Shown: positions 1-37,477 of the stretch, one piece after another
Layout of the letters: each line of letters begins with the position of its first letter
Position numbering within the stretch: position 1 is the stretch's first letter
Virus record (IMG/VR): IMGVR_UViG_3300042868_004757
Coordinates: 1 to 37,477 of that record
Origin: a virus
Reading direction: 5' to 3' (one strand)
Length of the DNA: 37,477 nucleotides
Notes under the pieces: generated by a model
Databases searched by the model: none
What the model was told of the DNA's origin: nothing
Seen by the model: only the letters and a program-made list of their open reading frames with translations
Program-made: the position numbers and the translations under genes

Positions 1-134
1 CTGGCACACCATCAGCAGACGGTAGCGGCCCGTGGTACTGGAAGGAATGGCTTGGTGACCACAACGGCGATAGGCAAGCAGCCACCCGCAGCGCCATAGT
101 GAGAGCAGCAGCGGCTATCGGGGAAACGCTATGA
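1..134 (+). CDS. 3' part of the conserved phage protein at 37118 (second copy)
   Basis: This is the end of the reading frame whose complete form lies at 37118-37462, repeated because of the terminal redundancy. Translation from base 3 gives the last 44 residues, ending in GETL, whereas the right-hand copy ends in GEKL: the single mismatch changes Lys to Thr. It should not be counted as a separate gene. The stop overlaps the ATG at 131 by four bases (ATGA). Confidence 0.85.
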   Translation, partial: GTPSADGSGPWYWKEWLGDHNGDRQAATRSAIVRAAAAIGETL

Positions 135-149
135 CCTACCCCACATGGC
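1..149. repeat. terminal redundancy, left copy
   Basis: This stretch is the same as 37329-37477 at 148 of 149 positions; the only difference is C at 127 versus A at 37455. The gene starting at 37118 and the operon it belongs to continue without a break across the join, so the molecule is a circle of about 37,328 bp or a circularly permuted linear genome. An assembly overlap would normally be exact, so the mismatch suggests population variation or a base-call error. A true packaged direct terminal repeat cannot be excluded from sequence alone. Confidence 0.9.
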
Positions 150-241
150 CGTTCACCCGACTAACCCCGCAACAAATGGCAGCGCTTGAGAAAGCAATGC
201 AGCAAAAGCGGTGCGAAGAACTTGGGGAGGCTTTGTTATGA
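131..241 (+). CDS. 36-aa conserved-type small phage protein
   Basis: A 36-residue frame starts at an ATG overlapping the previous stop (ATGA) and ends at a TGA overlapping the next start (ATGA at 238). It begins MTYPTWPF and contains LTPQQMAALEKAMQQ, a short amphipathic helix. The double translational coupling in a compact operon is the main evidence. No function can be assigned. The first 19 bases are repeated at 37459-37477. Confidence 0.6.
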   Translation: MTYPTWPFTRLTPQQMAALEKAMQQKRCEELGEALL

Positions 242-465
242 AATGGCAGCCGATTGAGACAGCGCCGAAGGATGGAGGAATATTGCTTGGTGTTTGGGAG
301 GGTGACTGGAACAACCCTAAAAAACGATTCAAAGTGTACGAGGCAACTATGTACAAAACAGGGCCATCGTGGGCTATGCAAGGAAACTACCGCACCGAGG
401 AGGGCGGAGCATACAAAATTGCAGGATGGATGCCATTACCACCACCACCGGAGCAATCAGAATGA
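238..465 (+). CDS. DUF551-like phage protein
   Basis: This 75-aa protein begins MKWQPIETAPKDGG, the hallmark N-terminus of the DUF551-type family common in phages and prophages; its function is unknown. It continues as a Trp/Gly-rich, beta-type domain and ends with a proline run (PLPPPPEQ). The ATG at 238 was preferred to an upstream ATG at 211 because GGGGAGG lies at ideal spacing, the start overlaps the previous stop, and the family motif begins there. It belongs to the plus-strand operon that continues from 37462 through the circle junction. Confidence 0.8.
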   Translation: MKWQPIETAPKDGGILLGVWEGDWNNPKKRFKVYEATMYKTGPSWAMQGNYRTEEGGAYKIAGWMPLPPPPEQSE

Positions 466-614
466 AATGGTGCTGTGTGTGCGGCAAGAAAACCGAAGGG
501 CCGCACCAGATCAAATTCGTTCTGGGCGGTCGGGCTTTGGTGTGTAAGTGGCACGGCTTGGCAAGGTCTGCACAGGCCTTGGCCAAGACCGTTAGCGCGT
601 CAGATTCTCGATAG
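462..614 (+). CDS. 50-aa putative zinc-binding protein
   Basis: The start overlaps the previous stop (ATGA). The N-terminus MKWCCVCGKKTEG carries a CxxC knuckle, and a third cysteine lies in ALVCKWH, so a small zinc-binding fold is possible. The rest is basic and helical. The last 23 bases overlap the 3' end of the convergent holin gene (592-614), placing the end of the plus operon inside the end of the late minus operon. Function unknown. Confidence 0.6.
   Translation: MKWCCVCGKKTEGPHQIKFVLGGRALVCKWHGLARSAQALAKTVSASDSR
557..587. repeat. inverted repeat at convergent operon ends
   Basis: CTTGGCAAGG (557-566) pairs with CCTTGGCCAAG (577-587), leaving one bulged base and a 10-base loop. It lies within the last codons of the plus-strand operon and just beyond the end of the minus-strand late operon. 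The position suits a shared transcription end, but there is no U-run on either strand, so a role as terminator is only a guess. Confidence 0.35.
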
Positions 615-1107
615 TGGCGTCTTTTGCCTTGCTTGCTCGGGTGCTACCAAATTCAAAGTTATAAATGTTGTCCAAGTAACCAAGAAAGCGGCCTAGCACT
701 AGGGTAAAAATGCCCTTCATGTACTCGTTAATGCTTGGGTCTTTCCAAACTAGCCAGACTAGACCAGCAATCATTAGCACGGCCAGAAAAAACATCACAT
801 CGGCGCGATAGTTGCGAGTGCCAGAGCTGATAAACACTGCGTCACGCTTACGGGCGTCTGCGCGGTCTGCAAGATATGCCTTGTCTAGGTCAGCTTCTTG
901 AGCAATCACGGATTGGCGAAACTGCAAGACTAGCGCTGGGTCTGCCTTGAGTGCGTCCAGTGCGTCTGCACCTTTACGGCCTGTCACTGTCTCGGCAATG
1001 TCCACCACTACACCGGCTGCGTCTGCTGCCTTGTCGCTACCCGTAATCCATTTGATAATCTGGGGAGCGAACTGCGCAAGCCCGAAGGCGATAGAAATAG
1101 GGTCCAT
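592..1107 (-). CDS. 3TM-type holin (GTA holin family)
   Basis: This 171-aa protein resembles the 'holin of 3TMs, for gene-transfer release' family (PF11351). It has an N-terminal hydrophobic/amphipathic helix, a charged helical middle (ADLDKAYLADRADARKRDA) and two hydrophobic C-terminal segments around residues 103-120 and 131-145. These are followed by the family signature FEFGSTRASKAKD. It would form the inner-membrane lesion that releases or times the endolysin. It directly follows the endolysin gene with no gap and is the last gene of the late operon. The family assignment comes from recognising the C-terminal signature. Confidence 0.82.
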   Translation of the reverse strand: MDPISIAFGLAQFAPQIIKWITGSDKAADAAGVVVDIAETVTGRKGADALDALKADPALVLQFRQSVIAQEADLDKAYLADRADARKRDAVFISSGTRNYRADVMFFLAVLMIAGLVWLVWKDPSINEYMKGIFTLVLGRFLGYLDNIYNFEFGSTRASKAKDATIENLTR

Positions 1108-1581
1108 TTAAATCCCCTTCAGTTGGTCAGCCAGACGCCGCGCCCATCCCTTGCCGTACACATCCCATGTGGTCAGCTTGGTCATAAAATCCAAGCGCTG
1201 CCCAATGTATCGGGCGCAAATGGATTCTGCGTCTAGTCGGCTTACCGCTGCAATGGTCATCGGGCCTATGACGCCATCGTCTGCCACGTTTATCGCACGT
1301 TGCAAAAACCGGATGGCTTGTCCGATTCCGCTATTGACTGCCGCATCAAACAGCACATAGGCAACCGAGGGCGGGAGTTTGTCGCATTGGGCGCGGTCCC
1401 AATAGTCTCGTTTGTAGATTTCTTTAGCTGCGCCTAGTGTCAGGTTTTTAATGTCAACCTGAGGGTAAGCGCGTTTAGAGATGCCGAACTTGGTTTCGCC
1501 GCCGGGGTCGCGTGGGTCGTTGACATAGCCGCCCTCATGAGAAATCAGCTTGTCAAAACACTGGTCAAACCAAGTAGTCAT
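1108..1581 (-). CDS. endolysin, glycoside hydrolase family 108
   Basis: This 157-aa muramidase-type endolysin should cleave the glycan strands of peptidoglycan at the end of infection. Residues 14-19 (SHEGGY) contain the family's catalytic Glu (E16). They are followed by NDPRDPGGETKFGIS, the GH108 N-terminal signature, and DDGVIGPMT marks the C-terminal peptidoglycan-binding half (PG_binding_3 type). There is no signal peptide or SAR segment, so export should depend on the holin. Its ATG overlaps the stop of the upstream membrane-protein gene (1578-1581) and it abuts the holin gene. Confidence 0.9.
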   Translation of the reverse strand: MTTWFDQCFDKLISHEGGYVNDPRDPGGETKFGISKRAYPQVDIKNLTLGAAKEIYKRDYWDRAQCDKLPPSVAYVLFDAAVNSGIGQAIRFLQRAINVADDGVIGPMTIAAVSRLDAESICARYIGQRLDFMTKLTTWDVYGKGWARRLADQLKGI

Positions 1582-1985
1582 TTGGAATCCTCAATTGTTA
1601 CTAGCTTCGTTTCTTGCGTCCACAACGCATGGCACCGGTGCAGGGAGTACAGGCTAAACACTTCATTCGCCCCGCCTTTGATGACCCACGGCCCAAACGG
1701 TTGACTAGCCCCACGAATGACAGGGCGCGAGACATAACCGGCGCTGCGGTCTAAAAACTCAACTTCTAGCGTCTCGCCATTTTTTGTAAACGCCTGCACA
1801 TCCTGAAGCAAAACGCAGGGCCGTGCCTTATCAATCGTGCCAGATACCACCAAATTAGCCCAATAGCGGGTAACCTCTGTTACTGTGAACTTCTCCACCA
1901 CGGGGAAAAATTGGTTTTCAAGAAACTGAGCGGCGAAAAAGAAAACCGCTGCTACGATCAAAAAAGAGAGTTGTTTCGCAATCAT
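1578..1985 (-). CDS. membrane-anchored periplasmic protein of the lysis cassette
   Basis: This 135-aa protein has a short basic start (MIAKQ) and a strongly hydrophobic segment at about residues 6-22 (LSFLIVAAVFFFAAQFL), then a soluble domain predicted to face the periplasm. Two cysteines (in RPCVLL and HRCHALW) could form a disulfide. The domain is beta-rich and lacks the long coiled coil of an Rz i-spanin. Position between a holin-like gene and the endolysin suggests a lysis or envelope role. I do not recognise the family. It overlaps both neighbours by four bases. Confidence 0.72.
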   Translation of the reverse strand: MIAKQLSFLIVAAVFFFAAQFLENQFFPVVEKFTVTEVTRYWANLVVSGTIDKARPCVLLQDVQAFTKNGETLEVEFLDRSAGYVSRPVIRGASQPFGPWVIKGGANEVFSLYSLHRCHALWTQETKLVTIEDSK

Positions 1986-2224
1986 GGCTTGTATCCGTGA
2001 TTAATAGCCCACTCCCTGAGCATGTAAAAAAGTCCAAGAATGAAGGCCCAAGCAAGACCGCCGAGAGACTTCTCGATCACGGCCTCCCATCTTTTTATTT
2101 TTTGGGCCTCTTTCTTGAGTGCGAGTTTTACATATCGCACTTCATCCTCAGTTAGTACAGGCTCTGACGCCTTGACTGCGGCAACCACCGCTGTGACGAT
2201 TTCCGCTCGATCTTCAGGCGTCAT
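1982..2224 (-). CDS. small membrane protein, holin-like or lysis accessory
   Basis: This 80-aa protein has an acidic, helical N-terminal half (TPEDRAEIVTAVVAAVKASE, then LTEDEVRYVKLALKKEAQKIKRW across the middle) and one C-terminal membrane segment (LAWAFILGLFYML, about residues 56-68). A single C-terminal transmembrane helix with a charged cytoplasmic helix suits a small holin, antiholin or pinholin partner, but it is not diagnostic. It follows the tailspike gene by seven bases and overlaps the next gene start (ATGA). Confidence 0.72.
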   Translation of the reverse strand: MTPEDRAEIVTAVVAAVKASEPVLTEDEVRYVKLALKKEAQKIKRWEAVIEKSLGGLAWAFILGLFYMLREWAINHGYKP

Positions 2225-2231
2225 TTGTATC

Positions 2232-4124
2232 TCACACTGGATAAGTTATTTGGAATCCAAGAATGCTACCAGAGCAGGCAGCGTTAGTGATTGAAGAGCT
2301 TGCATCATTTAAGATTGGCGCTGTAGTTCCATTCGATGCTGGGTAGATTCTGCGAGCCGTGGCCGAGCTGGTGATTGTTAGAACGCCGCCAGACCGAGCA
2401 TAAAGGGCATCTTTTACGGTAAAGGGAAACCCACCAATTGATGCCGCTACTCCATTCGCTGTAGCTGGGTAGGTAACTTGTCCAAACAATGTAACCATGT
2501 TGCCTTGGCGAATCCACCAGCCTGTTGCGGCAGTAAATGTCAGTCCTGCGCCGCTACCATCAATCGGAGTCCAAGGGCCTTCTAGTTGGCTAGGTGCTGG
2601 GTAACCAATAGTCCCACCGTTAAGTGCATTTCCAAGTGCAGAGATTTTACTGAGTGGAATTAATCCAGTAGACAAAAACCCAGCATCACGGTCTATCACT
2701 TCAAGCAAGGTATTGCTATAAGCCGCTGCGTTTGCGTCAACCACTCCAGCCAGCGATGCGGCTGTAGAGCCAATCTCAATACCGCTTAGTTTGCCATTGC
2801 CCAGCTTTCCACCACCGGGCATACATTTAACGATGTAGTCAAGGTTTCCATAATGGCGAACACCATTAGCCAGCACATATGACGCAATATCACCCGCAAA
2901 GGGAGATTGAATAAGTGCAGGGTTAAAGTCAAACATTGCCACTAGATCGGCGTCAATCAAGACATTGTTCAGGATGATGCCTTGACCTTGACCACGAACG
3001 AGAGCGCCGATGCCACCGTAAGCAGTGGATGTGTAACCACCTCGATCATTGATGATTTTCAGGTCGTTAACGGTTAGTTTGTAGCCACGGTCTGAGACGA
3101 TGATGCCGCCGCCCGTGGAGGTTGCGCCGCTGTATGTCAGCTTGCCGCAGTTCCGGAGATTCACGTCACTGACCACAATATCCATCTGGTCGTAATTGTC
3201 AGACGGGGTGGAGGTGTTCGTATCGTTGACGTAAATAGGGACGTCCACGTTTTTCATCACCACATTGGAAACAACGATTTGGACGCTCTGCTCTGTAGCC
3301 ACTGCACCAAAGTCTAGGCCGATAGTGCAGTTTTCAAGATTGACTCCAATTACTTGGACGTTGGTTGTCTCTGCGCCTTCAAACTGCAATGCCTTGCCGC
3401 CAAAGATGATAGGGCTGTGTTTGACGTTTTTAGCTGTGTAGTTGAACAGCTTCATACCAATGATGTGCCCAAAACCGCCAGCGTTCTCGCCTGCAATGTT
3501 GTTGCAATCTACCGTTAAGTTGTGAACCTCTAGCGGCTTAGTTTGAACGGGGTAAGGCCCAGAAGTAACACCACCGCTTGTTGTGGAGTTCAGCGCCTTG
3601 ATCGTGGCTCCGGGCTCAAAGTAAGTGTTACCGCCATCGGCAAACATGAAGCGGTCAGAGACACCATAAACAGCCTTGGGGAAATACAGCAACTTGCCCA
3701 CCGATGCCGCATAGTCTCGCGCCAGCTCAAGAGCTGCCAAATCATCTGCAACGCCGTTGCCTACGGTGCCGAAGCTATCGACGCGCACCACACCTTTTCG
3801 GAACTCTTCTTGTATGGTTGTTGCGACTGCGCCAGTACCAGCAGGAAGAAAACCAATCAATGAGGCGGCGTCCGCCTCATCAAGTCGCCCTAGAGAAACG
3901 GCATCACCGGCTAACGATGCGTTAGCTAATCCAGTAATCTTGTTGCCGTTCATGTTCAGATTTCCCACCATCGGGGTCTGACCGTCGGAGCTAACAGACT
4001 GCTGGATGGCTGATTCAATGTCTTGCGCGGTAGAGTTCCAATCCGTTGCAGTCGCGGCGACGCCGTTAACCGCTGGGTTCCAGCTATTTGCTGGAAGTTG
4101 GTAGCCGCCTGTTCCGTTTCTCAT
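2232..4124 (-). CDS. tailspike with pectate-lyase-type beta-helix
   Basis: This 630-aa receptor-binding protein would bind and probably depolymerise a host surface polysaccharide. Residues 1-110 form the virion attachment part, with the phage fibre motif NLNMNGNKITGLANAS. From about residue 113 (VRVDSFGTVGNGVADD) the Pectate_lyase_3 signature starts a long right-handed beta-helix rich in N/V/G turns (NLTVDCNN, NVVMKNVDV). The last ~120 residues (WWIRQGNMVTLFGQVTYP) look like a C-terminal beta-sandwich/trimerisation domain. The ribosome binding site is AGAGGA. It lies between the ejection-protein genes and the lysis cassette. Confidence 0.85.
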   Translation of the reverse strand: MRNGTGGYQLPANSWNPAVNGVAATATDWNSTAQDIESAIQQSVSSDGQTPMVGNLNMNGNKITGLANASLAGDAVSLGRLDEADAASLIGFLPAGTGAVATTIQEEFRKGVVRVDSFGTVGNGVADDLAALELARDYAASVGKLLYFPKAVYGVSDRFMFADGGNTYFEPGATIKALNSTTSGGVTSGPYPVQTKPLEVHNLTVDCNNIAGENAGGFGHIIGMKLFNYTAKNVKHSPIIFGGKALQFEGAETTNVQVIGVNLENCTIGLDFGAVATEQSVQIVVSNVVMKNVDVPIYVNDTNTSTPSDNYDQMDIVVSDVNLRNCGKLTYSGATSTGGGIIVSDRGYKLTVNDLKIINDRGGYTSTAYGGIGALVRGQGQGIILNNVLIDADLVAMFDFNPALIQSPFAGDIASYVLANGVRHYGNLDYIVKCMPGGGKLGNGKLSGIEIGSTAASLAGVVDANAAAYSNTLLEVIDRDAGFLSTGLIPLSKISALGNALNGGTIGYPAPSQLEGPWTPIDGSGAGLTFTAATGWWIRQGNMVTLFGQVTYPATANGVAASIGGFPFTVKDALYARSGGVLTITSSATARRIYPASNGTTAPILNDASSSITNAACSGSILGFQITYPV

Positions 4125-4191
4125 GTGATTTTCCTCTATACTGATTCAATGATTGAAACAATCGTCGTCTGCTATTTCGTCTATCTTGCAA

Positions 4192-5826
4192 TTACTGGTT
4201 TTGCTGAATTGCTGAAATAGGCGCTACTTTGTAGCCTGCACTGCGCAATGCCTCAATGATTGCGGGGTTAACTGCGTTTGATGCTTTGCCTGCGCCATAA
4301 AATGCCTCTCCCATCAATCGCGGCGAAGATACGGCACCCAATCCTACGGCTGCGGGGATGTTTCCAGTCAATGCCAAACCAGCGCCGCCAGACCCAGAAA
4401 GAGCGGATTGGATGCCTCGGGGCAATGCAGTGCTTAGGGCTTGTCCTGCCAGTGCTGGCATAAAATCTTGACCACCGGCCTGACGCAAAGCATCTGCAAG
4501 TTGGGTGCGCTGCCCATAGTTGGTATTGACGTTGTTTCGCATCAATGATTGCAGCTTGCGCATTGATGTATCTACGCTGGCCTTTGGATTTAGCGATAAA
4601 GCCCTTTCAATCTCTTTGATTGTCTCGGATGCCTCGCTGTATCCCTTCATTACCTTGGAGTATTCGGGTGCTTGCTTGCTGATTTCAGAGCGCAAAGAGT
4701 CGTACACCTTACCGGCAGCGCTACGGGCTGTTTTTTGCTCGTATGGTATGTCCTCAAGGATTCCGCCGATCTTTTGCTTCAGTGCGTCCAATCCTTCAGG
4801 CGTATGGAATTGAGCGGGGTCTAGGCTCTTCCAGTTGTCAATCTCGCCCTTGATCTCCGATAGGGCTTGCGCGGCCTTTTCGTTCTTAACTTGGCCTTTG
4901 AATGTTGCCATGCCAATCGCATCGTTTACCGACTGGTCAACGTTTGACAGGTTAAGGATGGTTTTATCGGCCTTCACTCCCGCCATGCCTTGACGATATG
5001 CCGCTTGCTTTTGTTGACCCATCGACTCAAGGTTTTGCTTTGCCATCTGCAAAACATCATCCATGTTTGATGTGCCGCGCATCGCGCCTGTAAAGTCTTG
5101 CGCAGCCTTGCCGCCTGCTTTGCCAGCTTGAAAAGCTTGCGTTAGCGCTTCTTCTCCAACGCCTGTAGTGCCTCCAATGGCAGTTTTAGCCAGCTTTCCA
5201 GCACCACGAAGCGCAGCGCCAGCAATCGGCAAAGCGCCGCCAATCATTGCGCCTGTGCCTGCTTCTTCGGGGTTTAGCAATGCGGCCGATGCGCCACCAG
5301 TAGCAGCGCCACCAGCAACGCGAGTCGCCAGAGCTTTAGCGCCTGTTTGCGCTCCTGCACTCATTCCACCAGTTCGCAGAGCTTCCACCAATGGGGATGC
5401 GTATTTAGCAGCGCCTACGCCTTTCGCGGCCATGCCTACGCCTTTAGCCAATGCGCCACCTACCGGCAAAGTACCAATCACCTCGCCAGCCAAGCGCCCA
5501 CCGCCTACGGTCATGGGGTATTGTTCTTCGTAGGGCTGAATCTCGCCTTGTAGCTTTGCCTTGCCTTGCGCTGCGTCTTTTTGCAGCCATTGGCCTGCTT
5601 GATCTGCGCCTAGTTTCTCTAAGCCCATGCCAACTAGGTTTTGAGCGCCTAAAGCGACATTACCCACGCCTTGACCGATAGCGCCACCCAGAGCGCCGAG
5701 CATAGACTTTTCTTCCTTGGGTGCGGCTTGTCCAATGCGCTGCTTTACCACCCGTTGCATTACATCGGGGGTGGTTCCGTCTGGAAACTCAAGGATAGTG
5801 CCATCAGGCAATTCAGCTTCGATCAT
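4192..5826 (-). CDS. internal virion / DNA ejection protein
   Basis: This 544-aa protein begins with the motif IEAELPDGTILEFPDGTTPDVM, often found at the N-terminus of phage ejection and internal virion proteins. Residues 40-230 are Gly/Ala-rich and amphipathic to hydrophobic (GALGGAIGQGVGNVALGA), as in proteins that insert into the host envelope during DNA entry. The middle is a charged helical/coiled-coil region (residues 260-440), and a second Gly-rich hydrophobic stretch (GSGGAGLALTGNIPAAVGLG) lies near the C-terminus. It is the third of three consecutive ejection-type genes, like P22 gp7-gp20-gp16, but no direct homology is claimed. Confidence 0.7.
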   Translation of the reverse strand: MIEAELPDGTILEFPDGTTPDVMQRVVKQRIGQAAPKEEKSMLGALGGAIGQGVGNVALGAQNLVGMGLEKLGADQAGQWLQKDAAQGKAKLQGEIQPYEEQYPMTVGGGRLAGEVIGTLPVGGALAKGVGMAAKGVGAAKYASPLVEALRTGGMSAGAQTGAKALATRVAGGAATGGASAALLNPEEAGTGAMIGGALPIAGAALRGAGKLAKTAIGGTTGVGEEALTQAFQAGKAGGKAAQDFTGAMRGTSNMDDVLQMAKQNLESMGQQKQAAYRQGMAGVKADKTILNLSNVDQSVNDAIGMATFKGQVKNEKAAQALSEIKGEIDNWKSLDPAQFHTPEGLDALKQKIGGILEDIPYEQKTARSAAGKVYDSLRSEISKQAPEYSKVMKGYSEASETIKEIERALSLNPKASVDTSMRKLQSLMRNNVNTNYGQRTQLADALRQAGGQDFMPALAGQALSTALPRGIQSALSGSGGAGLALTGNIPAAVGLGAVSSPRLMGEAFYGAGKASNAVNPAIIEALRSAGYKVAPISAIQQNQ

Positions 5827-7109
5827 GGGATGATGTTTCCTTGTGCGTCGAATTTGAGCCGTTTGGGTGCGCCTGCTGGGGCTGCCTGCACTTGCGGTGC
5901 GCCACCTTCAGACATATAAGAGCCGCCACGCAAAGCGTCGGCTTTCTGTTTGTTGAAGTCCAATCGGCGTTGTGCAGCTTGCGTTGCACGGGTTAGGATT
6001 TCCTCTCGCTGTTTTGGCGTCTTGCTTGCAGATGCTTGCAAGTCCAACAAAATAGCGCGTTCGCCTTCTGTGGGGTTGCCGCCAAAAATAGACTTCATGG
6101 AGGTCAGCGCCTGCTCTTTGATGATGTTTTCCATTGCGATGGTCGCATCAGCCGATGGAGATGATCCTAGATTACTCATGATTGTTGCGCGGGTAGATGC
6201 GCCAACACCAGAATATGCATTTTTGTTTAGCTCCATTGCCTTGTTCAAAGAGCTAATCGCACCCATGCCATTCTGTACGGCGTCATCAGCCTCAAACAGC
6301 TCTTTTTGAGCGGTCGCAGACAGACCCGCTGCGCCTTTCTTTGGTGCAGACACTGGCTTACCATCTGGGCCGGTGATTGGCATGGCCCTACCGCCAACAA
6401 GCTGCATCGGGCCTGAATCGGTTTGAATAATTTGGGCCTGTGGTGCTTGGCGTGTAGATGCGATCATGCGCTGCATGTCTTTTCGTGCGTCAATCTGCAT
6501 CTGCTGCAACTCGCGCTGCGCGGCCAGTTTTTCCTGTTGGCTAACCCGCTGGTCTTCCATGCGCATTTTCAGCTCTTGCGCCCGTGCATCTCGCGCTGCT
6601 TGCGCTTCTTGCTGACGGAATGTGCGGTTGTCCTCGCGCTCTTGCTGTGCGGCCTGAAGTTGCGGCATTTGCACCATGCCCTGAGTTCCCATCTGTTGAA
6701 GCTGAGGGACACCAGAGCTAATCAAAGCACCATAAGCGCCCTGCAAGTCAGGTTTGCGCGGAGCCATCTGAGGCATTGCCCCAATCTGCATTTCTGGCGG
6801 TAGGGCGTCGTTAACCATGCCAGTTGCGCCTGTTCCTGCTTGGCTAGGGTTTGCTTTCTCGCCAAATGTGCGCAAGGCGTCTGCAATGGCTTTTTGTTTT
6901 TGGGCGCCGAGGTCTTTGGCTTCATCGCCTGCCATTTGAGCCTCACGGCCTGCGCCTGCGCTGCGGAGTCCTGCGGATAGGTACTCAAGGAAGTTTGGCG
7001 CAACATATCGCCCACTGACCATGCGGCCCTCTGGGTTTTGGTATTGGCTACGCCCAGACGCATCGCGCTGCCGGAGCATTGCCGCTTGGATTTGTTGATC
7101 GTAGTCCAT
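5823..7109 (-). CDS. Gln/Ala-rich coiled-coil internal virion protein
   Basis: This 428-aa protein is dominated by a Gln-, Arg- and Met-rich coiled coil at about residues 145-215 (QQEREDNRTFRQQEAQAARD). It is flanked by low-complexity Gln/Gly/Met regions, with a helical domain at about 290-390. Composition, length and position between two other ejection-type genes suggest an internal head protein ejected with the DNA. It overlaps the next gene by four bases and the previous one by one base (TAATG). A scaffold or tail-measure-like role is less likely because a separate scaffold gene exists at 13016. Confidence 0.62.
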   Translation of the reverse strand: MDYDQQIQAAMLRQRDASGRSQYQNPEGRMVSGRYVAPNFLEYLSAGLRSAGAGREAQMAGDEAKDLGAQKQKAIADALRTFGEKANPSQAGTGATGMVNDALPPEMQIGAMPQMAPRKPDLQGAYGALISSGVPQLQQMGTQGMVQMPQLQAAQQEREDNRTFRQQEAQAARDARAQELKMRMEDQRVSQQEKLAAQRELQQMQIDARKDMQRMIASTRQAPQAQIIQTDSGPMQLVGGRAMPITGPDGKPVSAPKKGAAGLSATAQKELFEADDAVQNGMGAISSLNKAMELNKNAYSGVGASTRATIMSNLGSSPSADATIAMENIIKEQALTSMKSIFGGNPTEGERAILLDLQASASKTPKQREEILTRATQAAQRRLDFNKQKADALRGGSYMSEGGAPQVQAAPAGAPKRLKFDAQGNIIP

Positions 7110-7957
7110 TATTTTTTACCCATCAAAGAACCAAACAAGCCGCCGCCGATAGTAGCGCCGCCACCAGTTCCTAGCCCCAAAACAGTGCCACCAAGGCCAA
7201 ACAATCCATTCATGGGGTTTGCAGCTTGGTTTGCGTTGTATGCGCCTAAATCTGCGCCGTACTGTTGACTAGCTGCGCCCATGTAATCAGCGCCGCCAGT
7301 GTTGGCCTGCTGCGCATAACCCTGAAACTGTGGCGATTGAACCTGCGCACCAGAACGCAGAGCGTTTACCAAGTTAAGGGGCCGGTCTTGAATGTAGGCT
7401 TGCTCTTGCAATGCGCCTGCGCGGTTTGCTTGGTCTAGGTTGATACCTTGGAGGGCTGCTTGCAATTGCAGGTCATTAGAGCGCTGGCCTTGCGCGGTCA
7501 TTTCCTTGCCGTAAGCGTCAGAACCTAGCGTGATGCCTTGGTTTGCCAGCCGTGTGCGCAGTGCTTCGTCTTGCTGTGCTAACTGAGGCTGCAAGCGGGA
7601 CATGATCGCTTCTTGCGCTGTTTTTCCCACGTCAATGCCACGGGTAGGCAATTGCGACATATCCAATTCAGGGTTAGATAACAGCCCTTGGATTTTGTCA
7701 AAGCCGGTGCTGGCCGTGTCTGCGTATTTGTCAGACAGCGCCATTTGTTTGTCGAGAGTGGCCTGAGCTTGCGGGGTAAGCGTTTGATTCTGCTCCCATG
7801 TGCCGTCGCCTAGCTCTTTGTATGTCAGGCTTCCATAAGGGGTGTACTGATTGACGCGATTAGCTTTAGTTGCGTATTTTGCCGCCTCAAGGTTTCCCGC
7901 TGCGGTCTTTTCTGCTGCTGCTGTGTAGTCAGGTGCGGCTGGTGCGCTAGATTTCAT
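7109..7957 (-). CDS. phage DNA-injection / minor virion protein
   Basis: This 282-aa protein begins MKSSAPAAPDYTAAAEKTA. It has the motif NRVNQYTPYGSLTY at residues 34-47, common in podovirus virion proteins annotated as DNA-injection or minor structural proteins. The middle is a Gln-rich helix and the C-terminus a glycine-rich hydrophobic tail (LGGTVLGLGTGGGATIGGG), possibly membrane-active. The start at 7957 was chosen over an ATG 60 bases upstream because AGGGGT precedes it and the family sequence begins there. It overlaps the GNAT gene by 11 bases. Confidence 0.66.
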   Translation of the reverse strand: MKSSAPAAPDYTAAAEKTAAGNLEAAKYATKANRVNQYTPYGSLTYKELGDGTWEQNQTLTPQAQATLDKQMALSDKYADTASTGFDKIQGLLSNPELDMSQLPTRGIDVGKTAQEAIMSRLQPQLAQQDEALRTRLANQGITLGSDAYGKEMTAQGQRSNDLQLQAALQGINLDQANRAGALQEQAYIQDRPLNLVNALRSGAQVQSPQFQGYAQQANTGGADYMGAASQQYGADLGAYNANQAANPMNGLFGLGGTVLGLGTGGGATIGGGLFGSLMGKK

Positions 7958-8378
7958 ACTTACCCCTAAGATATTTGCAATCTTCCTTAAACATTCGGAA
8001 GATATGAACATCACCATCAGGGTTTGCCTGCGCTAGTGTGCATTCTAGCGTAAAGCCCATTTTGGTGACAAGATTAATTGATTTTGCGTTGCTGGCAGCA
8101 ATCGGGGCTGTTATCCGTCTGACCTTCAATTGATTAAACGGGTAATGGAATATTAGATGCAAAAATCCTTTTGTGGCCCAATTGCCCTCGGCTGCTATAT
8201 GCTCAATAACGTTTGCACCATTCCAATCTTCAAACAAAACACCCGCAACCAAGTTGCCGTTTTGTATTTTCCCAATGGCTGTGCCTCGGCCTTTTGTCCA
8301 AGTGCCTCCAGTTTTGGCAGATACCCAAGGGCCGACTAACTCGGCATCAAAAGTAACATCGTTGCCAAAAACTCTCAC
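7947..8378 (-). CDS. GNAT-type acetyltransferase-like protein
   Basis: This 143-aa protein resembles the small GNAT-fold proteins often encoded among podovirus structural genes. A central strand-helix pattern (GNLVAGVLFEDWNGANVIEHIA) is followed by a beta4/helix3-like segment (NQLKVRRITAPIAASNAKSINLVTKMGF), where N..S..L..KMGF is the usual GNAT C-terminal motif. The canonical Q/RxxGxG/A acetyl-CoA loop is poorly matched (EGNWATKGF), so catalytic activity is uncertain. It may modify a virion or host protein, but the substrate is unknown. It overlaps the upstream stop (ATGA). Confidence 0.72.
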   Translation of the reverse strand: MRVFGNDVTFDAELVGPWVSAKTGGTWTKGRGTAIGKIQNGNLVAGVLFEDWNGANVIEHIAAEGNWATKGFLHLIFHYPFNQLKVRRITAPIAASNAKSINLVTKMGFTLECTLAQANPDGDVHIFRMFKEDCKYLRGKYEI

Positions 8379-9898
8379 AGTACGCTAGTGCCTTTTTGGT
8401 ATAGAAAATCGGTGTTGGTGTATCTCACTTCGGAGCCGTTATTCTGCACTTTGAGGCGAACAGATGCGGCATTGCAGACACTGCCTACAGTCTGCCAAGC
8501 GGTAAGCGTGGTCAAGCTACCGCCCCATACCATCTGCCCCCAAATCATAGCCCCCCAAAACATGCCGGTCGGCGGGGTGTATGCAAGCGCCCCAACAGGT
8601 GCAGATGGCACAAAATCAGTGTTCAGACCGTAGAGAATAGATGGCGTTCCCGTACTTTGGAAATACGGGCGAACCATCGTGAAATACTTGTTATACGCCT
8701 TGCTACCAAAGTACCCAAACGCAGGAAGAATATCGGCAACGATAGGAGAAGAAATATCAAGGTTACCCACCCATGCCTTTTTGATGCTGTTGTTGTCGCC
8801 GTAGTAAAGCCCAGTCGCGGCGTTTAGCCAGACTGAAGCATTCCAGCCAGTGAGCTTTGTCCATGCGCCTGTAATCGTGTTTTGCGCGTATTGGTAATTT
8901 ACACCGCTACCCGCTGGCACGTTCAAAATCAGCATGTTGTTGTCGGGGTACTGGCAAATCTGCCAGCCGTAGTTATTGGCGTATGAGTTTGCCGCCTCGC
9001 TAACCGAGTTCTGTATTTTGTCGGTTAGCGCCACACGGCGATCAACAGACGCAGACAACAGCCCCTTACCTAGCGGGTAGACGCCCTCCATACAGTTGAT
9101 AGCCAAGTCGCCGCCGAACTTAACAGCGCAGCGCCGCCCCAATGGTCGCCCAAGGGTGAAAACGCCAATCAATCGCCAATCAGTAGCGCTAGAAGGATCG
9201 GCCCCTGAGTAAACAGCCACTTCGCCATTGCTAGACAACACCACAAGATGATCGTCCGACCCGCTACCTGCGTCGATAGTCCACGTATAAGCAGCCTGAA
9301 TGAAGCCACCCAATCGAAACACGGAGCCAAGATCAAGCTGCGAAGCCGCGCCGCCGATTGAGTTAACCGGCAGATACCACACGCGCATAGAATTCTTTTC
9401 AACGAAGAAAAGGCGATTCTTGAATAGCTGCGCATGGGCTAGTAGGGTTGTGGTGACACCCGTAATCGCTGGGGTTGATGCCCCATCAACAGAAGTCCAT
9501 GCCGCCCCATCCCACAAACGAGGCTTATCCACCCCGTTTACAAGGTAAAGGAACGAGCCACCCGGCGTGGTGATCTGGGCGTTTTCCCACCGCGCATTAC
9601 TCAAACCCGTTTGAACCGCTGCGCCCACTGCGCCTGCTGTTGTGACGTTGTAAATGGCAGTCCCAGCCGCTGCAAATAGTGTCGAGCCTCCGGTAGTGGG
9701 CAGGTACTCTACAAGCGTCTCAACAGTCGCAGGAAGGCCTGTAACGTGATTGGCGCTACCTTTGCGGATTGCTAGATATGAGGGATAGGGCCACCAGTTA
9801 TCCATGATGACCGCATCGCTTTGGGGCATGTCTGCGATAGAGTCGCGATCATTAAGCCCCCCGACTGGTGCTGGTATGGATGTTGCGGAGGCTTTCAT
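8375..9898 (-). CDS. tail / DNA-stabilisation protein (P22 gp10-like role)
   Basis: This 507-aa beta-rich protein opens with the family sequence APVGGLNDRDSIADMPQSDA and then DNWWPYP. Repeated beta-strand/turn blades (ETLVEYLPT, FAAAGTAIYNVT, GSFLYLVNG, GEVAVYSG, GVYPLGKGL) resemble a beta-propeller. Proteins of this type follow the head-tail adaptor gene in many podoviruses and form the tail tube or packaged-DNA plug, comparable to P22 gp10. The call rests on synteny and fold pattern rather than clear homology. It overlaps both neighbours by four bases. Confidence 0.62.
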   Translation of the reverse strand: MKASATSIPAPVGGLNDRDSIADMPQSDAVIMDNWWPYPSYLAIRKGSANHVTGLPATVETLVEYLPTTGGSTLFAAAGTAIYNVTTAGAVGAAVQTGLSNARWENAQITTPGGSFLYLVNGVDKPRLWDGAAWTSVDGASTPAITGVTTTLLAHAQLFKNRLFFVEKNSMRVWYLPVNSIGGAASQLDLGSVFRLGGFIQAAYTWTIDAGSGSDDHLVVLSSNGEVAVYSGADPSSATDWRLIGVFTLGRPLGRRCAVKFGGDLAINCMEGVYPLGKGLLSASVDRRVALTDKIQNSVSEAANSYANNYGWQICQYPDNNMLILNVPAGSGVNYQYAQNTITGAWTKLTGWNASVWLNAATGLYYGDNNSIKKAWVGNLDISSPIVADILPAFGYFGSKAYNKYFTMVRPYFQSTGTPSILYGLNTDFVPSAPVGALAYTPPTGMFWGAMIWGQMVWGGSLTTLTAWQTVGSVCNAASVRLKVQNNGSEVRYTNTDFLYQKGTSVL

Positions 9899-10161
9899 TT
9901 AACCGCCTTTGCAAAGCCCACAGCGGGGATGGCGTTGCCCAAGAATTCACCGGCCATTTTTGGTAGGCCTTGCTGAACCGGTGCGGTTAGCCCTTGCTCT
10001 TCCATCCACTGCGAACCCATTACAGGGTCTTGAATGTCTAGGCCAGCTTTACGCAGGGCGTAGGCGATAGCGTCAACAGGTACAGCCGCAGTGTCTGCAA
10101 CCGTGTTTGATGCGCTTTGTGCGGTATCTCGCAGTGCTTTGATGATTGCTTGCTTGTCCAT
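9895..10161 (-). CDS. small virion-module protein of unknown function
   Basis: This 88-aa protein has a helical N-terminus (MDKQAIIKALRDTAQ) and an Ala/Gly-rich C-terminus (MAGEFLGNAIPAVGFAKAVK) like the amphipathic tails of small virion proteins. It sits between the adaptor and the gp10-like gene, starts immediately after the upstream stop, and overlaps the next start (ATGA). A minor structural role is inferred from position only. Confidence 0.6.
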   Translation of the reverse strand: MDKQAIIKALRDTAQSASNTVADTAAVPVDAIAYALRKAGLDIQDPVMGSQWMEEQGLTAPVQQGLPKMAGEFLGNAIPAVGFAKAVK

Positions 10162-11052
10162 TTAGCCCACCCAGTTTCCATCAGGAATGTTCATTGTGGT
10201 CATCAATACTGTTTGGCCCATTGGCGACAGACTCAGCCTTGGAAACGATTTGTCCTGTGCCTTGCAGTTTTCCAACAGTGCGCGGAATTCTGCTAGGTCA
10301 AAAGAGGAATCAAGTCCCTTAGACTGCTTCCACTGGACTTTAAGACCAGTAATAAGAAGGCTATCGGGGAACACAAAAGTATCAGTATCCGATTGGAATG
10401 CTGTCTGAGCCACGCCGCCAGCAGAGTTGATCCATGCACCAGAAATATACTCAAAACCAAACACAAGTCCGTTAGGCGGTGGAGGATTGATTGCATAGGT
10501 ATTCCCAACGATGCGGAAACGTTCACGGGGGCCAGCATAAACAATGCCGGATTTGAAAGACTGCCAATCCTGCGCAGACTGCGGCCCCATCAAAGGCCAG
10601 CGGTTTGTTCTGTCCCACTCGGTCTGCGGGATTTCCTTGATGTAATCGGGGGGCAGGCTGTATTGAACCTGTGACCATTGCAGGGTTACAGTGCCTGAAG
10701 CCGTTGCAGGCATGTTCATAGTGACCTGCGAAGCCCCTACAGCCGTGATCTGGGCGAATGGCTCAATACCCAGTCCAGCGATACCAAATTGAGTGCTAAG
10801 GCCCGTTACATCCACGCCGGTGATGATGTTGGAGCCTTGTGTGGTGGTGCCTACGCGAGAATAAGCAACGGTCTGAAGGATGTACTCCTTATTCAGCCGT
10901 TGCCATTCAAACTGTCGAACCAAATCATTACCCAACCGATAGAACAGGGCCGCGAGTTGGCGGGTTTGCGGGTCGCTTGTACCCACCACGGAGACTGGAC
11001 GATTAATCGCCAGTTCATCGCAGACTTGTTGTATCAGTTGGAGTAAATTCAT
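10162..11052 (-). CDS. head-tail connector / tail accessory protein (P22 gp4-like role)
   Basis: This 296-aa protein has a helical N-terminus, MNLLQLIQQVCDELAIN, with PQTRQLAALFYRLGNDLVR. A beta-rich body follows (WSQVQYSLPPDYIKEIPQTEWDR), then a C-terminal segment with DSSFDLAEFRALLENCK. The N-terminal pattern and the gene order (coat, small proteins, adaptor, gp10-like, ejection proteins) match the adaptors that close the portal before tail assembly. Homology to P22 gp4 is suggested, not shown. It overlaps the upstream gene by four bases. Confidence 0.65.
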   Translation of the reverse strand: MNLLQLIQQVCDELAINRPVSVVGTSDPQTRQLAALFYRLGNDLVRQFEWQRLNKEYILQTVAYSRVGTTTQGSNIITGVDVTGLSTQFGIAGLGIEPFAQITAVGASQVTMNMPATASGTVTLQWSQVQYSLPPDYIKEIPQTEWDRTNRWPLMGPQSAQDWQSFKSGIVYAGPRERFRIVGNTYAINPPPPNGLVFGFEYISGAWINSAGGVAQTAFQSDTDTFVFPDSLLITGLKVQWKQSKGLDSSFDLAEFRALLENCKAQDKSFPRLSLSPMGQTVLMTTMNIPDGNWVG

Positions 11053-11594
11053 GATTCAGCCGTTTCTTTCCGTGGGCGTCCCACTTTCTTTTCGCCGCTT
11101 TCCAGCATTGCGCGGAGTTCTGCCATCTCTTGACGCAGTTTCTCGTTTTCCAGTGCCTGAGCCGTTGCCGCAGCGGTGGATTCTGCAACACCAAGATAAG
11201 CCTTGGCCTTCTCGCGTAGATCGCGGAAACCCATGCCCATTTTCTGGCAATGGCTGTCGGTCAATCCTGCGAGTTGCTCGACAGTGTGACACTCAAAGTA
11301 CTTTGACTCTTTGACCTGTGCGCGGGTGATTTGTGTCCACTGCTCCAGAGGTGTGCCGGTGAAGCCTTGCGACTCGCCGCGCTGATATTCAGCCCATGCT
11401 TTGGGGTATTTGTGTTTGTCTTGCTCAGTGAGTTTGCGCTCAATGATGTTATTCGTATCGCCGGGGATGGTGATGCGGATAAACGGCAGGTCAGTGAAGA
11501 TCGGGCGGCCTGCTTTTTCAGACTCTGATTTCAGTTCGACTGCTTCCGAATAGATAGTTGCGAAAACGTGGGACTCCCATTGAGGTTGGCTCAT
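11049..11594 (-). CDS. conserved virion-module protein with C-terminal coiled coil
   Basis: This 181-aa protein carries a domain of unknown function (residues 1-130, including ITIPGDTNNIIERKL and YPKAWAEYQRGES). A coiled coil follows (ALENEKLRQEMAELRAMLES), then an AT-hook-like basic tail, KKVGRPRKETAES. It is found downstream of coat genes in podoviruses. The GRPRK motif could touch DNA minor grooves, which would fit a head or packaging accessory, but this is inference. A tetraloop hairpin precedes the gene. Confidence 0.62.
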   Translation of the reverse strand: MSQPQWESHVFATIYSEAVELKSESEKAGRPIFTDLPFIRITIPGDTNNIIERKLTEQDKHKYPKAWAEYQRGESQGFTGTPLEQWTQITRAQVKESKYFECHTVEQLAGLTDSHCQKMGMGFRDLREKAKAYLGVAESTAAATAQALENEKLRQEMAELRAMLESGEKKVGRPRKETAES

Positions 11595-11623
11595 GGATTA
11601 CCTTTCAGTGGTTGATAAGAAGA

Positions 11624-11639
11624 TGGCCCCGAAGGGCCA
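11624..11639 (-). terminator. UUCG-tetraloop hairpin downstream of the decoration-like gene
   Basis: On the minus strand TGGCCC-TTCG-GGGCCA forms a six-bp GC-rich stem closed by the very stable cUUCGg tetraloop, followed by a pyrimidine-rich but imperfect tail (TCTTCTTATC). It lies between the end of the 98-aa gene (11654) and the start of the next gene (11594). The poor U-run suggests partial termination or a 3'-end stability/processing element rather than a full stop in the late operon. Confidence 0.6.
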
Positions 11640-11653
11640 CCTGATTTTAAGCG

Positions 11654-11950
11654 TTAAACGCTTGCTTTGGATACCCAGAGGCGGTCACCAGTTGCAGCCG
11701 CCACAGCGGGAGACAGGTAAGAGCCGCCAGAGGCAGTCAGCAGGAAGGTTGTCGCGTTAACGGTGCAAACGGCAGTCGATGCGGGAATGGAGGCGTTAGC
11801 CTGCACATACACGTAAAGACGGCCATTGGAGCCGAACACTTGCGAACCCAGACGGGCATCAGTCACTTTACCGGCGGCAATATCAGCGGCCAGAGTGATT
11901 GTGTTGAGGTCAGCGCCTACGCTGGGGGTAACGGAAAATGGAGCAGCCAT
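11654..11950 (-). CDS. small decoration-like capsid protein
   Basis: This 98-aa protein is rich in beta-strand, Ala, Ser, Thr and Val, with no charged clusters (TPSVGADLNTITLAADI, GRLYVYVQANASIPAST). Small beta-rich proteins directly after the major coat gene are commonly head decoration or cement proteins. It is the only late gene framed on both sides by UUCG-tetraloop hairpins, which would let its mRNA be made or preserved at a different level from its neighbours. The function is inferred from position and composition. Confidence 0.6.
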   Translation of the reverse strand: MAAPFSVTPSVGADLNTITLAADIAAGKVTDARLGSQVFGSNGRLYVYVQANASIPASTAVCTVNATTFLLTASGGSYLSPAVAAATGDRLWVSKASV

Positions 11951-11976
11951 GATTTAATCCTTTGTAAGTTATGGAA

Positions 11977-11992
11977 AGGGGCCGAAGCCCCT
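11977..11992 (-). terminator. UUCG-tetraloop hairpin downstream of the coat gene
   Basis: The minus strand reads AGGGGC-TTCG-GCCCCT followed by TTCCATAAC: a perfect six-bp stem with a UUCG tetraloop nine bases after the coat stop codon. It is an attenuator/terminator or mRNA 3'-stabiliser that could raise coat output relative to downstream genes. It is a structural twin of the hairpin at 11624. Confidence 0.62.
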
Positions 11993-12000
11993 ATTCGCTA

Positions 12001-12993
12001 TCAATCCGCCAAAATTCCTTGGAACTGAGCGCCAGAGCAGGTCAGGTTACCGGCCCAACCGACAAGGCGCACGATAGCGTCTTGGTTGACAGACTGACGG
12101 TCGCCGCCGATTGGCACAAAGTTGCGGTCACGGTGTGGGCGCAAGAACATGAACTTCGAGTTAATGAAGTACATGCGGTTGGTGGGGATAGAACCACCGA
12201 TACCGCCGTCCAAGTAAACATCGCAGTTCAAGCCAGCGCCCATGTACTTGATGGAGGTGAAGCCAGCAGCCGCAGACGACTCGGAGGTCACGCGCTGGAT
12301 AGCTTGCAACGATTCCAAGAACAGGCGGTAGTAGTTGTTATCAGCCACGATCATGTCGGGGCGATCTGTACCGCGAACCAATTGCACAGCCACACGGTTC
12401 ATGTAGCTTTGAATGTTGGCAGAGGTAGCAGCAGCGCCGCCGTCAGTCGTAGCGTCAAACGCCACGTTGCGCCAGAAGCTCCATGTGGCACGGTTAATGC
12501 CGCCATAGGTGCCGGAGGTGGGTGAAGTGGAGATTGCAGCAGCCAAGCCGGTAATGTCCTTACCAGAGTTGCCGGTACCGTCGGAGTACACGCCAGCGCT
12601 GATTTGGTTCATCAACTGAGCTTCAGCCACTTGCACACGGCCTTCCAGCATGTCGATGATCTGCTCTTTGCCAGCGTTTTGCAGCTGTTCAAGGCCAGAG
12701 ATAGACACGGCAGCGGCGTACTGCTTCAGGTCAAACTGAGCCGCAGAGATTGGGCTGTTAGGAGTAATGTCGATTGTGTCGTAACCGGAGTAAGACGAAG
12801 CGTTCTGGGTAGAAGCATCGTTGTACATCAGTTCTTGCAAAATCACGTTACCACCGCTGAACGGCTTAACGTTGCCGCGCTCTTTCAGCTTGGAAAGCAA
12901 GGCGTTGTTTTTGGTCACCGAGTCAGCCAGAGTACCGGAACGGCTCTGAATGGTGGTGGAGATAATGTCGGACAAATTGGCAAAAGAGGCCAT
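12001..12993 (-). CDS. major capsid protein
   Basis: This 330-aa coat protein follows the scaffold gene, as expected for a podovirus head module. Features include the N-terminus MASFANLSDIIST, a middle DLKQYAAAVSISGLEQLQN, and the region DRPDMIVADNNYYRLFLESL typical of HK97-fold coat proteins of this phage group (P-domain spine helix followed by A-domain). Then come GLNCDVYLDGGIGG and the C-terminal strand FVPIGGDRQSVNQDA. It should form the icosahedral shell. It has a strong leader and is followed by a tetraloop hairpin, consistent with high expression. Confidence 0.86.
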   Translation of the reverse strand: MASFANLSDIISTTIQSRSGTLADSVTKNNALLSKLKERGNVKPFSGGNVILQELMYNDASTQNASSYSGYDTIDITPNSPISAAQFDLKQYAAAVSISGLEQLQNAGKEQIIDMLEGRVQVAEAQLMNQISAGVYSDGTGNSGKDITGLAAAISTSPTSGTYGGINRATWSFWRNVAFDATTDGGAAATSANIQSYMNRVAVQLVRGTDRPDMIVADNNYYRLFLESLQAIQRVTSESSAAAGFTSIKYMGAGLNCDVYLDGGIGGSIPTNRMYFINSKFMFLRPHRDRNFVPIGGDRQSVNQDAIVRLVGWAGNLTCSGAQFQGILAD

Positions 12994-13015
12994 GATTCAG
13001 GTTCCTTTAAATTGA

Positions 13016-14020
13016 TTAGCTAAATTGACTCGCAATCAAAGACCGCAGGTCGCTTCCATTAGTCTGTACACCGCCAGCGCTTGGACTAGAACCTTTCACC
13101 GATACTGCCGCAGTTTTTGCGCGTAGGTTTTGGGCTTCTGCCATTGCCTTTTTCTGAGCTTCAGACCGTTGCTGTTCAATCAGGGATTGCCTGATGTCTG
13201 GACTTGTCCAAACAGCCATTTCGTAGGCTTCCTCTATTGATTCGGCTTTTTTGCTTTCCAGCAAGTCTGCCATCCTCATCCGCGCAGCCTCGATATGCGG
13301 ATATTTGTCAGTGTTTGAAAACATGCTGTGCAGTTGTTGCATCGCTCTGCTTTCTTCTTGCTGACGGACCCAATTATGCAGTTCGTCGGTAGTTTGACGC
13401 AACCGTTTATTTTCATCAATCCAATACTGCGTTTCAGGGTCATATTGCGGAGGGTTTTGGATTTGCTCCAAGTTAACCCCATACTGTTGCGCGAGTTGCT
13501 GGAAATACTGCGCTTTAGTCGCAGGGTCGCCATATCGCAGAGTATGGTCAGCCTTTAGCAGCGCCCCGATAGCTGTTGGCGCATCCACTCCTAATTGTTG
13601 GAATGTCTGCTGATAGGGCGCGATTACTGCCTCATATGCCCGTGCCTTTTGCGCGTGGGTTTTAAATTCCTCCACGCCACGGTGAAAATCAGATTCGCGC
13701 CGGTTCGCCTCGTTGGTCAGAATCCGCACTTCTTCGGGTGTCAGTGCTTCGCCTCGCTCTGCCTTGAGATAAGCTTCCTGCGCGGCAGGTTTCCAGCTTG
13801 AAGGTGCCTTAATTGGCTTTGGCTCGTCGGGTGGAGTTACCGGCGCGGACTCTTTAGCGGCAAACCGCCCAGCCTCATCCCTAGCACGTTGTTCCGCGCT
13901 TGTCTCTAAGGGTTTATCCACAGAGACCGGCTCGGGTGTATTGACTACAGTTTCATTCTGGGGGGCTTCATCCGTTTTATCTTCAAAAGCTGATTCGAGT
14001 GCGCTGCGTAAATCTGACAT
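13016..14020 (-). CDS. head scaffolding protein
   Basis: This 334-aa protein is acidic and disordered at the N-terminus (EDKTDEAPQNETVV, then P/E/K-rich to about residue 75). A helical body follows, including SWKPAAQEAYLKAERGEALTPEEV and a coiled coil at about residues 195-235. The basic C-terminal region ends SDLRSLIASQFS and should bind coat protein. Its composition and position immediately upstream of the coat gene are typical of podovirus scaffolds. The core would be lost from mature heads. An A-rich palindromic stretch overlaps its start codon (14018-14031). Confidence 0.83.
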   Translation of the reverse strand: MSDLRSALESAFEDKTDEAPQNETVVNTPEPVSVDKPLETSAEQRARDEAGRFAAKESAPVTPPDEPKPIKAPSSWKPAAQEAYLKAERGEALTPEEVRILTNEANRRESDFHRGVEEFKTHAQKARAYEAVIAPYQQTFQQLGVDAPTAIGALLKADHTLRYGDPATKAQYFQQLAQQYGVNLEQIQNPPQYDPETQYWIDENKRLRQTTDELHNWVRQQEESRAMQQLHSMFSNTDKYPHIEAARMRMADLLESKKAESIEEAYEMAVWTSPDIRQSLIEQQRSEAQKKAMAEAQNLRAKTAAVSVKGSSPSAGGVQTNGSDLRSLIASQFS

Positions 14021-14061
14021 AGGGTTTTCCTAGTGGTTAATGAATCTTTGTGCTTAGGTGA

Positions 14062-15486
14062 TTAGTTGTTTGGTATCTGACTTAAAACAGCAGCCAGACC
14101 ACTAGCAATAGCCGCGATACCAGCGTTGTTTGGGTGGATGTTGTCTAAGTTATACGCAGCAACCATGTTCGCCGGGGATGCGCCATCACTCACAATCGCG
14201 TCAGCGTCAAACAGGAAAAAGGTTTTGGAAGTCGATGCCATAGCTCGAAGCGCATCGTTGTAAGACTTGCGAACAGCATCTGCCGCAGCGCTTAAGCCTG
14301 AAATATTCGGTATTCCTGTCCATACGACTAGCGCAAGCCGATTGGCTTGGCAATAGTCAATCATTGCTTGGGTTCGCCCCATCATTTGAGTAATCAAGTA
14401 ACTCATCTGCCCCGCAGTTGGAGAGCTGTAGTCATTGGGTGTAAATGCCGAATACACCACTACGTTAACACCACCAACAGCAAGCGCGTCATTGCCTGCG
14501 GTGGTGAACACTGTTCCGTTTTGTGATGCAGAGCCACAATTCCACGCGCTTACTGGCTTTGTCGAACTTGACGCTAAAGCGCAGGCCCGAAGAACCCACG
14601 ATGACATGGCATCAGTGGCGCCGGGGGTTCCCTGTGTGATTGAGTCCCCAATGGCGATAACTGACAAACCACGCGCACGGGTGCGATATTGAATTGCAAA
14701 TGGAATGTGCGAAGATGCCAGAGAACCCGGCCTGTTAGCGTCCGATATTGTGCCAACACCATCTCCAAGATATGCGCCGGATTGCAAAATCCTCCCTGTG
14801 TTGTCGGCTGTGCTTGTTCTCATCAGGCTATTTGCAGCCCCTACCGTAAAGTTTTGAGCCGCTGCGTTGGAAACATAACAGCGCACCATCACTAAAGGCA
14901 GTGTTGATTCCTCTCCAGAAGCGCGAGGAACGCTTTGCAAAGGAATCCAGTCAGACGCATAAAGTGCGGGACGCTGTTGCGCCCCATCTGCGAGGAGAGT
15001 TTTCGTAGAGGCCCCCGCCCATGTCACCGTGCGCCATCCGTAAGGACTGGTTGTGGAATCTTTTTGCTGAAACTTTGTTCCGTTAGCAATAGGCTCAAAC
15101 AGGTTATCTACTGTGTCTGTTTTACTGGTTTCAGTAGCCGCAACAATAGCCGCCAGTGTTGGCGTGGTTGCAGCGTGGTGATGATAAACAAGCCGGATTG
15201 CATCAAACCCAGCCTCTACCGCCTCCTTTTGGCAGTACGTAAATGCCGTTGACTGCGACGATGTTGATGAGACGCCGAATGTTTTGCGCGTCAGGGTATT
15301 TGTTGGTTTCGGCTGTCTAGCCCCAATACCAATAGAAACACCATCCGGCCCGATTAGGCCAGTCACCCCGATTTGAGGATTGGCTACCAGCATCGCCGGA
15401 GCCGCCTCAGTGCTTGGCGTGGTCTTTGGATGACCAATGCCCTGAACGTAATTCTGACGACCTGTAATATCTGCTGAACCTGCCAT
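14062..15486 (-). CDS. SGNH/GDSL-family hydrolase in the head module
   Basis: This 474-aa protein has an unassigned N-terminal half (residues 1-270) and a C-terminal SGNH hydrolase domain. Block I is GDSIT (Ser282), block III contains PND (Asn351), and block V is DNIHP (Asp448, His451). These supply the nucleophile, oxyanion Asn and catalytic His/Asp. Such phage enzymes usually remove acetyl groups from surface polysaccharides or act on envelope esters. No signal peptide is visible. Its position between scaffold and portal, far from the tailspike, is odd and suggests a cargo gene or a head- or tail-associated enzyme. The substrate is unknown. Confidence 0.82.
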   Translation of the reverse strand: MAGSADITGRQNYVQGIGHPKTTPSTEAAPAMLVANPQIGVTGLIGPDGVSIGIGARQPKPTNTLTRKTFGVSSTSSQSTAFTYCQKEAVEAGFDAIRLVYHHHAATTPTLAAIVAATETSKTDTVDNLFEPIANGTKFQQKDSTTSPYGWRTVTWAGASTKTLLADGAQQRPALYASDWIPLQSVPRASGEESTLPLVMVRCYVSNAAAQNFTVGAANSLMRTSTADNTGRILQSGAYLGDGVGTISDANRPGSLASSHIPFAIQYRTRARGLSVIAIGDSITQGTPGATDAMSSWVLRACALASSSTKPVSAWNCGSASQNGTVFTTAGNDALAVGGVNVVVYSAFTPNDYSSPTAGQMSYLITQMMGRTQAMIDYCQANRLALVVWTGIPNISGLSAAADAVRKSYNDALRAMASTSKTFFLFDADAIVSDGASPANMVAAYNLDNIHPNNAGIAAIASGLAAVLSQIPNN

Positions 15487-15489
15487 GAT

Positions 15490-15816
15490 TTACCCCATTA
15501 CCGAGTTAACGGCGTTGATAATGTCCCGCTTAATAGTCGGGTCTGGTTTAGGCTGGCTGGGTGGAGAGATTTTCTCATTCCCCAACTCTATTAGCCCATG
15601 CTTTTTTAAATGCTCACGATGCGCAGAGCGGGATTGGATGTACTCACCCGTTGCTTGCGATTGGTAGCCTTGAATATCTGCTTGCACAAATGGAGCGGTA
15701 AGCATACGGCCCATTTTCTCGCCGCAATGCTCGGGCAAGTCGTTGTAATTGGCAACACTCCGGTAAACGTCCTCGGAGTGGCCGCAGTGATTACATTTGA
15801 TCGCGTAGATTGGCAT
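15490..15816 (-). CDS. FmdB-like zinc-ribbon protein
   Basis: This 108-aa protein begins MPIYAIKCNHCGHSEDVYRS, close to the FmdB/CxxC zinc-ribbon consensus (PF09723 type). A second knuckle-like segment is HCGEKMGRML; only one Cys of the second pair remains (His-Cys), so metal binding may be altered. Residues 50-80 are charged, and the end is helical (IKRDIINAVNSVM). These small ribbons often lie beside podovirus portal genes. It overlaps the 3' end of the portal gene by 26 bases. Its role is unknown. Confidence 0.68.
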   Translation of the reverse strand: MPIYAIKCNHCGHSEDVYRSVANYNDLPEHCGEKMGRMLTAPFVQADIQGYQSQATGEYIQSRSAHREHLKKHGLIELGNEKISPPSQPKPDPTIKRDIINAVNSVMG

Positions 15817-17857
15817 CGTTAGATTCCATTTCTGCGATTTTAGCCTCAGCGCCGATTATTGCGGTAACTTTTGCGCGTTCGTTTTCGCCTTGCTGTCGGA
15901 TTATCTCCATATCACGCTCATGGGCCATTCGCATAGCCTCGCGCTCAGTTTCTGCGGCCAATCGCATCTGTTCAATTTGCAGAGCGTTTTGCAGTCGCGC
16001 AGCTTCAAGGGTTTGATTTTCCTGCGCCTTGAATTGCTCGGTTTGCGCCATTGCAGATTGTTTTGCCTGCTCTAGCTGCATCGTGGTTTGAGCCTTCATT
16101 TGCTCCAATTGCATTGCGCTTTCAGCCTTGATCTGCTCGGGGTCTGGTTGCGGTGGTGCGGGTGGTTTAGGCTCGTTCATCTTGGCGATGGTTGTCTCCA
16201 GCACGTTTTCCAGTTGACGGCCGCCCTTGAAGGTTCGCACCACAAACTGAAGCACCTCACCCACTAAGGCACCCATCTCGGGAGCCGCTTGCACCATTGG
16301 CACGGCATCACGCAAGACAGCGCCAAACGCAGTCATAAACTCTGTGCGGCTCTGCTTTTCGCCAATCTCGTCCATCTCAACCAACGAATCAGCGGCGACT
16401 TCAATGCGGAATGAGCGGGCGGGTTCCTGCTTAATCAGGGCGATGGCGTCATCAGCATAGGCCGCATCATCCGTTCCCATAATGCCGGACATTTGCTTCA
16501 GGCTTTCGGGGCTGTACAGGTCGCACATTAACTGCGCCTTGATGCGGAGCAGTTCGCTACAGAATTGAGCCACTTCAGTCTGCATACGCTTTAGGCGAAG
16601 GGATGCGTACTGACTCTTGATCTGCTGCGCCGTAGCTGTCTCGGAGGCCATCGAAGCGCCTCGGATAATGTCTGACAGGCCGGTAACCTCATAGACCACT
16701 TGCTTCGCCTGCTCTCGGGCTGTGTAGCAATAGGTAAGCGCGTTTACCACTTGCTCCATTGGCAAGAAGTCTACCGTGCCCTTCAGTCCACCCTTCTCGC
16801 CAAACGCCGCCCACGAATCCACGCCGATTAAGGTATTGTTTACCCCTTCGGTGAGCATCCGCGCAATGGCTGGCTGACTTGCGTCATACACGCCCACCAC
16901 CTTCAACGCCTCGGTCAGCAAACCGATACGCTGCGTGAGCATGTCGATTTCTTCGGCTTGGTCTTGATAGAGCGCGTAATCAGGTACAGGCACTAGGGTA
17001 TCTGTCGTCTGCGTGGCAAACAGTGGCTTTGGGCACGGCCAGAAGTTATCAAGGCCGTATGGGTCTTCTTTGCTGTCCAATAGCTTGTTATGGCCTTCTG
17101 CCACCCAGTAAACCCGCTTATCGCCCTTGCTCCAGATTTCCCACACAATCGCCTTCTTCAGGCTTTCCTGTTCGGCTTGGCTTGCACCGGCTTTGCTCAG
17201 GTCATCAAGGCCGATAGGCTCATGGGCCAATGGCACTTCTTTAAAGTCTTCGCCAAAACGCGCTACACCGTCCCCACGGTTCATATAGATGCGACGTGCC
17301 ACCCATGTGACCTCATCCCATGTACGAGCGGGGGAGCATCGAAAGTCTTTCCAAAAAACGTAATCAGTCGGGGTGCATTCGTAGCTCATGTCGGGCTGTT
17401 CACCCATCATTTCTACTTGGCCCTCGATTACCTCTGGCTCCGCCACTTCCTTCGTTTCAAATCGTACCCACGCCGTTCCACGTCCCGGCAGTAGACGATC
17501 AAGAACCGCATGCTTATTCGTGTTGTCGAAGTCACCATAGTGGTCAATCTCGTATTGAAGGGCGCGTTCAAGAATAACCGAGGCTGTACGGCCTACGGGG
17601 TCTTTGTCTTTCCATCGGCGCTCTACCTGCGCTCGTGGAGTGCGGCCATACAGGGCAGGTAACATCGTCTGGATGTTCGCCCAAAGGATGTTATAGCGCT
17701 TGCCTGAGTCGCTGTAGCCTTGCCGCTCATCACGGTAGCGCTTTACGATCTTGTCGCCGCGCTTGACCCACTTCTCATCCTCATCGGAGGCAAGTTTTAG
17801 CTCTTGCGTCCAGCGACGGTGTTCATCTACGGGGTTGATTTCGTCTTGTTCGATCAT
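15791..17857 (-). CDS. portal protein
   Basis: This 688-aa protein matches large podovirus portals. The N-terminus has WVKRGDKIVKRYRDERQ and YNILWANIQTMLPALYGRTPRAQVERR, typical of the clip/wing start. A beta-rich wing follows (DYVFWKDFRCSPARTWDEVTW), then a stem/crown region with EVTGLSDIIRGASMASETATAQQIKSQ across residues ~390-420. The last ~130 residues form a Gln/Met/Glu-rich coiled coil, like the long barrel of P22-type portals. It forms the dodecameric DNA channel at one vertex and docks terminase. It overlaps genes on both sides. Confidence 0.88.
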   Translation of the reverse strand: MIEQDEINPVDEHRRWTQELKLASDEDEKWVKRGDKIVKRYRDERQGYSDSGKRYNILWANIQTMLPALYGRTPRAQVERRWKDKDPVGRTASVILERALQYEIDHYGDFDNTNKHAVLDRLLPGRGTAWVRFETKEVAEPEVIEGQVEMMGEQPDMSYECTPTDYVFWKDFRCSPARTWDEVTWVARRIYMNRGDGVARFGEDFKEVPLAHEPIGLDDLSKAGASQAEQESLKKAIVWEIWSKGDKRVYWVAEGHNKLLDSKEDPYGLDNFWPCPKPLFATQTTDTLVPVPDYALYQDQAEEIDMLTQRIGLLTEALKVVGVYDASQPAIARMLTEGVNNTLIGVDSWAAFGEKGGLKGTVDFLPMEQVVNALTYCYTAREQAKQVVYEVTGLSDIIRGASMASETATAQQIKSQYASLRLKRMQTEVAQFCSELLRIKAQLMCDLYSPESLKQMSGIMGTDDAAYADDAIALIKQEPARSFRIEVAADSLVEMDEIGEKQSRTEFMTAFGAVLRDAVPMVQAAPEMGALVGEVLQFVVRTFKGGRQLENVLETTIAKMNEPKPPAPPQPDPEQIKAESAMQLEQMKAQTTMQLEQAKQSAMAQTEQFKAQENQTLEAARLQNALQIEQMRLAAETEREAMRMAHERDMEIIRQQGENERAKVTAIIGAEAKIAEMESNDANLRDQM

Positions 17858-18195
17858 GCGATGATTCCTGCGGCTACTGCGCCGTTAGCAGCAAAGGGGA
17901 TGCCGTTGCTATAGGTTGCGGCTGCGTTGGTGGATATGCACAAAGCGCCACCAGACAAGGGGAGGCCGTTTGCCCATGTGGCGCCAGCGGGTAGCCCTGC
18001 GGTTGCGTCAACGTAGCGCAATTGCCCTGCGTCGGTGCGCAGTAAGCCGTTGGAGTATTCATCCCCACCAGCAGGAACGGCACGATTCAACCCGCCAGTT
18101 GCGGAGGTCAATACGCCGTTAGTGAATGTATCGGTAGGCTGAATAGCTCCAATGCCTAGCAGTACCGCGCCGCTTGTAACTGTTAAGGTGCTCAT
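17854..18195 (-). CDS. small repeat-containing structural protein
   Basis: This 113-aa protein has four related turns, TFTNGVLTS, EYSNGLLRT, TWANGLPLS and TYSNGIPFA, spaced about 20-30 residues apart in an Ala/Gly/Thr-rich beta context. The repeat looks like a small beta-solenoid or trimeric head-fibre module. It lies between the terminase and portal genes and overlaps the portal start (ATGA). A head decoration or connector accessory role is likely from position. The family was not recognised. Confidence 0.62.
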   Translation of the reverse strand: MSTLTVTSGAVLLGIGAIQPTDTFTNGVLTSATGGLNRAVPAGGDEYSNGLLRTDAGQLRYVDATAGLPAGATWANGLPLSGGALCISTNAAATYSNGIPFAANGAVAAGIIA

Positions 18196-18199
18196 ATAT

Positions 18200-18373
18200 T
18201 TACATGCGCCCCGCTTTTTTCATTACATCAATTTGCGATAGCGCCATGTCTTGAACTTTGTCCAATGGCGCATTCTTTGGTATGACCACCGCAACACCAG
18301 ATTGCACCTCAATTAAGACGACGCTTCCAAGAGTGTGCTTTTTTCTTTGAAACTCTTTTACGAAGTTGATCAT
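18200..18373 (-). CDS. 57-aa protein between terminase and portal genes
   Basis: The protein starts MINFVKEFQRKKH and contains a beta-strand-like VVLIEVQSGVAVVIPKN followed by a helix (LDKVQDMALSQIDVMKKA). The start at 18373 shares a base with the terminase stop (TAATG) and has GAGAGG upstream; an ATG 36 bases earlier would intrude into terminase and lacks this site. Function unknown. It may be a small terminase- or portal-associated factor. Confidence 0.65.
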   Translation of the reverse strand: MINFVKEFQRKKHTLGSVVLIEVQSGVAVVIPKNAPLDKVQDMALSQIDVMKKAGRM

Positions 18374-19725
18374 TAAAACCTCTCGCGCTTTGTAGGGTTT
18401 TCCGCCCACAGAGAATCGAGCGGTTTAGTAATTATGCGTCCATTTACGCCTTTTATGGCAAATTCTGCGGGTTTTTCGGGTTCTTTTGGCTGAACTTGTG
18501 CCATTACCTGACAACCATAGGCGAAGCCATCAGAAGGGTGAGACGCCCAATTGTGGTTTGGCTCTCGGCTAAATACGCCCGATTCCTCGTTGTAGACAAA
18601 CTCCCATGCCAATAGACCGTCTAGGCCTTGTTCGCACTTGGTCTTATGGAATGCGCATTTCTTGATGGTCGTCCGCGCGGCCTCGATCTGGTCAGACTTG
18701 CGAGACTGCGGGACTATCGCCAGCTTGTCATGGCCGAAAGCCGCAATGAATCGTTCTATGGCCGTGTGCTTGCTCTGGAATGTCTTAGCCCGTGCGTCTG
18801 ACGGCAGCCATATCTTGCCCAAGCAGTTGCGCCCACCAATATCGGCCAGCTTGTCTCTTAGCTCGGGTATCCAGTCATCAGCATCCATGCCGTTACCCTG
18901 CGTGTAGTCCACAAGGTTGAATCCACCCGGCACAGCCTGCCAGAACCACCACGCCGTTGTATCCCTGAAACCCAAGTCAGACGATAGAATAATCTTCGCG
19001 CCGTCTGGGTCATATACGACCTCATCGTTAATGCGCCCCTCTCGCTCGGCCTGTCCCACCCACTTCGCCAGAATAGCGCCTTGGCTTGAACCATACGCCC
19101 CATTCCAGACGTGCTCGGCTTTATCCTCATCGGCCTCAAAGTCTGCCAGCATATCCGCATAGAGCGGCGTTCCCTTAAACCACGGATTGTCGTACCAGTT
19201 AATCATGATGCAGATAGCATCCTCTCGCTTTTCCTTGCGAAAGAACTTATCTACTGCGTCAGTCTTGTATCGTGGGTTCCAGCTAAACCACAGCTCAGAG
19301 CCGGGTTTGCGGATGGTAGGCCGTAGCAGGTCAAGCGAGTGCTGGCTAAGGGTCTGGGCTTCTTCTACCCATGCAATATCGAAGCCTTCAAGCGACTTGA
19401 TGTTTGCCGCATTGAACGATTGCAAGCCCTTGAAGATGATTAGGCTATCGTGCGGCCCTCGTATCTCTGATTCCAGAATCGTGAATTGCGAATCTAGGCC
19501 CATGCCTATGATCTTGTCCACAATCAACTGCTTAACGGATTCCTTGATAGAGATCTGCACCTCTCGCAGACATACGATGCGCTTACCCGCTAGGGCTTGG
19601 CATACGATCTGCTCTGCGAAGAAATGCGACTTAGCCCCACCTCGCCCACCATATGCGCCTTTGTAGCGCTTTGGCTGGAGTAATGGGGCTAGTTTTGCCG
19701 GTACTTTAAGTTTGAGGGTTGACAA
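18373..19725 (-). CDS. terL: terminase large subunit
   Basis: This 450-aa packaging motor belongs to the Terminase_3/PBSX-type family. The ATPase domain shows the Walker A-like GGRGGAKSH (residues 27-34), Walker B IAWVEEAQ (117-124, catalytic Glu 121/122) and the coupling motif FSWNPR. The RNase H-fold nuclease domain has acidic residues in SSDLGFRD (Asp250), LPSDAR (Asp310) and HPSDGFAYG (Asp399). It cuts concatemers and drives DNA into the prohead through the portal. Its start overlaps the small subunit by 20 bases. The headful-versus-cos mode cannot be decided from the protein alone. Confidence 0.93.
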   Translation of the reverse strand: MSTLKLKVPAKLAPLLQPKRYKGAYGGRGGAKSHFFAEQIVCQALAGKRIVCLREVQISIKESVKQLIVDKIIGMGLDSQFTILESEIRGPHDSLIIFKGLQSFNAANIKSLEGFDIAWVEEAQTLSQHSLDLLRPTIRKPGSELWFSWNPRYKTDAVDKFFRKEKREDAICIMINWYDNPWFKGTPLYADMLADFEADEDKAEHVWNGAYGSSQGAILAKWVGQAEREGRINDEVVYDPDGAKIILSSDLGFRDTTAWWFWQAVPGGFNLVDYTQGNGMDADDWIPELRDKLADIGGRNCLGKIWLPSDARAKTFQSKHTAIERFIAAFGHDKLAIVPQSRKSDQIEAARTTIKKCAFHKTKCEQGLDGLLAWEFVYNEESGVFSREPNHNWASHPSDGFAYGCQVMAQVQPKEPEKPAEFAIKGVNGRIITKPLDSLWAENPTKRERF

Positions 19726-19963
19726 TCTCGAACTGCACTCGGTTGACTGCCTGCACTGGGTTGTCTCTGTCGCCTGTTAGCTCAATGGAGCTTAGATCAG
19801 GTAGTGACTTCTTCAGAAGAATCTCAATCGCCTTCATGCGAGTTGGCGATAAATCCCCTTCCCCGCTAAGTGCATGATCTTGCAAGACATTTATCAATTG
19901 ACTTGCTTGGATTTTCTTTCTTACATCGTCCTGATGCAGCTTGTTGATTGGTCGTCCTGCCAT
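19706..19963 (-). CDS. terS: terminase small subunit
   Basis: This 85-aa protein begins MAGRPINKLHQDDVRKKIQ, followed by a helical LINVLQDHALSGEGDLSPTRMKAIEILLKKSLPDLSSIEL, a pattern seen in short podovirus small terminases. It would recognise the packaging site and recruit TerL. GAGGT precedes the ATG, and a TATAAT -10-like box lies about 30 bases upstream. It directly precedes and overlaps terL, which supports the call. Its short length means any DNA-binding HTH is minimal. Confidence 0.78.
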   Translation of the reverse strand: MAGRPINKLHQDDVRKKIQASQLINVLQDHALSGEGDLSPTRMKAIEILLKKSLPDLSSIELTGDRDNPVQAVNRVQFEIVNPQT

Positions 19964-19993
19964 AGTCTTACCTCGGGTTTTCCGTGATAGCCA

Positions 19994-19999
19994 ATTATA
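19994..19999 (-). promoter_or_regulatory. -10-like box upstream of the terminase genes
   Basis: The minus strand contains a perfect TATAAT within CCTATAATTGG, 30 bases before the terS start. No convincing -35 box lies 16-18 bases upstream, so this would be weak or activator-dependent. The surrounding TATAATTGG resembles the -10 region of the cassettes at 20761 and 28640 (GATAATTG), but the palindrome is missing at the expected distance. Confidence 0.35.
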
Positions 20000-20026
20000 G
20001 GCATGGATTGTGCTTTTCGCTATTTC

Positions 20027-20152
20027 CTACCAAGGCGCGAATTGAGCGAACCAAATCATAAACCGGTAGGCCGCATATCCTGCGACACCTCCAGCAGCAA
20101 TGACTGCGATTGTGAGTGCTGCGCTTACGATGTTGATTTCAGTGTTTGACAT
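20027..20152 (-). CDS. 41-aa membrane peptide at the head of the late operon
   Basis: A short frame (MSNTEINIVSAALTIAVIAA then GGVAGYAAYRFMIWFAQFAPW) begins nine bases after a near-perfect AGGAGGA ribosome binding site. Residues 8-24 form a clear hydrophobic membrane span with a small-residue GGVAG stretch, followed by an aromatic, weakly amphipathic end. It is the first gene after the structured non-coding region and precedes terS by 63 bases. Function unknown. A membrane peptide in this place may prepare the host envelope or exclude other phages. Confidence 0.72.
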   Translation of the reverse strand: MSNTEINIVSAALTIAVIAAGGVAGYAAYRFMIWFAQFAPW

Positions 20153-20174
20153 TCTTTCCTCCTGTTGGTTATTG

Positions 20175-20440
20175 GCCCTCGTCTTTCCGAGGCGTCACCG
20201 AGCGTCATATCCAGAATAACCCCGCAGCGGGAGGCCGTGTTAGTTGATGGCGGCAGGTGCTGAGATTACCTGCTTTCTGGGACTACTCCTTTGCCGTTGA
20301 CCCACCCAGAATGAACGGGACATTGCGTATCAGCCTACGCATTCACCATCACGGCTGCGGACTGTCGGTATCAGCCACCCACTTAAGGGCTAGGCCAACA
20401 GGCTCCAGCACCAATCCGCATGCGTGATAGTTGATGGTGC
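20175..20440 (-). ncRNA. cluster of hairpins in the late leader, putative structured RNA
   Basis: No credible gene occurs on either strand here. Seven inverted repeats were found. 20177-20181 pairs with 20188-20192, 20221-20224 with 20228-20231, and 20253-20258 with 20268-20273 (GCAGGT/ACCTGC). 20275-20281 pairs with 20305-20311 (TTCTGGG/CCCAGAA), and 20324-20329 with 20336-20341 (TGCGTA/TACGCA). 20353-20357 pairs with 20372-20376, and 20408-20413 with 20435-20440 (GCACCA/TGGTGC). GTATCAGCC and TAGTTGATGG each occur twice. The region would be transcribed on the minus strand from the promoter at 20761 as a leader. Alternatives are a cos/pac site beside terS or an antitermination element; no known RNA family was recognised. 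Confidence 0.42.
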
Positions 20441-20513
20441 GCGAGTGATCTCAGCGCGGCTTCTTCAATTGTTTGTTTGGCAGAAGTGATTAAAAATCTA
20501 AGCCCGTTCCATC

Positions 20514-20571
20514 AATCAAACCGCCTGTACTTTGGCTGCATCAACGTTAATTAATGCCAAGCGGCTTGATT
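20514..20571. repeat. large imperfect inverted repeat in the non-coding region
   Basis: The arm at 20514-20536 (AATCAAACCGC, seven extra bases, then TTGGC) pairs with 20556-20571 (GCCAAGCGGCTTGATT). They flank an AT-rich loop containing ACGTTAATTAATG. It could be an operator, packaging or transcription signal. The surrounding stretch 20441-20709 shows no other supported feature apart from this repeat and an ATTGAGAC/GTCTCAAT pair (20687-20694 and 20756-20763). Confidence 0.4.
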
Positions 20572-20709
20572 CATGCATCCATTCTCAAAATTGCGCTAAT
20601 GTTTAAGGCTCGGCGCTTTTGATGCTTGCACTGCCAAAACAATCGGGCTGCCAGTGGTCGCACTTAAGAGAATTGTCTAGTCTAGGATTGAGACTATCGG
20701 AGGGAGATA

Positions 20710-20793
20710 ATGAGCCGCCCTTTGTTCTATTTTACCATTCTATTCGTTGTTTCTTGTCTCAATTATCGGGCCTGCTTTTGCGTCTGTGTATAG
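20710..20793 (+). CDS. possible 27-aa lipoprotein-like peptide, opposite strand
   Basis: The frame encodes MSRPLFYFTILFVVSCLNYR followed by ACFCVCV. The ATG is preceded by a strong GGAGGGA at good spacing. The sequence has a hydrophobic segment ending VVSC, reminiscent of a lipobox, and three more Cys near the end. It is oriented against both flanking operons and no promoter is obvious. It may be a real regulatory or toxic peptide, or chance; the good ribosome binding site is the main argument for it. Confidence 0.25.
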   Translation: MSRPLFYFTILFVVSCLNYRACFCVCV

Positions 20794-20805
20794 GGGTTTA
20801 CCCTA
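20761..20805 (-). promoter_or_regulatory. palindrome-promoter cassette F (late promoter candidate)
   Basis: A 15-bp palindrome, TAGGGTAAACCCCTA on the minus strand (20805-20791), is followed 37 bases from its start by CGATAATT (20768-20761), giving a GATAAT -10. A weak -35 (TACACA) lies 17 bases upstream of it. The arrangement matches the cassettes at 23854, 28640, 33927 and 34353. The palindrome overlaps the end of the last early gene (stop at 20798). Transcription would enter the ~600-base leader, the 41-aa peptide gene and the virion genes. Confidence 0.6.
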
Positions 20806-20896
20806 ACAAAAGCAAAATAAATCCAAAAGCGCCCACCGCTGAAGTGCCCAGATAGAGGAAAAACGCTAGTAGTGCGTCTAGTTGGTCGTCGTTCAT
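20798..20896 (-). CDS. 32-aa membrane peptide, last gene of the early operon
   Basis: The frame MNDDQLDALLAFFLYLGTSA then VGAFGFILLLLG has an acidic N-terminus and one long hydrophobic helix. Its ATG overlaps the preceding stop (ATGA at 20893-20896). Its final Gly codon and stop lie inside the palindrome of cassette F. Small single-span peptides of this kind are often host-takeover or exclusion factors; no family was recognised. Confidence 0.62.
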   Translation of the reverse strand: MNDDQLDALLAFFLYLGTSAVGAFGFILLLLG

Positions 20897-21156
20897 GCCG
20901 TTTCCTTTGTTGGCACTGGTTGCCATGTGAGTGTTTCGTCTTGGCCGTCGCTGCCTCGGATTGGGCGCAGCTCTGAGTCATCTAGCGATAGCCAACAAGA
21001 AGTGCCGTCAAGGTCAAGAAGAACAGGCTCCGTAATCCATTGGTCTCCGTGTATGCGCTCTACCGCCGTGACAATCTTTCCTATGTGACCTTTATTTTTG
21101 TCGCCAACACCACGCACAGCAACAACAATGCCTAGTTCACCTTGCTTGCAGTTCAT
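20893..21156 (-). CDS. 87-aa hypothetical phage protein
   Basis: The protein starts MNCKQGELGIVVAVRGVGDK and continues with beta-rich sequence (GHIGKIVTAVERI, ITEPVLLDLDG, SCWLSLDDSELRPI). It looks like a small beta-barrel of the kind found in short phage accessory proteins. The start at 21156 has GGGAGG five bases upstream and overlaps the previous stop (ATGA), so the longer upstream extension is rejected. Function unknown. Confidence 0.68.
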   Translation of the reverse strand: MNCKQGELGIVVAVRGVGDKNKGHIGKIVTAVERIHGDQWITEPVLLDLDGTSCWLSLDDSELRPIRGSDGQDETLTWQPVPTKETA

Positions 21157-21326
21157 ACAGCCTCCCTCGTTACCTTCATGCACTTGTCTTTCACCCATTC
21201 CATCTTTACGGATTCGCAGGCAATCTTTTTGCCAGCCTCTGCGCCAGAAATGTATCCAACAATTGCAAAACAAAACACAGCGATAAAAACAAATACAAGA
21301 ATTCCAATAACTTCACCAGTACTCAT
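21153..21326 (-). CDS. 57-aa single-span membrane protein
   Basis: The frame starts MSTGEVIGILVFVFIAVFCF and continues AIVGYISGAEAGKKIACESV, then a charged C-terminal tail (KMEWVKDKCMKVTREAV). Residues 6-26 are a clear membrane span. The tail has two Cys ten residues apart and would face the periplasm if the short acidic N-terminus stays inside. It overlaps both neighbours by ATGA, strong evidence that it is a translated member of the operon. Function unknown. Confidence 0.72.
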   Translation of the reverse strand: MSTGEVIGILVFVFIAVFCFAIVGYISGAEAGKKIACESVKMEWVKDKCMKVTREAV

Positions 21327-21574
21327 ACAGCCCCCACGTTAAAAATTGAGTTCACCCCGTCGAAAATGTGCTTCTTAAAGCCTCCGTTTACCTCAAACAC
21401 ATGGAAAGCCTGCCCCCTCACGGTTAGCGTTTCCTTCACCTTGATGCGCTTGCTCTTGTGTAGCTGGCCCAGTGCGCCGTTTACCTGCTTTCGGGTCAGT
21501 CCGGTGCGCTTTTCCATCTCGCCACGGTCAACAATGCCACGCTGGAGGCAATCAAAAATTACTTCGATGTTCAT
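21323..21574 (-). CDS. winged-helix DNA-binding protein
   Basis: This 83-aa protein has a winged-helix pattern: helix IEVIFDCLQRG, helix RGEMEKRTGL, recognition helix TRKQVNGALGQLHKSKRI and a wing KVKETLTVRGQAFHVFEV. Such compact proteins regulate phage or host transcription. It is a candidate, among several, for the factor that reads the TAGGG palindromes, but nothing in the sequence links them. It overlaps both neighbours by four bases. Confidence 0.7.
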   Translation of the reverse strand: MNIEVIFDCLQRGIVDRGEMEKRTGLTRKQVNGALGQLHKSKRIKVKETLTVRGQAFHVFEVNGGFKKHIFDGVNSIFNVGAV

Positions 21575-22053
21575 TCAAACACTACCCCGTTGATTTTCGT
21601 GAATTTCTTTTGAGTCAAAATCCTTGTGAGGTTTGACGTCGCATGGTTGCATACGATTTCAAATTGGCCCCTAGACATTTCCTTCAACAGGTCACCATAT
21701 GCCGCCACCACTTCTTTCAAAGTGATTAGTTCTTCAGCCTTCAGGGCTTGGACGCCCTTAGCCTCCCATCTGCGCATCACTTCTTGCAAAACCAAAACAG
21801 CATTGTTTATGAACTGTTTTCCATCAATGCGATGCAGCTTTACTGAGCTTTCAATCCTGTTTAAGCATAGAAAGATTGGACTCCAACACTCCTCCTTATC
21901 CCAATCCCCACGGCTTATGCGATCAATTGCCGTTAGAACTGGCTTCATCTGAACATCCCATTCCTTGTCTGACAGCTTGCCTGCCTTCAGCTTTGCATGT
22001 TCTAGCGGAGTCAAGTGACTAAGCCACACCTTGCGATTGCACTTCTTACGCAT
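21571..22053 (-). CDS. 160-aa hypothetical phage protein, helical
   Basis: The protein starts MRKKCNRKVWLSHLTPLEHA. It is almost wholly helical (LITLKEVVAAYGDLLKEMSR) with several Trp and Cys residues. The chosen ATG forms a TAATG junction with the upstream nuclease gene; the 39-residue upstream extension would lie inside that gene. Proteins with this look occur in lambdoid nin-like regions next to NinB and Ref nucleases, but I do not know a function. Confidence 0.65.
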   Translation of the reverse strand: MRKKCNRKVWLSHLTPLEHAKLKAGKLSDKEWDVQMKPVLTAIDRISRGDWDKEECWSPIFLCLNRIESSVKLHRIDGKQFINNAVLVLQEVMRRWEAKGVQALKAEELITLKEVVAAYGDLLKEMSRGQFEIVCNHATSNLTRILTQKKFTKINGVVFE

Positions 22054-22328
22054 TAAATCCGCTCCAATATATCGTTTAACAAATCTGTTTGACTCACGCC
22101 AAAATGACGCTCCCATGCTTTTGTGCCCATTGTGTGAATACCCTCTGCGCCTTGGTGATGGTTGTAACAAAGCGGTATCAATGTTCTGTAATCGCCCTTA
22201 CCCCAGCCACCAGTGCGCAAGTGATGCAAGGTGACGTTACCGCCAGCGTGTTGCCCATAGATGCGCTCACAGATGATGCAGGCCATGTCTGCCAGCTTTG
22301 CCTTGTGGCGCTTTTCGTCATTGGTCAT
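22053..22328 (-). CDS. Ref-like RecA-dependent HNH nuclease
   Basis: This 91-aa protein matches the nuclease domain of the P1 Ref family (recombination enhancement, RecA-dependent nuclease). It has a zinc knuckle ACIICERIYG, the HNH motif LHHLRTGG, then PLCYNHHQGAEGIHTMG and KAWERHFGVS. Ref nicks DNA at RecA filaments and stimulates homologous recombination. Here it joins ERF, NinB and SSB in one phage. The start overlaps the homing endonuclease stop (ATGA), and the 3' end joins the next gene at TAATG. Confidence 0.82.
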   Translation of the reverse strand: MTNDEKRHKAKLADMACIICERIYGQHAGGNVTLHHLRTGGWGKGDYRTLIPLCYNHHQGAEGIHTMGTKAWERHFGVSQTDLLNDILERI

Positions 22329-22909
22329 TTAAGTTTTCCAGCCTTAAACCATCTTGATGCAGTTGATTTTGAAATATTAAGCATCTTTGCCGCATCAGAT
22401 AGGCAAACTCTTTTTCCATCTACATTTACAAAAATTGTTGCCCTTCTGTTTTCTGCCTGCTCTTTTTTGGTTGCCCACCTAACATTTTCTGGCTCATATC
22501 CTTTTGAATTATCAATTCGATCTACGGAATGGGTATCGCTTGGTGGCTCTCCAATGTATGCTGCAAAATTTTCAAAAATTTTCCAATCTTCAAAAATCCC
22601 TATTCCTGCGCCGCCATATCTTGCATACGCATGATGGTTTTTGCATGTAGTTCTATCAAGAATTCCACTCCAAGTTTTCCAGAGCTTGGTTTTGGTTTTT
22701 CCGTGACGAAGATTAAAGGCTCCCCAAAATTTTGCAGATGCCTCTTTATGCAAGCATCCACAGCTTTTTGTATTGCCTTTTTTTAAGTTCCCAGAAAGAA
22801 CAACTCTTTCTTTGCCGCAGTCACAAATACAGCGATACTTTGCATCACCATTTTTGTATCTGCCAACCATTTCTAAAACAGTCAACCTTCCAAACTTTAA
22901 ACCAATCAT
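22325..22909 (-). CDS. HNH-type homing endonuclease with Zn ribbon and HTH
   Basis: This 194-aa protein has three modules. An N-terminal ribbon shows FGRLTVLEMVGR, CICDCG and SCGC. A catalytic HNH/AP2-type core spans ARYGGAGIGIFEDWKIFENF to VDRIDNSKGYEPENVRWAT with KKEQAENRR. A C-terminal NUMOD-like HTH is DAAKMLNISKSTASRWFKAG. These enzymes spread by cutting cognate DNA. The start at 22909 has GGAGGTG five bases upstream; an ATG 12 bases earlier overlaps that site. The gene is visibly more AT-rich than its neighbours and has its own leader with two inverted repeats, indicating recent arrival. It lies right after a truncated gene remnant. Confidence 0.85.
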   Translation of the reverse strand: MIGLKFGRLTVLEMVGRYKNGDAKYRCICDCGKERVVLSGNLKKGNTKSCGCLHKEASAKFWGAFNLRHGKTKTKLWKTWSGILDRTTCKNHHAYARYGGAGIGIFEDWKIFENFAAYIGEPPSDTHSVDRIDNSKGYEPENVRWATKKEQAENRRATIFVNVDGKRVCLSDAAKMLNISKSTASRWFKAGKLK

Positions 22910-22918
22910 GTGCACCTC

Positions 22919-22968
22919 CAATTGTGAAACTATAACACAATTGTTTCATAACTTGCACGGTATCGTGC
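22919..22968 (-). promoter_or_regulatory. leader of the homing endonuclease gene with two inverted repeats
   Basis: CAATTGTG (22919-22926) and CACAATTG (22936-22943) are perfect arms around a nine-base spacer, and GAAAC/GTTTC extends the symmetry at 22926-22947. A second repeat, GCACG-GTAT-CGTGC, lies at 22955-22968. On the minus strand TATAGT (22934-22929) is a possible -10. The first repeat abuts the GGAGG ribosome binding site, so it could be an operator or an RNA hairpin hiding the start, keeping the endonuclease low. Confidence 0.45.
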
Positions 22969-23026
22969 GGTAAGCCTCCATTAGCTTTTTGCTGCGCACG
23001 TATTGGAATTTAGGTCGGGCTGTCAT
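22946..23026 (-). pseudogene. truncated DUF1364-like nuclease gene, 26-codon remnant
   Basis: The frame MTARPKFQYVRSKKLMEAYR followed by TIPCKL and a stop looks like the N-terminus of the phage DUF1364/HNH-type family, where YxRSKKL...PC is normally followed by xxC and a downstream HNH core. Here it ends right after the first cysteine. The ATG overlaps the previous gene's stop (ATGA), so it keeps its operon position. The homing endonuclease gene follows at once. The simplest reading is that insertion of the endonuclease removed the 3' part. The family match is from memory of the motif. Confidence 0.5.
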
Positions 23027-23244
23027 TTCCAGTCTTTACGAGGCAAAATTTTGCACTCCATCGTTACGGGGTCAATCTCAATTACGCCGTAATCTCCGTA
23101 CTCAAAAAACTCGCTTGAAAATTCTTCGCGTTCTTTTTCCATGCGAGGAGTTACGTCATCCTCATCGTCAGGCAGAGGATGTTTTGCGTTGATGATTTCC
23201 CAAATTGCATCTGGGTTTTTAAATTGAATCTGAATCTTGCTCAT
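23023..23244 (-). CDS. 73-aa acidic hypothetical protein
   Basis: The protein starts MSKIQIQFKNPDAIWEII and is strongly acidic in the middle (PDDEDDVTPRMEKEREEF), ending DPVTMECKILPRKDWK. AAGGAG precedes the ATG. The charge pattern resembles small phage proteins that mimic DNA or bind host enzymes, but no family is certain. It overlaps the truncated DUF1364-like frame by four bases. Confidence 0.66.
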   Translation of the reverse strand: MSKIQIQFKNPDAIWEIINAKHPLPDDEDDVTPRMEKEREEFSSEFFEYGDYGVIEIDPVTMECKILPRKDWK

Positions 23245-23247
23245 TTC

Positions 23248-23655
23248 TCACTCCTTAAAAACAATCCCATGCTCCGCGCCCCATGCGTGAAGCCACTCGA
23301 TAAACTGGCTGCCCTGTTCTTTGGTGAACTTGCGGGTTTGAAAGTCCAACTGCACTATTCCATCCCCGTCTAGGTTAGGAATGATGCGCCCACCTACTAG
23401 CGCGTAATCCTTGCAAAACTTCTGCACTAGCAGCCGCTTCCAGTCGCCAGAATCCCACGTTGCGCCTAAGTGTTGCGCTTGCTTGGAAATCTCTCCAATC
23501 ATTGCGTGATATTTTTGCTCTTGTTCGCGGGTTTTGCTTTCCTCCGTCAGCGATAGCACAGGCTTCTTACCGGCCTGCAATTGCTCTTTGGCGGCTTCCC
23601 ACACTGCGATCATTGCCGTGTGTGCCTGCTGCCGGTTGTGCAGTGTTACTCGCAT
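23248..23655 (-). CDS. ninB: NinB-type recombination protein
   Basis: This 135-aa protein fits the NinB family (PF05772; lambda Orf, 146 aa). It has N-terminal VTLHNRQQAHTAMIAVWEAA, the central REQEQKYHAMIGEISKQAQHLG and TWDSGDWKRLLVQKF, and the C-terminal LDFQTRKFTKEQGSQFIEWLHAWGAEHGI across residues ~108-135. NinB binds SSB-coated ssDNA and loads recombinases or annealing proteins, which fits an ERF-type annealase and an SSB elsewhere in the phage. The start at 23655 was chosen from the family N-terminus; it overlaps the upstream gene by ten bases. Confidence 0.88.
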   Translation of the reverse strand: MRVTLHNRQQAHTAMIAVWEAAKEQLQAGKKPVLSLTEESKTREQEQKYHAMIGEISKQAQHLGATWDSGDWKRLLVQKFCKDYALVGGRIIPNLDGDGIVQLDFQTRKFTKEQGSQFIEWLHAWGAEHGIVFKE

Positions 23656-23831
23656 AGCGCCTGATTGCAAAGGCTATCCACCCGCGCCCAATGCTCGTCT
23701 GCCGTTGCGTTCATTGCTACGTCTTGAATAGCCCTCAAAGCCTCGCGCAGCGCTTCAATCTGCTGCTCACGTTCCACCGCCATGCGCTTGATGGTGTTTA
23801 GTGCGTCTTCGCTTACGTTAATTGTTTTCAT
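23646..23831 (-). CDS. 61-aa coiled-coil protein behind cassette C
   Basis: The protein starts MKTINVSEDALNTIKRMAVE and continues as a leucine-rich helix (REQQIEALREALRAIQDVAM). The leader ATTAACCGGAGAGAAC is almost the same as those before the genes at 33869 and 33998. It is the first gene downstream of cassette C, directly upstream of ninB, so it opens the recombination/nuclease block. Function unknown. Confidence 0.66.
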   Translation of the reverse strand: MKTINVSEDALNTIKRMAVEREQQIEALREALRAIQDVAMNATADEHWARVDSLCNQALCE

Positions 23832-23853
23832 GTTCTCTCCGGTTAATGAATGA

Positions 23854-23897
23854 ATTGTCTAGCACTTTTTCACGCTTGCGAATTAGGGGAAACCCTA
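23854..23897 (-). promoter_or_regulatory. palindrome-promoter cassette C
   Basis: On the minus strand TAGGGTTTCCCCTA (23897-23884) is followed 36 bases from its start by TAGACAAT (23861-23854), giving a GACAAT -10. A weak -35 (TTCGCA) sits 17 bases upstream of the hexamer, immediately beyond the palindrome. The palindrome lies inside the last codons of the preceding gene (encoding RVSPNSQ). It drives the 61-aa gene, ninB and the nuclease block. Confidence 0.68.
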
Positions 23898-24055
23898 ACT
23901 TTCGGCGATTCGTCTAGCATCCGTTTTGCCCAGCGACTACCGCCCAGATCATCCCACTTTGCTTTCTGTTCGTCAGTCAGCCGCGCCTTGACGATGTGTC
24001 GGGCAGGGTTTTCGGCTGGGGGGCGTCCTGCCCCCTCTCGTTTGCCGCCTTTCAT
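23870..24055 (-). CDS. 61-aa basic DNA-binding-like protein
   Basis: The protein starts MKGGKREGAGRPPAENPARH, an AT-hook/GRP-rich basic N-terminus. It is followed by VKARLTDEQKAKWDDLGGSRW and a helix, resembling small phage DNA-binding proteins of ribbon-helix-helix type. Its C-terminal codons contain the palindrome of cassette C, so it overlaps a regulatory site. The start overlaps the previous stop (ATGA). Function unknown; autoregulation is possible but unproven. Confidence 0.66.
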   Translation of the reverse strand: MKGGKREGAGRPPAENPARHIVKARLTDEQKAKWDDLGGSRWAKRMLDESPKVRVSPNSQA

Positions 24056-24270
24056 GCCTGCACTACAGCTGCGAGATTGCTTTTTGCGACTCGTTTGCCA
24101 TCTACATACCAATCAATGCGTGGTGCAGACTTGCGGCCTGTTGTAACGCGACCTTGAGGAACAATCCTAGCATCTACTTTGCGGCCGTTAACAAAACCTG
24201 TTTGAGTTTCATATGGCTTGTTCGCCAGAATAACAGCATCAAAAATTTGCTGAGTAGTTGTGTGTGTCAT
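24052..24270 (-). CDS. 72-aa hypothetical protein behind a strong promoter
   Basis: The protein starts MTHTTTQQIFDAVILANKP and ends KSNLAAVVQA, with a beta-rich basic centre (VNGRKVDARIVPQGRVTTGR, RIDWYVDGKRV). AAGGTG lies seven bases before this ATG and too close to an ATG six bases upstream. It is the first gene after the sigma70 promoter at 24303. The leader has an ACAC/GTGT inverted repeat (24277-24290) that could be an operator. Function unknown; a small regulator is a reasonable guess. Confidence 0.62.
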   Translation of the reverse strand: MTHTTTQQIFDAVILANKPYETQTGFVNGRKVDARIVPQGRVTTGRKSAPRIDWYVDGKRVAKSNLAAVVQA

Positions 24271-24302
24271 TTTCATACACCTTAGTGTGTTGCGTTGAAT
24301 GA

Positions 24303-24330
24303 ATTATAGGCCCACAAAAAACAATTGCAA
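24303..24330 (-). promoter_or_regulatory. strong sigma70-type promoter inside the early operon
   Basis: The minus strand reads TTGCAA, 16 bases, TATAAT (24330-24303), the best sigma70 promoter match noted in the window. It lies in one of the few true gaps of the operon (24271-24339) and gives a leader of about 25 bases to the 72-aa gene. The spacing and T-rich spacer suggest it works with unmodified host RNA polymerase right after infection. Confidence 0.7.
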
Positions 24331-24339
24331 GCAGTATTT

Positions 24340-24624
24340 TTACCTCTTGTCGGAAACTTGCAGTATTCTTAACGCGCTTAGTGCCGCCTCCACCCCATCA
24401 ACCATGTAAACGGGCAGCCCTTTGGACTCCTCCGTTTGCTTTCCGTTTAAGCCTTTGCGACCATAGTGCGTTTTAGGGTTTTTCACCTCTATGTACATAG
24501 TCCGGTCACCGGCCCATATTTGCAGGTCATACGGCTGATGCACCACTTTGACCTTAGCCCCCGCCTTTCGCAGTGCGGCCACAATCTCGGCTTGATTCGC
24601 GTCAACTCTGCGTGCGTATCTCAT
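24340..24624 (-). CDS. PD-(D/E)XK endonuclease-like protein
   Basis: This 94-aa protein has the restriction-endonuclease-like core. A helix (NQAEIVAALRKAGAKVKVVH) is followed by strand PYDLQIWAGDR with the catalytic Asp and YIEVKNP supplying the E-x-K motif. The helix region KQTEESKGLPVYMVDGVEAALSAL follows. It resembles the small VRR-NUC/phage nucleases that may resolve or nick recombination or replication intermediates. It is the last gene before the 24303 promoter and overlaps the 40-aa frame upstream by 23 bases. Confidence 0.78.
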   Translation of the reverse strand: MRYARRVDANQAEIVAALRKAGAKVKVVHQPYDLQIWAGDRTMYIEVKNPKTHYGRKGLNGKQTEESKGLPVYMVDGVEAALSALRILQVSDKR

Positions 24625-24724
24625 TCAATCGCTCCTTCACTCCCTTGATTAGCTCTAGCTCCGGTGTCATTGCTTCGTAGTTCTTCAGTGCCCATCGTGC
24701 ATAGTCCTCATCAATGTTTTTCAT
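24602..24724 (-). CDS. 40-aa helical peptide
   Basis: The frame MKNIDEDYARWALKNYEAMT then PELELIKGVKERLNEIRTQS is charged and helical. It fills the gap between the 49-aa protein and the PD-(D/E)XK nuclease, overlapping both (14 and 23 bases). No clear ribosome binding site is seen, so translation would depend on coupling to the upstream gene. Without it the operon would have an unusual 86-base gap. Confidence 0.5.
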   Translation of the reverse strand: MKNIDEDYARWALKNYEAMTPELELIKGVKERLNEIRTQS

Positions 24725-24860
24725 CCATAAGATGTGCGTTATCAGCCGGTTTCGGATGTTCGCTAACGGGTGGTTTGCCAAAGATGCGCTCCCAGTTCTT
24801 GCGGAATTCTTCCATGTCAGTTGGTCTGGGCGTGTCGCCCTTGCCTGCTTCGTGGCTCAT
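24711..24860 (-). CDS. 49-aa conserved phage protein (GKGDTPRP...ERIFGK motif)
   Basis: The protein starts MSHEAGKGDTPRPTDMEEFR and continues NWERIFGKPP. The GKG-x-PRP...W-x-IFGK pattern is a recurring small phage family of unknown function. The ATG at 24860 overlaps the previous stop (ATGA) and has GGAGAG upstream, so the longer upstream reading is rejected. The C-terminus (SEHPKPADNAHLMDEKH) is polar and probably disordered. Confidence 0.72.
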   Translation of the reverse strand: MSHEAGKGDTPRPTDMEEFRKNWERIFGKPPVSEHPKPADNAHLMDEKH

Positions 24861-25033
24861 TTGTCTTGCTCTCCTAAAACCTGCCAATGCCTGCGAAGGT
24901 TTGCAACAATCTGCACCAATGCCAGACCCAGTAAAAACGCAGATGCCCACGCTTCATCCATAACCACTGCCAATATGATGAGGCCCCAAGATGCGATCTG
25001 TCCGCTGATTGATTGATATTGGTAATGGGTCAT
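24857..25033 (-). CDS. 58-aa membrane protein with two hydrophobic helices
   Basis: The frame MTHYQYQSISGQIASWGLII, LAVVMDEAWASAFLLGLALV, QIVANLRRHWQVLGEQDK has two hydrophobic stretches (residues 14-24 and 29-44) joined by MDEAW and a basic C-terminus. A hairpin with both ends in the cytoplasm is likely. It overlaps both neighbours by ATGA. It is unlike known holins in position (early operon), so a host-takeover or exclusion role is more plausible. Function unknown. Confidence 0.68.
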   Translation of the reverse strand: MTHYQYQSISGQIASWGLIILAVVMDEAWASAFLLGLALVQIVANLRRHWQVLGEQDK

Positions 25034-25254
25034 TTATCCTCCTTGACGTGCTTTTTGTGCCATTCCGCAAACACCGGCCAAACGGGGTCGTTCTCGTCCT
25101 TCGGCTCGTATGGCTTCATGCCATCCGCATCAAACGAAAAGGATGGCCCGCAGAACGGGTGGAAATCGACGTGTATGTAACGATTGCCAACGTGCAGCCG
25201 CCCGAAATGGGCTGATGTGCAAACGATGGCATTTGCAATGCGTGTGCAGGTCAT
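25030..25254 (-). CDS. 74-aa conserved-type phage protein
   Basis: The protein starts MTCTRIANAIVCTSAHFGRL and has HVDFHPFCGPSF and a WPVFAEWHKKH end. The pattern of an N-terminal IVNAIVC-like strand, an FxFHPxCGP centre and a terminal W-x-x-F-x-x-W helix recurs in proteins of betaproteobacterial phages; its role is unknown. The start overlaps the previous stop (ATGA), replacing a longer reading that runs into the upstream gene. Three Cys and several His might bind metal. Confidence 0.68.
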   Translation of the reverse strand: MTCTRIANAIVCTSAHFGRLHVGNRYIHVDFHPFCGPSFSFDADGMKPYEPKDENDPVWPVFAEWHKKHVKEDK

Positions 25255-26213
25255 GCCGCCTCCGGTGGAGTTGGCGCACCCGATAGCGCCTTGTTCAGCC
25301 GCACTAATTCGGCGCAAATGATGTACTCGGGCGCGTTGTGGTCGTGCAGGTCTATGCCTTCCTGCGCAAGTGCCAGTGTCTTTCTCGATGATGTTTGTAC
25401 TGGCTCCGCTTGCTTGGGTGCTGGCTTACTCAACCCCATCACAGACATGCTGGCGCTGGTTTCGGCTTCAGTCAGGCCGTTGATGCCGACCGGCTCCGCT
25501 TGCTGTGCTGGAAGCGTTTGTTTGTGCACAAGTGAAGGCAGCTTGTCGGGGTGGCGCTGATACACAGAAACAACCACATCCCAATTAGGCGTGTCGTACT
25601 CGTATTGAGCAAAAAATTCAGGCAGTCTCGGCTCCGCTTGCTTGGGTGCTGGCTTGCCTCGCACTGGAAAACTGGCAGTAGCAACATGGGAGTTGTCACG
25701 CATCCACTGCGGCCAGTCTTTGGTGCGGTCTGTCGCAAACTGCTCAAGCATCCCCGCTATCTCATTTGTGGTGAGCTGGGGTGCTAGTTGTCCACCGGCT
25801 TGGCCTTCCCATTCTTCAGCGAGGGATAGCGCCTGCGCAGGTGTCACCGGCTCTTGCGCTTGCTGTACCGCTGGATGATGGCATTTGCCTTCGCCCTTGC
25901 ACTGTCCCGGCAGATCGCAGATGCGAAAGCGGCAGTTTGAGTAGGGCGCTTGTCCGTTTCCCGCTGTGATAGCCGACGCTAGGGGAGTGGCAGCGTTTCC
26001 GGTTTCTGGTGTGATGGCTTGCGGCTGCATGGGCGTCCCAATTTCCTCTGCCGTAGGAATTAGCTTGACCTTTTGCTCCTGTGCTTGCTTGATGGCGGTG
26101 ATGGCTTTGCGGCAATCTGCCCCCATTGATGGCGACCATGACGGGCTTTCAATGTACGTCAGAGATTCTTCAAATGTTTCCAGCGCAAGTGCTAATACAT
26201 CTTTGGTGGTCAT
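25251..26213 (-). CDS. 320-aa linker-rich hypothetical protein with Cys cluster
   Basis: The N-terminal helix (TTKDVLALALETFEESLTYIE, residues 2-22) precedes a Pro/Gln/Ala-rich linker. A Cys cluster follows (NCRFRICDLPGQCKGEGKCH, about residues 92-111) that may bind metal and resembles proteins of Burkholderiales phages. Three copies of an APKQAEP/PAQQAEP linker separate short domains (TASFPVRGKPAPKQAEP, MGLSKPAPKQAEP). Two linkers are encoded by an exact 26-bp repeat. Function unknown. The repeats suggest exchange or slippage of short cassettes. Confidence 0.65.
   Translation of the reverse strand: MTTKDVLALALETFEESLTYIESPSWSPSMGADCRKAITAIKQAQEQKVKLIPTAEEIGTPMQPQAITPETGNAATPLASAITAGNGQAPYSNCRFRICDLPGQCKGEGKCHHPAVQQAQEPVTPAQALSLAEEWEGQAGGQLAPQLTTNEIAGMLEQFATDRTKDWPQWMRDNSHVATASFPVRGKPAPKQAEPRLPEFFAQYEYDTPNWDVVVSVYQRHPDKLPSLVHKQTLPAQQAEPVGINGLTEAETSASMSVMGLSKPAPKQAEPVQTSSRKTLALAQEGIDLHDHNAPEYIICAELVRLNKALSGAPTPPEAA
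25402..25427. repeat. 26-bp direct repeat, copy 1
   Basis: This copy matches 25630-25655 exactly over 26 bases and encodes, on the minus strand, the SKPAPKQAEP linker. A shorter related stretch lies at 25494-25507. It may promote deletion or duplication of the intervening module. Confidence 0.8.
25630..25655. repeat. 26-bp direct repeat, copy 2
   Basis: This is the second exact copy of the repeat at 25402, 228 bases away, a multiple of three. Recombination between the copies would therefore remove 76 codons in frame from the 320-aa gene. It encodes the GKPAPKQAEP linker. Confidence 0.8.
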
Positions 26214-26521
26214 TCCAGTCCTTTCAGCGCAGATTGAATGCGCGTCAGTCGCTCCTTGAGCTTTGCGTTTTCTTCGGCCAGATCGTGATTCGCACGGCGC
26301 AATACCTCGGCGTCAGTCGGGGTGCAGCCGGTAGGAATTGCTGCCAACAGTGCGCGGGAGTTTGTCGGCAAGCCTCGGCGCTTGAGAGCCTTACGGACTG
26401 CGCCATGAGACACGCCAAAGAAGTCGCCAACCTCGTCAAGCGTCTTTCCCGTGAGCAGCATTCGGGTGTATTGCTCAACGTCACCCGTGCTGCGATTTCC
26501 TCGCTGTGGTGTGGTGGTCAT
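26210..26521 (-). CDS. HTH protein with C-terminal coiled coil
   Basis: This 103-aa protein begins MTTTPQRGNRSTGDVEQYTR. The HTH LLTGKTLDEVGDFFGVSHGAVRKALKRRGL (residues ~24-53) resembles Helix-turn-helix-7/resolvase-type folds. It is followed by a coiled coil (DLAEENAKLKERLTRIQSAL), probably for dimerisation. A dimeric HTH protein would suit a palindromic operator, so it is one candidate for reading the TAGGG palindromes, without direct evidence. The start is ten bases after the upstream gene's end. Confidence 0.7.
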   Translation of the reverse strand: MTTTPQRGNRSTGDVEQYTRMLLTGKTLDEVGDFFGVSHGAVRKALKRRGLPTNSRALLAAIPTGCTPTDAEVLRRANHDLAEENAKLKERLTRIQSALKGLE

Positions 26522-26531
26522 AGCTTTTCCT

Positions 26532-26921
26532 TCATGGTCGGTTGTCTGCGCCGCACTTGCGGCATGTACCTGCCCACAATGAAGCGGCAGACATATAGGC
26601 ACCGCACCCATAGCAGCGCAAGGCTTCCCGCTTCTGCTTTTCTGGTTGCTTGAGCTGAATAGCAGTCCCTTCAAGGGCTTCAGTGCGCTTGATGTACTGC
26701 ATATCAACTGCGGGGCGCGTTCTTTGGTCGATGTACTCTTTCGGCCAAGGAATGTCGGATGGCCGAGAGTTGTGCATGGCTTGGGCTGTTACTTCGCTGT
26801 AAATCTCTGCCTTGCTCAAATCCGTTGTGTATCCGTTTCCACCTTTGGCCCACCACAGCACATCGTTACCGACATAGCCTCGGCTGTCTTGGAGGTAATA
26901 GGTCGGCTCAGGCATCTTCAT
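26532..26921 (-). CDS. phage protein with C-terminal zinc ribbon
   Basis: This 129-aa protein starts MKMPEPTYYLQDSRGYVGND, then VLWWAKGGNGYTTDLSKAEIY, a pattern shared by small proteins of betaproteobacterial phages. The C-terminus is a zinc ribbon, CYGCGAYMSAASLWAGTCRK with CGADNRP (CxxC-x15-CxxC). GGGAGG lies five bases before the chosen ATG. Function unknown; the N-terminal domain reads like a small substrate- or protein-binding fold. Confidence 0.68.
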   Translation of the reverse strand: MKMPEPTYYLQDSRGYVGNDVLWWAKGGNGYTTDLSKAEIYSEVTAQAMHNSRPSDIPWPKEYIDQRTRPAVDMQYIKRTEALEGTAIQLKQPEKQKREALRCYGCGAYMSAASLWAGTCRKCGADNRP

Positions 26922-27285
26922 GCTGGCCTCCCTTCTGACAGCACGTTTGCACTGCAACTACTTTGCCAAGATGTACATGCCGCCCGACAATGCTCTCGGC
27001 GGTTGGCTCACCGGCTGCAAAGGACGCAGCCTCGCAGCGTTCGCAAAGTAAGCGGCCTTGTGGCGGCGCATCCAAAAATGTGAACTTCTTTGGCTGACCG
27101 GTAAATGAGTTTCCGCACCACGCGACCACTGAAAAATGACCGGGCCAGCGTTCACTAATCTTGTGCTCTGCAAGGTGCCTCACTCGATGAATGAGAACTG
27201 CGCGAGTGTTATCTACAAACGGCTCGCATTCTTCATAGTCGTAGATTGCAAGCGACTTGGGTTTTACTTTAATTTGCATCTTCAT
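26908..27285 (-). CDS. 125-aa hypothetical protein with CxxC motif
   Basis: The protein starts MKMQIKVKPKSLAIYDYEEC and has a beta-rich middle (HFSVVAWCGNSFTGQPKKFTF). A CERC knuckle (LLCERCEAASFAAG) and a second Cys pair near the end (VQTCCQKGG) may together bind zinc. Similar short proteins without known function occur in phage accessory regions. It overlaps the next gene by 14 bases and the previous one by four. Confidence 0.64.
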   Translation of the reverse strand: MKMQIKVKPKSLAIYDYEECEPFVDNTRAVLIHRVRHLAEHKISERWPGHFSVVAWCGNSFTGQPKKFTFLDAPPQGRLLCERCEAASFAAGEPTAESIVGRHVHLGKVVAVQTCCQKGGQHEDA

Positions 27286-27764
27286 TTCTGGCCTCCCTTT
27301 GCGTGGATTCCGTGAGCCTTCTCGCCGTGGCGTATCCCGTTGATGAAGTCTTCTTTTGATTGGGCGCTTGCGTGAAAGTAGTCAGCCTCTGAAACGAGTG
27401 CCTTTACAGCTTCACGGCTCAGAGGTGCCAGCGCCTTGGGTGCTGCGTACAAAGCCATAACAAATTTACCGGCAGCGGTTTTGCGCAGTGGGATGTAATG
27501 GCCGCTTTCGTCCTCGGGGTCTTTGATTAGCTCCAGTTGCTCTGGAGACATAAAGCCCACCACCTCCCCCTTGCCCATAGCGTCCAATCGGGATTGCAAC
27601 TGCAATACGTCTGCATTTCGTCCATCTTGCGTTGTTTGCAAAAGTGCGCGCATGTCAGTGAGTTGCAATGCAAGGGCGTCACGCTCAACAGTCATCCGCT
27701 CGTTCTCTGCTCGCAGCGCGTCTCGCTCGGCAATCAGCGATTCAATCTTTGCTGAGTAGGTCAT
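27282..27764 (-). CDS. coiled-coil phage protein (Ea22-like accessory)
   Basis: This 160-aa protein has an N-terminal coiled coil (KIESLIAERDALRAENERMT, continuing to about residue 60). It is followed by GEVVGFMSPEQLELIKDPED, a motif common in phage accessory proteins. The C-terminus has SREAVKALVSEADYFHASAQ, where a bulky end matches other members. Function unknown. It overlaps both neighbours by four bases in the accessory gene run 26210-28578. Confidence 0.64.
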   Translation of the reverse strand: MTYSAKIESLIAERDALRAENERMTVERDALALQLTDMRALLQTTQDGRNADVLQLQSRLDAMGKGEVVGFMSPEQLELIKDPEDESGHYIPLRKTAAGKFVMALYAAPKALAPLSREAVKALVSEADYFHASAQSKEDFINGIRHGEKAHGIHAKGGQK

Positions 27765-28186
27765 TTTCTTGCTTCCATTGCGCTATCAATAGCAGTGTCA
27801 AGTTCTTCGCCTGCTCGGTATTCGTAAGTGTGATAACCGCCTACACCTTCCACATGTTCATCTGGTGGTACCCATCCGGTTCGCTTATCAATTACAAGGG
27901 AGACGTCTGTGTCAGGGCTTCGCAACCACCGATACCTTTCCGCATCTTTCTCAGCCTTCTCCACCCTGTCTAGCAGGGCTAGGATTGCGGCGGGGTTTGC
28001 TGCTGCGATGAACTCGCAATGGTCTTGATAGCCCTCGTATGTGTCACTTAGGCAGATGGCTCCGACTAGATAGGAGCATTCAGGAATGTGGACATATCCA
28101 TCCGCATCAACCTTGCGGCCATCCCATTTCCATTCTGGTGAATCTTGGTTTGCAGCCTCAGCCAGCTTTCGCAGTTCTTGTGTCAT
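27761..28186 (-). CDS. Ead/Ea22-like protein
   Basis: This 141-aa protein starts MTQELRKLAEAANQDSPEWK and contains CEFIAAANPAAILALLDRVE followed by KAEKDAERYRWLRSP. This ANPAAxLALLDRxE pattern defines the Ead/Ea22-like family (PF13935) of lambdoid accessory proteins with unknown function. The start has GGAGGGA upstream and overlaps the previous stop, so the 26-residue extension is rejected. Such genes are mosaic and dispensable in lambdoid phages. Confidence 0.75.
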   Translation of the reverse strand: MTQELRKLAEAANQDSPEWKWDGRKVDADGYVHIPECSYLVGAICLSDTYEGYQDHCEFIAAANPAAILALLDRVEKAEKDAERYRWLRSPDTDVSLVIDKRTGWVPPDEHVEGVGGYHTYEYRAGEELDTAIDSAMEARK

Positions 28187-28578
28187 TTGGCTTCCCTCCG
28201 TGTGTAGAGTGGGATTGGTTCGCCGTGTTCTTTCGCGCATGATTCGGAAAGAAAGATGCTGCAAAACTCGGGCGTAGTGAATCCGCTAGGTTCAGAACTG
28301 AGCTGTGCCGCTGCTCCCTGTGCGTAGGCTTGTTGGAGTTGGTCGGCGGTGAAAACGCCTTTTAGTCTTGTGCAGTGAATAATTCCGAGACAGCATTTTT
28401 CTGCTCTATCCAGTTCGCAAGCATCGACAAAATAAGCAGGCTCCGGCAGCTCCATCGCCCCCAGCTTCGCCAGAATCGCGGCTTCAGCATCTTTTACTAG
28501 CTTGCCCATAACTTTTGCGCCAGCAGTCCCATCAGCAAAACCGTGCAGCCTTCTGATTTCATCGTCAGTCAGTAACAT
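28183..28578 (-). CDS. 131-aa accessory protein behind cassette E
   Basis: The protein starts MLLTDDEIRRLHGFADGTAG and has a helical first half, a GVFTADQLQQAYAQGAAAQL segment and a PIPLYTRREAK end seen in other phage Ea-type proteins. AGGAGG lies five bases before this ATG; a GTG six bases upstream is inside the ribosome binding site. It is the first gene served by cassette E and opens the accessory run down to 25030. Function unknown. Confidence 0.68.
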   Translation of the reverse strand: MLLTDDEIRRLHGFADGTAGAKVMGKLVKDAEAAILAKLGAMELPEPAYFVDACELDRAEKCCLGIIHCTRLKGVFTADQLQQAYAQGAAAQLSSEPSGFTTPEFCSIFLSESCAKEHGEPIPLYTRREAK

Positions 28579-28607
28579 TTTCACCTCCTAAAAGTCTACC
28601 TATAAGC

Positions 28608-28802
28608 CTAGACAGTCCGTAAACCGCTAGGGATAGGCCAATTATCGTTAGCTTGGTCATTTTGTGAATTAGGGTTTACCCTAGATAGTTCGTTTTCGCT
28701 AAGGTCGCCAGTCAGAAAAAGCGCGTAGCTGATTGAGTAAATCGAGTGCGCCGCGCCTTCTCTTGCTTCGTCTAGTAGGTTGTTTGCTTGGGGGTGGTTC
28801 AT
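28608..28802 (-). CDS. 64-aa protein carrying the cassette E palindrome
   Basis: The protein starts MNHPQANNLLDEAREGAAHS and continues IYSISYALFLTGDLSENEL. The tail (SRVNPNSQNDQANDNW) is encoded by the palindrome and the promoter. The start overlaps the previous stop (ATGA at 28799-28802), so the longer upstream reading is rejected. The tail motif RVNPNSQ parallels RVSPNSQ of the gene at 23870, because both encode the operator plus the -35 region. Function unknown. Confidence 0.64.
   Translation of the reverse strand: MNHPQANNLLDEAREGAAHSIYSISYALFLTGDLSENELSRVNPNSQNDQANDNWPIPSGLRTV
28640..28683 (-). promoter_or_regulatory. palindrome-promoter cassette E
   Basis: On the minus strand the perfect 14-bp palindrome TAGGGTAAACCCTA (28683-28670) is followed 36 bases from its start by CGATAATT (28647-28640), giving a GATAAT -10. 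A TTCACA -35-like box lies 16 bases upstream of it. It shares CCCTAATTC-R-CAA with cassette C beyond the palindrome. The cassette is inside the 64-aa gene and would drive the accessory run starting at 28578. Confidence 0.65.
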
Positions 28803-29233
28803 TCGAGCGCCTGCTTTGCCATCTGCACCACTGCGGGAGACTTTTTCATCCCTGCTTTGTGGTCTGCCAGAATCACATGCGCCCATGCCTTGTGGTCTAC
28901 CCGAACCATTGGCGCGGCTTTTAAGCCCTCCAGCACCTTTGATGCTATCTCTGGGTTAACCGTAGGCGCTGGAAGCATTACGGGCGTTTTTGATGGCGCG
29001 TTGCGGCATAGGCTGCGAAACTGTCTGGCGTTGGGTACGGTGTCCGGCAGATTCTTCAATCCCCAAACAATCGCCCGTTTAGCGTCATCAGAGTGCATAA
29101 AGTCCGTCAGAGCCTCGCCCCATGCGGTTTTAACGTCACTAATGGGCGCGGTTCCCAGCGATCTATCCCATGCGGCTCCGTAGGTTGCGCCCATGACTGT
29201 GAAAACGTGATCTACTGCGGCGGCTGCGTTCAT
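28799..29233 (-). CDS. replication protein P-like helicase loader
   Basis: This 144-aa protein contains VDHVFTVMGATYGAAWDRSL, then VKTAWGEALTDFM and IVWGLKNLPDTVPNARQFRS, ending LCRNAP. The pattern W-x-x-AL...I-x-x-GL...P-x-x-x-F-x-x-x-C is that of the phage lambda P-type family (PF06992), which brings the host replicative helicase to the origin. Position directly after an O-like gene supports this. It is shorter than lambda P (233 aa), so this is a compact form or only the central domain. It overlaps both neighbours. Confidence 0.7.
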   Translation of the reverse strand: MNAAAAVDHVFTVMGATYGAAWDRSLGTAPISDVKTAWGEALTDFMHSDDAKRAIVWGLKNLPDTVPNARQFRSLCRNAPSKTPVMLPAPTVNPEIASKVLEGLKAAPMVRVDHKAWAHVILADHKAGMKKSPAVVQMAKQALE

Positions 29234-30039
29234 TGTCCAAGCTCCAAAAATGGCGGGGTAACGTCGATTACATGGCCTTGATGCGTCTTTTGTCTATCAG
29301 GGTGAACCCTTCCTGTCATTTCCTCCCATCGGGCCATGCCTGCTTCGCGGTCACGCTCTGCAAAGGTTTTTTGCTGACTCTGTTGCGGCTTAATCGCCAA
29401 TTCTTTGGGCATGTAAACATCTGTCCAATTTGACCGGATAGAGCTATGCAGCGCATCAATAGGGTCGTGCCCAGCATCGCGTATTTTTTCAAGCGTTTTG
29501 ACAATTAAGGAGAGTGCATAAGGGGTAGCCTTGGCTTTCTTTGTTCTTCTGACTTCCATAAATGCATCCCAAGCTTCCGATGGAATCCAATCTGGCAAAA
29601 CGAAAGGCGAAGCCGTGTTTACGGTTTTAGTTTCTGTTTTAGTTACGGTTACGGTTACGGTTTCGGGTAGAAGTGTGCGCGGCTTGCATACATCTGCATA
29701 CAGTTGCATACATCCTTCTACATACGCAGGAAACTTGCTTTCCTTTGAGCGCGGAACGTTATCCCACTTCAACACTTGGAGGAAAGGCTTTTGGTCGACC
29801 ACATAAACCATCAATAAACCAGCCTCACAAAGCTCTTTTATTGCTTCTTCGCAGTGTTTTTGAGTGGTTTTCTCCTTGATTGGGAAGCATTGGCTCTTAA
29901 TCATTGCAGGCCGAGCATCAAATCGACCAAAGTCGTCGACCGTCACAAGCAGACGATAGAACATAACTTCAGCCATTGGAGAAAGGCTGTCAATAAGCTC
30001 ACTATCCCGGATTCCGGGCTTTAAATATCTTGTTGGCAT
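29230..30039 (-). CDS. replication initiation protein (lambda O-like role) with internal origin repeats
   Basis: This 269-aa protein begins MPTRYLKPGIRDSELIDSLS. Its N-terminal winged-helix-like domain (MAEVMFYRLLVTVDDFGRFD, EEAIKELCEAGLLMVY, FLQVLKWDNVPR) fits phage replication initiators. A Thr/Val/Lys repeat linker (TVTVTVTKTETKTVN, ~residues 130-145) separates a helical C-terminal domain. Repeated DNA (29619-29666 and 29686-29712) lies inside the gene, as iterons do in lambda O. The start was set at the family N-terminus; an upstream extension lacks a ribosome binding site. It is followed by the P-like gene. Confidence 0.72.
   Translation of the reverse strand: MPTRYLKPGIRDSELIDSLSPMAEVMFYRLLVTVDDFGRFDARPAMIKSQCFPIKEKTTQKHCEEAIKELCEAGLLMVYVVDQKPFLQVLKWDNVPRSKESKFPAYVEGCMQLYADVCKPRTLLPETVTVTVTKTETKTVNTASPFVLPDWIPSEAWDAFMEVRRTKKAKATPYALSLIVKTLEKIRDAGHDPIDALHSSIRSNWTDVYMPKELAIKPQQSQQKTFAERDREAGMARWEEMTGRVHPDRQKTHQGHVIDVTPPFLELGQ
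29619..29666. repeat. hexamer repeat tract in the O-like gene
   Basis: Eight consecutive hexamers on the plus strand read TTACGG, TTTTAG, TTTCTG, TTTTAG, TTACGG, TTACGG, TTACGG, TTTCGG. They encode the TVTVTVTKTETKTVN linker on the other strand. The tract is either a flexible protein linker or part of a replication origin. Confidence 0.7.
29686..29712. repeat. three 10-bp-phased iteron-like repeats
   Basis: GCATACA occurs at 29686, 29696 and 29706, one helical turn apart. With the neighbouring hexamer tract these sit in the middle of the O-like gene, the place where lambda and related phages keep their origin iterons. A role as initiator-binding sites is inferred from the phasing and location. 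Confidence 0.5.
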
Positions 30040-30137
30040 AGCATTCCAGCGGTTCCACGGTAAAGAACTTCCGGCAGGTGGTGGACACACTTTTCGATAG
30101 GGCAGCTACTACCTATCTAGCCGGGTTCTGTGGTGAT

Positions 30138-30166
30138 ATTTTACCCGATCAGGTCTTTTTAGTCAC
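30138..30166 (-). promoter_or_regulatory. promoter candidate for the replication genes
   Basis: On the minus strand GTGACT (30166-30161), 17 bases, TAAAAT (30143-30138) is a fair sigma70 match. It lies across the end of the HTH gene at 30149 and the 109-base gap before the O-like start, one of the longer gaps in the operon. No TAGGG palindrome lies at the cassette distance. Confidence 0.4.
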
Positions 30167-30358
30167 TACCCGATAGATATAAATCCAGCGTTCTCCATAC
30201 GGGTAAAACTTGGTTTTAATTAAATCCTCGTTTTCGCGTAGCTGCTCGACAATTCGCTTCCAAGGGCAGGTTGATAGCCCCGCCTGTTGTAGCTCAAGAG
30301 TTGACATACCGCGCTTTTTAAGCAGGGCGATCAGTTTGCGGCCTTGGGTGGTTTTCAT
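30149..30358 (-). CDS. 69-aa winged-helix-like DNA-binding protein
   Basis: The protein starts MKTTQGRKLIALLKKRGMST and has an HTH pattern (STLELQQAGLSTCPWKRIVE) with a wing-like C-terminus (ERWIYIYRVVTKKT). It precedes the replication genes and ends inside their candidate promoter, so a regulator of that unit is plausible. The start overlaps the MazG stop (ATGA). The family was not recognised beyond the fold pattern. Confidence 0.66.
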   Translation of the reverse strand: MKTTQGRKLIALLKKRGMSTLELQQAGLSTCPWKRIVEQLRENEDLIKTKFYPYGERWIYIYRVVTKKT

Positions 30359-30852
30359 GATTGCACCTTGTCTGCGCGTTCAATCGCTGCGCTGTCCGTG
30401 TAGCCCTCTGGATAACGCTTTTTCAGCTTCTCAATGTTGGCTTGCATGGCATCATCCAGCGTAAAGCCGTTTTCAGTCAACAGTGCCACAATGTAAAAAA
30501 GCAGGTCGCCAGATTCTTCTAGCAAGTTCTCGAGGTCTAGCTCTTTGCCGTAAATCCATGTTTTCTTCACTGCGTCTAGCACTTCTCCAGCTTCACCGGC
30601 AATGCCTACGGCGGCGTGAAGGGTGCGGCCAATGTGGTCTTGTGGCTTGACAAACAAGCGGGAAACGTGGTTTTCAAAGTCTTCGTTAATCATGGTTACT
30701 CCAAATAAATCAGGCTGTTCGCTCTTGACTACCTTCACATGGACTGCCAGCCTTTTACCGTCCATTTTCTCTAGGCACTTAGGCCCGACAGGGTAAGCGC
30801 CTACCCATGCGGCGGCTTTGTCCATTTCCTTACCGCACCTTACGCACTTCAT
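30355..30852 (-). CDS. MazG-like nucleotide pyrophosphohydrolase with N-terminal zinc finger
   Basis: This 165-aa protein has residues 1-26 as a Cys-rich module (KCVRCGKEMDKAAAWVGAYP, then VGPKCLEK). A linker follows, then a MazG-type all-alpha NTP-PPase domain from about residue 53. The domain has GIAGEAGEVLDAVKK and LLEESGDLLFYIVALL, giving the EE-x-x-E...E-x-x-D metal ligands in reduced form. It would hydrolyse (d)NTPs or alarmones in the host. The N-terminal finger usually occurs as a separate short phage protein, so this is a fusion. Confidence 0.82.
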   Translation of the reverse strand: MKCVRCGKEMDKAAAWVGAYPVGPKCLEKMDGKRLAVHVKVVKSEQPDLFGVTMINEDFENHVSRLFVKPQDHIGRTLHAAVGIAGEAGEVLDAVKKTWIYGKELDLENLLEESGDLLFYIVALLTENGFTLDDAMQANIEKLKKRYPEGYTDSAAIERADKVQS

Positions 30853-31118
30853 GGGATATGGCTACCTGTTTCATACGATAGGGCTTTTTCTATCGTGCGA
30901 ACGTGGACTCCGTATTGCTTGGCCAGCGCTTCATTGCTCAGGTTCTCGCGGATGTGTTTGCGCAGGTTTTCGCGTTGTTTCGCGGCGCTGCGGATTGAAA
31001 CAATGTCGAGGTCTAGCAGCTTAGTTTGCGGTAGCTCTTGGCCCCGTAGGGCCATAGAACGAGCGCGGGAGAGATATTCCCCACGCTCTAACCGCTTGTC
31101 AGGGCGGTGTTGTTTCAT
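30849..31118 (-). CDS. 89-aa HTH protein next to the methyltransferase
   Basis: The protein is basic at the N-terminus (MKQHRPDKRLERGEYLSRAR) and has a C-terminal HTH, ENLSNEALAKQYGVHVRTIEKA with ALSYETG after it. It joins the methyltransferase at TAATG and overlaps MazG by ATGA. A regulator of the methyltransferase/helicase block is possible, but the target is unknown. Confidence 0.68.
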   Translation of the reverse strand: MKQHRPDKRLERGEYLSRARSMALRGQELPQTKLLDLDIVSIRSAAKQRENLRKHIRENLSNEALAKQYGVHVRTIEKALSYETGSHIP

Positions 31119-32155
31119 TACATTTCTTCCGATTCAATCAAGGATTCTTGCTTGAAAACTTGGCCGGTTTCAAACCGTTTTGACGCCAGTTCGAGGTTGA
31201 TCTTGGCTTGCTTGAAATAGCTGTCTTTCAGTTCAATTCCAATGGCTTTGCGGCCCATAGAAACGGGGCTGTAGACCTCAGAACCAACGCCCATGAATGG
31301 AGTTAGGACAACCTCGCCTTCGTTGCTGTACATCTCGACAATGCGGTCGATAACGTCAAGCTGTAGCGGATGTACGTGCTTCTCGTCATCTTCCTCGCGG
31401 CTGTCGCGGAATGGCAAAACGTTGTCGATACGAATGTCATCCCAAACGCTGGAGGCGTAACGCTGCCAAATGTAGTGCGATAGCTTGTTGCTCTTTGGGT
31501 CTTTGTGGTCGATAAATGTGTTCTTCAGGTATTCCCACAATTCTTCTTCGGTAAATCGTGTTTCGTTTGCGTTGTTAAAAGCGCGGAGAATGTTCGGCAG
31601 AATCGGAGTTTCGCCAAAGTATCGCTTCAGTCCGTGCGGGTGTGTAACTGGCACTTCGCTGTCCCCCTTCTTGGTCAGAATCAGCATGTAATCAGGCATT
31701 GCCGTAAAGCACTGCGTAGAGTCCTCTACGATCAATTTGTGCATCAGGCTCTTGACCATCGTACGCATACGCACCTTCAAAGGCTCTTTCCAAATGGTGA
31801 TGCGGTTGCGATACTGGAAACCGTACTTTTCATGCAGTCGGATGATTTCATGGGGGAAGTCCCAAAGTCGGCAAGCATTGTCGAAAACATCGGTGCAATG
31901 CACAGCGGTAATTCTTCCTGGCTTTGTCACTCGGGCAATGTGGGCAATAAGGAATTCGTATTGCTCCAAAAATTGCTCTTTGCTTTCGCAGTTGGAAAAG
32001 TCGCGTTCGCTTGAGCTGTAGTTGTACAGCCCAGCGAATGGAGGAGAGTACACCGACAGGTCAACAGAGTTATCCGGCAGTGTGGGCAATACCTCCATGC
32101 AGTCAGAGTTGTAGATGGCGTATTGCGGAGTGATGATCTGGTCTTTAGTTTTCAT
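31118..32155 (-). CDS. DNA methyltransferase, N4-cytosine/N6-adenine type
   Basis: This 345-aa protein belongs to the N4/N6 methylase family (PF01555), permuted class: the catalytic motif IV comes first (DLSVYSPPFAGLYNYSSS, SPPF at residues 37-40). The SAM-binding motif I lies near the C-terminus (LTPFMGVGSEVYSPVSMGRK, then AIGIELKDSYF). The middle (residues ~130-240) is the target-recognition region. SPPF rather than DPPY hints at N4-cytosine. It would protect phage DNA from host restriction or mark it for phage processes; no restriction enzyme is encoded. It overlaps the helicase gene by four bases. Confidence 0.88.
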   Translation of the reverse strand: MKTKDQIITPQYAIYNSDCMEVLPTLPDNSVDLSVYSPPFAGLYNYSSSERDFSNCESKEQFLEQYEFLIAHIARVTKPGRITAVHCTDVFDNACRLWDFPHEIIRLHEKYGFQYRNRITIWKEPLKVRMRTMVKSLMHKLIVEDSTQCFTAMPDYMLILTKKGDSEVPVTHPHGLKRYFGETPILPNILRAFNNANETRFTEEELWEYLKNTFIDHKDPKSNKLSHYIWQRYASSVWDDIRIDNVLPFRDSREEDDEKHVHPLQLDVIDRIVEMYSNEGEVVLTPFMGVGSEVYSPVSMGRKAIGIELKDSYFKQAKINLELASKRFETGQVFKQESLIESEEM

Positions 32156-33531
32156 TTGAGGAACTCGGGGAGTTGAACGGTTTGTGTAAATTGTTTGGTT
32201 GAAAAACTGAAATCGCGATTTGCAGCGGCTACTAGGTTGCCGTATAGCTCAATGGCTTTTTGTGTCTTTTGCTCAAGTGCCTCAAGTACACGCTCTTGCC
32301 CTTCGCTGATAACCATGTCGCACACTACTTCGGACTTTTGGCCAAAGCGCCAAAATCGGCGGATGGCTTGGTAATACTGCTCATAGCTCCAAGTGGGGAA
32401 AAATACAGTGTGGTTACAGTGTTGCCAGTTCAGGCCCATGCTGGTCATCTTGGCCTTGGTAATCAAGCGCTTAATGTCGCCACGGGCAAAGGCGACAAGA
32501 ATCTCCTCCTTCTTTTCAATAGACATTCCACCGATGATCTCCACGGCGTCGGCGTCTAGGGTATTCAATAAATCGCTTTCTTCGTTCAGGTTGCACCAGT
32601 AAACCGAAGTCTTGCCCTCGGCTAATTGCACAGCCTTCTCGCATCGTTCCTTGACGGTCAGCTTCTGTTCTTCGCGTACCTCGGTCATGCTCTTTGCAGG
32701 CATCGCGAATAGAGAGGCTTGGTCATCAATGCACCATGTAGCTTCATTCTGAACCATGTGCTTACGGGTGTGCAATGCGGGTAAACCATAACCCTCGTCA
32801 GAAAAACCGAGGTCGGATGGCTTTTTGACCATCACAGACCACTGGTTTACCCATGCAAAAAAATCACGCTCGGCGTGTGGTTTTAGGTAGAACTTTTCGC
32901 CGATGTTGCGGTTGTTGCTGTCCACGCTGTTTTGGTTGCTTTTGAAGAACTTGGTCAGCATGTCCATATAACCCATGTACCCCAATGCCTCGGAGCTATT
33001 GCCTAACTCAATGAAGTCGTTAGGGCTAGGGGTAGCTGTAGACAAAAAACGATACGGTACCCGCTTAATGAATGCGACGATGGCGTCCCGTGTCTTTCCT
33101 GCAAAGTTCTTCAGGATGGATGACTCGTCCAACATCACGCAAACGAAGTCGTCAGGATTCAACAAGTGAAGACGCTCATAGTTGCAGACCGTGATTTTCT
33201 TTGTCAGCGCTCCGTCTTTGCTGTGCGCAATGTCATCCACTCCGATGCGGGTAGCCTCGTCAATAAACTGAAAAGCCACGGCCAAAGGCGTCAAGATGAG
33301 TACACGCTTGTTTGTGTACCGGATGATGTTTTCCGCGATGGCAACCTGCATCAGCGTCTTGCCTAGTCCGGTGTCCGCAAACATACCTATACGGCCTTTG
33401 CGCACTGCCTTGGCAATGATGTGTTGCTGGAAGTCAAACGCGCAATCAGGCATCCATACGGCCTCAAAGCCATAGTTTCCAGTGCTGTGCGTCTTGTTGC
33501 GTAAAAATGTTTCGTAGTCCATATTTAGCAC
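32152..33531 (-). CDS. SNF2-like superfamily 2 helicase
   Basis: This 459-aa protein has helicase motifs in order. Walker A is FADTGLGKT (Lys58), Ia LILTPLAV, II VMLDESS (Asp135-Glu136) and III LSTATPSPND. Motif V is a TKAKMTSMGLNWQHCN region and VI YYQAIRRFWRFGQ. It resembles SNF2/DEAD-like helicases of phages and may remodel or unwind DNA, perhaps with the methyltransferase encoded next to it. The GTG at 33531 follows GGAG at good spacing; an ATG nine bases downstream (MDYETF) is the alternative start. Confidence 0.86.
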   Translation of the reverse strand: MLNMDYETFLRNKTHSTGNYGFEAVWMPDCAFDFQQHIIAKAVRKGRIGMFADTGLGKTLMQVAIAENIIRYTNKRVLILTPLAVAFQFIDEATRIGVDDIAHSKDGALTKKITVCNYERLHLLNPDDFVCVMLDESSILKNFAGKTRDAIVAFIKRVPYRFLSTATPSPNDFIELGNSSEALGYMGYMDMLTKFFKSNQNSVDSNNRNIGEKFYLKPHAERDFFAWVNQWSVMVKKPSDLGFSDEGYGLPALHTRKHMVQNEATWCIDDQASLFAMPAKSMTEVREEQKLTVKERCEKAVQLAEGKTSVYWCNLNEESDLLNTLDADAVEIIGGMSIEKKEEILVAFARGDIKRLITKAKMTSMGLNWQHCNHTVFFPTWSYEQYYQAIRRFWRFGQKSEVVCDMVISEGQERVLEALEQKTQKAIELYGNLVAAANRDFSFSTKQFTQTVQLPEFLK

Positions 33532-33869
33532 CGCACTCCGTGACTCTTGATGTGCGAATGGTCAGACCCCGGACGATAGAACGGCGGCTGATGCTCACCA
33601 TCTCCGGTGCGATAAGTTCCCCGCCCGATAACGTACTGCCGCACCCCTGCGAGGTCTTTCTGGTCAAGCTTGTTGCGGCCCAAGGTCGTGATGTGATAAG
33701 CCTGCTCTGCCTCAAAACAGTAGCCAGCCTCGCACATTTGATCTAGCCACGTTTTCAGAATGTCTGGGTGTATCTGGCTGCGGCGGTCACCGTGCGTGAA
33801 GTAGTTAGCGCGGCGGGGTGATTGTGCGATTGCTGTGAGCATGGTTCGCAGGCGTTCGTTGAGTTTCAT
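33525..33869 (-). CDS. first early gene, winged-helix-like protein
   Basis: This 114-aa protein starts MKLNERLRTMLTAIAQSPRR. Its helix-strand pattern (HPDILKTWLDQMCEAGYCFE, then AEQAYHITTLGRNKLDQK) looks like a winged helix, and the tail is Gly/Pro/His-rich (GDGEHQPPFYRPGSDHSHIK). The leader TTAACCACGGAGAGAAC is shared with other cassette-driven genes. It is the first gene of the long minus-strand operon and lies beside the shared palindrome at 33927, so it may regulate early transcription. Confidence 0.68.
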   Translation of the reverse strand: MKLNERLRTMLTAIAQSPRRANYFTHGDRRSQIHPDILKTWLDQMCEAGYCFEAEQAYHITTLGRNKLDQKDLAGVRQYVIGRGTYRTGDGEHQPPFYRPGSDHSHIKSHGVRC

Positions 33870-33916
33870 GTTCTCTCCGTGGTTAAGAAGGCTTGAATGA
33901 TTACACAGTTCGGAGG

Positions 33917-33941
33917 GTTGTCTACTTAGGGTTTTCACCTA
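33917..33941 (-). promoter_or_regulatory. divergent promoter element D facing the early operon
   Basis: On the minus strand TAGACAAC (33924-33917) lies two bases downstream of the same palindrome that serves cassette B (33941-33927, read TAGGTGAAAACCCTA). Relative to this direction the palindrome would sit between -35 and -10, so bound protein should repress this start while assisting the opposite one. The -10 is a guess by similarity to the other TAGACAAT boxes. Confidence 0.4.
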
Positions 33942-33970
33942 TGTTCAATCGTTTATTTGCGGTAGACAAT
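33927..33970 (+). promoter_or_regulatory. palindrome-promoter cassette B
   Basis: TAGGGTTTTCACCTA (33927-33941) is followed 36 bases from its start by TAGACAAT (33963-33970), giving a GACAAT -10 (33965-33970). The leader CTCATTAACCAAGGAGAGAG leads to the gene at 33998. It shares the TAGACAAT and TCATTAACC elements with cassette C. It sits between the two divergent operons. Confidence 0.68.
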
Positions 33971-33997
33971 GAAGGCTCATTAACCAAGGAGAGAGAA

Positions 33998-34288
33998 ATG
34001 AGCAAGCACACCCCCACCGTAGAGCGCCCCCACCCAGCAGGCATGGGCGGCTATCAAAAGGTGTTCCGCTTTGAAAACAATCGCGGCGCATCAGTCGTAA
34101 ATTTCCCCGGCTCGTATGGCACTGAGTTGGCTGTTCTCAAGTTTTACGGTACTGAGTTTTACAGCTATAAATTGGACTACTCCACGCCTTTGACTGATGA
34201 CGTTATCGGCTTCTTGGACGACGAATCGCTTGAGGAGGCACTTGACCAAATTAAAGCGCTGCCAGCTATTCAACTTGAATCAGAGTAA
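33998..34288 (+). CDS. 96-aa hypothetical protein, single-gene unit
   Basis: The protein starts MSKHTPTVERPHPAGMGGYQ and has a beta-rich body (KVFRFENNRGASVVNFPGSY, AVLKFYGTEFYSYKLDY) and an acidic helical end (DDESLEEALDQIKALP). The start has AAGGAGAGAG upstream. It has its own promoter (cassette B) and a downstream intrinsic terminator, so it is separately expressed and may be made in large amounts early. No family was recognised. Confidence 0.72.
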   Translation: MSKHTPTVERPHPAGMGGYQKVFRFENNRGASVVNFPGSYGTELAVLKFYGTEFYSYKLDYSTPLTDDVIGFLDDESLEEALDQIKALPAIQLESE

Positions 34289-34318
34289 ACCACTTCCCTT
34301 TTGGAAGGTGACAAACCA

Positions 34319-34341
34319 AAGGCTCCACACGGGGCCTTTTT
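34319..34341 (+). terminator. intrinsic terminator after the 33998 gene
   Basis: AAGGCTCC (34319-34326) pairs fully (one G-U) with GGGGCCTT (34331-34338) over an ACAC loop, followed by TTT from a TTTTT run. A second, bulged hairpin (34291-34310, CACTTCC/GGAAGGTG) precedes it. Together they separate the single-gene unit from the cassette A operon. Confidence 0.78.
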
Positions 34342-34352
34342 AGTTGAAAACA

Positions 34353-34396
34353 TAGGGTTTCCCCTAATACCCACCCTCAAATTTCTGCTAGACAAT
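34353..34396 (+). promoter_or_regulatory. palindrome-promoter cassette A
   Basis: TAGGGTTTCCCCTA (34353-34366) is followed 36 bases from its start by TAGACAAT (34389-34396), giving a GACAAT -10 (34391-34396). The -35 position carries only TACCCA, 17 bases upstream. It lies right after a terminator and drives the recombination/SSB operon. Confidence 0.7.
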
Positions 34397-34425
34397 CCAC
34401 CACATCAACCAACCGGAGCGAGTAA

Positions 34426-34626
34426 ATGCACGAAAAACAAGTCTTAGCCGTACTTCACAGCCTACGCGCTATGGACACCATCTATCCTGAGGACATTGCC
34501 GCTATCTGCGCTGCTTTGTCTGCCAAGGTAAGCGCACAGACTAGCAGTCATCCAATGATGGCAGCAGCTGTGGATTCTTTAGACGATTTGCACACTTACA
34601 TTGCTGACTATCTGGGGGAAGTATGA
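34426..34626 (+). CDS. 66-aa hypothetical protein, first gene of the recombination operon
   Basis: The protein starts MHEKQVLAVLHSLRAMDTIY and is helical (PEDIAAICAALSAKVSAQTS), ending in LHTYIADYLGEV. CGGAG precedes the ATG. It starts about 30 bases from the cassette A -10 and overlaps the next start (ATGA). No family recognised. Confidence 0.68.
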   Translation: MHEKQVLAVLHSLRAMDTIYPEDIAAICAALSAKVSAQTSSHPMMAAAVDSLDDLHTYIADYLGEV

Positions 34627-34814
34627 GCCAAGTTGTTATGAATGAGCTGGTGAACATGAGCCAAGAAATCATTAAGCTGAAAGACGAGAAATACGCGCTG
34701 ATCGCAGCAGCAAAGAAAGCATTGGTTTACCTTGCTCATAGTGGTCAATTTAGCCGCAGCAGTGCCAAGGATGTGCTGAATGCCGCAATCGCAAAGGCAG
34801 AAGGCACAAAATGA
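34623..34814 (+). CDS. 63-aa helical hypothetical protein
   Basis: The protein starts MSQVVMNELVNMSQEIIKLK and is almost entirely helical with a coiled-coil start and a basic middle (DEKYALIAAAKKALVYLAHS). A SRSSAKDVLNAAIAKAEG end resembles other short phage proteins. It overlaps both neighbours by four bases. Function unknown. Confidence 0.64.
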   Translation: MSQVVMNELVNMSQEIIKLKDEKYALIAAAKKALVYLAHSGQFSRSSAKDVLNAAIAKAEGTK

Positions 34815-34885
34815 AATACATCCGCCAATATCTGATCTACCGCCGCGCCGGTTTCACGGTGCTTAACTCTCTCAAACGTGCTTGA
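34811..34885 (+). CDS. 24-aa basic peptide
   Basis: The frame MKYIRQYLIYRRAGFTVLNS LKRA overlaps the previous stop (ATGA). The pattern of aromatic residues followed by YRRAGF and a hydrophobic-basic end is a recurring tiny phage protein between early genes. It is amphipathic and positively charged. No function known; translation is supported by coupling only. Confidence 0.55.
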   Translation: MKYIRQYLIYRRAGFTVLNSLKRA

Positions 34886-34896
34886 AAGGTGTGGAA

Positions 34897-35511
34897 ATGA
34901 GCGTTTACAAAGCAATCAATGCAGTTCAGGCCGAACTGTCTAAAAACGGCATCACAAAAGACCGCACCAACACCCAAGGCAGCGGCTACAAGTTCCGAGG
35001 GATCGACGATGTTTACAACACCATTGCGCCAATGCTTGCGCGTCATGGGCTGTGCATCTTGCCTCGCGTGTTGAATCGCACCATTACAGAGCGAACATCC
35101 CAAAAGGGCGGGGCTTTGTTTTATGTGGTGGTCGAATCTGAATTCGATTTTGTCTGCGCAGAAGATGGCTCAAAGCACACTGTTAAGACCTTTGGCGAAG
35201 CTATGGACAGCGGCGATAAAGCGACAAACAAAGCCATGAGCGCGGCTTACAAATACGCATGTTTTCAAGCGTTCAGCATTCCTACTGAGTCAGACAATGA
35301 CGCAGACGCGCACACTTACGAAGTGAAGCCAAGCGCAAAAACCCTTGAGCTGCAAGAGAAGGCAATCAACATCATTGCGCACGTGAAGGGCGGCAATGCG
35401 CGAGATGAGGCGCAAGCCCTGTCTAAGCTGAATGAGAAGGCTCTAAACGCCATTTGGGAACTGCTTGACGCAGAGACACAAGACAAGCTGTCGGAGGCTT
35501 GGCCAGCATGA
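34897..35511 (+). CDS. erf: ERF-family single-strand annealing protein
   Basis: This 204-aa protein matches the ERF superfamily (PF04404). It has the N-terminal helix MSVYKAINAVQAELSKNGIT, the core YKFRGIDDVYNTIAPMLARH and GLCILPRV. A central GEAMDSGDKATNKAMSAAYK follows, then YACFQAFSIPT, a strongly conserved ERF signature. The C-terminal domain has KLNEKALNAIWELLDAE. It anneals homologous ssDNA, aiding genome circularisation and recombination, with SSB and NinB as likely partners. The ATG at 34897 has a purine-rich site upstream; an ATG at 34882 is less well placed. Confidence 0.9.
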   Translation: MSVYKAINAVQAELSKNGITKDRTNTQGSGYKFRGIDDVYNTIAPMLARHGLCILPRVLNRTITERTSQKGGALFYVVVESEFDFVCAEDGSKHTVKTFGEAMDSGDKATNKAMSAAYKYACFQAFSIPTESDNDADAHTYEVKPSAKTLELQEKAINIIAHVKGGNARDEAQALSKLNEKALNAIWELLDAETQDKLSEAWPA

Positions 35512-36011
35512 CCGCGCTTTACAACCTTGCCAATCAGTATCTAGAGCTTGCCAATACGCTTGCTAACGGCGACTTTGATGCTGAGACAGTGGCAGACACC
35601 ATCGAGGCCAGCGGCATCACTGATGAGCTATCCACAAAGGCGCAAGCCTTGGAATATGTCGCCCGTAGCTCCGAGGCTCACAATGAAGCTATTGATGCGG
35701 AGATTGAACGACTCAAGGCACTCAAAGAGCAGCGAACCAAGATCGCGGCCAATGTGCGCAAGTACATCTACGACAATATGCAACGGATGCAGATTGAAAA
35801 GATTACTTGCCCACTGTGCGAAATGTCGATTGTGAAGAACCCGCCAGCGGTGGAAATGTACGACGCCATGAGCATACCTGCGGACTACATGCGGCAGCCT
35901 GAAACGCCGCCGCCACAGCCCGACAAGGTGAAGATTTTGAAAGCACTCAAAGCCGGTGAAGAAGTGACCGGCGCACGATTAACCCAAACCACGCGACTGC
36001 GTATCAAATAA
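35508..36011 (+). CDS. Gp157-like protein
   Basis: This 167-aa protein starts MTALYNLANQYLELANTLAN. It has a long coiled coil (HNEAIDAEIERLKALKEQRT) and a beta-rich C-terminal end with MSIVKNPPAVEMYDAMSIPA and DYMRQPETPPPQPDKVKILK across residues ~115-155. This is the Siphovirus Gp157 family (PF05565), usually found beside ERF/Bet and SSB genes and linked with phage resistance in streptococci. Its function remains unclear. The start overlaps the erf stop (ATGA). Confidence 0.85.
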   Translation: MTALYNLANQYLELANTLANGDFDAETVADTIEASGITDELSTKAQALEYVARSSEAHNEAIDAEIERLKALKEQRTKIAANVRKYIYDNMQRMQIEKITCPLCEMSIVKNPPAVEMYDAMSIPADYMRQPETPPPQPDKVKILKALKAGEEVTGARLTQTTRLRIK

Positions 36012-36021
36012 AGGAAAAAAC

Positions 36022-36528
36022 ATGGCATCCGTAAACAAAGTAATCATCATGGGCAACGTGGGGCGCGACCCCGAAGTTCGCTACATGGCATCAGGCAAAG
36101 CCGTTGCGAACATCAGCATCGCCACCACTAGCAAGCGCAAAGACAAAGACAGCGGCGACACCATTGAAGATACCCAATGGCATCGGGTAACCTTCTATGA
36201 GCGATTGGCCGAAATTTGCGCGGAGTACGTCAAGAAGGGAAGGCCTGTGTATGTGGAGGGCCGATTGAAATACGGCAAATACACCGACAAAGACGGCGTA
36301 GAGAAAAACACTTGCGACATTGTTGCGACTGAGCTGCAACTGCTCGGTGGGCGTGAAGAAGGCGCAGCGGCAAGCCAACCCGCACCGCGCCAAGCTGCAC
36401 CACGGCCAGCACCTAGCCGCCAAGCGCCTGCGCCTCGGGGTTCACAGGGCAGCGGATTTTCGGATATGGATGACGACATCCCATTCCGTGACCCTATGGC
36501 ATATCGTGGCCATCACTGGATTATCTGA
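36022..36528 (+). CDS. ssb: single-stranded DNA-binding protein
   Basis: This 168-aa protein has an OB fold (residues 1-112): MASVNKVIIMGNVGRDPEVR, then WHRVTFYERLAEICAEYVKK and VYVEGRLKYGKYTDKDGVEK. A Pro/Ala/Arg/Gln-rich linker ends in the acidic motif DMDDDIPF. The motif is not terminal: RDPMAYRGHHWII follows, so the usual SSB tip that binds partner proteins is extended by 13 residues. It should coat ssDNA in replication and ERF annealing. AAAGGA precedes the ATG. Confidence 0.93.
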   Translation: MASVNKVIIMGNVGRDPEVRYMASGKAVANISIATTSKRKDKDSGDTIEDTQWHRVTFYERLAEICAEYVKKGRPVYVEGRLKYGKYTDKDGVEKNTCDIVATELQLLGGREEGAAASQPAPRQAAPRPAPSRQAPAPRGSQGSGFSDMDDDIPFRDPMAYRGHHWII

Positions 36529-36542
36529 GCAAGGAGCAAAGC

Positions 36543-36764
36543 ATGACTACAAATACAGGCGGCCCAGCGTTTCCCTGCACTGAAGAGAACTACCGAGACC
36601 CCAGATGGACAAGCGAAGGGCTTTCACTGCGTGATTACTTTGCAGCCAAGGCCATAGAAGGCGCTTGTAATGGCGACGGAGGTATACCAGAAGGTTCATA
36701 TTGCAACTATCTTGCAGAAAGCGCCTACAAGCTTGCAGACGCCATGCTAAAGGCACGAGGGTAA
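36543..36764 (+). CDS. 73-aa conserved phage protein (GGPAFP...LRDYFAAKA motif)
   Basis: The protein starts MTTNTGGPAFPCTEENYRDP and contains GLSLRDYFAAKAIEGACNGD and CNYLAESAYKLADAMLKA. The N-terminal GGPAFP and central LRDYFAAKA pattern is a widespread small phage protein family of unknown function. AAGGAG lies before the ATG. It is in the plus-strand operon after ssb. Confidence 0.75.
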   Translation: MTTNTGGPAFPCTEENYRDPRWTSEGLSLRDYFAAKAIEGACNGDGGIPEGSYCNYLAESAYKLADAMLKARG

Positions 36765-36800
36765 ACACCTATGGAACCAATCGACCCTCGCCTATACACT
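36757..36800 (+). promoter_or_regulatory. degenerate sixth palindrome with possible -10
   Basis: GAGGGTAAACACCTA (36757-36771) differs from the cassette palindrome in its first base, and TATACACT lies exactly 36 bases from its start (36793-36800). It overlaps the stop of the 73-aa gene and the ATG of the next one. It may be a decayed or weak cassette; chance cannot be excluded. Confidence 0.3.
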
Positions 36801-36935
36801 TTCCTTGAGGACGTTAAAGCAAACGTAACTCAAGCAAACCCAATCGAGGCACTGAGGGCGATTGCCCTTGATGCCCTACTACTTGCACAGGAGTTAGAAA
36901 ATGCACAGACACGATGTGATAGTGATGAGGGCTAG
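36771..36935 (+). CDS. 54-aa helical hypothetical protein
   Basis: The frame MEPIDPRLYTFLEDVKANVT, QANPIEALRAIALDALLLAQ, ELENAQTRCDSDEG is acidic and helical. It follows the 73-aa gene by six bases and overlaps the next frame by 35 bases. It reads like other tiny phage early proteins, with no known function. Confidence 0.6.
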   Translation: MEPIDPRLYTFLEDVKANVTQANPIEALRAIALDALLLAQELENAQTRCDSDEG

Positions 36936-36984
36936 TTTCCTCGCTGGTGTGGTTACTGTTTTGCTTTTGGTGTGGGGTAAGTGA
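36901..36984 (+). CDS. 27-aa membrane peptide
   Basis: The frame MHRHDVIVMRASFLAGVVTV LLLVWGK is preceded by AGGAG at seven bases. It has a single hydrophobic span (residues 11-25) with a His/Arg-rich N-terminus. Its stop overlaps the next start (TGATG at 36982-36986). It overlaps the upstream frame by 35 bases. Likely inserted in the inner membrane; role unknown. Confidence 0.52.
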   Translation: MHRHDVIVMRASFLAGVVTVLLLVWGK

Positions 36985-37121
36985 TGACCCGCTATCAAGC
37001 GCTACGCAGGGAGGGCTGCGGATGGTTTGCAGCGTGGTTTATCGCCGCGATGAACAACGTGCTAGGAGTGCCGAAAGGCGAAATCCGTTTTATGCACATC
37101 ACTATGGAGTATGAGACATGA
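36984..37121 (+). CDS. 45-aa hypothetical protein
   Basis: The frame MTRYQALRREGCGWFAAWFI, AAMNNVLGVPKGEIRFMHIT, MEYET has an aromatic, amphipathic helix near the N-terminus and overlaps both neighbours (one and four bases). Tight coupling on both sides supports translation. Function unknown. Confidence 0.6.
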   Translation: MTRYQALRREGCGWFAAWFIAAMNNVLGVPKGEIRFMHITMEYET

Positions 37122-37462
37122 CCGACCGCGAATTACTGGAAAGCGCGGCTAAGGCTGCGGGCGTGGACATTAAAAGCATATGGACACTAGATCGAGGCTT
37201 TCTTAAAGGCGCATGGAACCCGCTTACAGACGATGGCGACGCGCTGCGGCTTTCCGTTAAACTGCTTATTCAAGTCATTCAAGACCGCATGGGCTTCGTC
37301 AAAGTGGGTTGGAGTGTTGGCTTTGAGTCTGGCACACCATCAGCAGACGGTAGCGGCCCGTGGTACTGGAAGGAATGGCTTGGTGACCACAACGGCGATA
37401 GGCAAGCAGCCACCCGCAGCGCCATAGTGAGAGCAGCAGCGGCTATCGGGGAAAAGCTATGA
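37118..37462 (+). CDS. 114-aa conserved phage protein (WNPLTDDGDALRL motif)
   Basis: The protein starts MTDRELLESAAKAAGVDIKS and contains GAWNPLTDDGDALRLSVKLL and a C-terminal DRQAATRSAIVRAAAAIG. The WNP-x-x-DDGDALRL motif with an AATRRAIVRAAAE-like end is a widespread small phage family, function unknown. The last part is duplicated at 1-134 because of the terminal redundancy. The stop overlaps the next start (ATGA), whose gene is complete only at 131-241. Confidence 0.78.
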   Translation: MTDRELLESAAKAAGVDIKSIWTLDRGFLKGAWNPLTDDGDALRLSVKLLIQVIQDRMGFVKVGWSVGFESGTPSADGSGPWYWKEWLGDHNGDRQAATRSAIVRAAAAIGEKL

Positions 37463-37477
37463 CCTACCCCACATGGC
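37329..37477. repeat. terminal redundancy, right copy
   Basis: This is the copy of bases 1-149 with A at 37455 instead of C. It includes the end of the 114-aa gene and the first 19 bases (37459-37477) of the 36-aa gene that is complete at 131. Confidence 0.9.

Follow-up and report, generated by a model that had tools for sequence, protein, structure and literature searches.

We find that the gap of about 600 nt ahead of the late operon in the window (the whole stretch of viral DNA analysed here, 37,477 nucleotides, IMG/VR record IMGVR_UViG_3300042868_004757) is best explained as the gene of a modular late-leader RNA whose tRNA-like and tmRNA-like parts would act through their shape on host factors for tRNA or stalled ribosomes, most likely as mimics or decoys, a reading in which we have fair confidence. 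The RNA is structured and its stems covary, relatives of it are widespread, folded cassettes are exchanged among them, many phages carry it in the position of a late leader, and a subset contains tmRNA-like tags of 10 codons.

The gap ahead of the late operon

Late genes and most early genes of the window are read leftward, and the gap extends for about 610 nt from the ATG of a membrane peptide at 20152 to the stop at 20763 of the next upstream leftward ORF (20763-20981). The leftward ORFs within it are all shorter than 60 aa. A rightward ORF of 78 aa (20619-20855) overlaps the edge of the gap, and this block is not coding, since its version in relatives contains single-base indels and insertions of 87, 94, 98, 119, 140, 141 and 157 nt. 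A coding reading of the gap was rejected on the same grounds (single-base indels, and insert lengths indivisible by three), and the gene-free gap reported in the preliminary description is real. At the level of the whole genome, a direct terminal repeat of 149 bp (99%; window 1-149 and 37329-37477) identifies the contig as a closed circular assembly, so that the genome is probably complete. A Mu Gam-like end-protection protein (PHROG 253) is encoded at 35499-36011 (+), at the right end of the otherwise leftward genome.

The four inverted repeats named in the preliminary description are all present where it placed them, and three have a clear place in the fold described below: GCAGGT/ACCTGC forms the T-arm-like hairpin, TGCGTA/TACGCA the D-arm-like hairpin, and TTCTGGG/CCCAGAA a stem inside the variable insert. 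The repeat GCACCA/TGGTGC is probably incidental. As for the direct repeats of 9-10 bases, a repeat is there, in a weak form (an 18-mer at 78%). Taken by themselves, the inverted repeats are only mildly above chance, with 5 pairs of 6-nt arms compared to 1.6 expected and 13 of 300 dinucleotide shuffles equalling that number, and the folding energy of the gap is moderately low (z = -2.3 to -2.7). The significance of the gap RNA thus comes from its homologues rather than from the repeats alone.

Parts of the RNA in the window

The window's late operon would have as its leader a structured RNA of approximately 570 nt, the parts of which are collected in Table 1. Transcription would proceed from a promoter near 20734-20729 into the late genes; the putative promoter has no clear -35 box, and the sequence further upstream of TAAAAT diverges in L090, L124, L187, L190, L192 and L194. 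The 12 relatives in the window's lineage share a common framework with compensatory changes, which in the 5' part are seen at alignment columns 75/95 (GC, CG, AU), 76/94 and 125/165 (4 of 12). The interior of the region at 20431-20515 is common to the window, L090, L187, L190, L192 and L194. Partial copies of module D occur in L003 (93% over 44 nt) and L090, and its hairpin UGACxCCUCGGxAAGAGACGAGG is present in the RNAs of E. coli prophages. The junction between the RNA and the membrane peptide is the same in L090, L187, L190, L191 and L192.

Table 1. Features of the predicted RNA and its surroundings in the window.
Feature	Position	Strand	Remarks
Putative -10 box TAAAAT	20729-20734	-	upstream edge of the conserved block; kept in L090, L124, L187, L190, L192, L194
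5' framework domain: stem 1 with two hairpins, slot 1, long hairpin AAUCAAGCCGC...GCGGUUUGAUU	20509-20686	-	12 distinct relatives
Slot 1, empty in the window	20574-20576	-	inserts of 87-157 nt in relatives (tRNA-like domains, module B, others)
Region closed by TTGATGG (20515-20509) / CCATCAA (20437-20431)	20431-20515	-	perfect 7-bp inverted repeat
Module B: ATCACG-CATG-CGGAUUG ... CAGUCCG-CAGC-CGUGAU	20348-20428	-	
tRNA-like domain (module A): acceptor-like stem UGAUGGUG/CGCCAUCA, AA linker, D-arm-like hairpin, insert, T-arm-like hairpin	20245-20351	-	
D-arm-like hairpin UGCGU-AGGCUGAU-ACGCA	20324-20341	-	
Variable insert in place of the anticodon arm, 7-bp hairpin UUCUGGG/CCCAGAA	20274-20323	-	
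T-arm-like hairpin GCAGG-UAAUCUCAGCA-CCUGC	20253-20273	-	UCAGC pairs with GCUGA of the D-like loop
Module D with 5' extension ...GGGGUUAUUCUGGAUAUGACGCUCGGUGACGCCUCGGAAAGACGAGGGCC	20174-20241	-	near-identical block in L191, L194
Shine-Dalgarno AGGAGG (20163-20158) and 41-codon membrane peptide	20027-20163	-	the RNA runs into them

A palindrome-like motif, TAGGGTTTACCCTA, has four copies in the window (20792-20805, 23884-23897, 28670-28683 and 34353-34366) at two mismatches or fewer, compared to 0.14 expected, and one of these lies just upstream of the putative promoter of the RNA. The motif is a candidate operator of a phage regulator and perhaps belongs to the promoter cassettes described earlier.

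Fold and covariation of the tRNA-like domain

By manual inspection, the design of the family reads stem - GGTG - AA - hairpin TGCGn-AGGCTGAT-nCGCA - insert of 23-165 nt - hairpin GCCGG-AGATCAGCA-CCGGC - CACC - stem. The acceptor-like stem carries the T-arm-like hairpin directly on it and is joined to the D-arm-like hairpin by a linker of two bases; the insert replaces the anticodon arm, and the loops of the two hairpins are complementary (GCUGAU with AUCAGC; GCUGA/UCAGC). A T-hairpin stacked on the acceptor, a short linker, a D-hairpin and a loop-loop contact together place the domain in the tRNA-like structural class; with its anticodon arm replaced, the window's copy is not itself a tRNA. 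ARAGORN makes no tRNA call and Rfam no tRNA match in the window, and there is no CCA at the acceptor end of the window's copy. Across the family, 37 of 119 copies have a CCA that starts 8-10 nt past the T-stem, compared to about 3 for each of the other offsets; closely related E. coli members account for part of this excess.

Compensatory changes, which the preliminary description had proposed to look for in homologues, are abundant. In an alignment of 50 domain sequences (the window being one of the 50), 95% of pairs are standard, double changes number 100 compared to 29 in shuffles, and the covariation score is 0.243 compared to 0.092. The covariation of the acceptor pairs is matched by only 0-2 of 200 phylogeny-aware simulations, and the fifth stem pair of the D-arm-like hairpin occurs across homologues as CG, UA, GC, AU and UG. 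A covariance model built from the relatives recovers the window's copy on the minus strand (20361-20235) with 81.1 bits and an E-value of 2.4e-20, where the window is among the 50 training sequences and the E-values of such a custom model are rough.

The loop-loop pairs are 97.7% standard; the search pattern of the main set fixes the kissing-loop bases, and loop covariation therefore falls outside what the main set measures. Two loop-free scans yielded mostly chance matches, plus L292 and L300, which show a matched loss (U in one shortened loop and A in the other) with GCGAU and AUCGC retained. The predicted contact between the D and T loops is thus one that a matched deletion, G-U changes and invariance argue for, rather than many exchanges.

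The tRNA-like shape has independent support from slot exchange in E. coli prophages. There, in one slot of an otherwise conserved RNA with a promoter-like TTGACA...TATTACC at one end and a terminator CCCGGTTCGTCCGGGC-T7 at the other, the family-type domain alternates with domains having an ordinary T-loop GGUUCGAAUCC and a D-arm UAGCUC...GAGC. The alternate body, GTTGTGGT-TA-GCTC...GAGC...CAGGTTCGAATCCTG-CACCACAAC, is ordinary tRNA-like in T-loop and D-arm. Three of these bodies are listed by NCBI as 'pseudogenic tRNA-Gly' (L160 3189-3301, L175 893-1007, L177 894-1008); they are tRNA-like modules of the RNA that carry an insert for the anticodon arm. Near the element, 10 tRNA-like bodies with the T-stem stacked on the acceptor were found (about four of them true tRNA genes), compared to 0 in 1.68 Mb of control sequence.

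Homologues and genomic position

With relaxed blastn settings, unrelated phages among the phage records were found to share short non-coding stretches of strong similarity, and these were often adjacent to tRNA genes. Two short queries matched 241 and 147 of 50,697 phage records (the core in 241), among them P1, HK620, mEp460, Klebsiella phage Magnus and Pseudomonas phages ZC08 and YA3. The 21-base core consensus is found in at least 119 viral contigs and 33 genomes, mostly of Proteobacteria, and the covariance model locates 163 copies in 158 related loci other than the window. Related RNAs are thus present in hundreds of unrelated bacterial viruses. Strong covariation together with these hundreds of homologues bears out the suggestion in the preliminary description that the gap encodes a new phage ncRNA, on the minus strand. 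Of 274 genomes from the bacterial class to which G001 (Buttiauxella) belongs, two have a match and one of these is the centre genome itself; the element is thus carried by phages and sparse in hosts. True tRNA genes lie within 1 kb at 15 of 144 loci, all on the same strand, compared to 0 of 225 control zones.

The position of the element in many phages is that of a late leader, as had also been suggested from its place ahead of the window's late genes. In HK620 (element at 15.6-16.3 kb) it lies between the annotated late promoter pR' with qut and the late terminator tQ. A Q antiterminator gene precedes the element on its own strand in 37 loci, with its end 267-1094 bases away and never anywhere else. 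Within the next 2.5 kb, terL is found on the strand of the element in 14 loci (that of the window among them) and on the other strand in 12; in E. coli prophages the element separates terL from portal and is encoded on the opposite strand. P1 has three family-type tRNA-like domains between dmt and tciA, around two of its tRNA genes, which stand among the modules (OP279344, whole element at about 64.95-66.46 kb; L182 2390-3222). Some copies are far from late genes.

Exchange of cassettes

Cassettes identical to one another turn up in flanks that are unrelated. In 27 locus pairs the insert is nearly identical and neither flank can be aligned, and conversely 118 of 129 locus pairs with alignable upstream flanks have unrelated inserts. 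What occupies a fixed position of an otherwise conserved RNA can be module B, a plain hairpin, the family-type domain or a tRNA-like domain whose T-loop is normal, and the position can also be empty. Slot 1, for example, is empty in the window, L090, L068 and L194, contains canonical tRNA-like domains in L124 and L189 and similarly closed inserts in L188 and L191, and is occupied by module B in L187 and L192. The copy of module B that L187 has there is near-identical to the window's own, which sits elsewhere in the window's RNA. The order of modules also changes, being B-A-D in the window and D-A in L090, with both RNAs ending on the Shine-Dalgarno of the same membrane peptide. Module B has 22 matches near the element compared to 0 in 1.76 Mb of control sequence, and its stems covary (6 different outer and about 16 inner variants). 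The exchange of inserts suggests diversifying pressure.

Just upstream of the tag of L199, the plain hairpin GTTGTG-GCGA-CACAAC replaces the tRNA-like domain, with L196 and L197 similar, as a minimal version of an empty slot. A further recurrent module, AAGCGGATGCTGTG...CACAGACGCAGCTTC, flanks the core in L002, L016, L023 and L030.

tmRNA-like tags in a subset

A subset of the family, including HK620, P1, Bas80, Magnus and others, carries within the same RNA a module in which the frame behind a resume-codon-like AUAAAUGCAAACGA runs for exactly 10 codons to its stop in 72 of 72 distinct contexts. The encoded tags end in -AA or -VA in all 72 (e.g., ANDEQFLAVA, ANDDVVLMAA, ANEEMYLAVA), where the search pattern fixed the first two codons and constrained only the next two. 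The tag of P1, ANDDLMMVAA (L182 1766-1792, OP279344), was found outside this pattern. Weak Rfam tmRNA matches (E 0.0009 and 0.005 in 611 nt), below gathering scores, are in line with the tag module, and pseudoknot-like pairings 3' of the tag appear, judged by eye, to covary. The window's copy contains no tmRNA-type tag reading frame, and it shows neither the G-U acceptor pair of tmRNA alanine identity nor a free CCA (its acceptor is UGAUGGUG/CGCCAUCA, with no CCA after it). A permuted tmRNA in the window was considered since GGGGTTATTCTGGATATGACG resembles a tmRNA 5' end, and was rejected because the order and the partner strands do not fit and GGGGTTATTCTGGATATGACG recurs as a separate block.

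Proposed function and alternative explanations

Our interpretation is a mosaic RNA, built of a clade-specific framework with fixed slots and exchangeable folded cassettes, whose signature would be the tRNA-like domain with a variable insert. It would be made along with the late genes, with pR' as the promoter in lambdoid relatives, and probably in bulk. Through their shape, its tRNA-like and tmRNA-like parts would act on host factors that handle tRNA or stalled ribosomes, with RNase P, EF-Tu, SmpB and the ribosome, and tRNA-cutting or tmRNA-dependent defences as candidate targets, most likely as a mimic or decoy. Rapid swapping of cassettes would then mirror an arms race with those host factors. 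A function as a tRNA/tmRNA mimic, and perhaps as a decoy, is what the sequence comparisons suggest to us; the domain is embedded in a longer RNA whose acceptor end may not be free for charging or binding, and a tRNA-like shape can have purely structural reasons.

Some of the same observations would be expected of a scaffold RNA like GOLLD or ROOL, one that folds, perhaps multimerises via kissing loops, and has inserts as payloads or disordered linkers. The family too has kissing loops, tRNA neighbours and variable inserts, yet there is no Rfam match to either RNA, the loop-loop contact is explained inside one domain, and module number and order vary strongly (three copies in P1, one in the window), which is a poor fit to a fixed cage; we regard a scaffold as rather unlikely. 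We also find it unlikely that the RNA is a cis-acting leader controlling termination or translation of the late operon, be it through a TGATGG/CCATCA folding switch or through antitermination like that of HK022 put, a short RNA that follows an early promoter immediately and acts in cis to suppress terminators. The leader position in the window and HK620, the RNA's run into the Shine-Dalgarno of the first late gene, and the two possible pairing partners of TGAT (20351-20348), module B and the 3' side of the domain itself, are consistent with cis control. However, the RNA of E. coli prophages is a separate opposite-strand unit with its own promoter-like and terminator-like sequences, that of P1 stands among tRNA genes, and close relatives differ in which modules they have and in what order. 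The put-like action on RNA polymerase considered in the preliminary description is further weakened by HK620, where Q and qut are also present.

A cos or pac packaging site, offered there as an account of the repeats, is scarcely credible. The element adjoins the small terminase gene in the window, like many packaging sites, but its position varies widely among homologues and in many phages is far from terminase. Homologues are found within tRNA arrays, behind Q and close to repressor genes, with those of P1 between dmt and ban. The conservation of the element concerns RNA base pairing, and the 149-bp repeat of the contig ends shows only circular assembly. It is very unlikely as well that we see the debris of a decaying phage tRNA array. 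The tRNA-like shapes, tRNA neighbours and pseudogenic tRNA calls would suit such debris, and this reading is already contradicted by compensatory changes and invariant loops, which mean present selection on pairing, and by tags that keep exactly 10 codons. Among the earlier readings, then, the ncRNA and the leader held up and the put-like RNA and packaging site did not, and the tRNA-like architecture and exchangeable cassettes had been missed.

Returning to the modular late-leader RNA with mimic-like parts, we tentatively extend it to a broader possibility, that unrelated tailed phages build their late leaders from a shared, recombining pool of cassettes (tRNA-like, tmRNA-like, module B and true tRNAs) whose products would act in trans as tRNA/tmRNA mimics to defeat defences that target tRNA or are linked to ribosome rescue. 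Such shared-pool RNAs would be an RNA counterpart of mosaic anti-defence gene islands. If our interpretation is correct, hundreds of sequenced phages, P1 and HK620 included, carry a large structured RNA absent from Rfam, which in the genome records examined is left unannotated or appears as spurious small ORFs or 'pseudogenic tRNA', and which evolves by swaps of whole folded domains between fixed slots. It would also tie together the tRNA genes and long leaders seen at the heads of late operons, in a form testable in standard E. coli K-12 systems, and a tmRNA-like tag in late leaders would open phage interference with, or use of, trans-translation to direct test.

Comparison with known RNAs

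At gathering and relaxed thresholds, an Rfam search of the window returned only a chance 'sok' match (E 7.2), and the element has no Rfam family. No description of the family was found in Rfam or in the searchable open-access literature, which includes part of bioRxiv and few subscription journals. The Rfam covariance models of GOLLD and ROOL match neither the window nor the homologues. These two are large phage ncRNAs located near tRNA genes, with kissing loops and variable linkers possibly holding tRNAs (PMC12286853). The family resembles them as a large structured RNA of phages and prophages, often near tRNA genes, with kissing loops and a variable linker, and differs from them in lacking an Rfam sequence or structure match, in having tRNA-like domains as building blocks, and in slots that swap their contents.

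With tmRNA (RF00023, RF04321, RF01850) the family has in common a tRNA-like domain with an insert for the anticodon arm and, in the tagged subset, a tag ORF with pseudoknot-like pairings. In the family, however, the tag precedes a complete tRNA-like domain on its 5' side instead of being enclosed by it, and the window has no tag. Mycobacteriophage DS6A has a CDS-less tmRNA for which inhibition of host tmRNA was reported in E. coli (PMC11915505); this phage tRNA/tmRNA-like RNA is a precedent for mimicry, and it differs in being short and single-domain, with no modular leader.

The genomic positions of the family's homologues do not fit the put RNA of HK022. A match in position is found in the lambdoid late leader (pR'-tR') RNA and in the tRNA genes known at the late-operon heads of the P22-like phages L and Sf6 (PMC8022706), which occupy the same genomic position as the element of HK620. 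Compared with these, the family's RNA is neither a plain tRNA nor a short terminated leader; it is both structured and modular.

Follow-up and report, generated by a model that had tools for sequence, protein, structure and literature searches.

Palindromes and -10 elements in the window

The window (i.e., the whole stretch of DNA analyzed here) corresponds to a virus record in IMG/VR, 37,477 bases long, in which five palindromes, each paired with a -10-like hexamer, lie exactly where an earlier note on this DNA had placed them. The late-leader promoter carries TAGGGTAAACCCCTA (20791–20805, minus strand), with GATAAT (20762–20767, minus strand) 38 nt from the first base of the palindrome, and has counterparts in G002, G012, G013, G014, G020, G021, G024, and G026. 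The unit with gene 23646–23831 and NinB (23248–23670, assigned by PHROG 72) has its promoter at TAGGGTTTCCCCTA (23884–23897, minus strand; GACAAT at 23854–23859, minus strand, 38 nt from the first base), and the accessory block (28183–28584 onward) at TAGGGTAAACCCTA (28670–28683, minus strand; GATAAT at 28641–28646, minus strand, 37 nt). On the plus strand, TAGGGTTTTCACCTA (33927–33941) lies in a divergent control region, where GACAAT (33965–33970, 38 nt from the palindrome) precedes the rightward gene 33998–34288, and a second TAGGGTTTCCCCTA (34353–34366; GACAAT at 34391–34396, 38 nt from the first base) forms the promoter of the unit that leads to Erf, Gam, and SSB. A degenerate sixth palindrome, GAGGGTAAACACCTA (36757–36771, plus strand), is found between SSB and the next gene, and reads TAGGGTAAACACCTA in the relatives G013 (9915) and L158 (636).

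Two of the five palindromes are 15 bp long (20791 and 33927), not one as previously described. Three copies overlap coding DNA, in agreement with the earlier description, encoding RVSPNSQ (23884) and RVNPNSQ (28670) or, at 20791, following LLLG with the TAA of the upstream frame falling within the palindrome. Because these three copies overlap the ends of unrelated frames, the constraint acts on the DNA.

Counted from the first base of the palindrome, the G of GAYAAT lies at a distance of 38, 38, 37, 38, and 38 bases in coordinate order, and 23, 24, 23, 23, and 24 bases separate the palindrome end from the hexamer. The spacing is therefore fixed, as had been claimed, at 37/38 rather than the 36/37 of the earlier note, whose count was off because TAGACAAT and CGATAATT begin at different points of the -10. 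The deviating copy had been identified as the one with the longer palindrome; it is in fact 28670, which is not 15 bp long. With the inferred start site defined by setting the G of GAYAAT as -12, the palindrome center falls at about -42.5 to -43.5, consistent with the proposed value of about -43. The -35 boxes are indeed poor (TACACA, TTCGCA, TTCACA, TGTTCA, and TACCCA), and only the 28670 promoter, with TTCACA, is within two mismatches of the sigma70 consensus. Sigma70-like promoters in the early region were limited to 24330 and 28668 (both minus strand).

Using 300 first-order Markov sequences of window composition (same dinucleotide make-up) as a null model, we observed 10 oriented palindromes compared to a mean of 0.46, and five palindromes with GAYAAT at 37/38 compared to a mean of 0.0000. 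The simple consensus TAGGGNTTTNNCCTA with two mismatches had five matches compared to 1.84 expected, and by itself is weak evidence; the significance arises from the paired -10.

Divergent control region and candidate regulators

In 9 of 12 related loci, the 33525-type gene is preceded at 71–72 nt by the control-region palindrome, with constant arms and a freely varying core (TAGGTGTTTACCCTA, TAGGGTTTCTACCTA, TAGGTACAAACCCTA, and TAGGGCAAACCCTA). On its leftward side, TGTAAT (33900–33905, minus strand), 36 nt away when counted from the opposite end of the palindrome, is a tentative, putative -10 for gene 33525–33869; it is the least certain element described here and is degraded in L162. Given this hexamer, the 33927 palindrome would serve two divergent promoters. 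Both this leftward side and the copy at 36757–36771 had been overlooked in the earlier note.

Lineages differ in the gene that comes first at the control operator: it is 33525–33869 ('div') in the window group and a P22_Cro-like gene in G019, the only record in which P22_Cro was found (PF14549, E 9e-8) and where it adjoins an operator. The G019 arrangement supports a reading in which the palindrome is the operator of a Cro-like repressor or autoregulator and the weak core promoters are used by RNA polymerase unaided. We consider this reading unlikely, given that a repressor site needs no distance to the -10 that is exact to 1 bp, that the -35 is unconserved, and that the window-group phages have neither an HTH_3 protein over the cut-off nor an integrase, with Cro confined to G019. 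Among 30 records, many of them fragments, integrase (PF00589) was found only in G007, and no XRE/HTH_3 repressor exceeded the cut-off in these 30. The lambdoid CI/Cro system (CI at PRM), with RNA polymerase contacted from an operator near -42, resembles the window in the position of that operator and in its divergent control region, and G019 in its Cro gene adjoining an operator, whereas the window sites are dispersed over all units and CI, Cro, and integrase were not found in the window group.

Three candidate regulators, all on the minus strand, are common to the window and the relatives G011, G013, G020, G021, and G024. The 'div' protein (33525–33869), whose gene opens the leftward operon under the shared palindrome, occurs in all complete window-group relatives; it resembles a small winged HTH only on visual inspection, and its AlphaFold model is poor (pLDDT 48), with no readable fold. 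The second candidate ('late', 21323–21574) is an 83-aa winged HTH encoded just upstream of the late promoter, with the invariant tail residues IFN..G; its model (pLDDT 75) has a winged-helix fold, and fold searches returned generic winged-helix matches only. The third ('mid', 30149–30358) is a 69-aa HTH-like protein. Of four HTH candidates suggested previously, 21323 and 33525 (as 33525–33869) are thus retained; 26210, with a relative in G011 only, and 30849, for which G011 and G020 (both with the full site set) yielded no counterpart, are unlikely regulators.

None of the three candidates could be traced into unrelated motif-bearing groups, and no DNA-binding protein common to all motif-bearing phage groups was found. 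When the late, g001, mid, and div families were compared as profiles, no convincing link emerged (best probability 27%). Operator-adjacent genes in the unrelated groups encode other small DNA-binding proteins, including the P22_Cro-like protein (G019) and winged HTHs (G019 and G029). An HMM of operator-adjacent winged HTHs (G019, G029, and G027) matched the late protein of G002 (E 0.0013), a match that was not counted because winged HTHs are too generic. Relatives of the late or div proteins were absent among the named phages in INPHARED, and the late-family profile had one marginal match in 399 Burkholderiales genomes.

Distribution of the site in phages and cellular genomes

Scanning of 2.9 million viral contigs with the pattern TAGGGTWWHCCCTA-N23-24-GAYAAT identified 42 stretches with the true spacing, compared to 10 and 6 stretches for control gaps of 19–20 and 27–28, each with one match per stretch. 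Accordingly, roughly 6–10 of the 42 may be due to chance (e.g., the single-copy G004 and G027). With a looser pattern, at least two sites (up to four) were present in 15 of the 35 records behind the matches, and the reversed-pattern control gave 0 sites across all 35. Many records align with the window at 77–91% across part of their length, and G005/G008, G028, G029, G030, and G033, each with several palindromes, show no blastn similarity to it. As a check for circularity, we used sites beyond the reach of the fetch pattern: both the 15–16 bp palindromes in fetched contigs and the contigs found by protein (L155, L158, L166, L175, and others) often have GAYAAT or TATRAT at 37/38. At the late-leader site, TATGAT replaces GATAAT in G013 and G020 (at 37 and 38). 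The earlier note had named lack of conservation in relatives as grounds for abandoning its proposal; palindrome and spacing are both kept. This phage promoter architecture is real and strongly conserved, and is apparently new to the literature.

The site consists of TAGGG/CCCTA or TAGGTG/CACCTA half-sites around an A/T-rich center, with a total length of 14–16 bp. When 26 non-redundant sites were aligned on the -10, this element was conserved (up to 1.9 bits), in part because it was a selection criterion, and the would-be -35 columns held little information except at the bases abutting the palindrome. In addition, several other phage groups (G009, G019, G030, G033, and L175) have a second palindrome about 36–37 bp upstream, often followed by an extra TTAGGGTTT half-site; these tandem palindromes resemble operator arrays, a point in favor of a repressor.

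Setting the -10 of the scan pattern to TATRAT uncovered phages whose capsid is closest to those of the T5-like Ceto and AhSzw-1. These contain several dispersed palindromes of 14–16 bp, whose end is separated from the -10 by mostly 24 and sometimes 23 bases; a consensus TTGACA comes directly after the palindrome, followed by TATAAT. At loci where genes were read, these promoters are antisense to the neighboring genes. Given the TTGACA, the palindrome cannot replace the -35 in the T5-like phages; either the site is used there by a different protein, or the effect of the factor changes on strong promoters. The class II activator geometry described in the earlier note is supported by the conserved -10 and the unconserved -35; the T5-like promoters weaken an activator-only interpretation. 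Palindromes that abut complete consensus promoters also speak for a repressor site, and repression or dual control remains compatible with these -35 elements. A dual-role factor would activate promoters without a -35 and repress those with a strong one, with the outcome set by the core promoter. Phage phi29 p4 is a precedent for such a factor, and the same palindrome and 23–24 nt gap occur with weak cores in the window group and consensus cores in the T5-like phages; the two phage groups may, however, use different proteins, and we rate this explanation as distinctly unlikely.

A host transcription factor whose site was borrowed by phages would explain both a motif common to unrelated phages and the failure to find a common phage regulator, and one Rhodoferax MAG has two such sites adjoining a TetR-family gene. 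In contrast, the composite site had only 12 scattered matches in 257 Gb (genomes of 84,980 species) and one match in 398 Pseudomonadota genomes, and the palindrome was no more common than its reversed control in 150 Burkholderiales genomes. This scarcity makes borrowing from the host improbable, and a host regulon was rejected as the main reading because the cellular genomes scanned show no regulon of such sites. The only hint to the host of the window phage is that 41 bases match a Curvibacter phage.

A proposed Mor-like activator and its precedents

At the Pm promoter of phage Mu, the -35 is replaced by a 16-bp element centered at -43.5, whose two 5-bp inverted repeats are bound by a Mor dimer (PMC4390567). 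The window sites share a dyad centered at about -43 (from the inferred start site), an unconserved -35, and a recognizable -10. They differ from Pm in sequence, in their A/T-rich rather than G/C-rich palindrome center, and in number, with five or more units (early and late included) compared to the single middle promoter of Mu. Mor-family proteins (PF08765) were absent from all 23 motif-bearing records at E ≤ 1, which rules out a Mor system by descent. Based on the shared geometry, we propose a dimeric activator, encoded by the phage, that would work as Mor does: a regulator probably binds the palindrome and helps RNA polymerase to start the early, accessory, and late genes. That it is a Mor-like class II activator replacing the -35 has, in our judgment, an even chance of being correct, a rating held at this level mainly because of the T5-like consensus promoters.

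Under this model, the phage-encoded dimer would occupy the palindrome at about -43, beside the -35 position and in its place, and would touch the host RNA polymerase, probably through sigma region 4 and/or the alpha-CTD, after which the polymerase would open the promoter via the GAYAAT/TATRAT box. One factor could thereby cover the early recombination genes together with the accessory and ninB blocks and the late leader; via its divergent side, the 33927 palindrome would probably bring in the leftward early operon as well. We infer activation, dimer binding, the sigma/alpha-CTD contact, and timing from this architecture. Several considerations count against this model: the T5-like consensus promoters should need no activator, the motif-bearing groups yielded no common DNA-binding protein, and a requirement for the factor at every early promoter would leave the start of infection without an explanation.

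The palindrome could also be a promoter part that an alternative sigma factor or phage polymerase recognizes directly, given that G008 encodes a sigma70-like protein (regions 1.2, 2, and 3). We regard this as very improbable: no such protein was recognized among the window proteins searched, and a two-fold symmetric site 23–24 nt from a sigma70-like -10 is a better fit to a dimeric activator.

Phage transcription programs are usually seen as cascades in which factors and promoter types differ; in the window phage, the early, accessory, and late units instead bear one activator-type site. If one small phage protein controls them all, it would be a compact program switch. It is conceivable, if rather doubtful, that the site is a promoter code common to unrelated lineages, from the 37-kb group to the T5-like phages, in which one phage factor acts and the core promoter sets the outcome; if so, a phage-encoded factor would take over most or all units, both early and late. 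The motif also provides a handle for locating promoters in many uncultured phages, along with host-takeover factors.

A literature search found nothing describing the motif. The statement in the earlier note that no described system is known thus stands for the sequence motif, and not for the architecture, for which Mu Pm/Mor is a precedent. Sites of the LuxR-type VqmA (Vibrio cholerae and phage VP882) look similar to the window palindromes. The VqmA site at Pqtip is TAGGGGGAAAAATACCCT, and its targets are GG-N6/N9-CC palindromes with flexible half-site spacing (PMC8284805). No GerE/LuxR domain (PF00196) exceeded the cut-off in 23 records, with a sub-threshold match (17.5 bits) in G007 only. 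The KorC operator of IncP plasmids, TAGGGCATAATGCCCTA, has TAGGG...CCCTA half-sites around a spacer longer than that of the window palindrome.

Promoter-like sequences in the early region and in a Rhodoferax MAG

Besides the palindrome promoter at 28668, only one sequence in the early region comes within two mismatches of the sigma70 consensus: TTGCAA-N16-TATAAT on the minus strand (window 24303-24330), which is a candidate factor-independent promoter. Two TAGGGTAAYCCCTA-ATAGACTTT sites were found in a Rhodoferax MAG (records L088 3405-3447 and L254 1501), one followed by GACAAT and the other by GAAAAT, with a TetR-family gene and catabolic genes as neighbours. They possibly make up a small host regulon whose geometry is that of the phage sites.

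Putative regulatory proteins and conserved C-terminal tails

The winged-HTH proteins encoded just upstream of the late promoter (window 21323-21574; contig L110 3249-3719) have conserved C-terminal tails, VNSIFNVGAV in the window group and QWRTALPW in another group. The candidate regulator encoded at window 33525-33869 carries a nearly invariant C-terminal tail (YRPGSDHSHIKSxGxxC), and the similarity of two other viral contigs (L169 and L170) to this protein is limited to its C-terminal part. In G019, a P22_Cro-like gene (PF14549; L102 14952-15164) lies directly downstream of a TAGGGAAACTACCTA site within a divergent control region. A palindrome-bearing phage contig, L108 (G008), encodes a 189-aa sigma70-like protein (15624-16193) with regions 1.2, 2, and 3.

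Repeated units in T5-like phages

Some T5-like phages contain a repeated intergenic unit (L203 5969-10770 and L235 6746-10461, and also L212, L182, and L249), comprising, in order, the palindrome, TTGACA-N17/18-TATAAT, GGCGC, and a terminator-like hairpin. The -10 element sits within a dyad, CAATTATA..TATAATTG. This unit may specify a short terminated RNA or act as a DNA element; its copies run antisense to the neighbouring genes in the loci whose genes were read.
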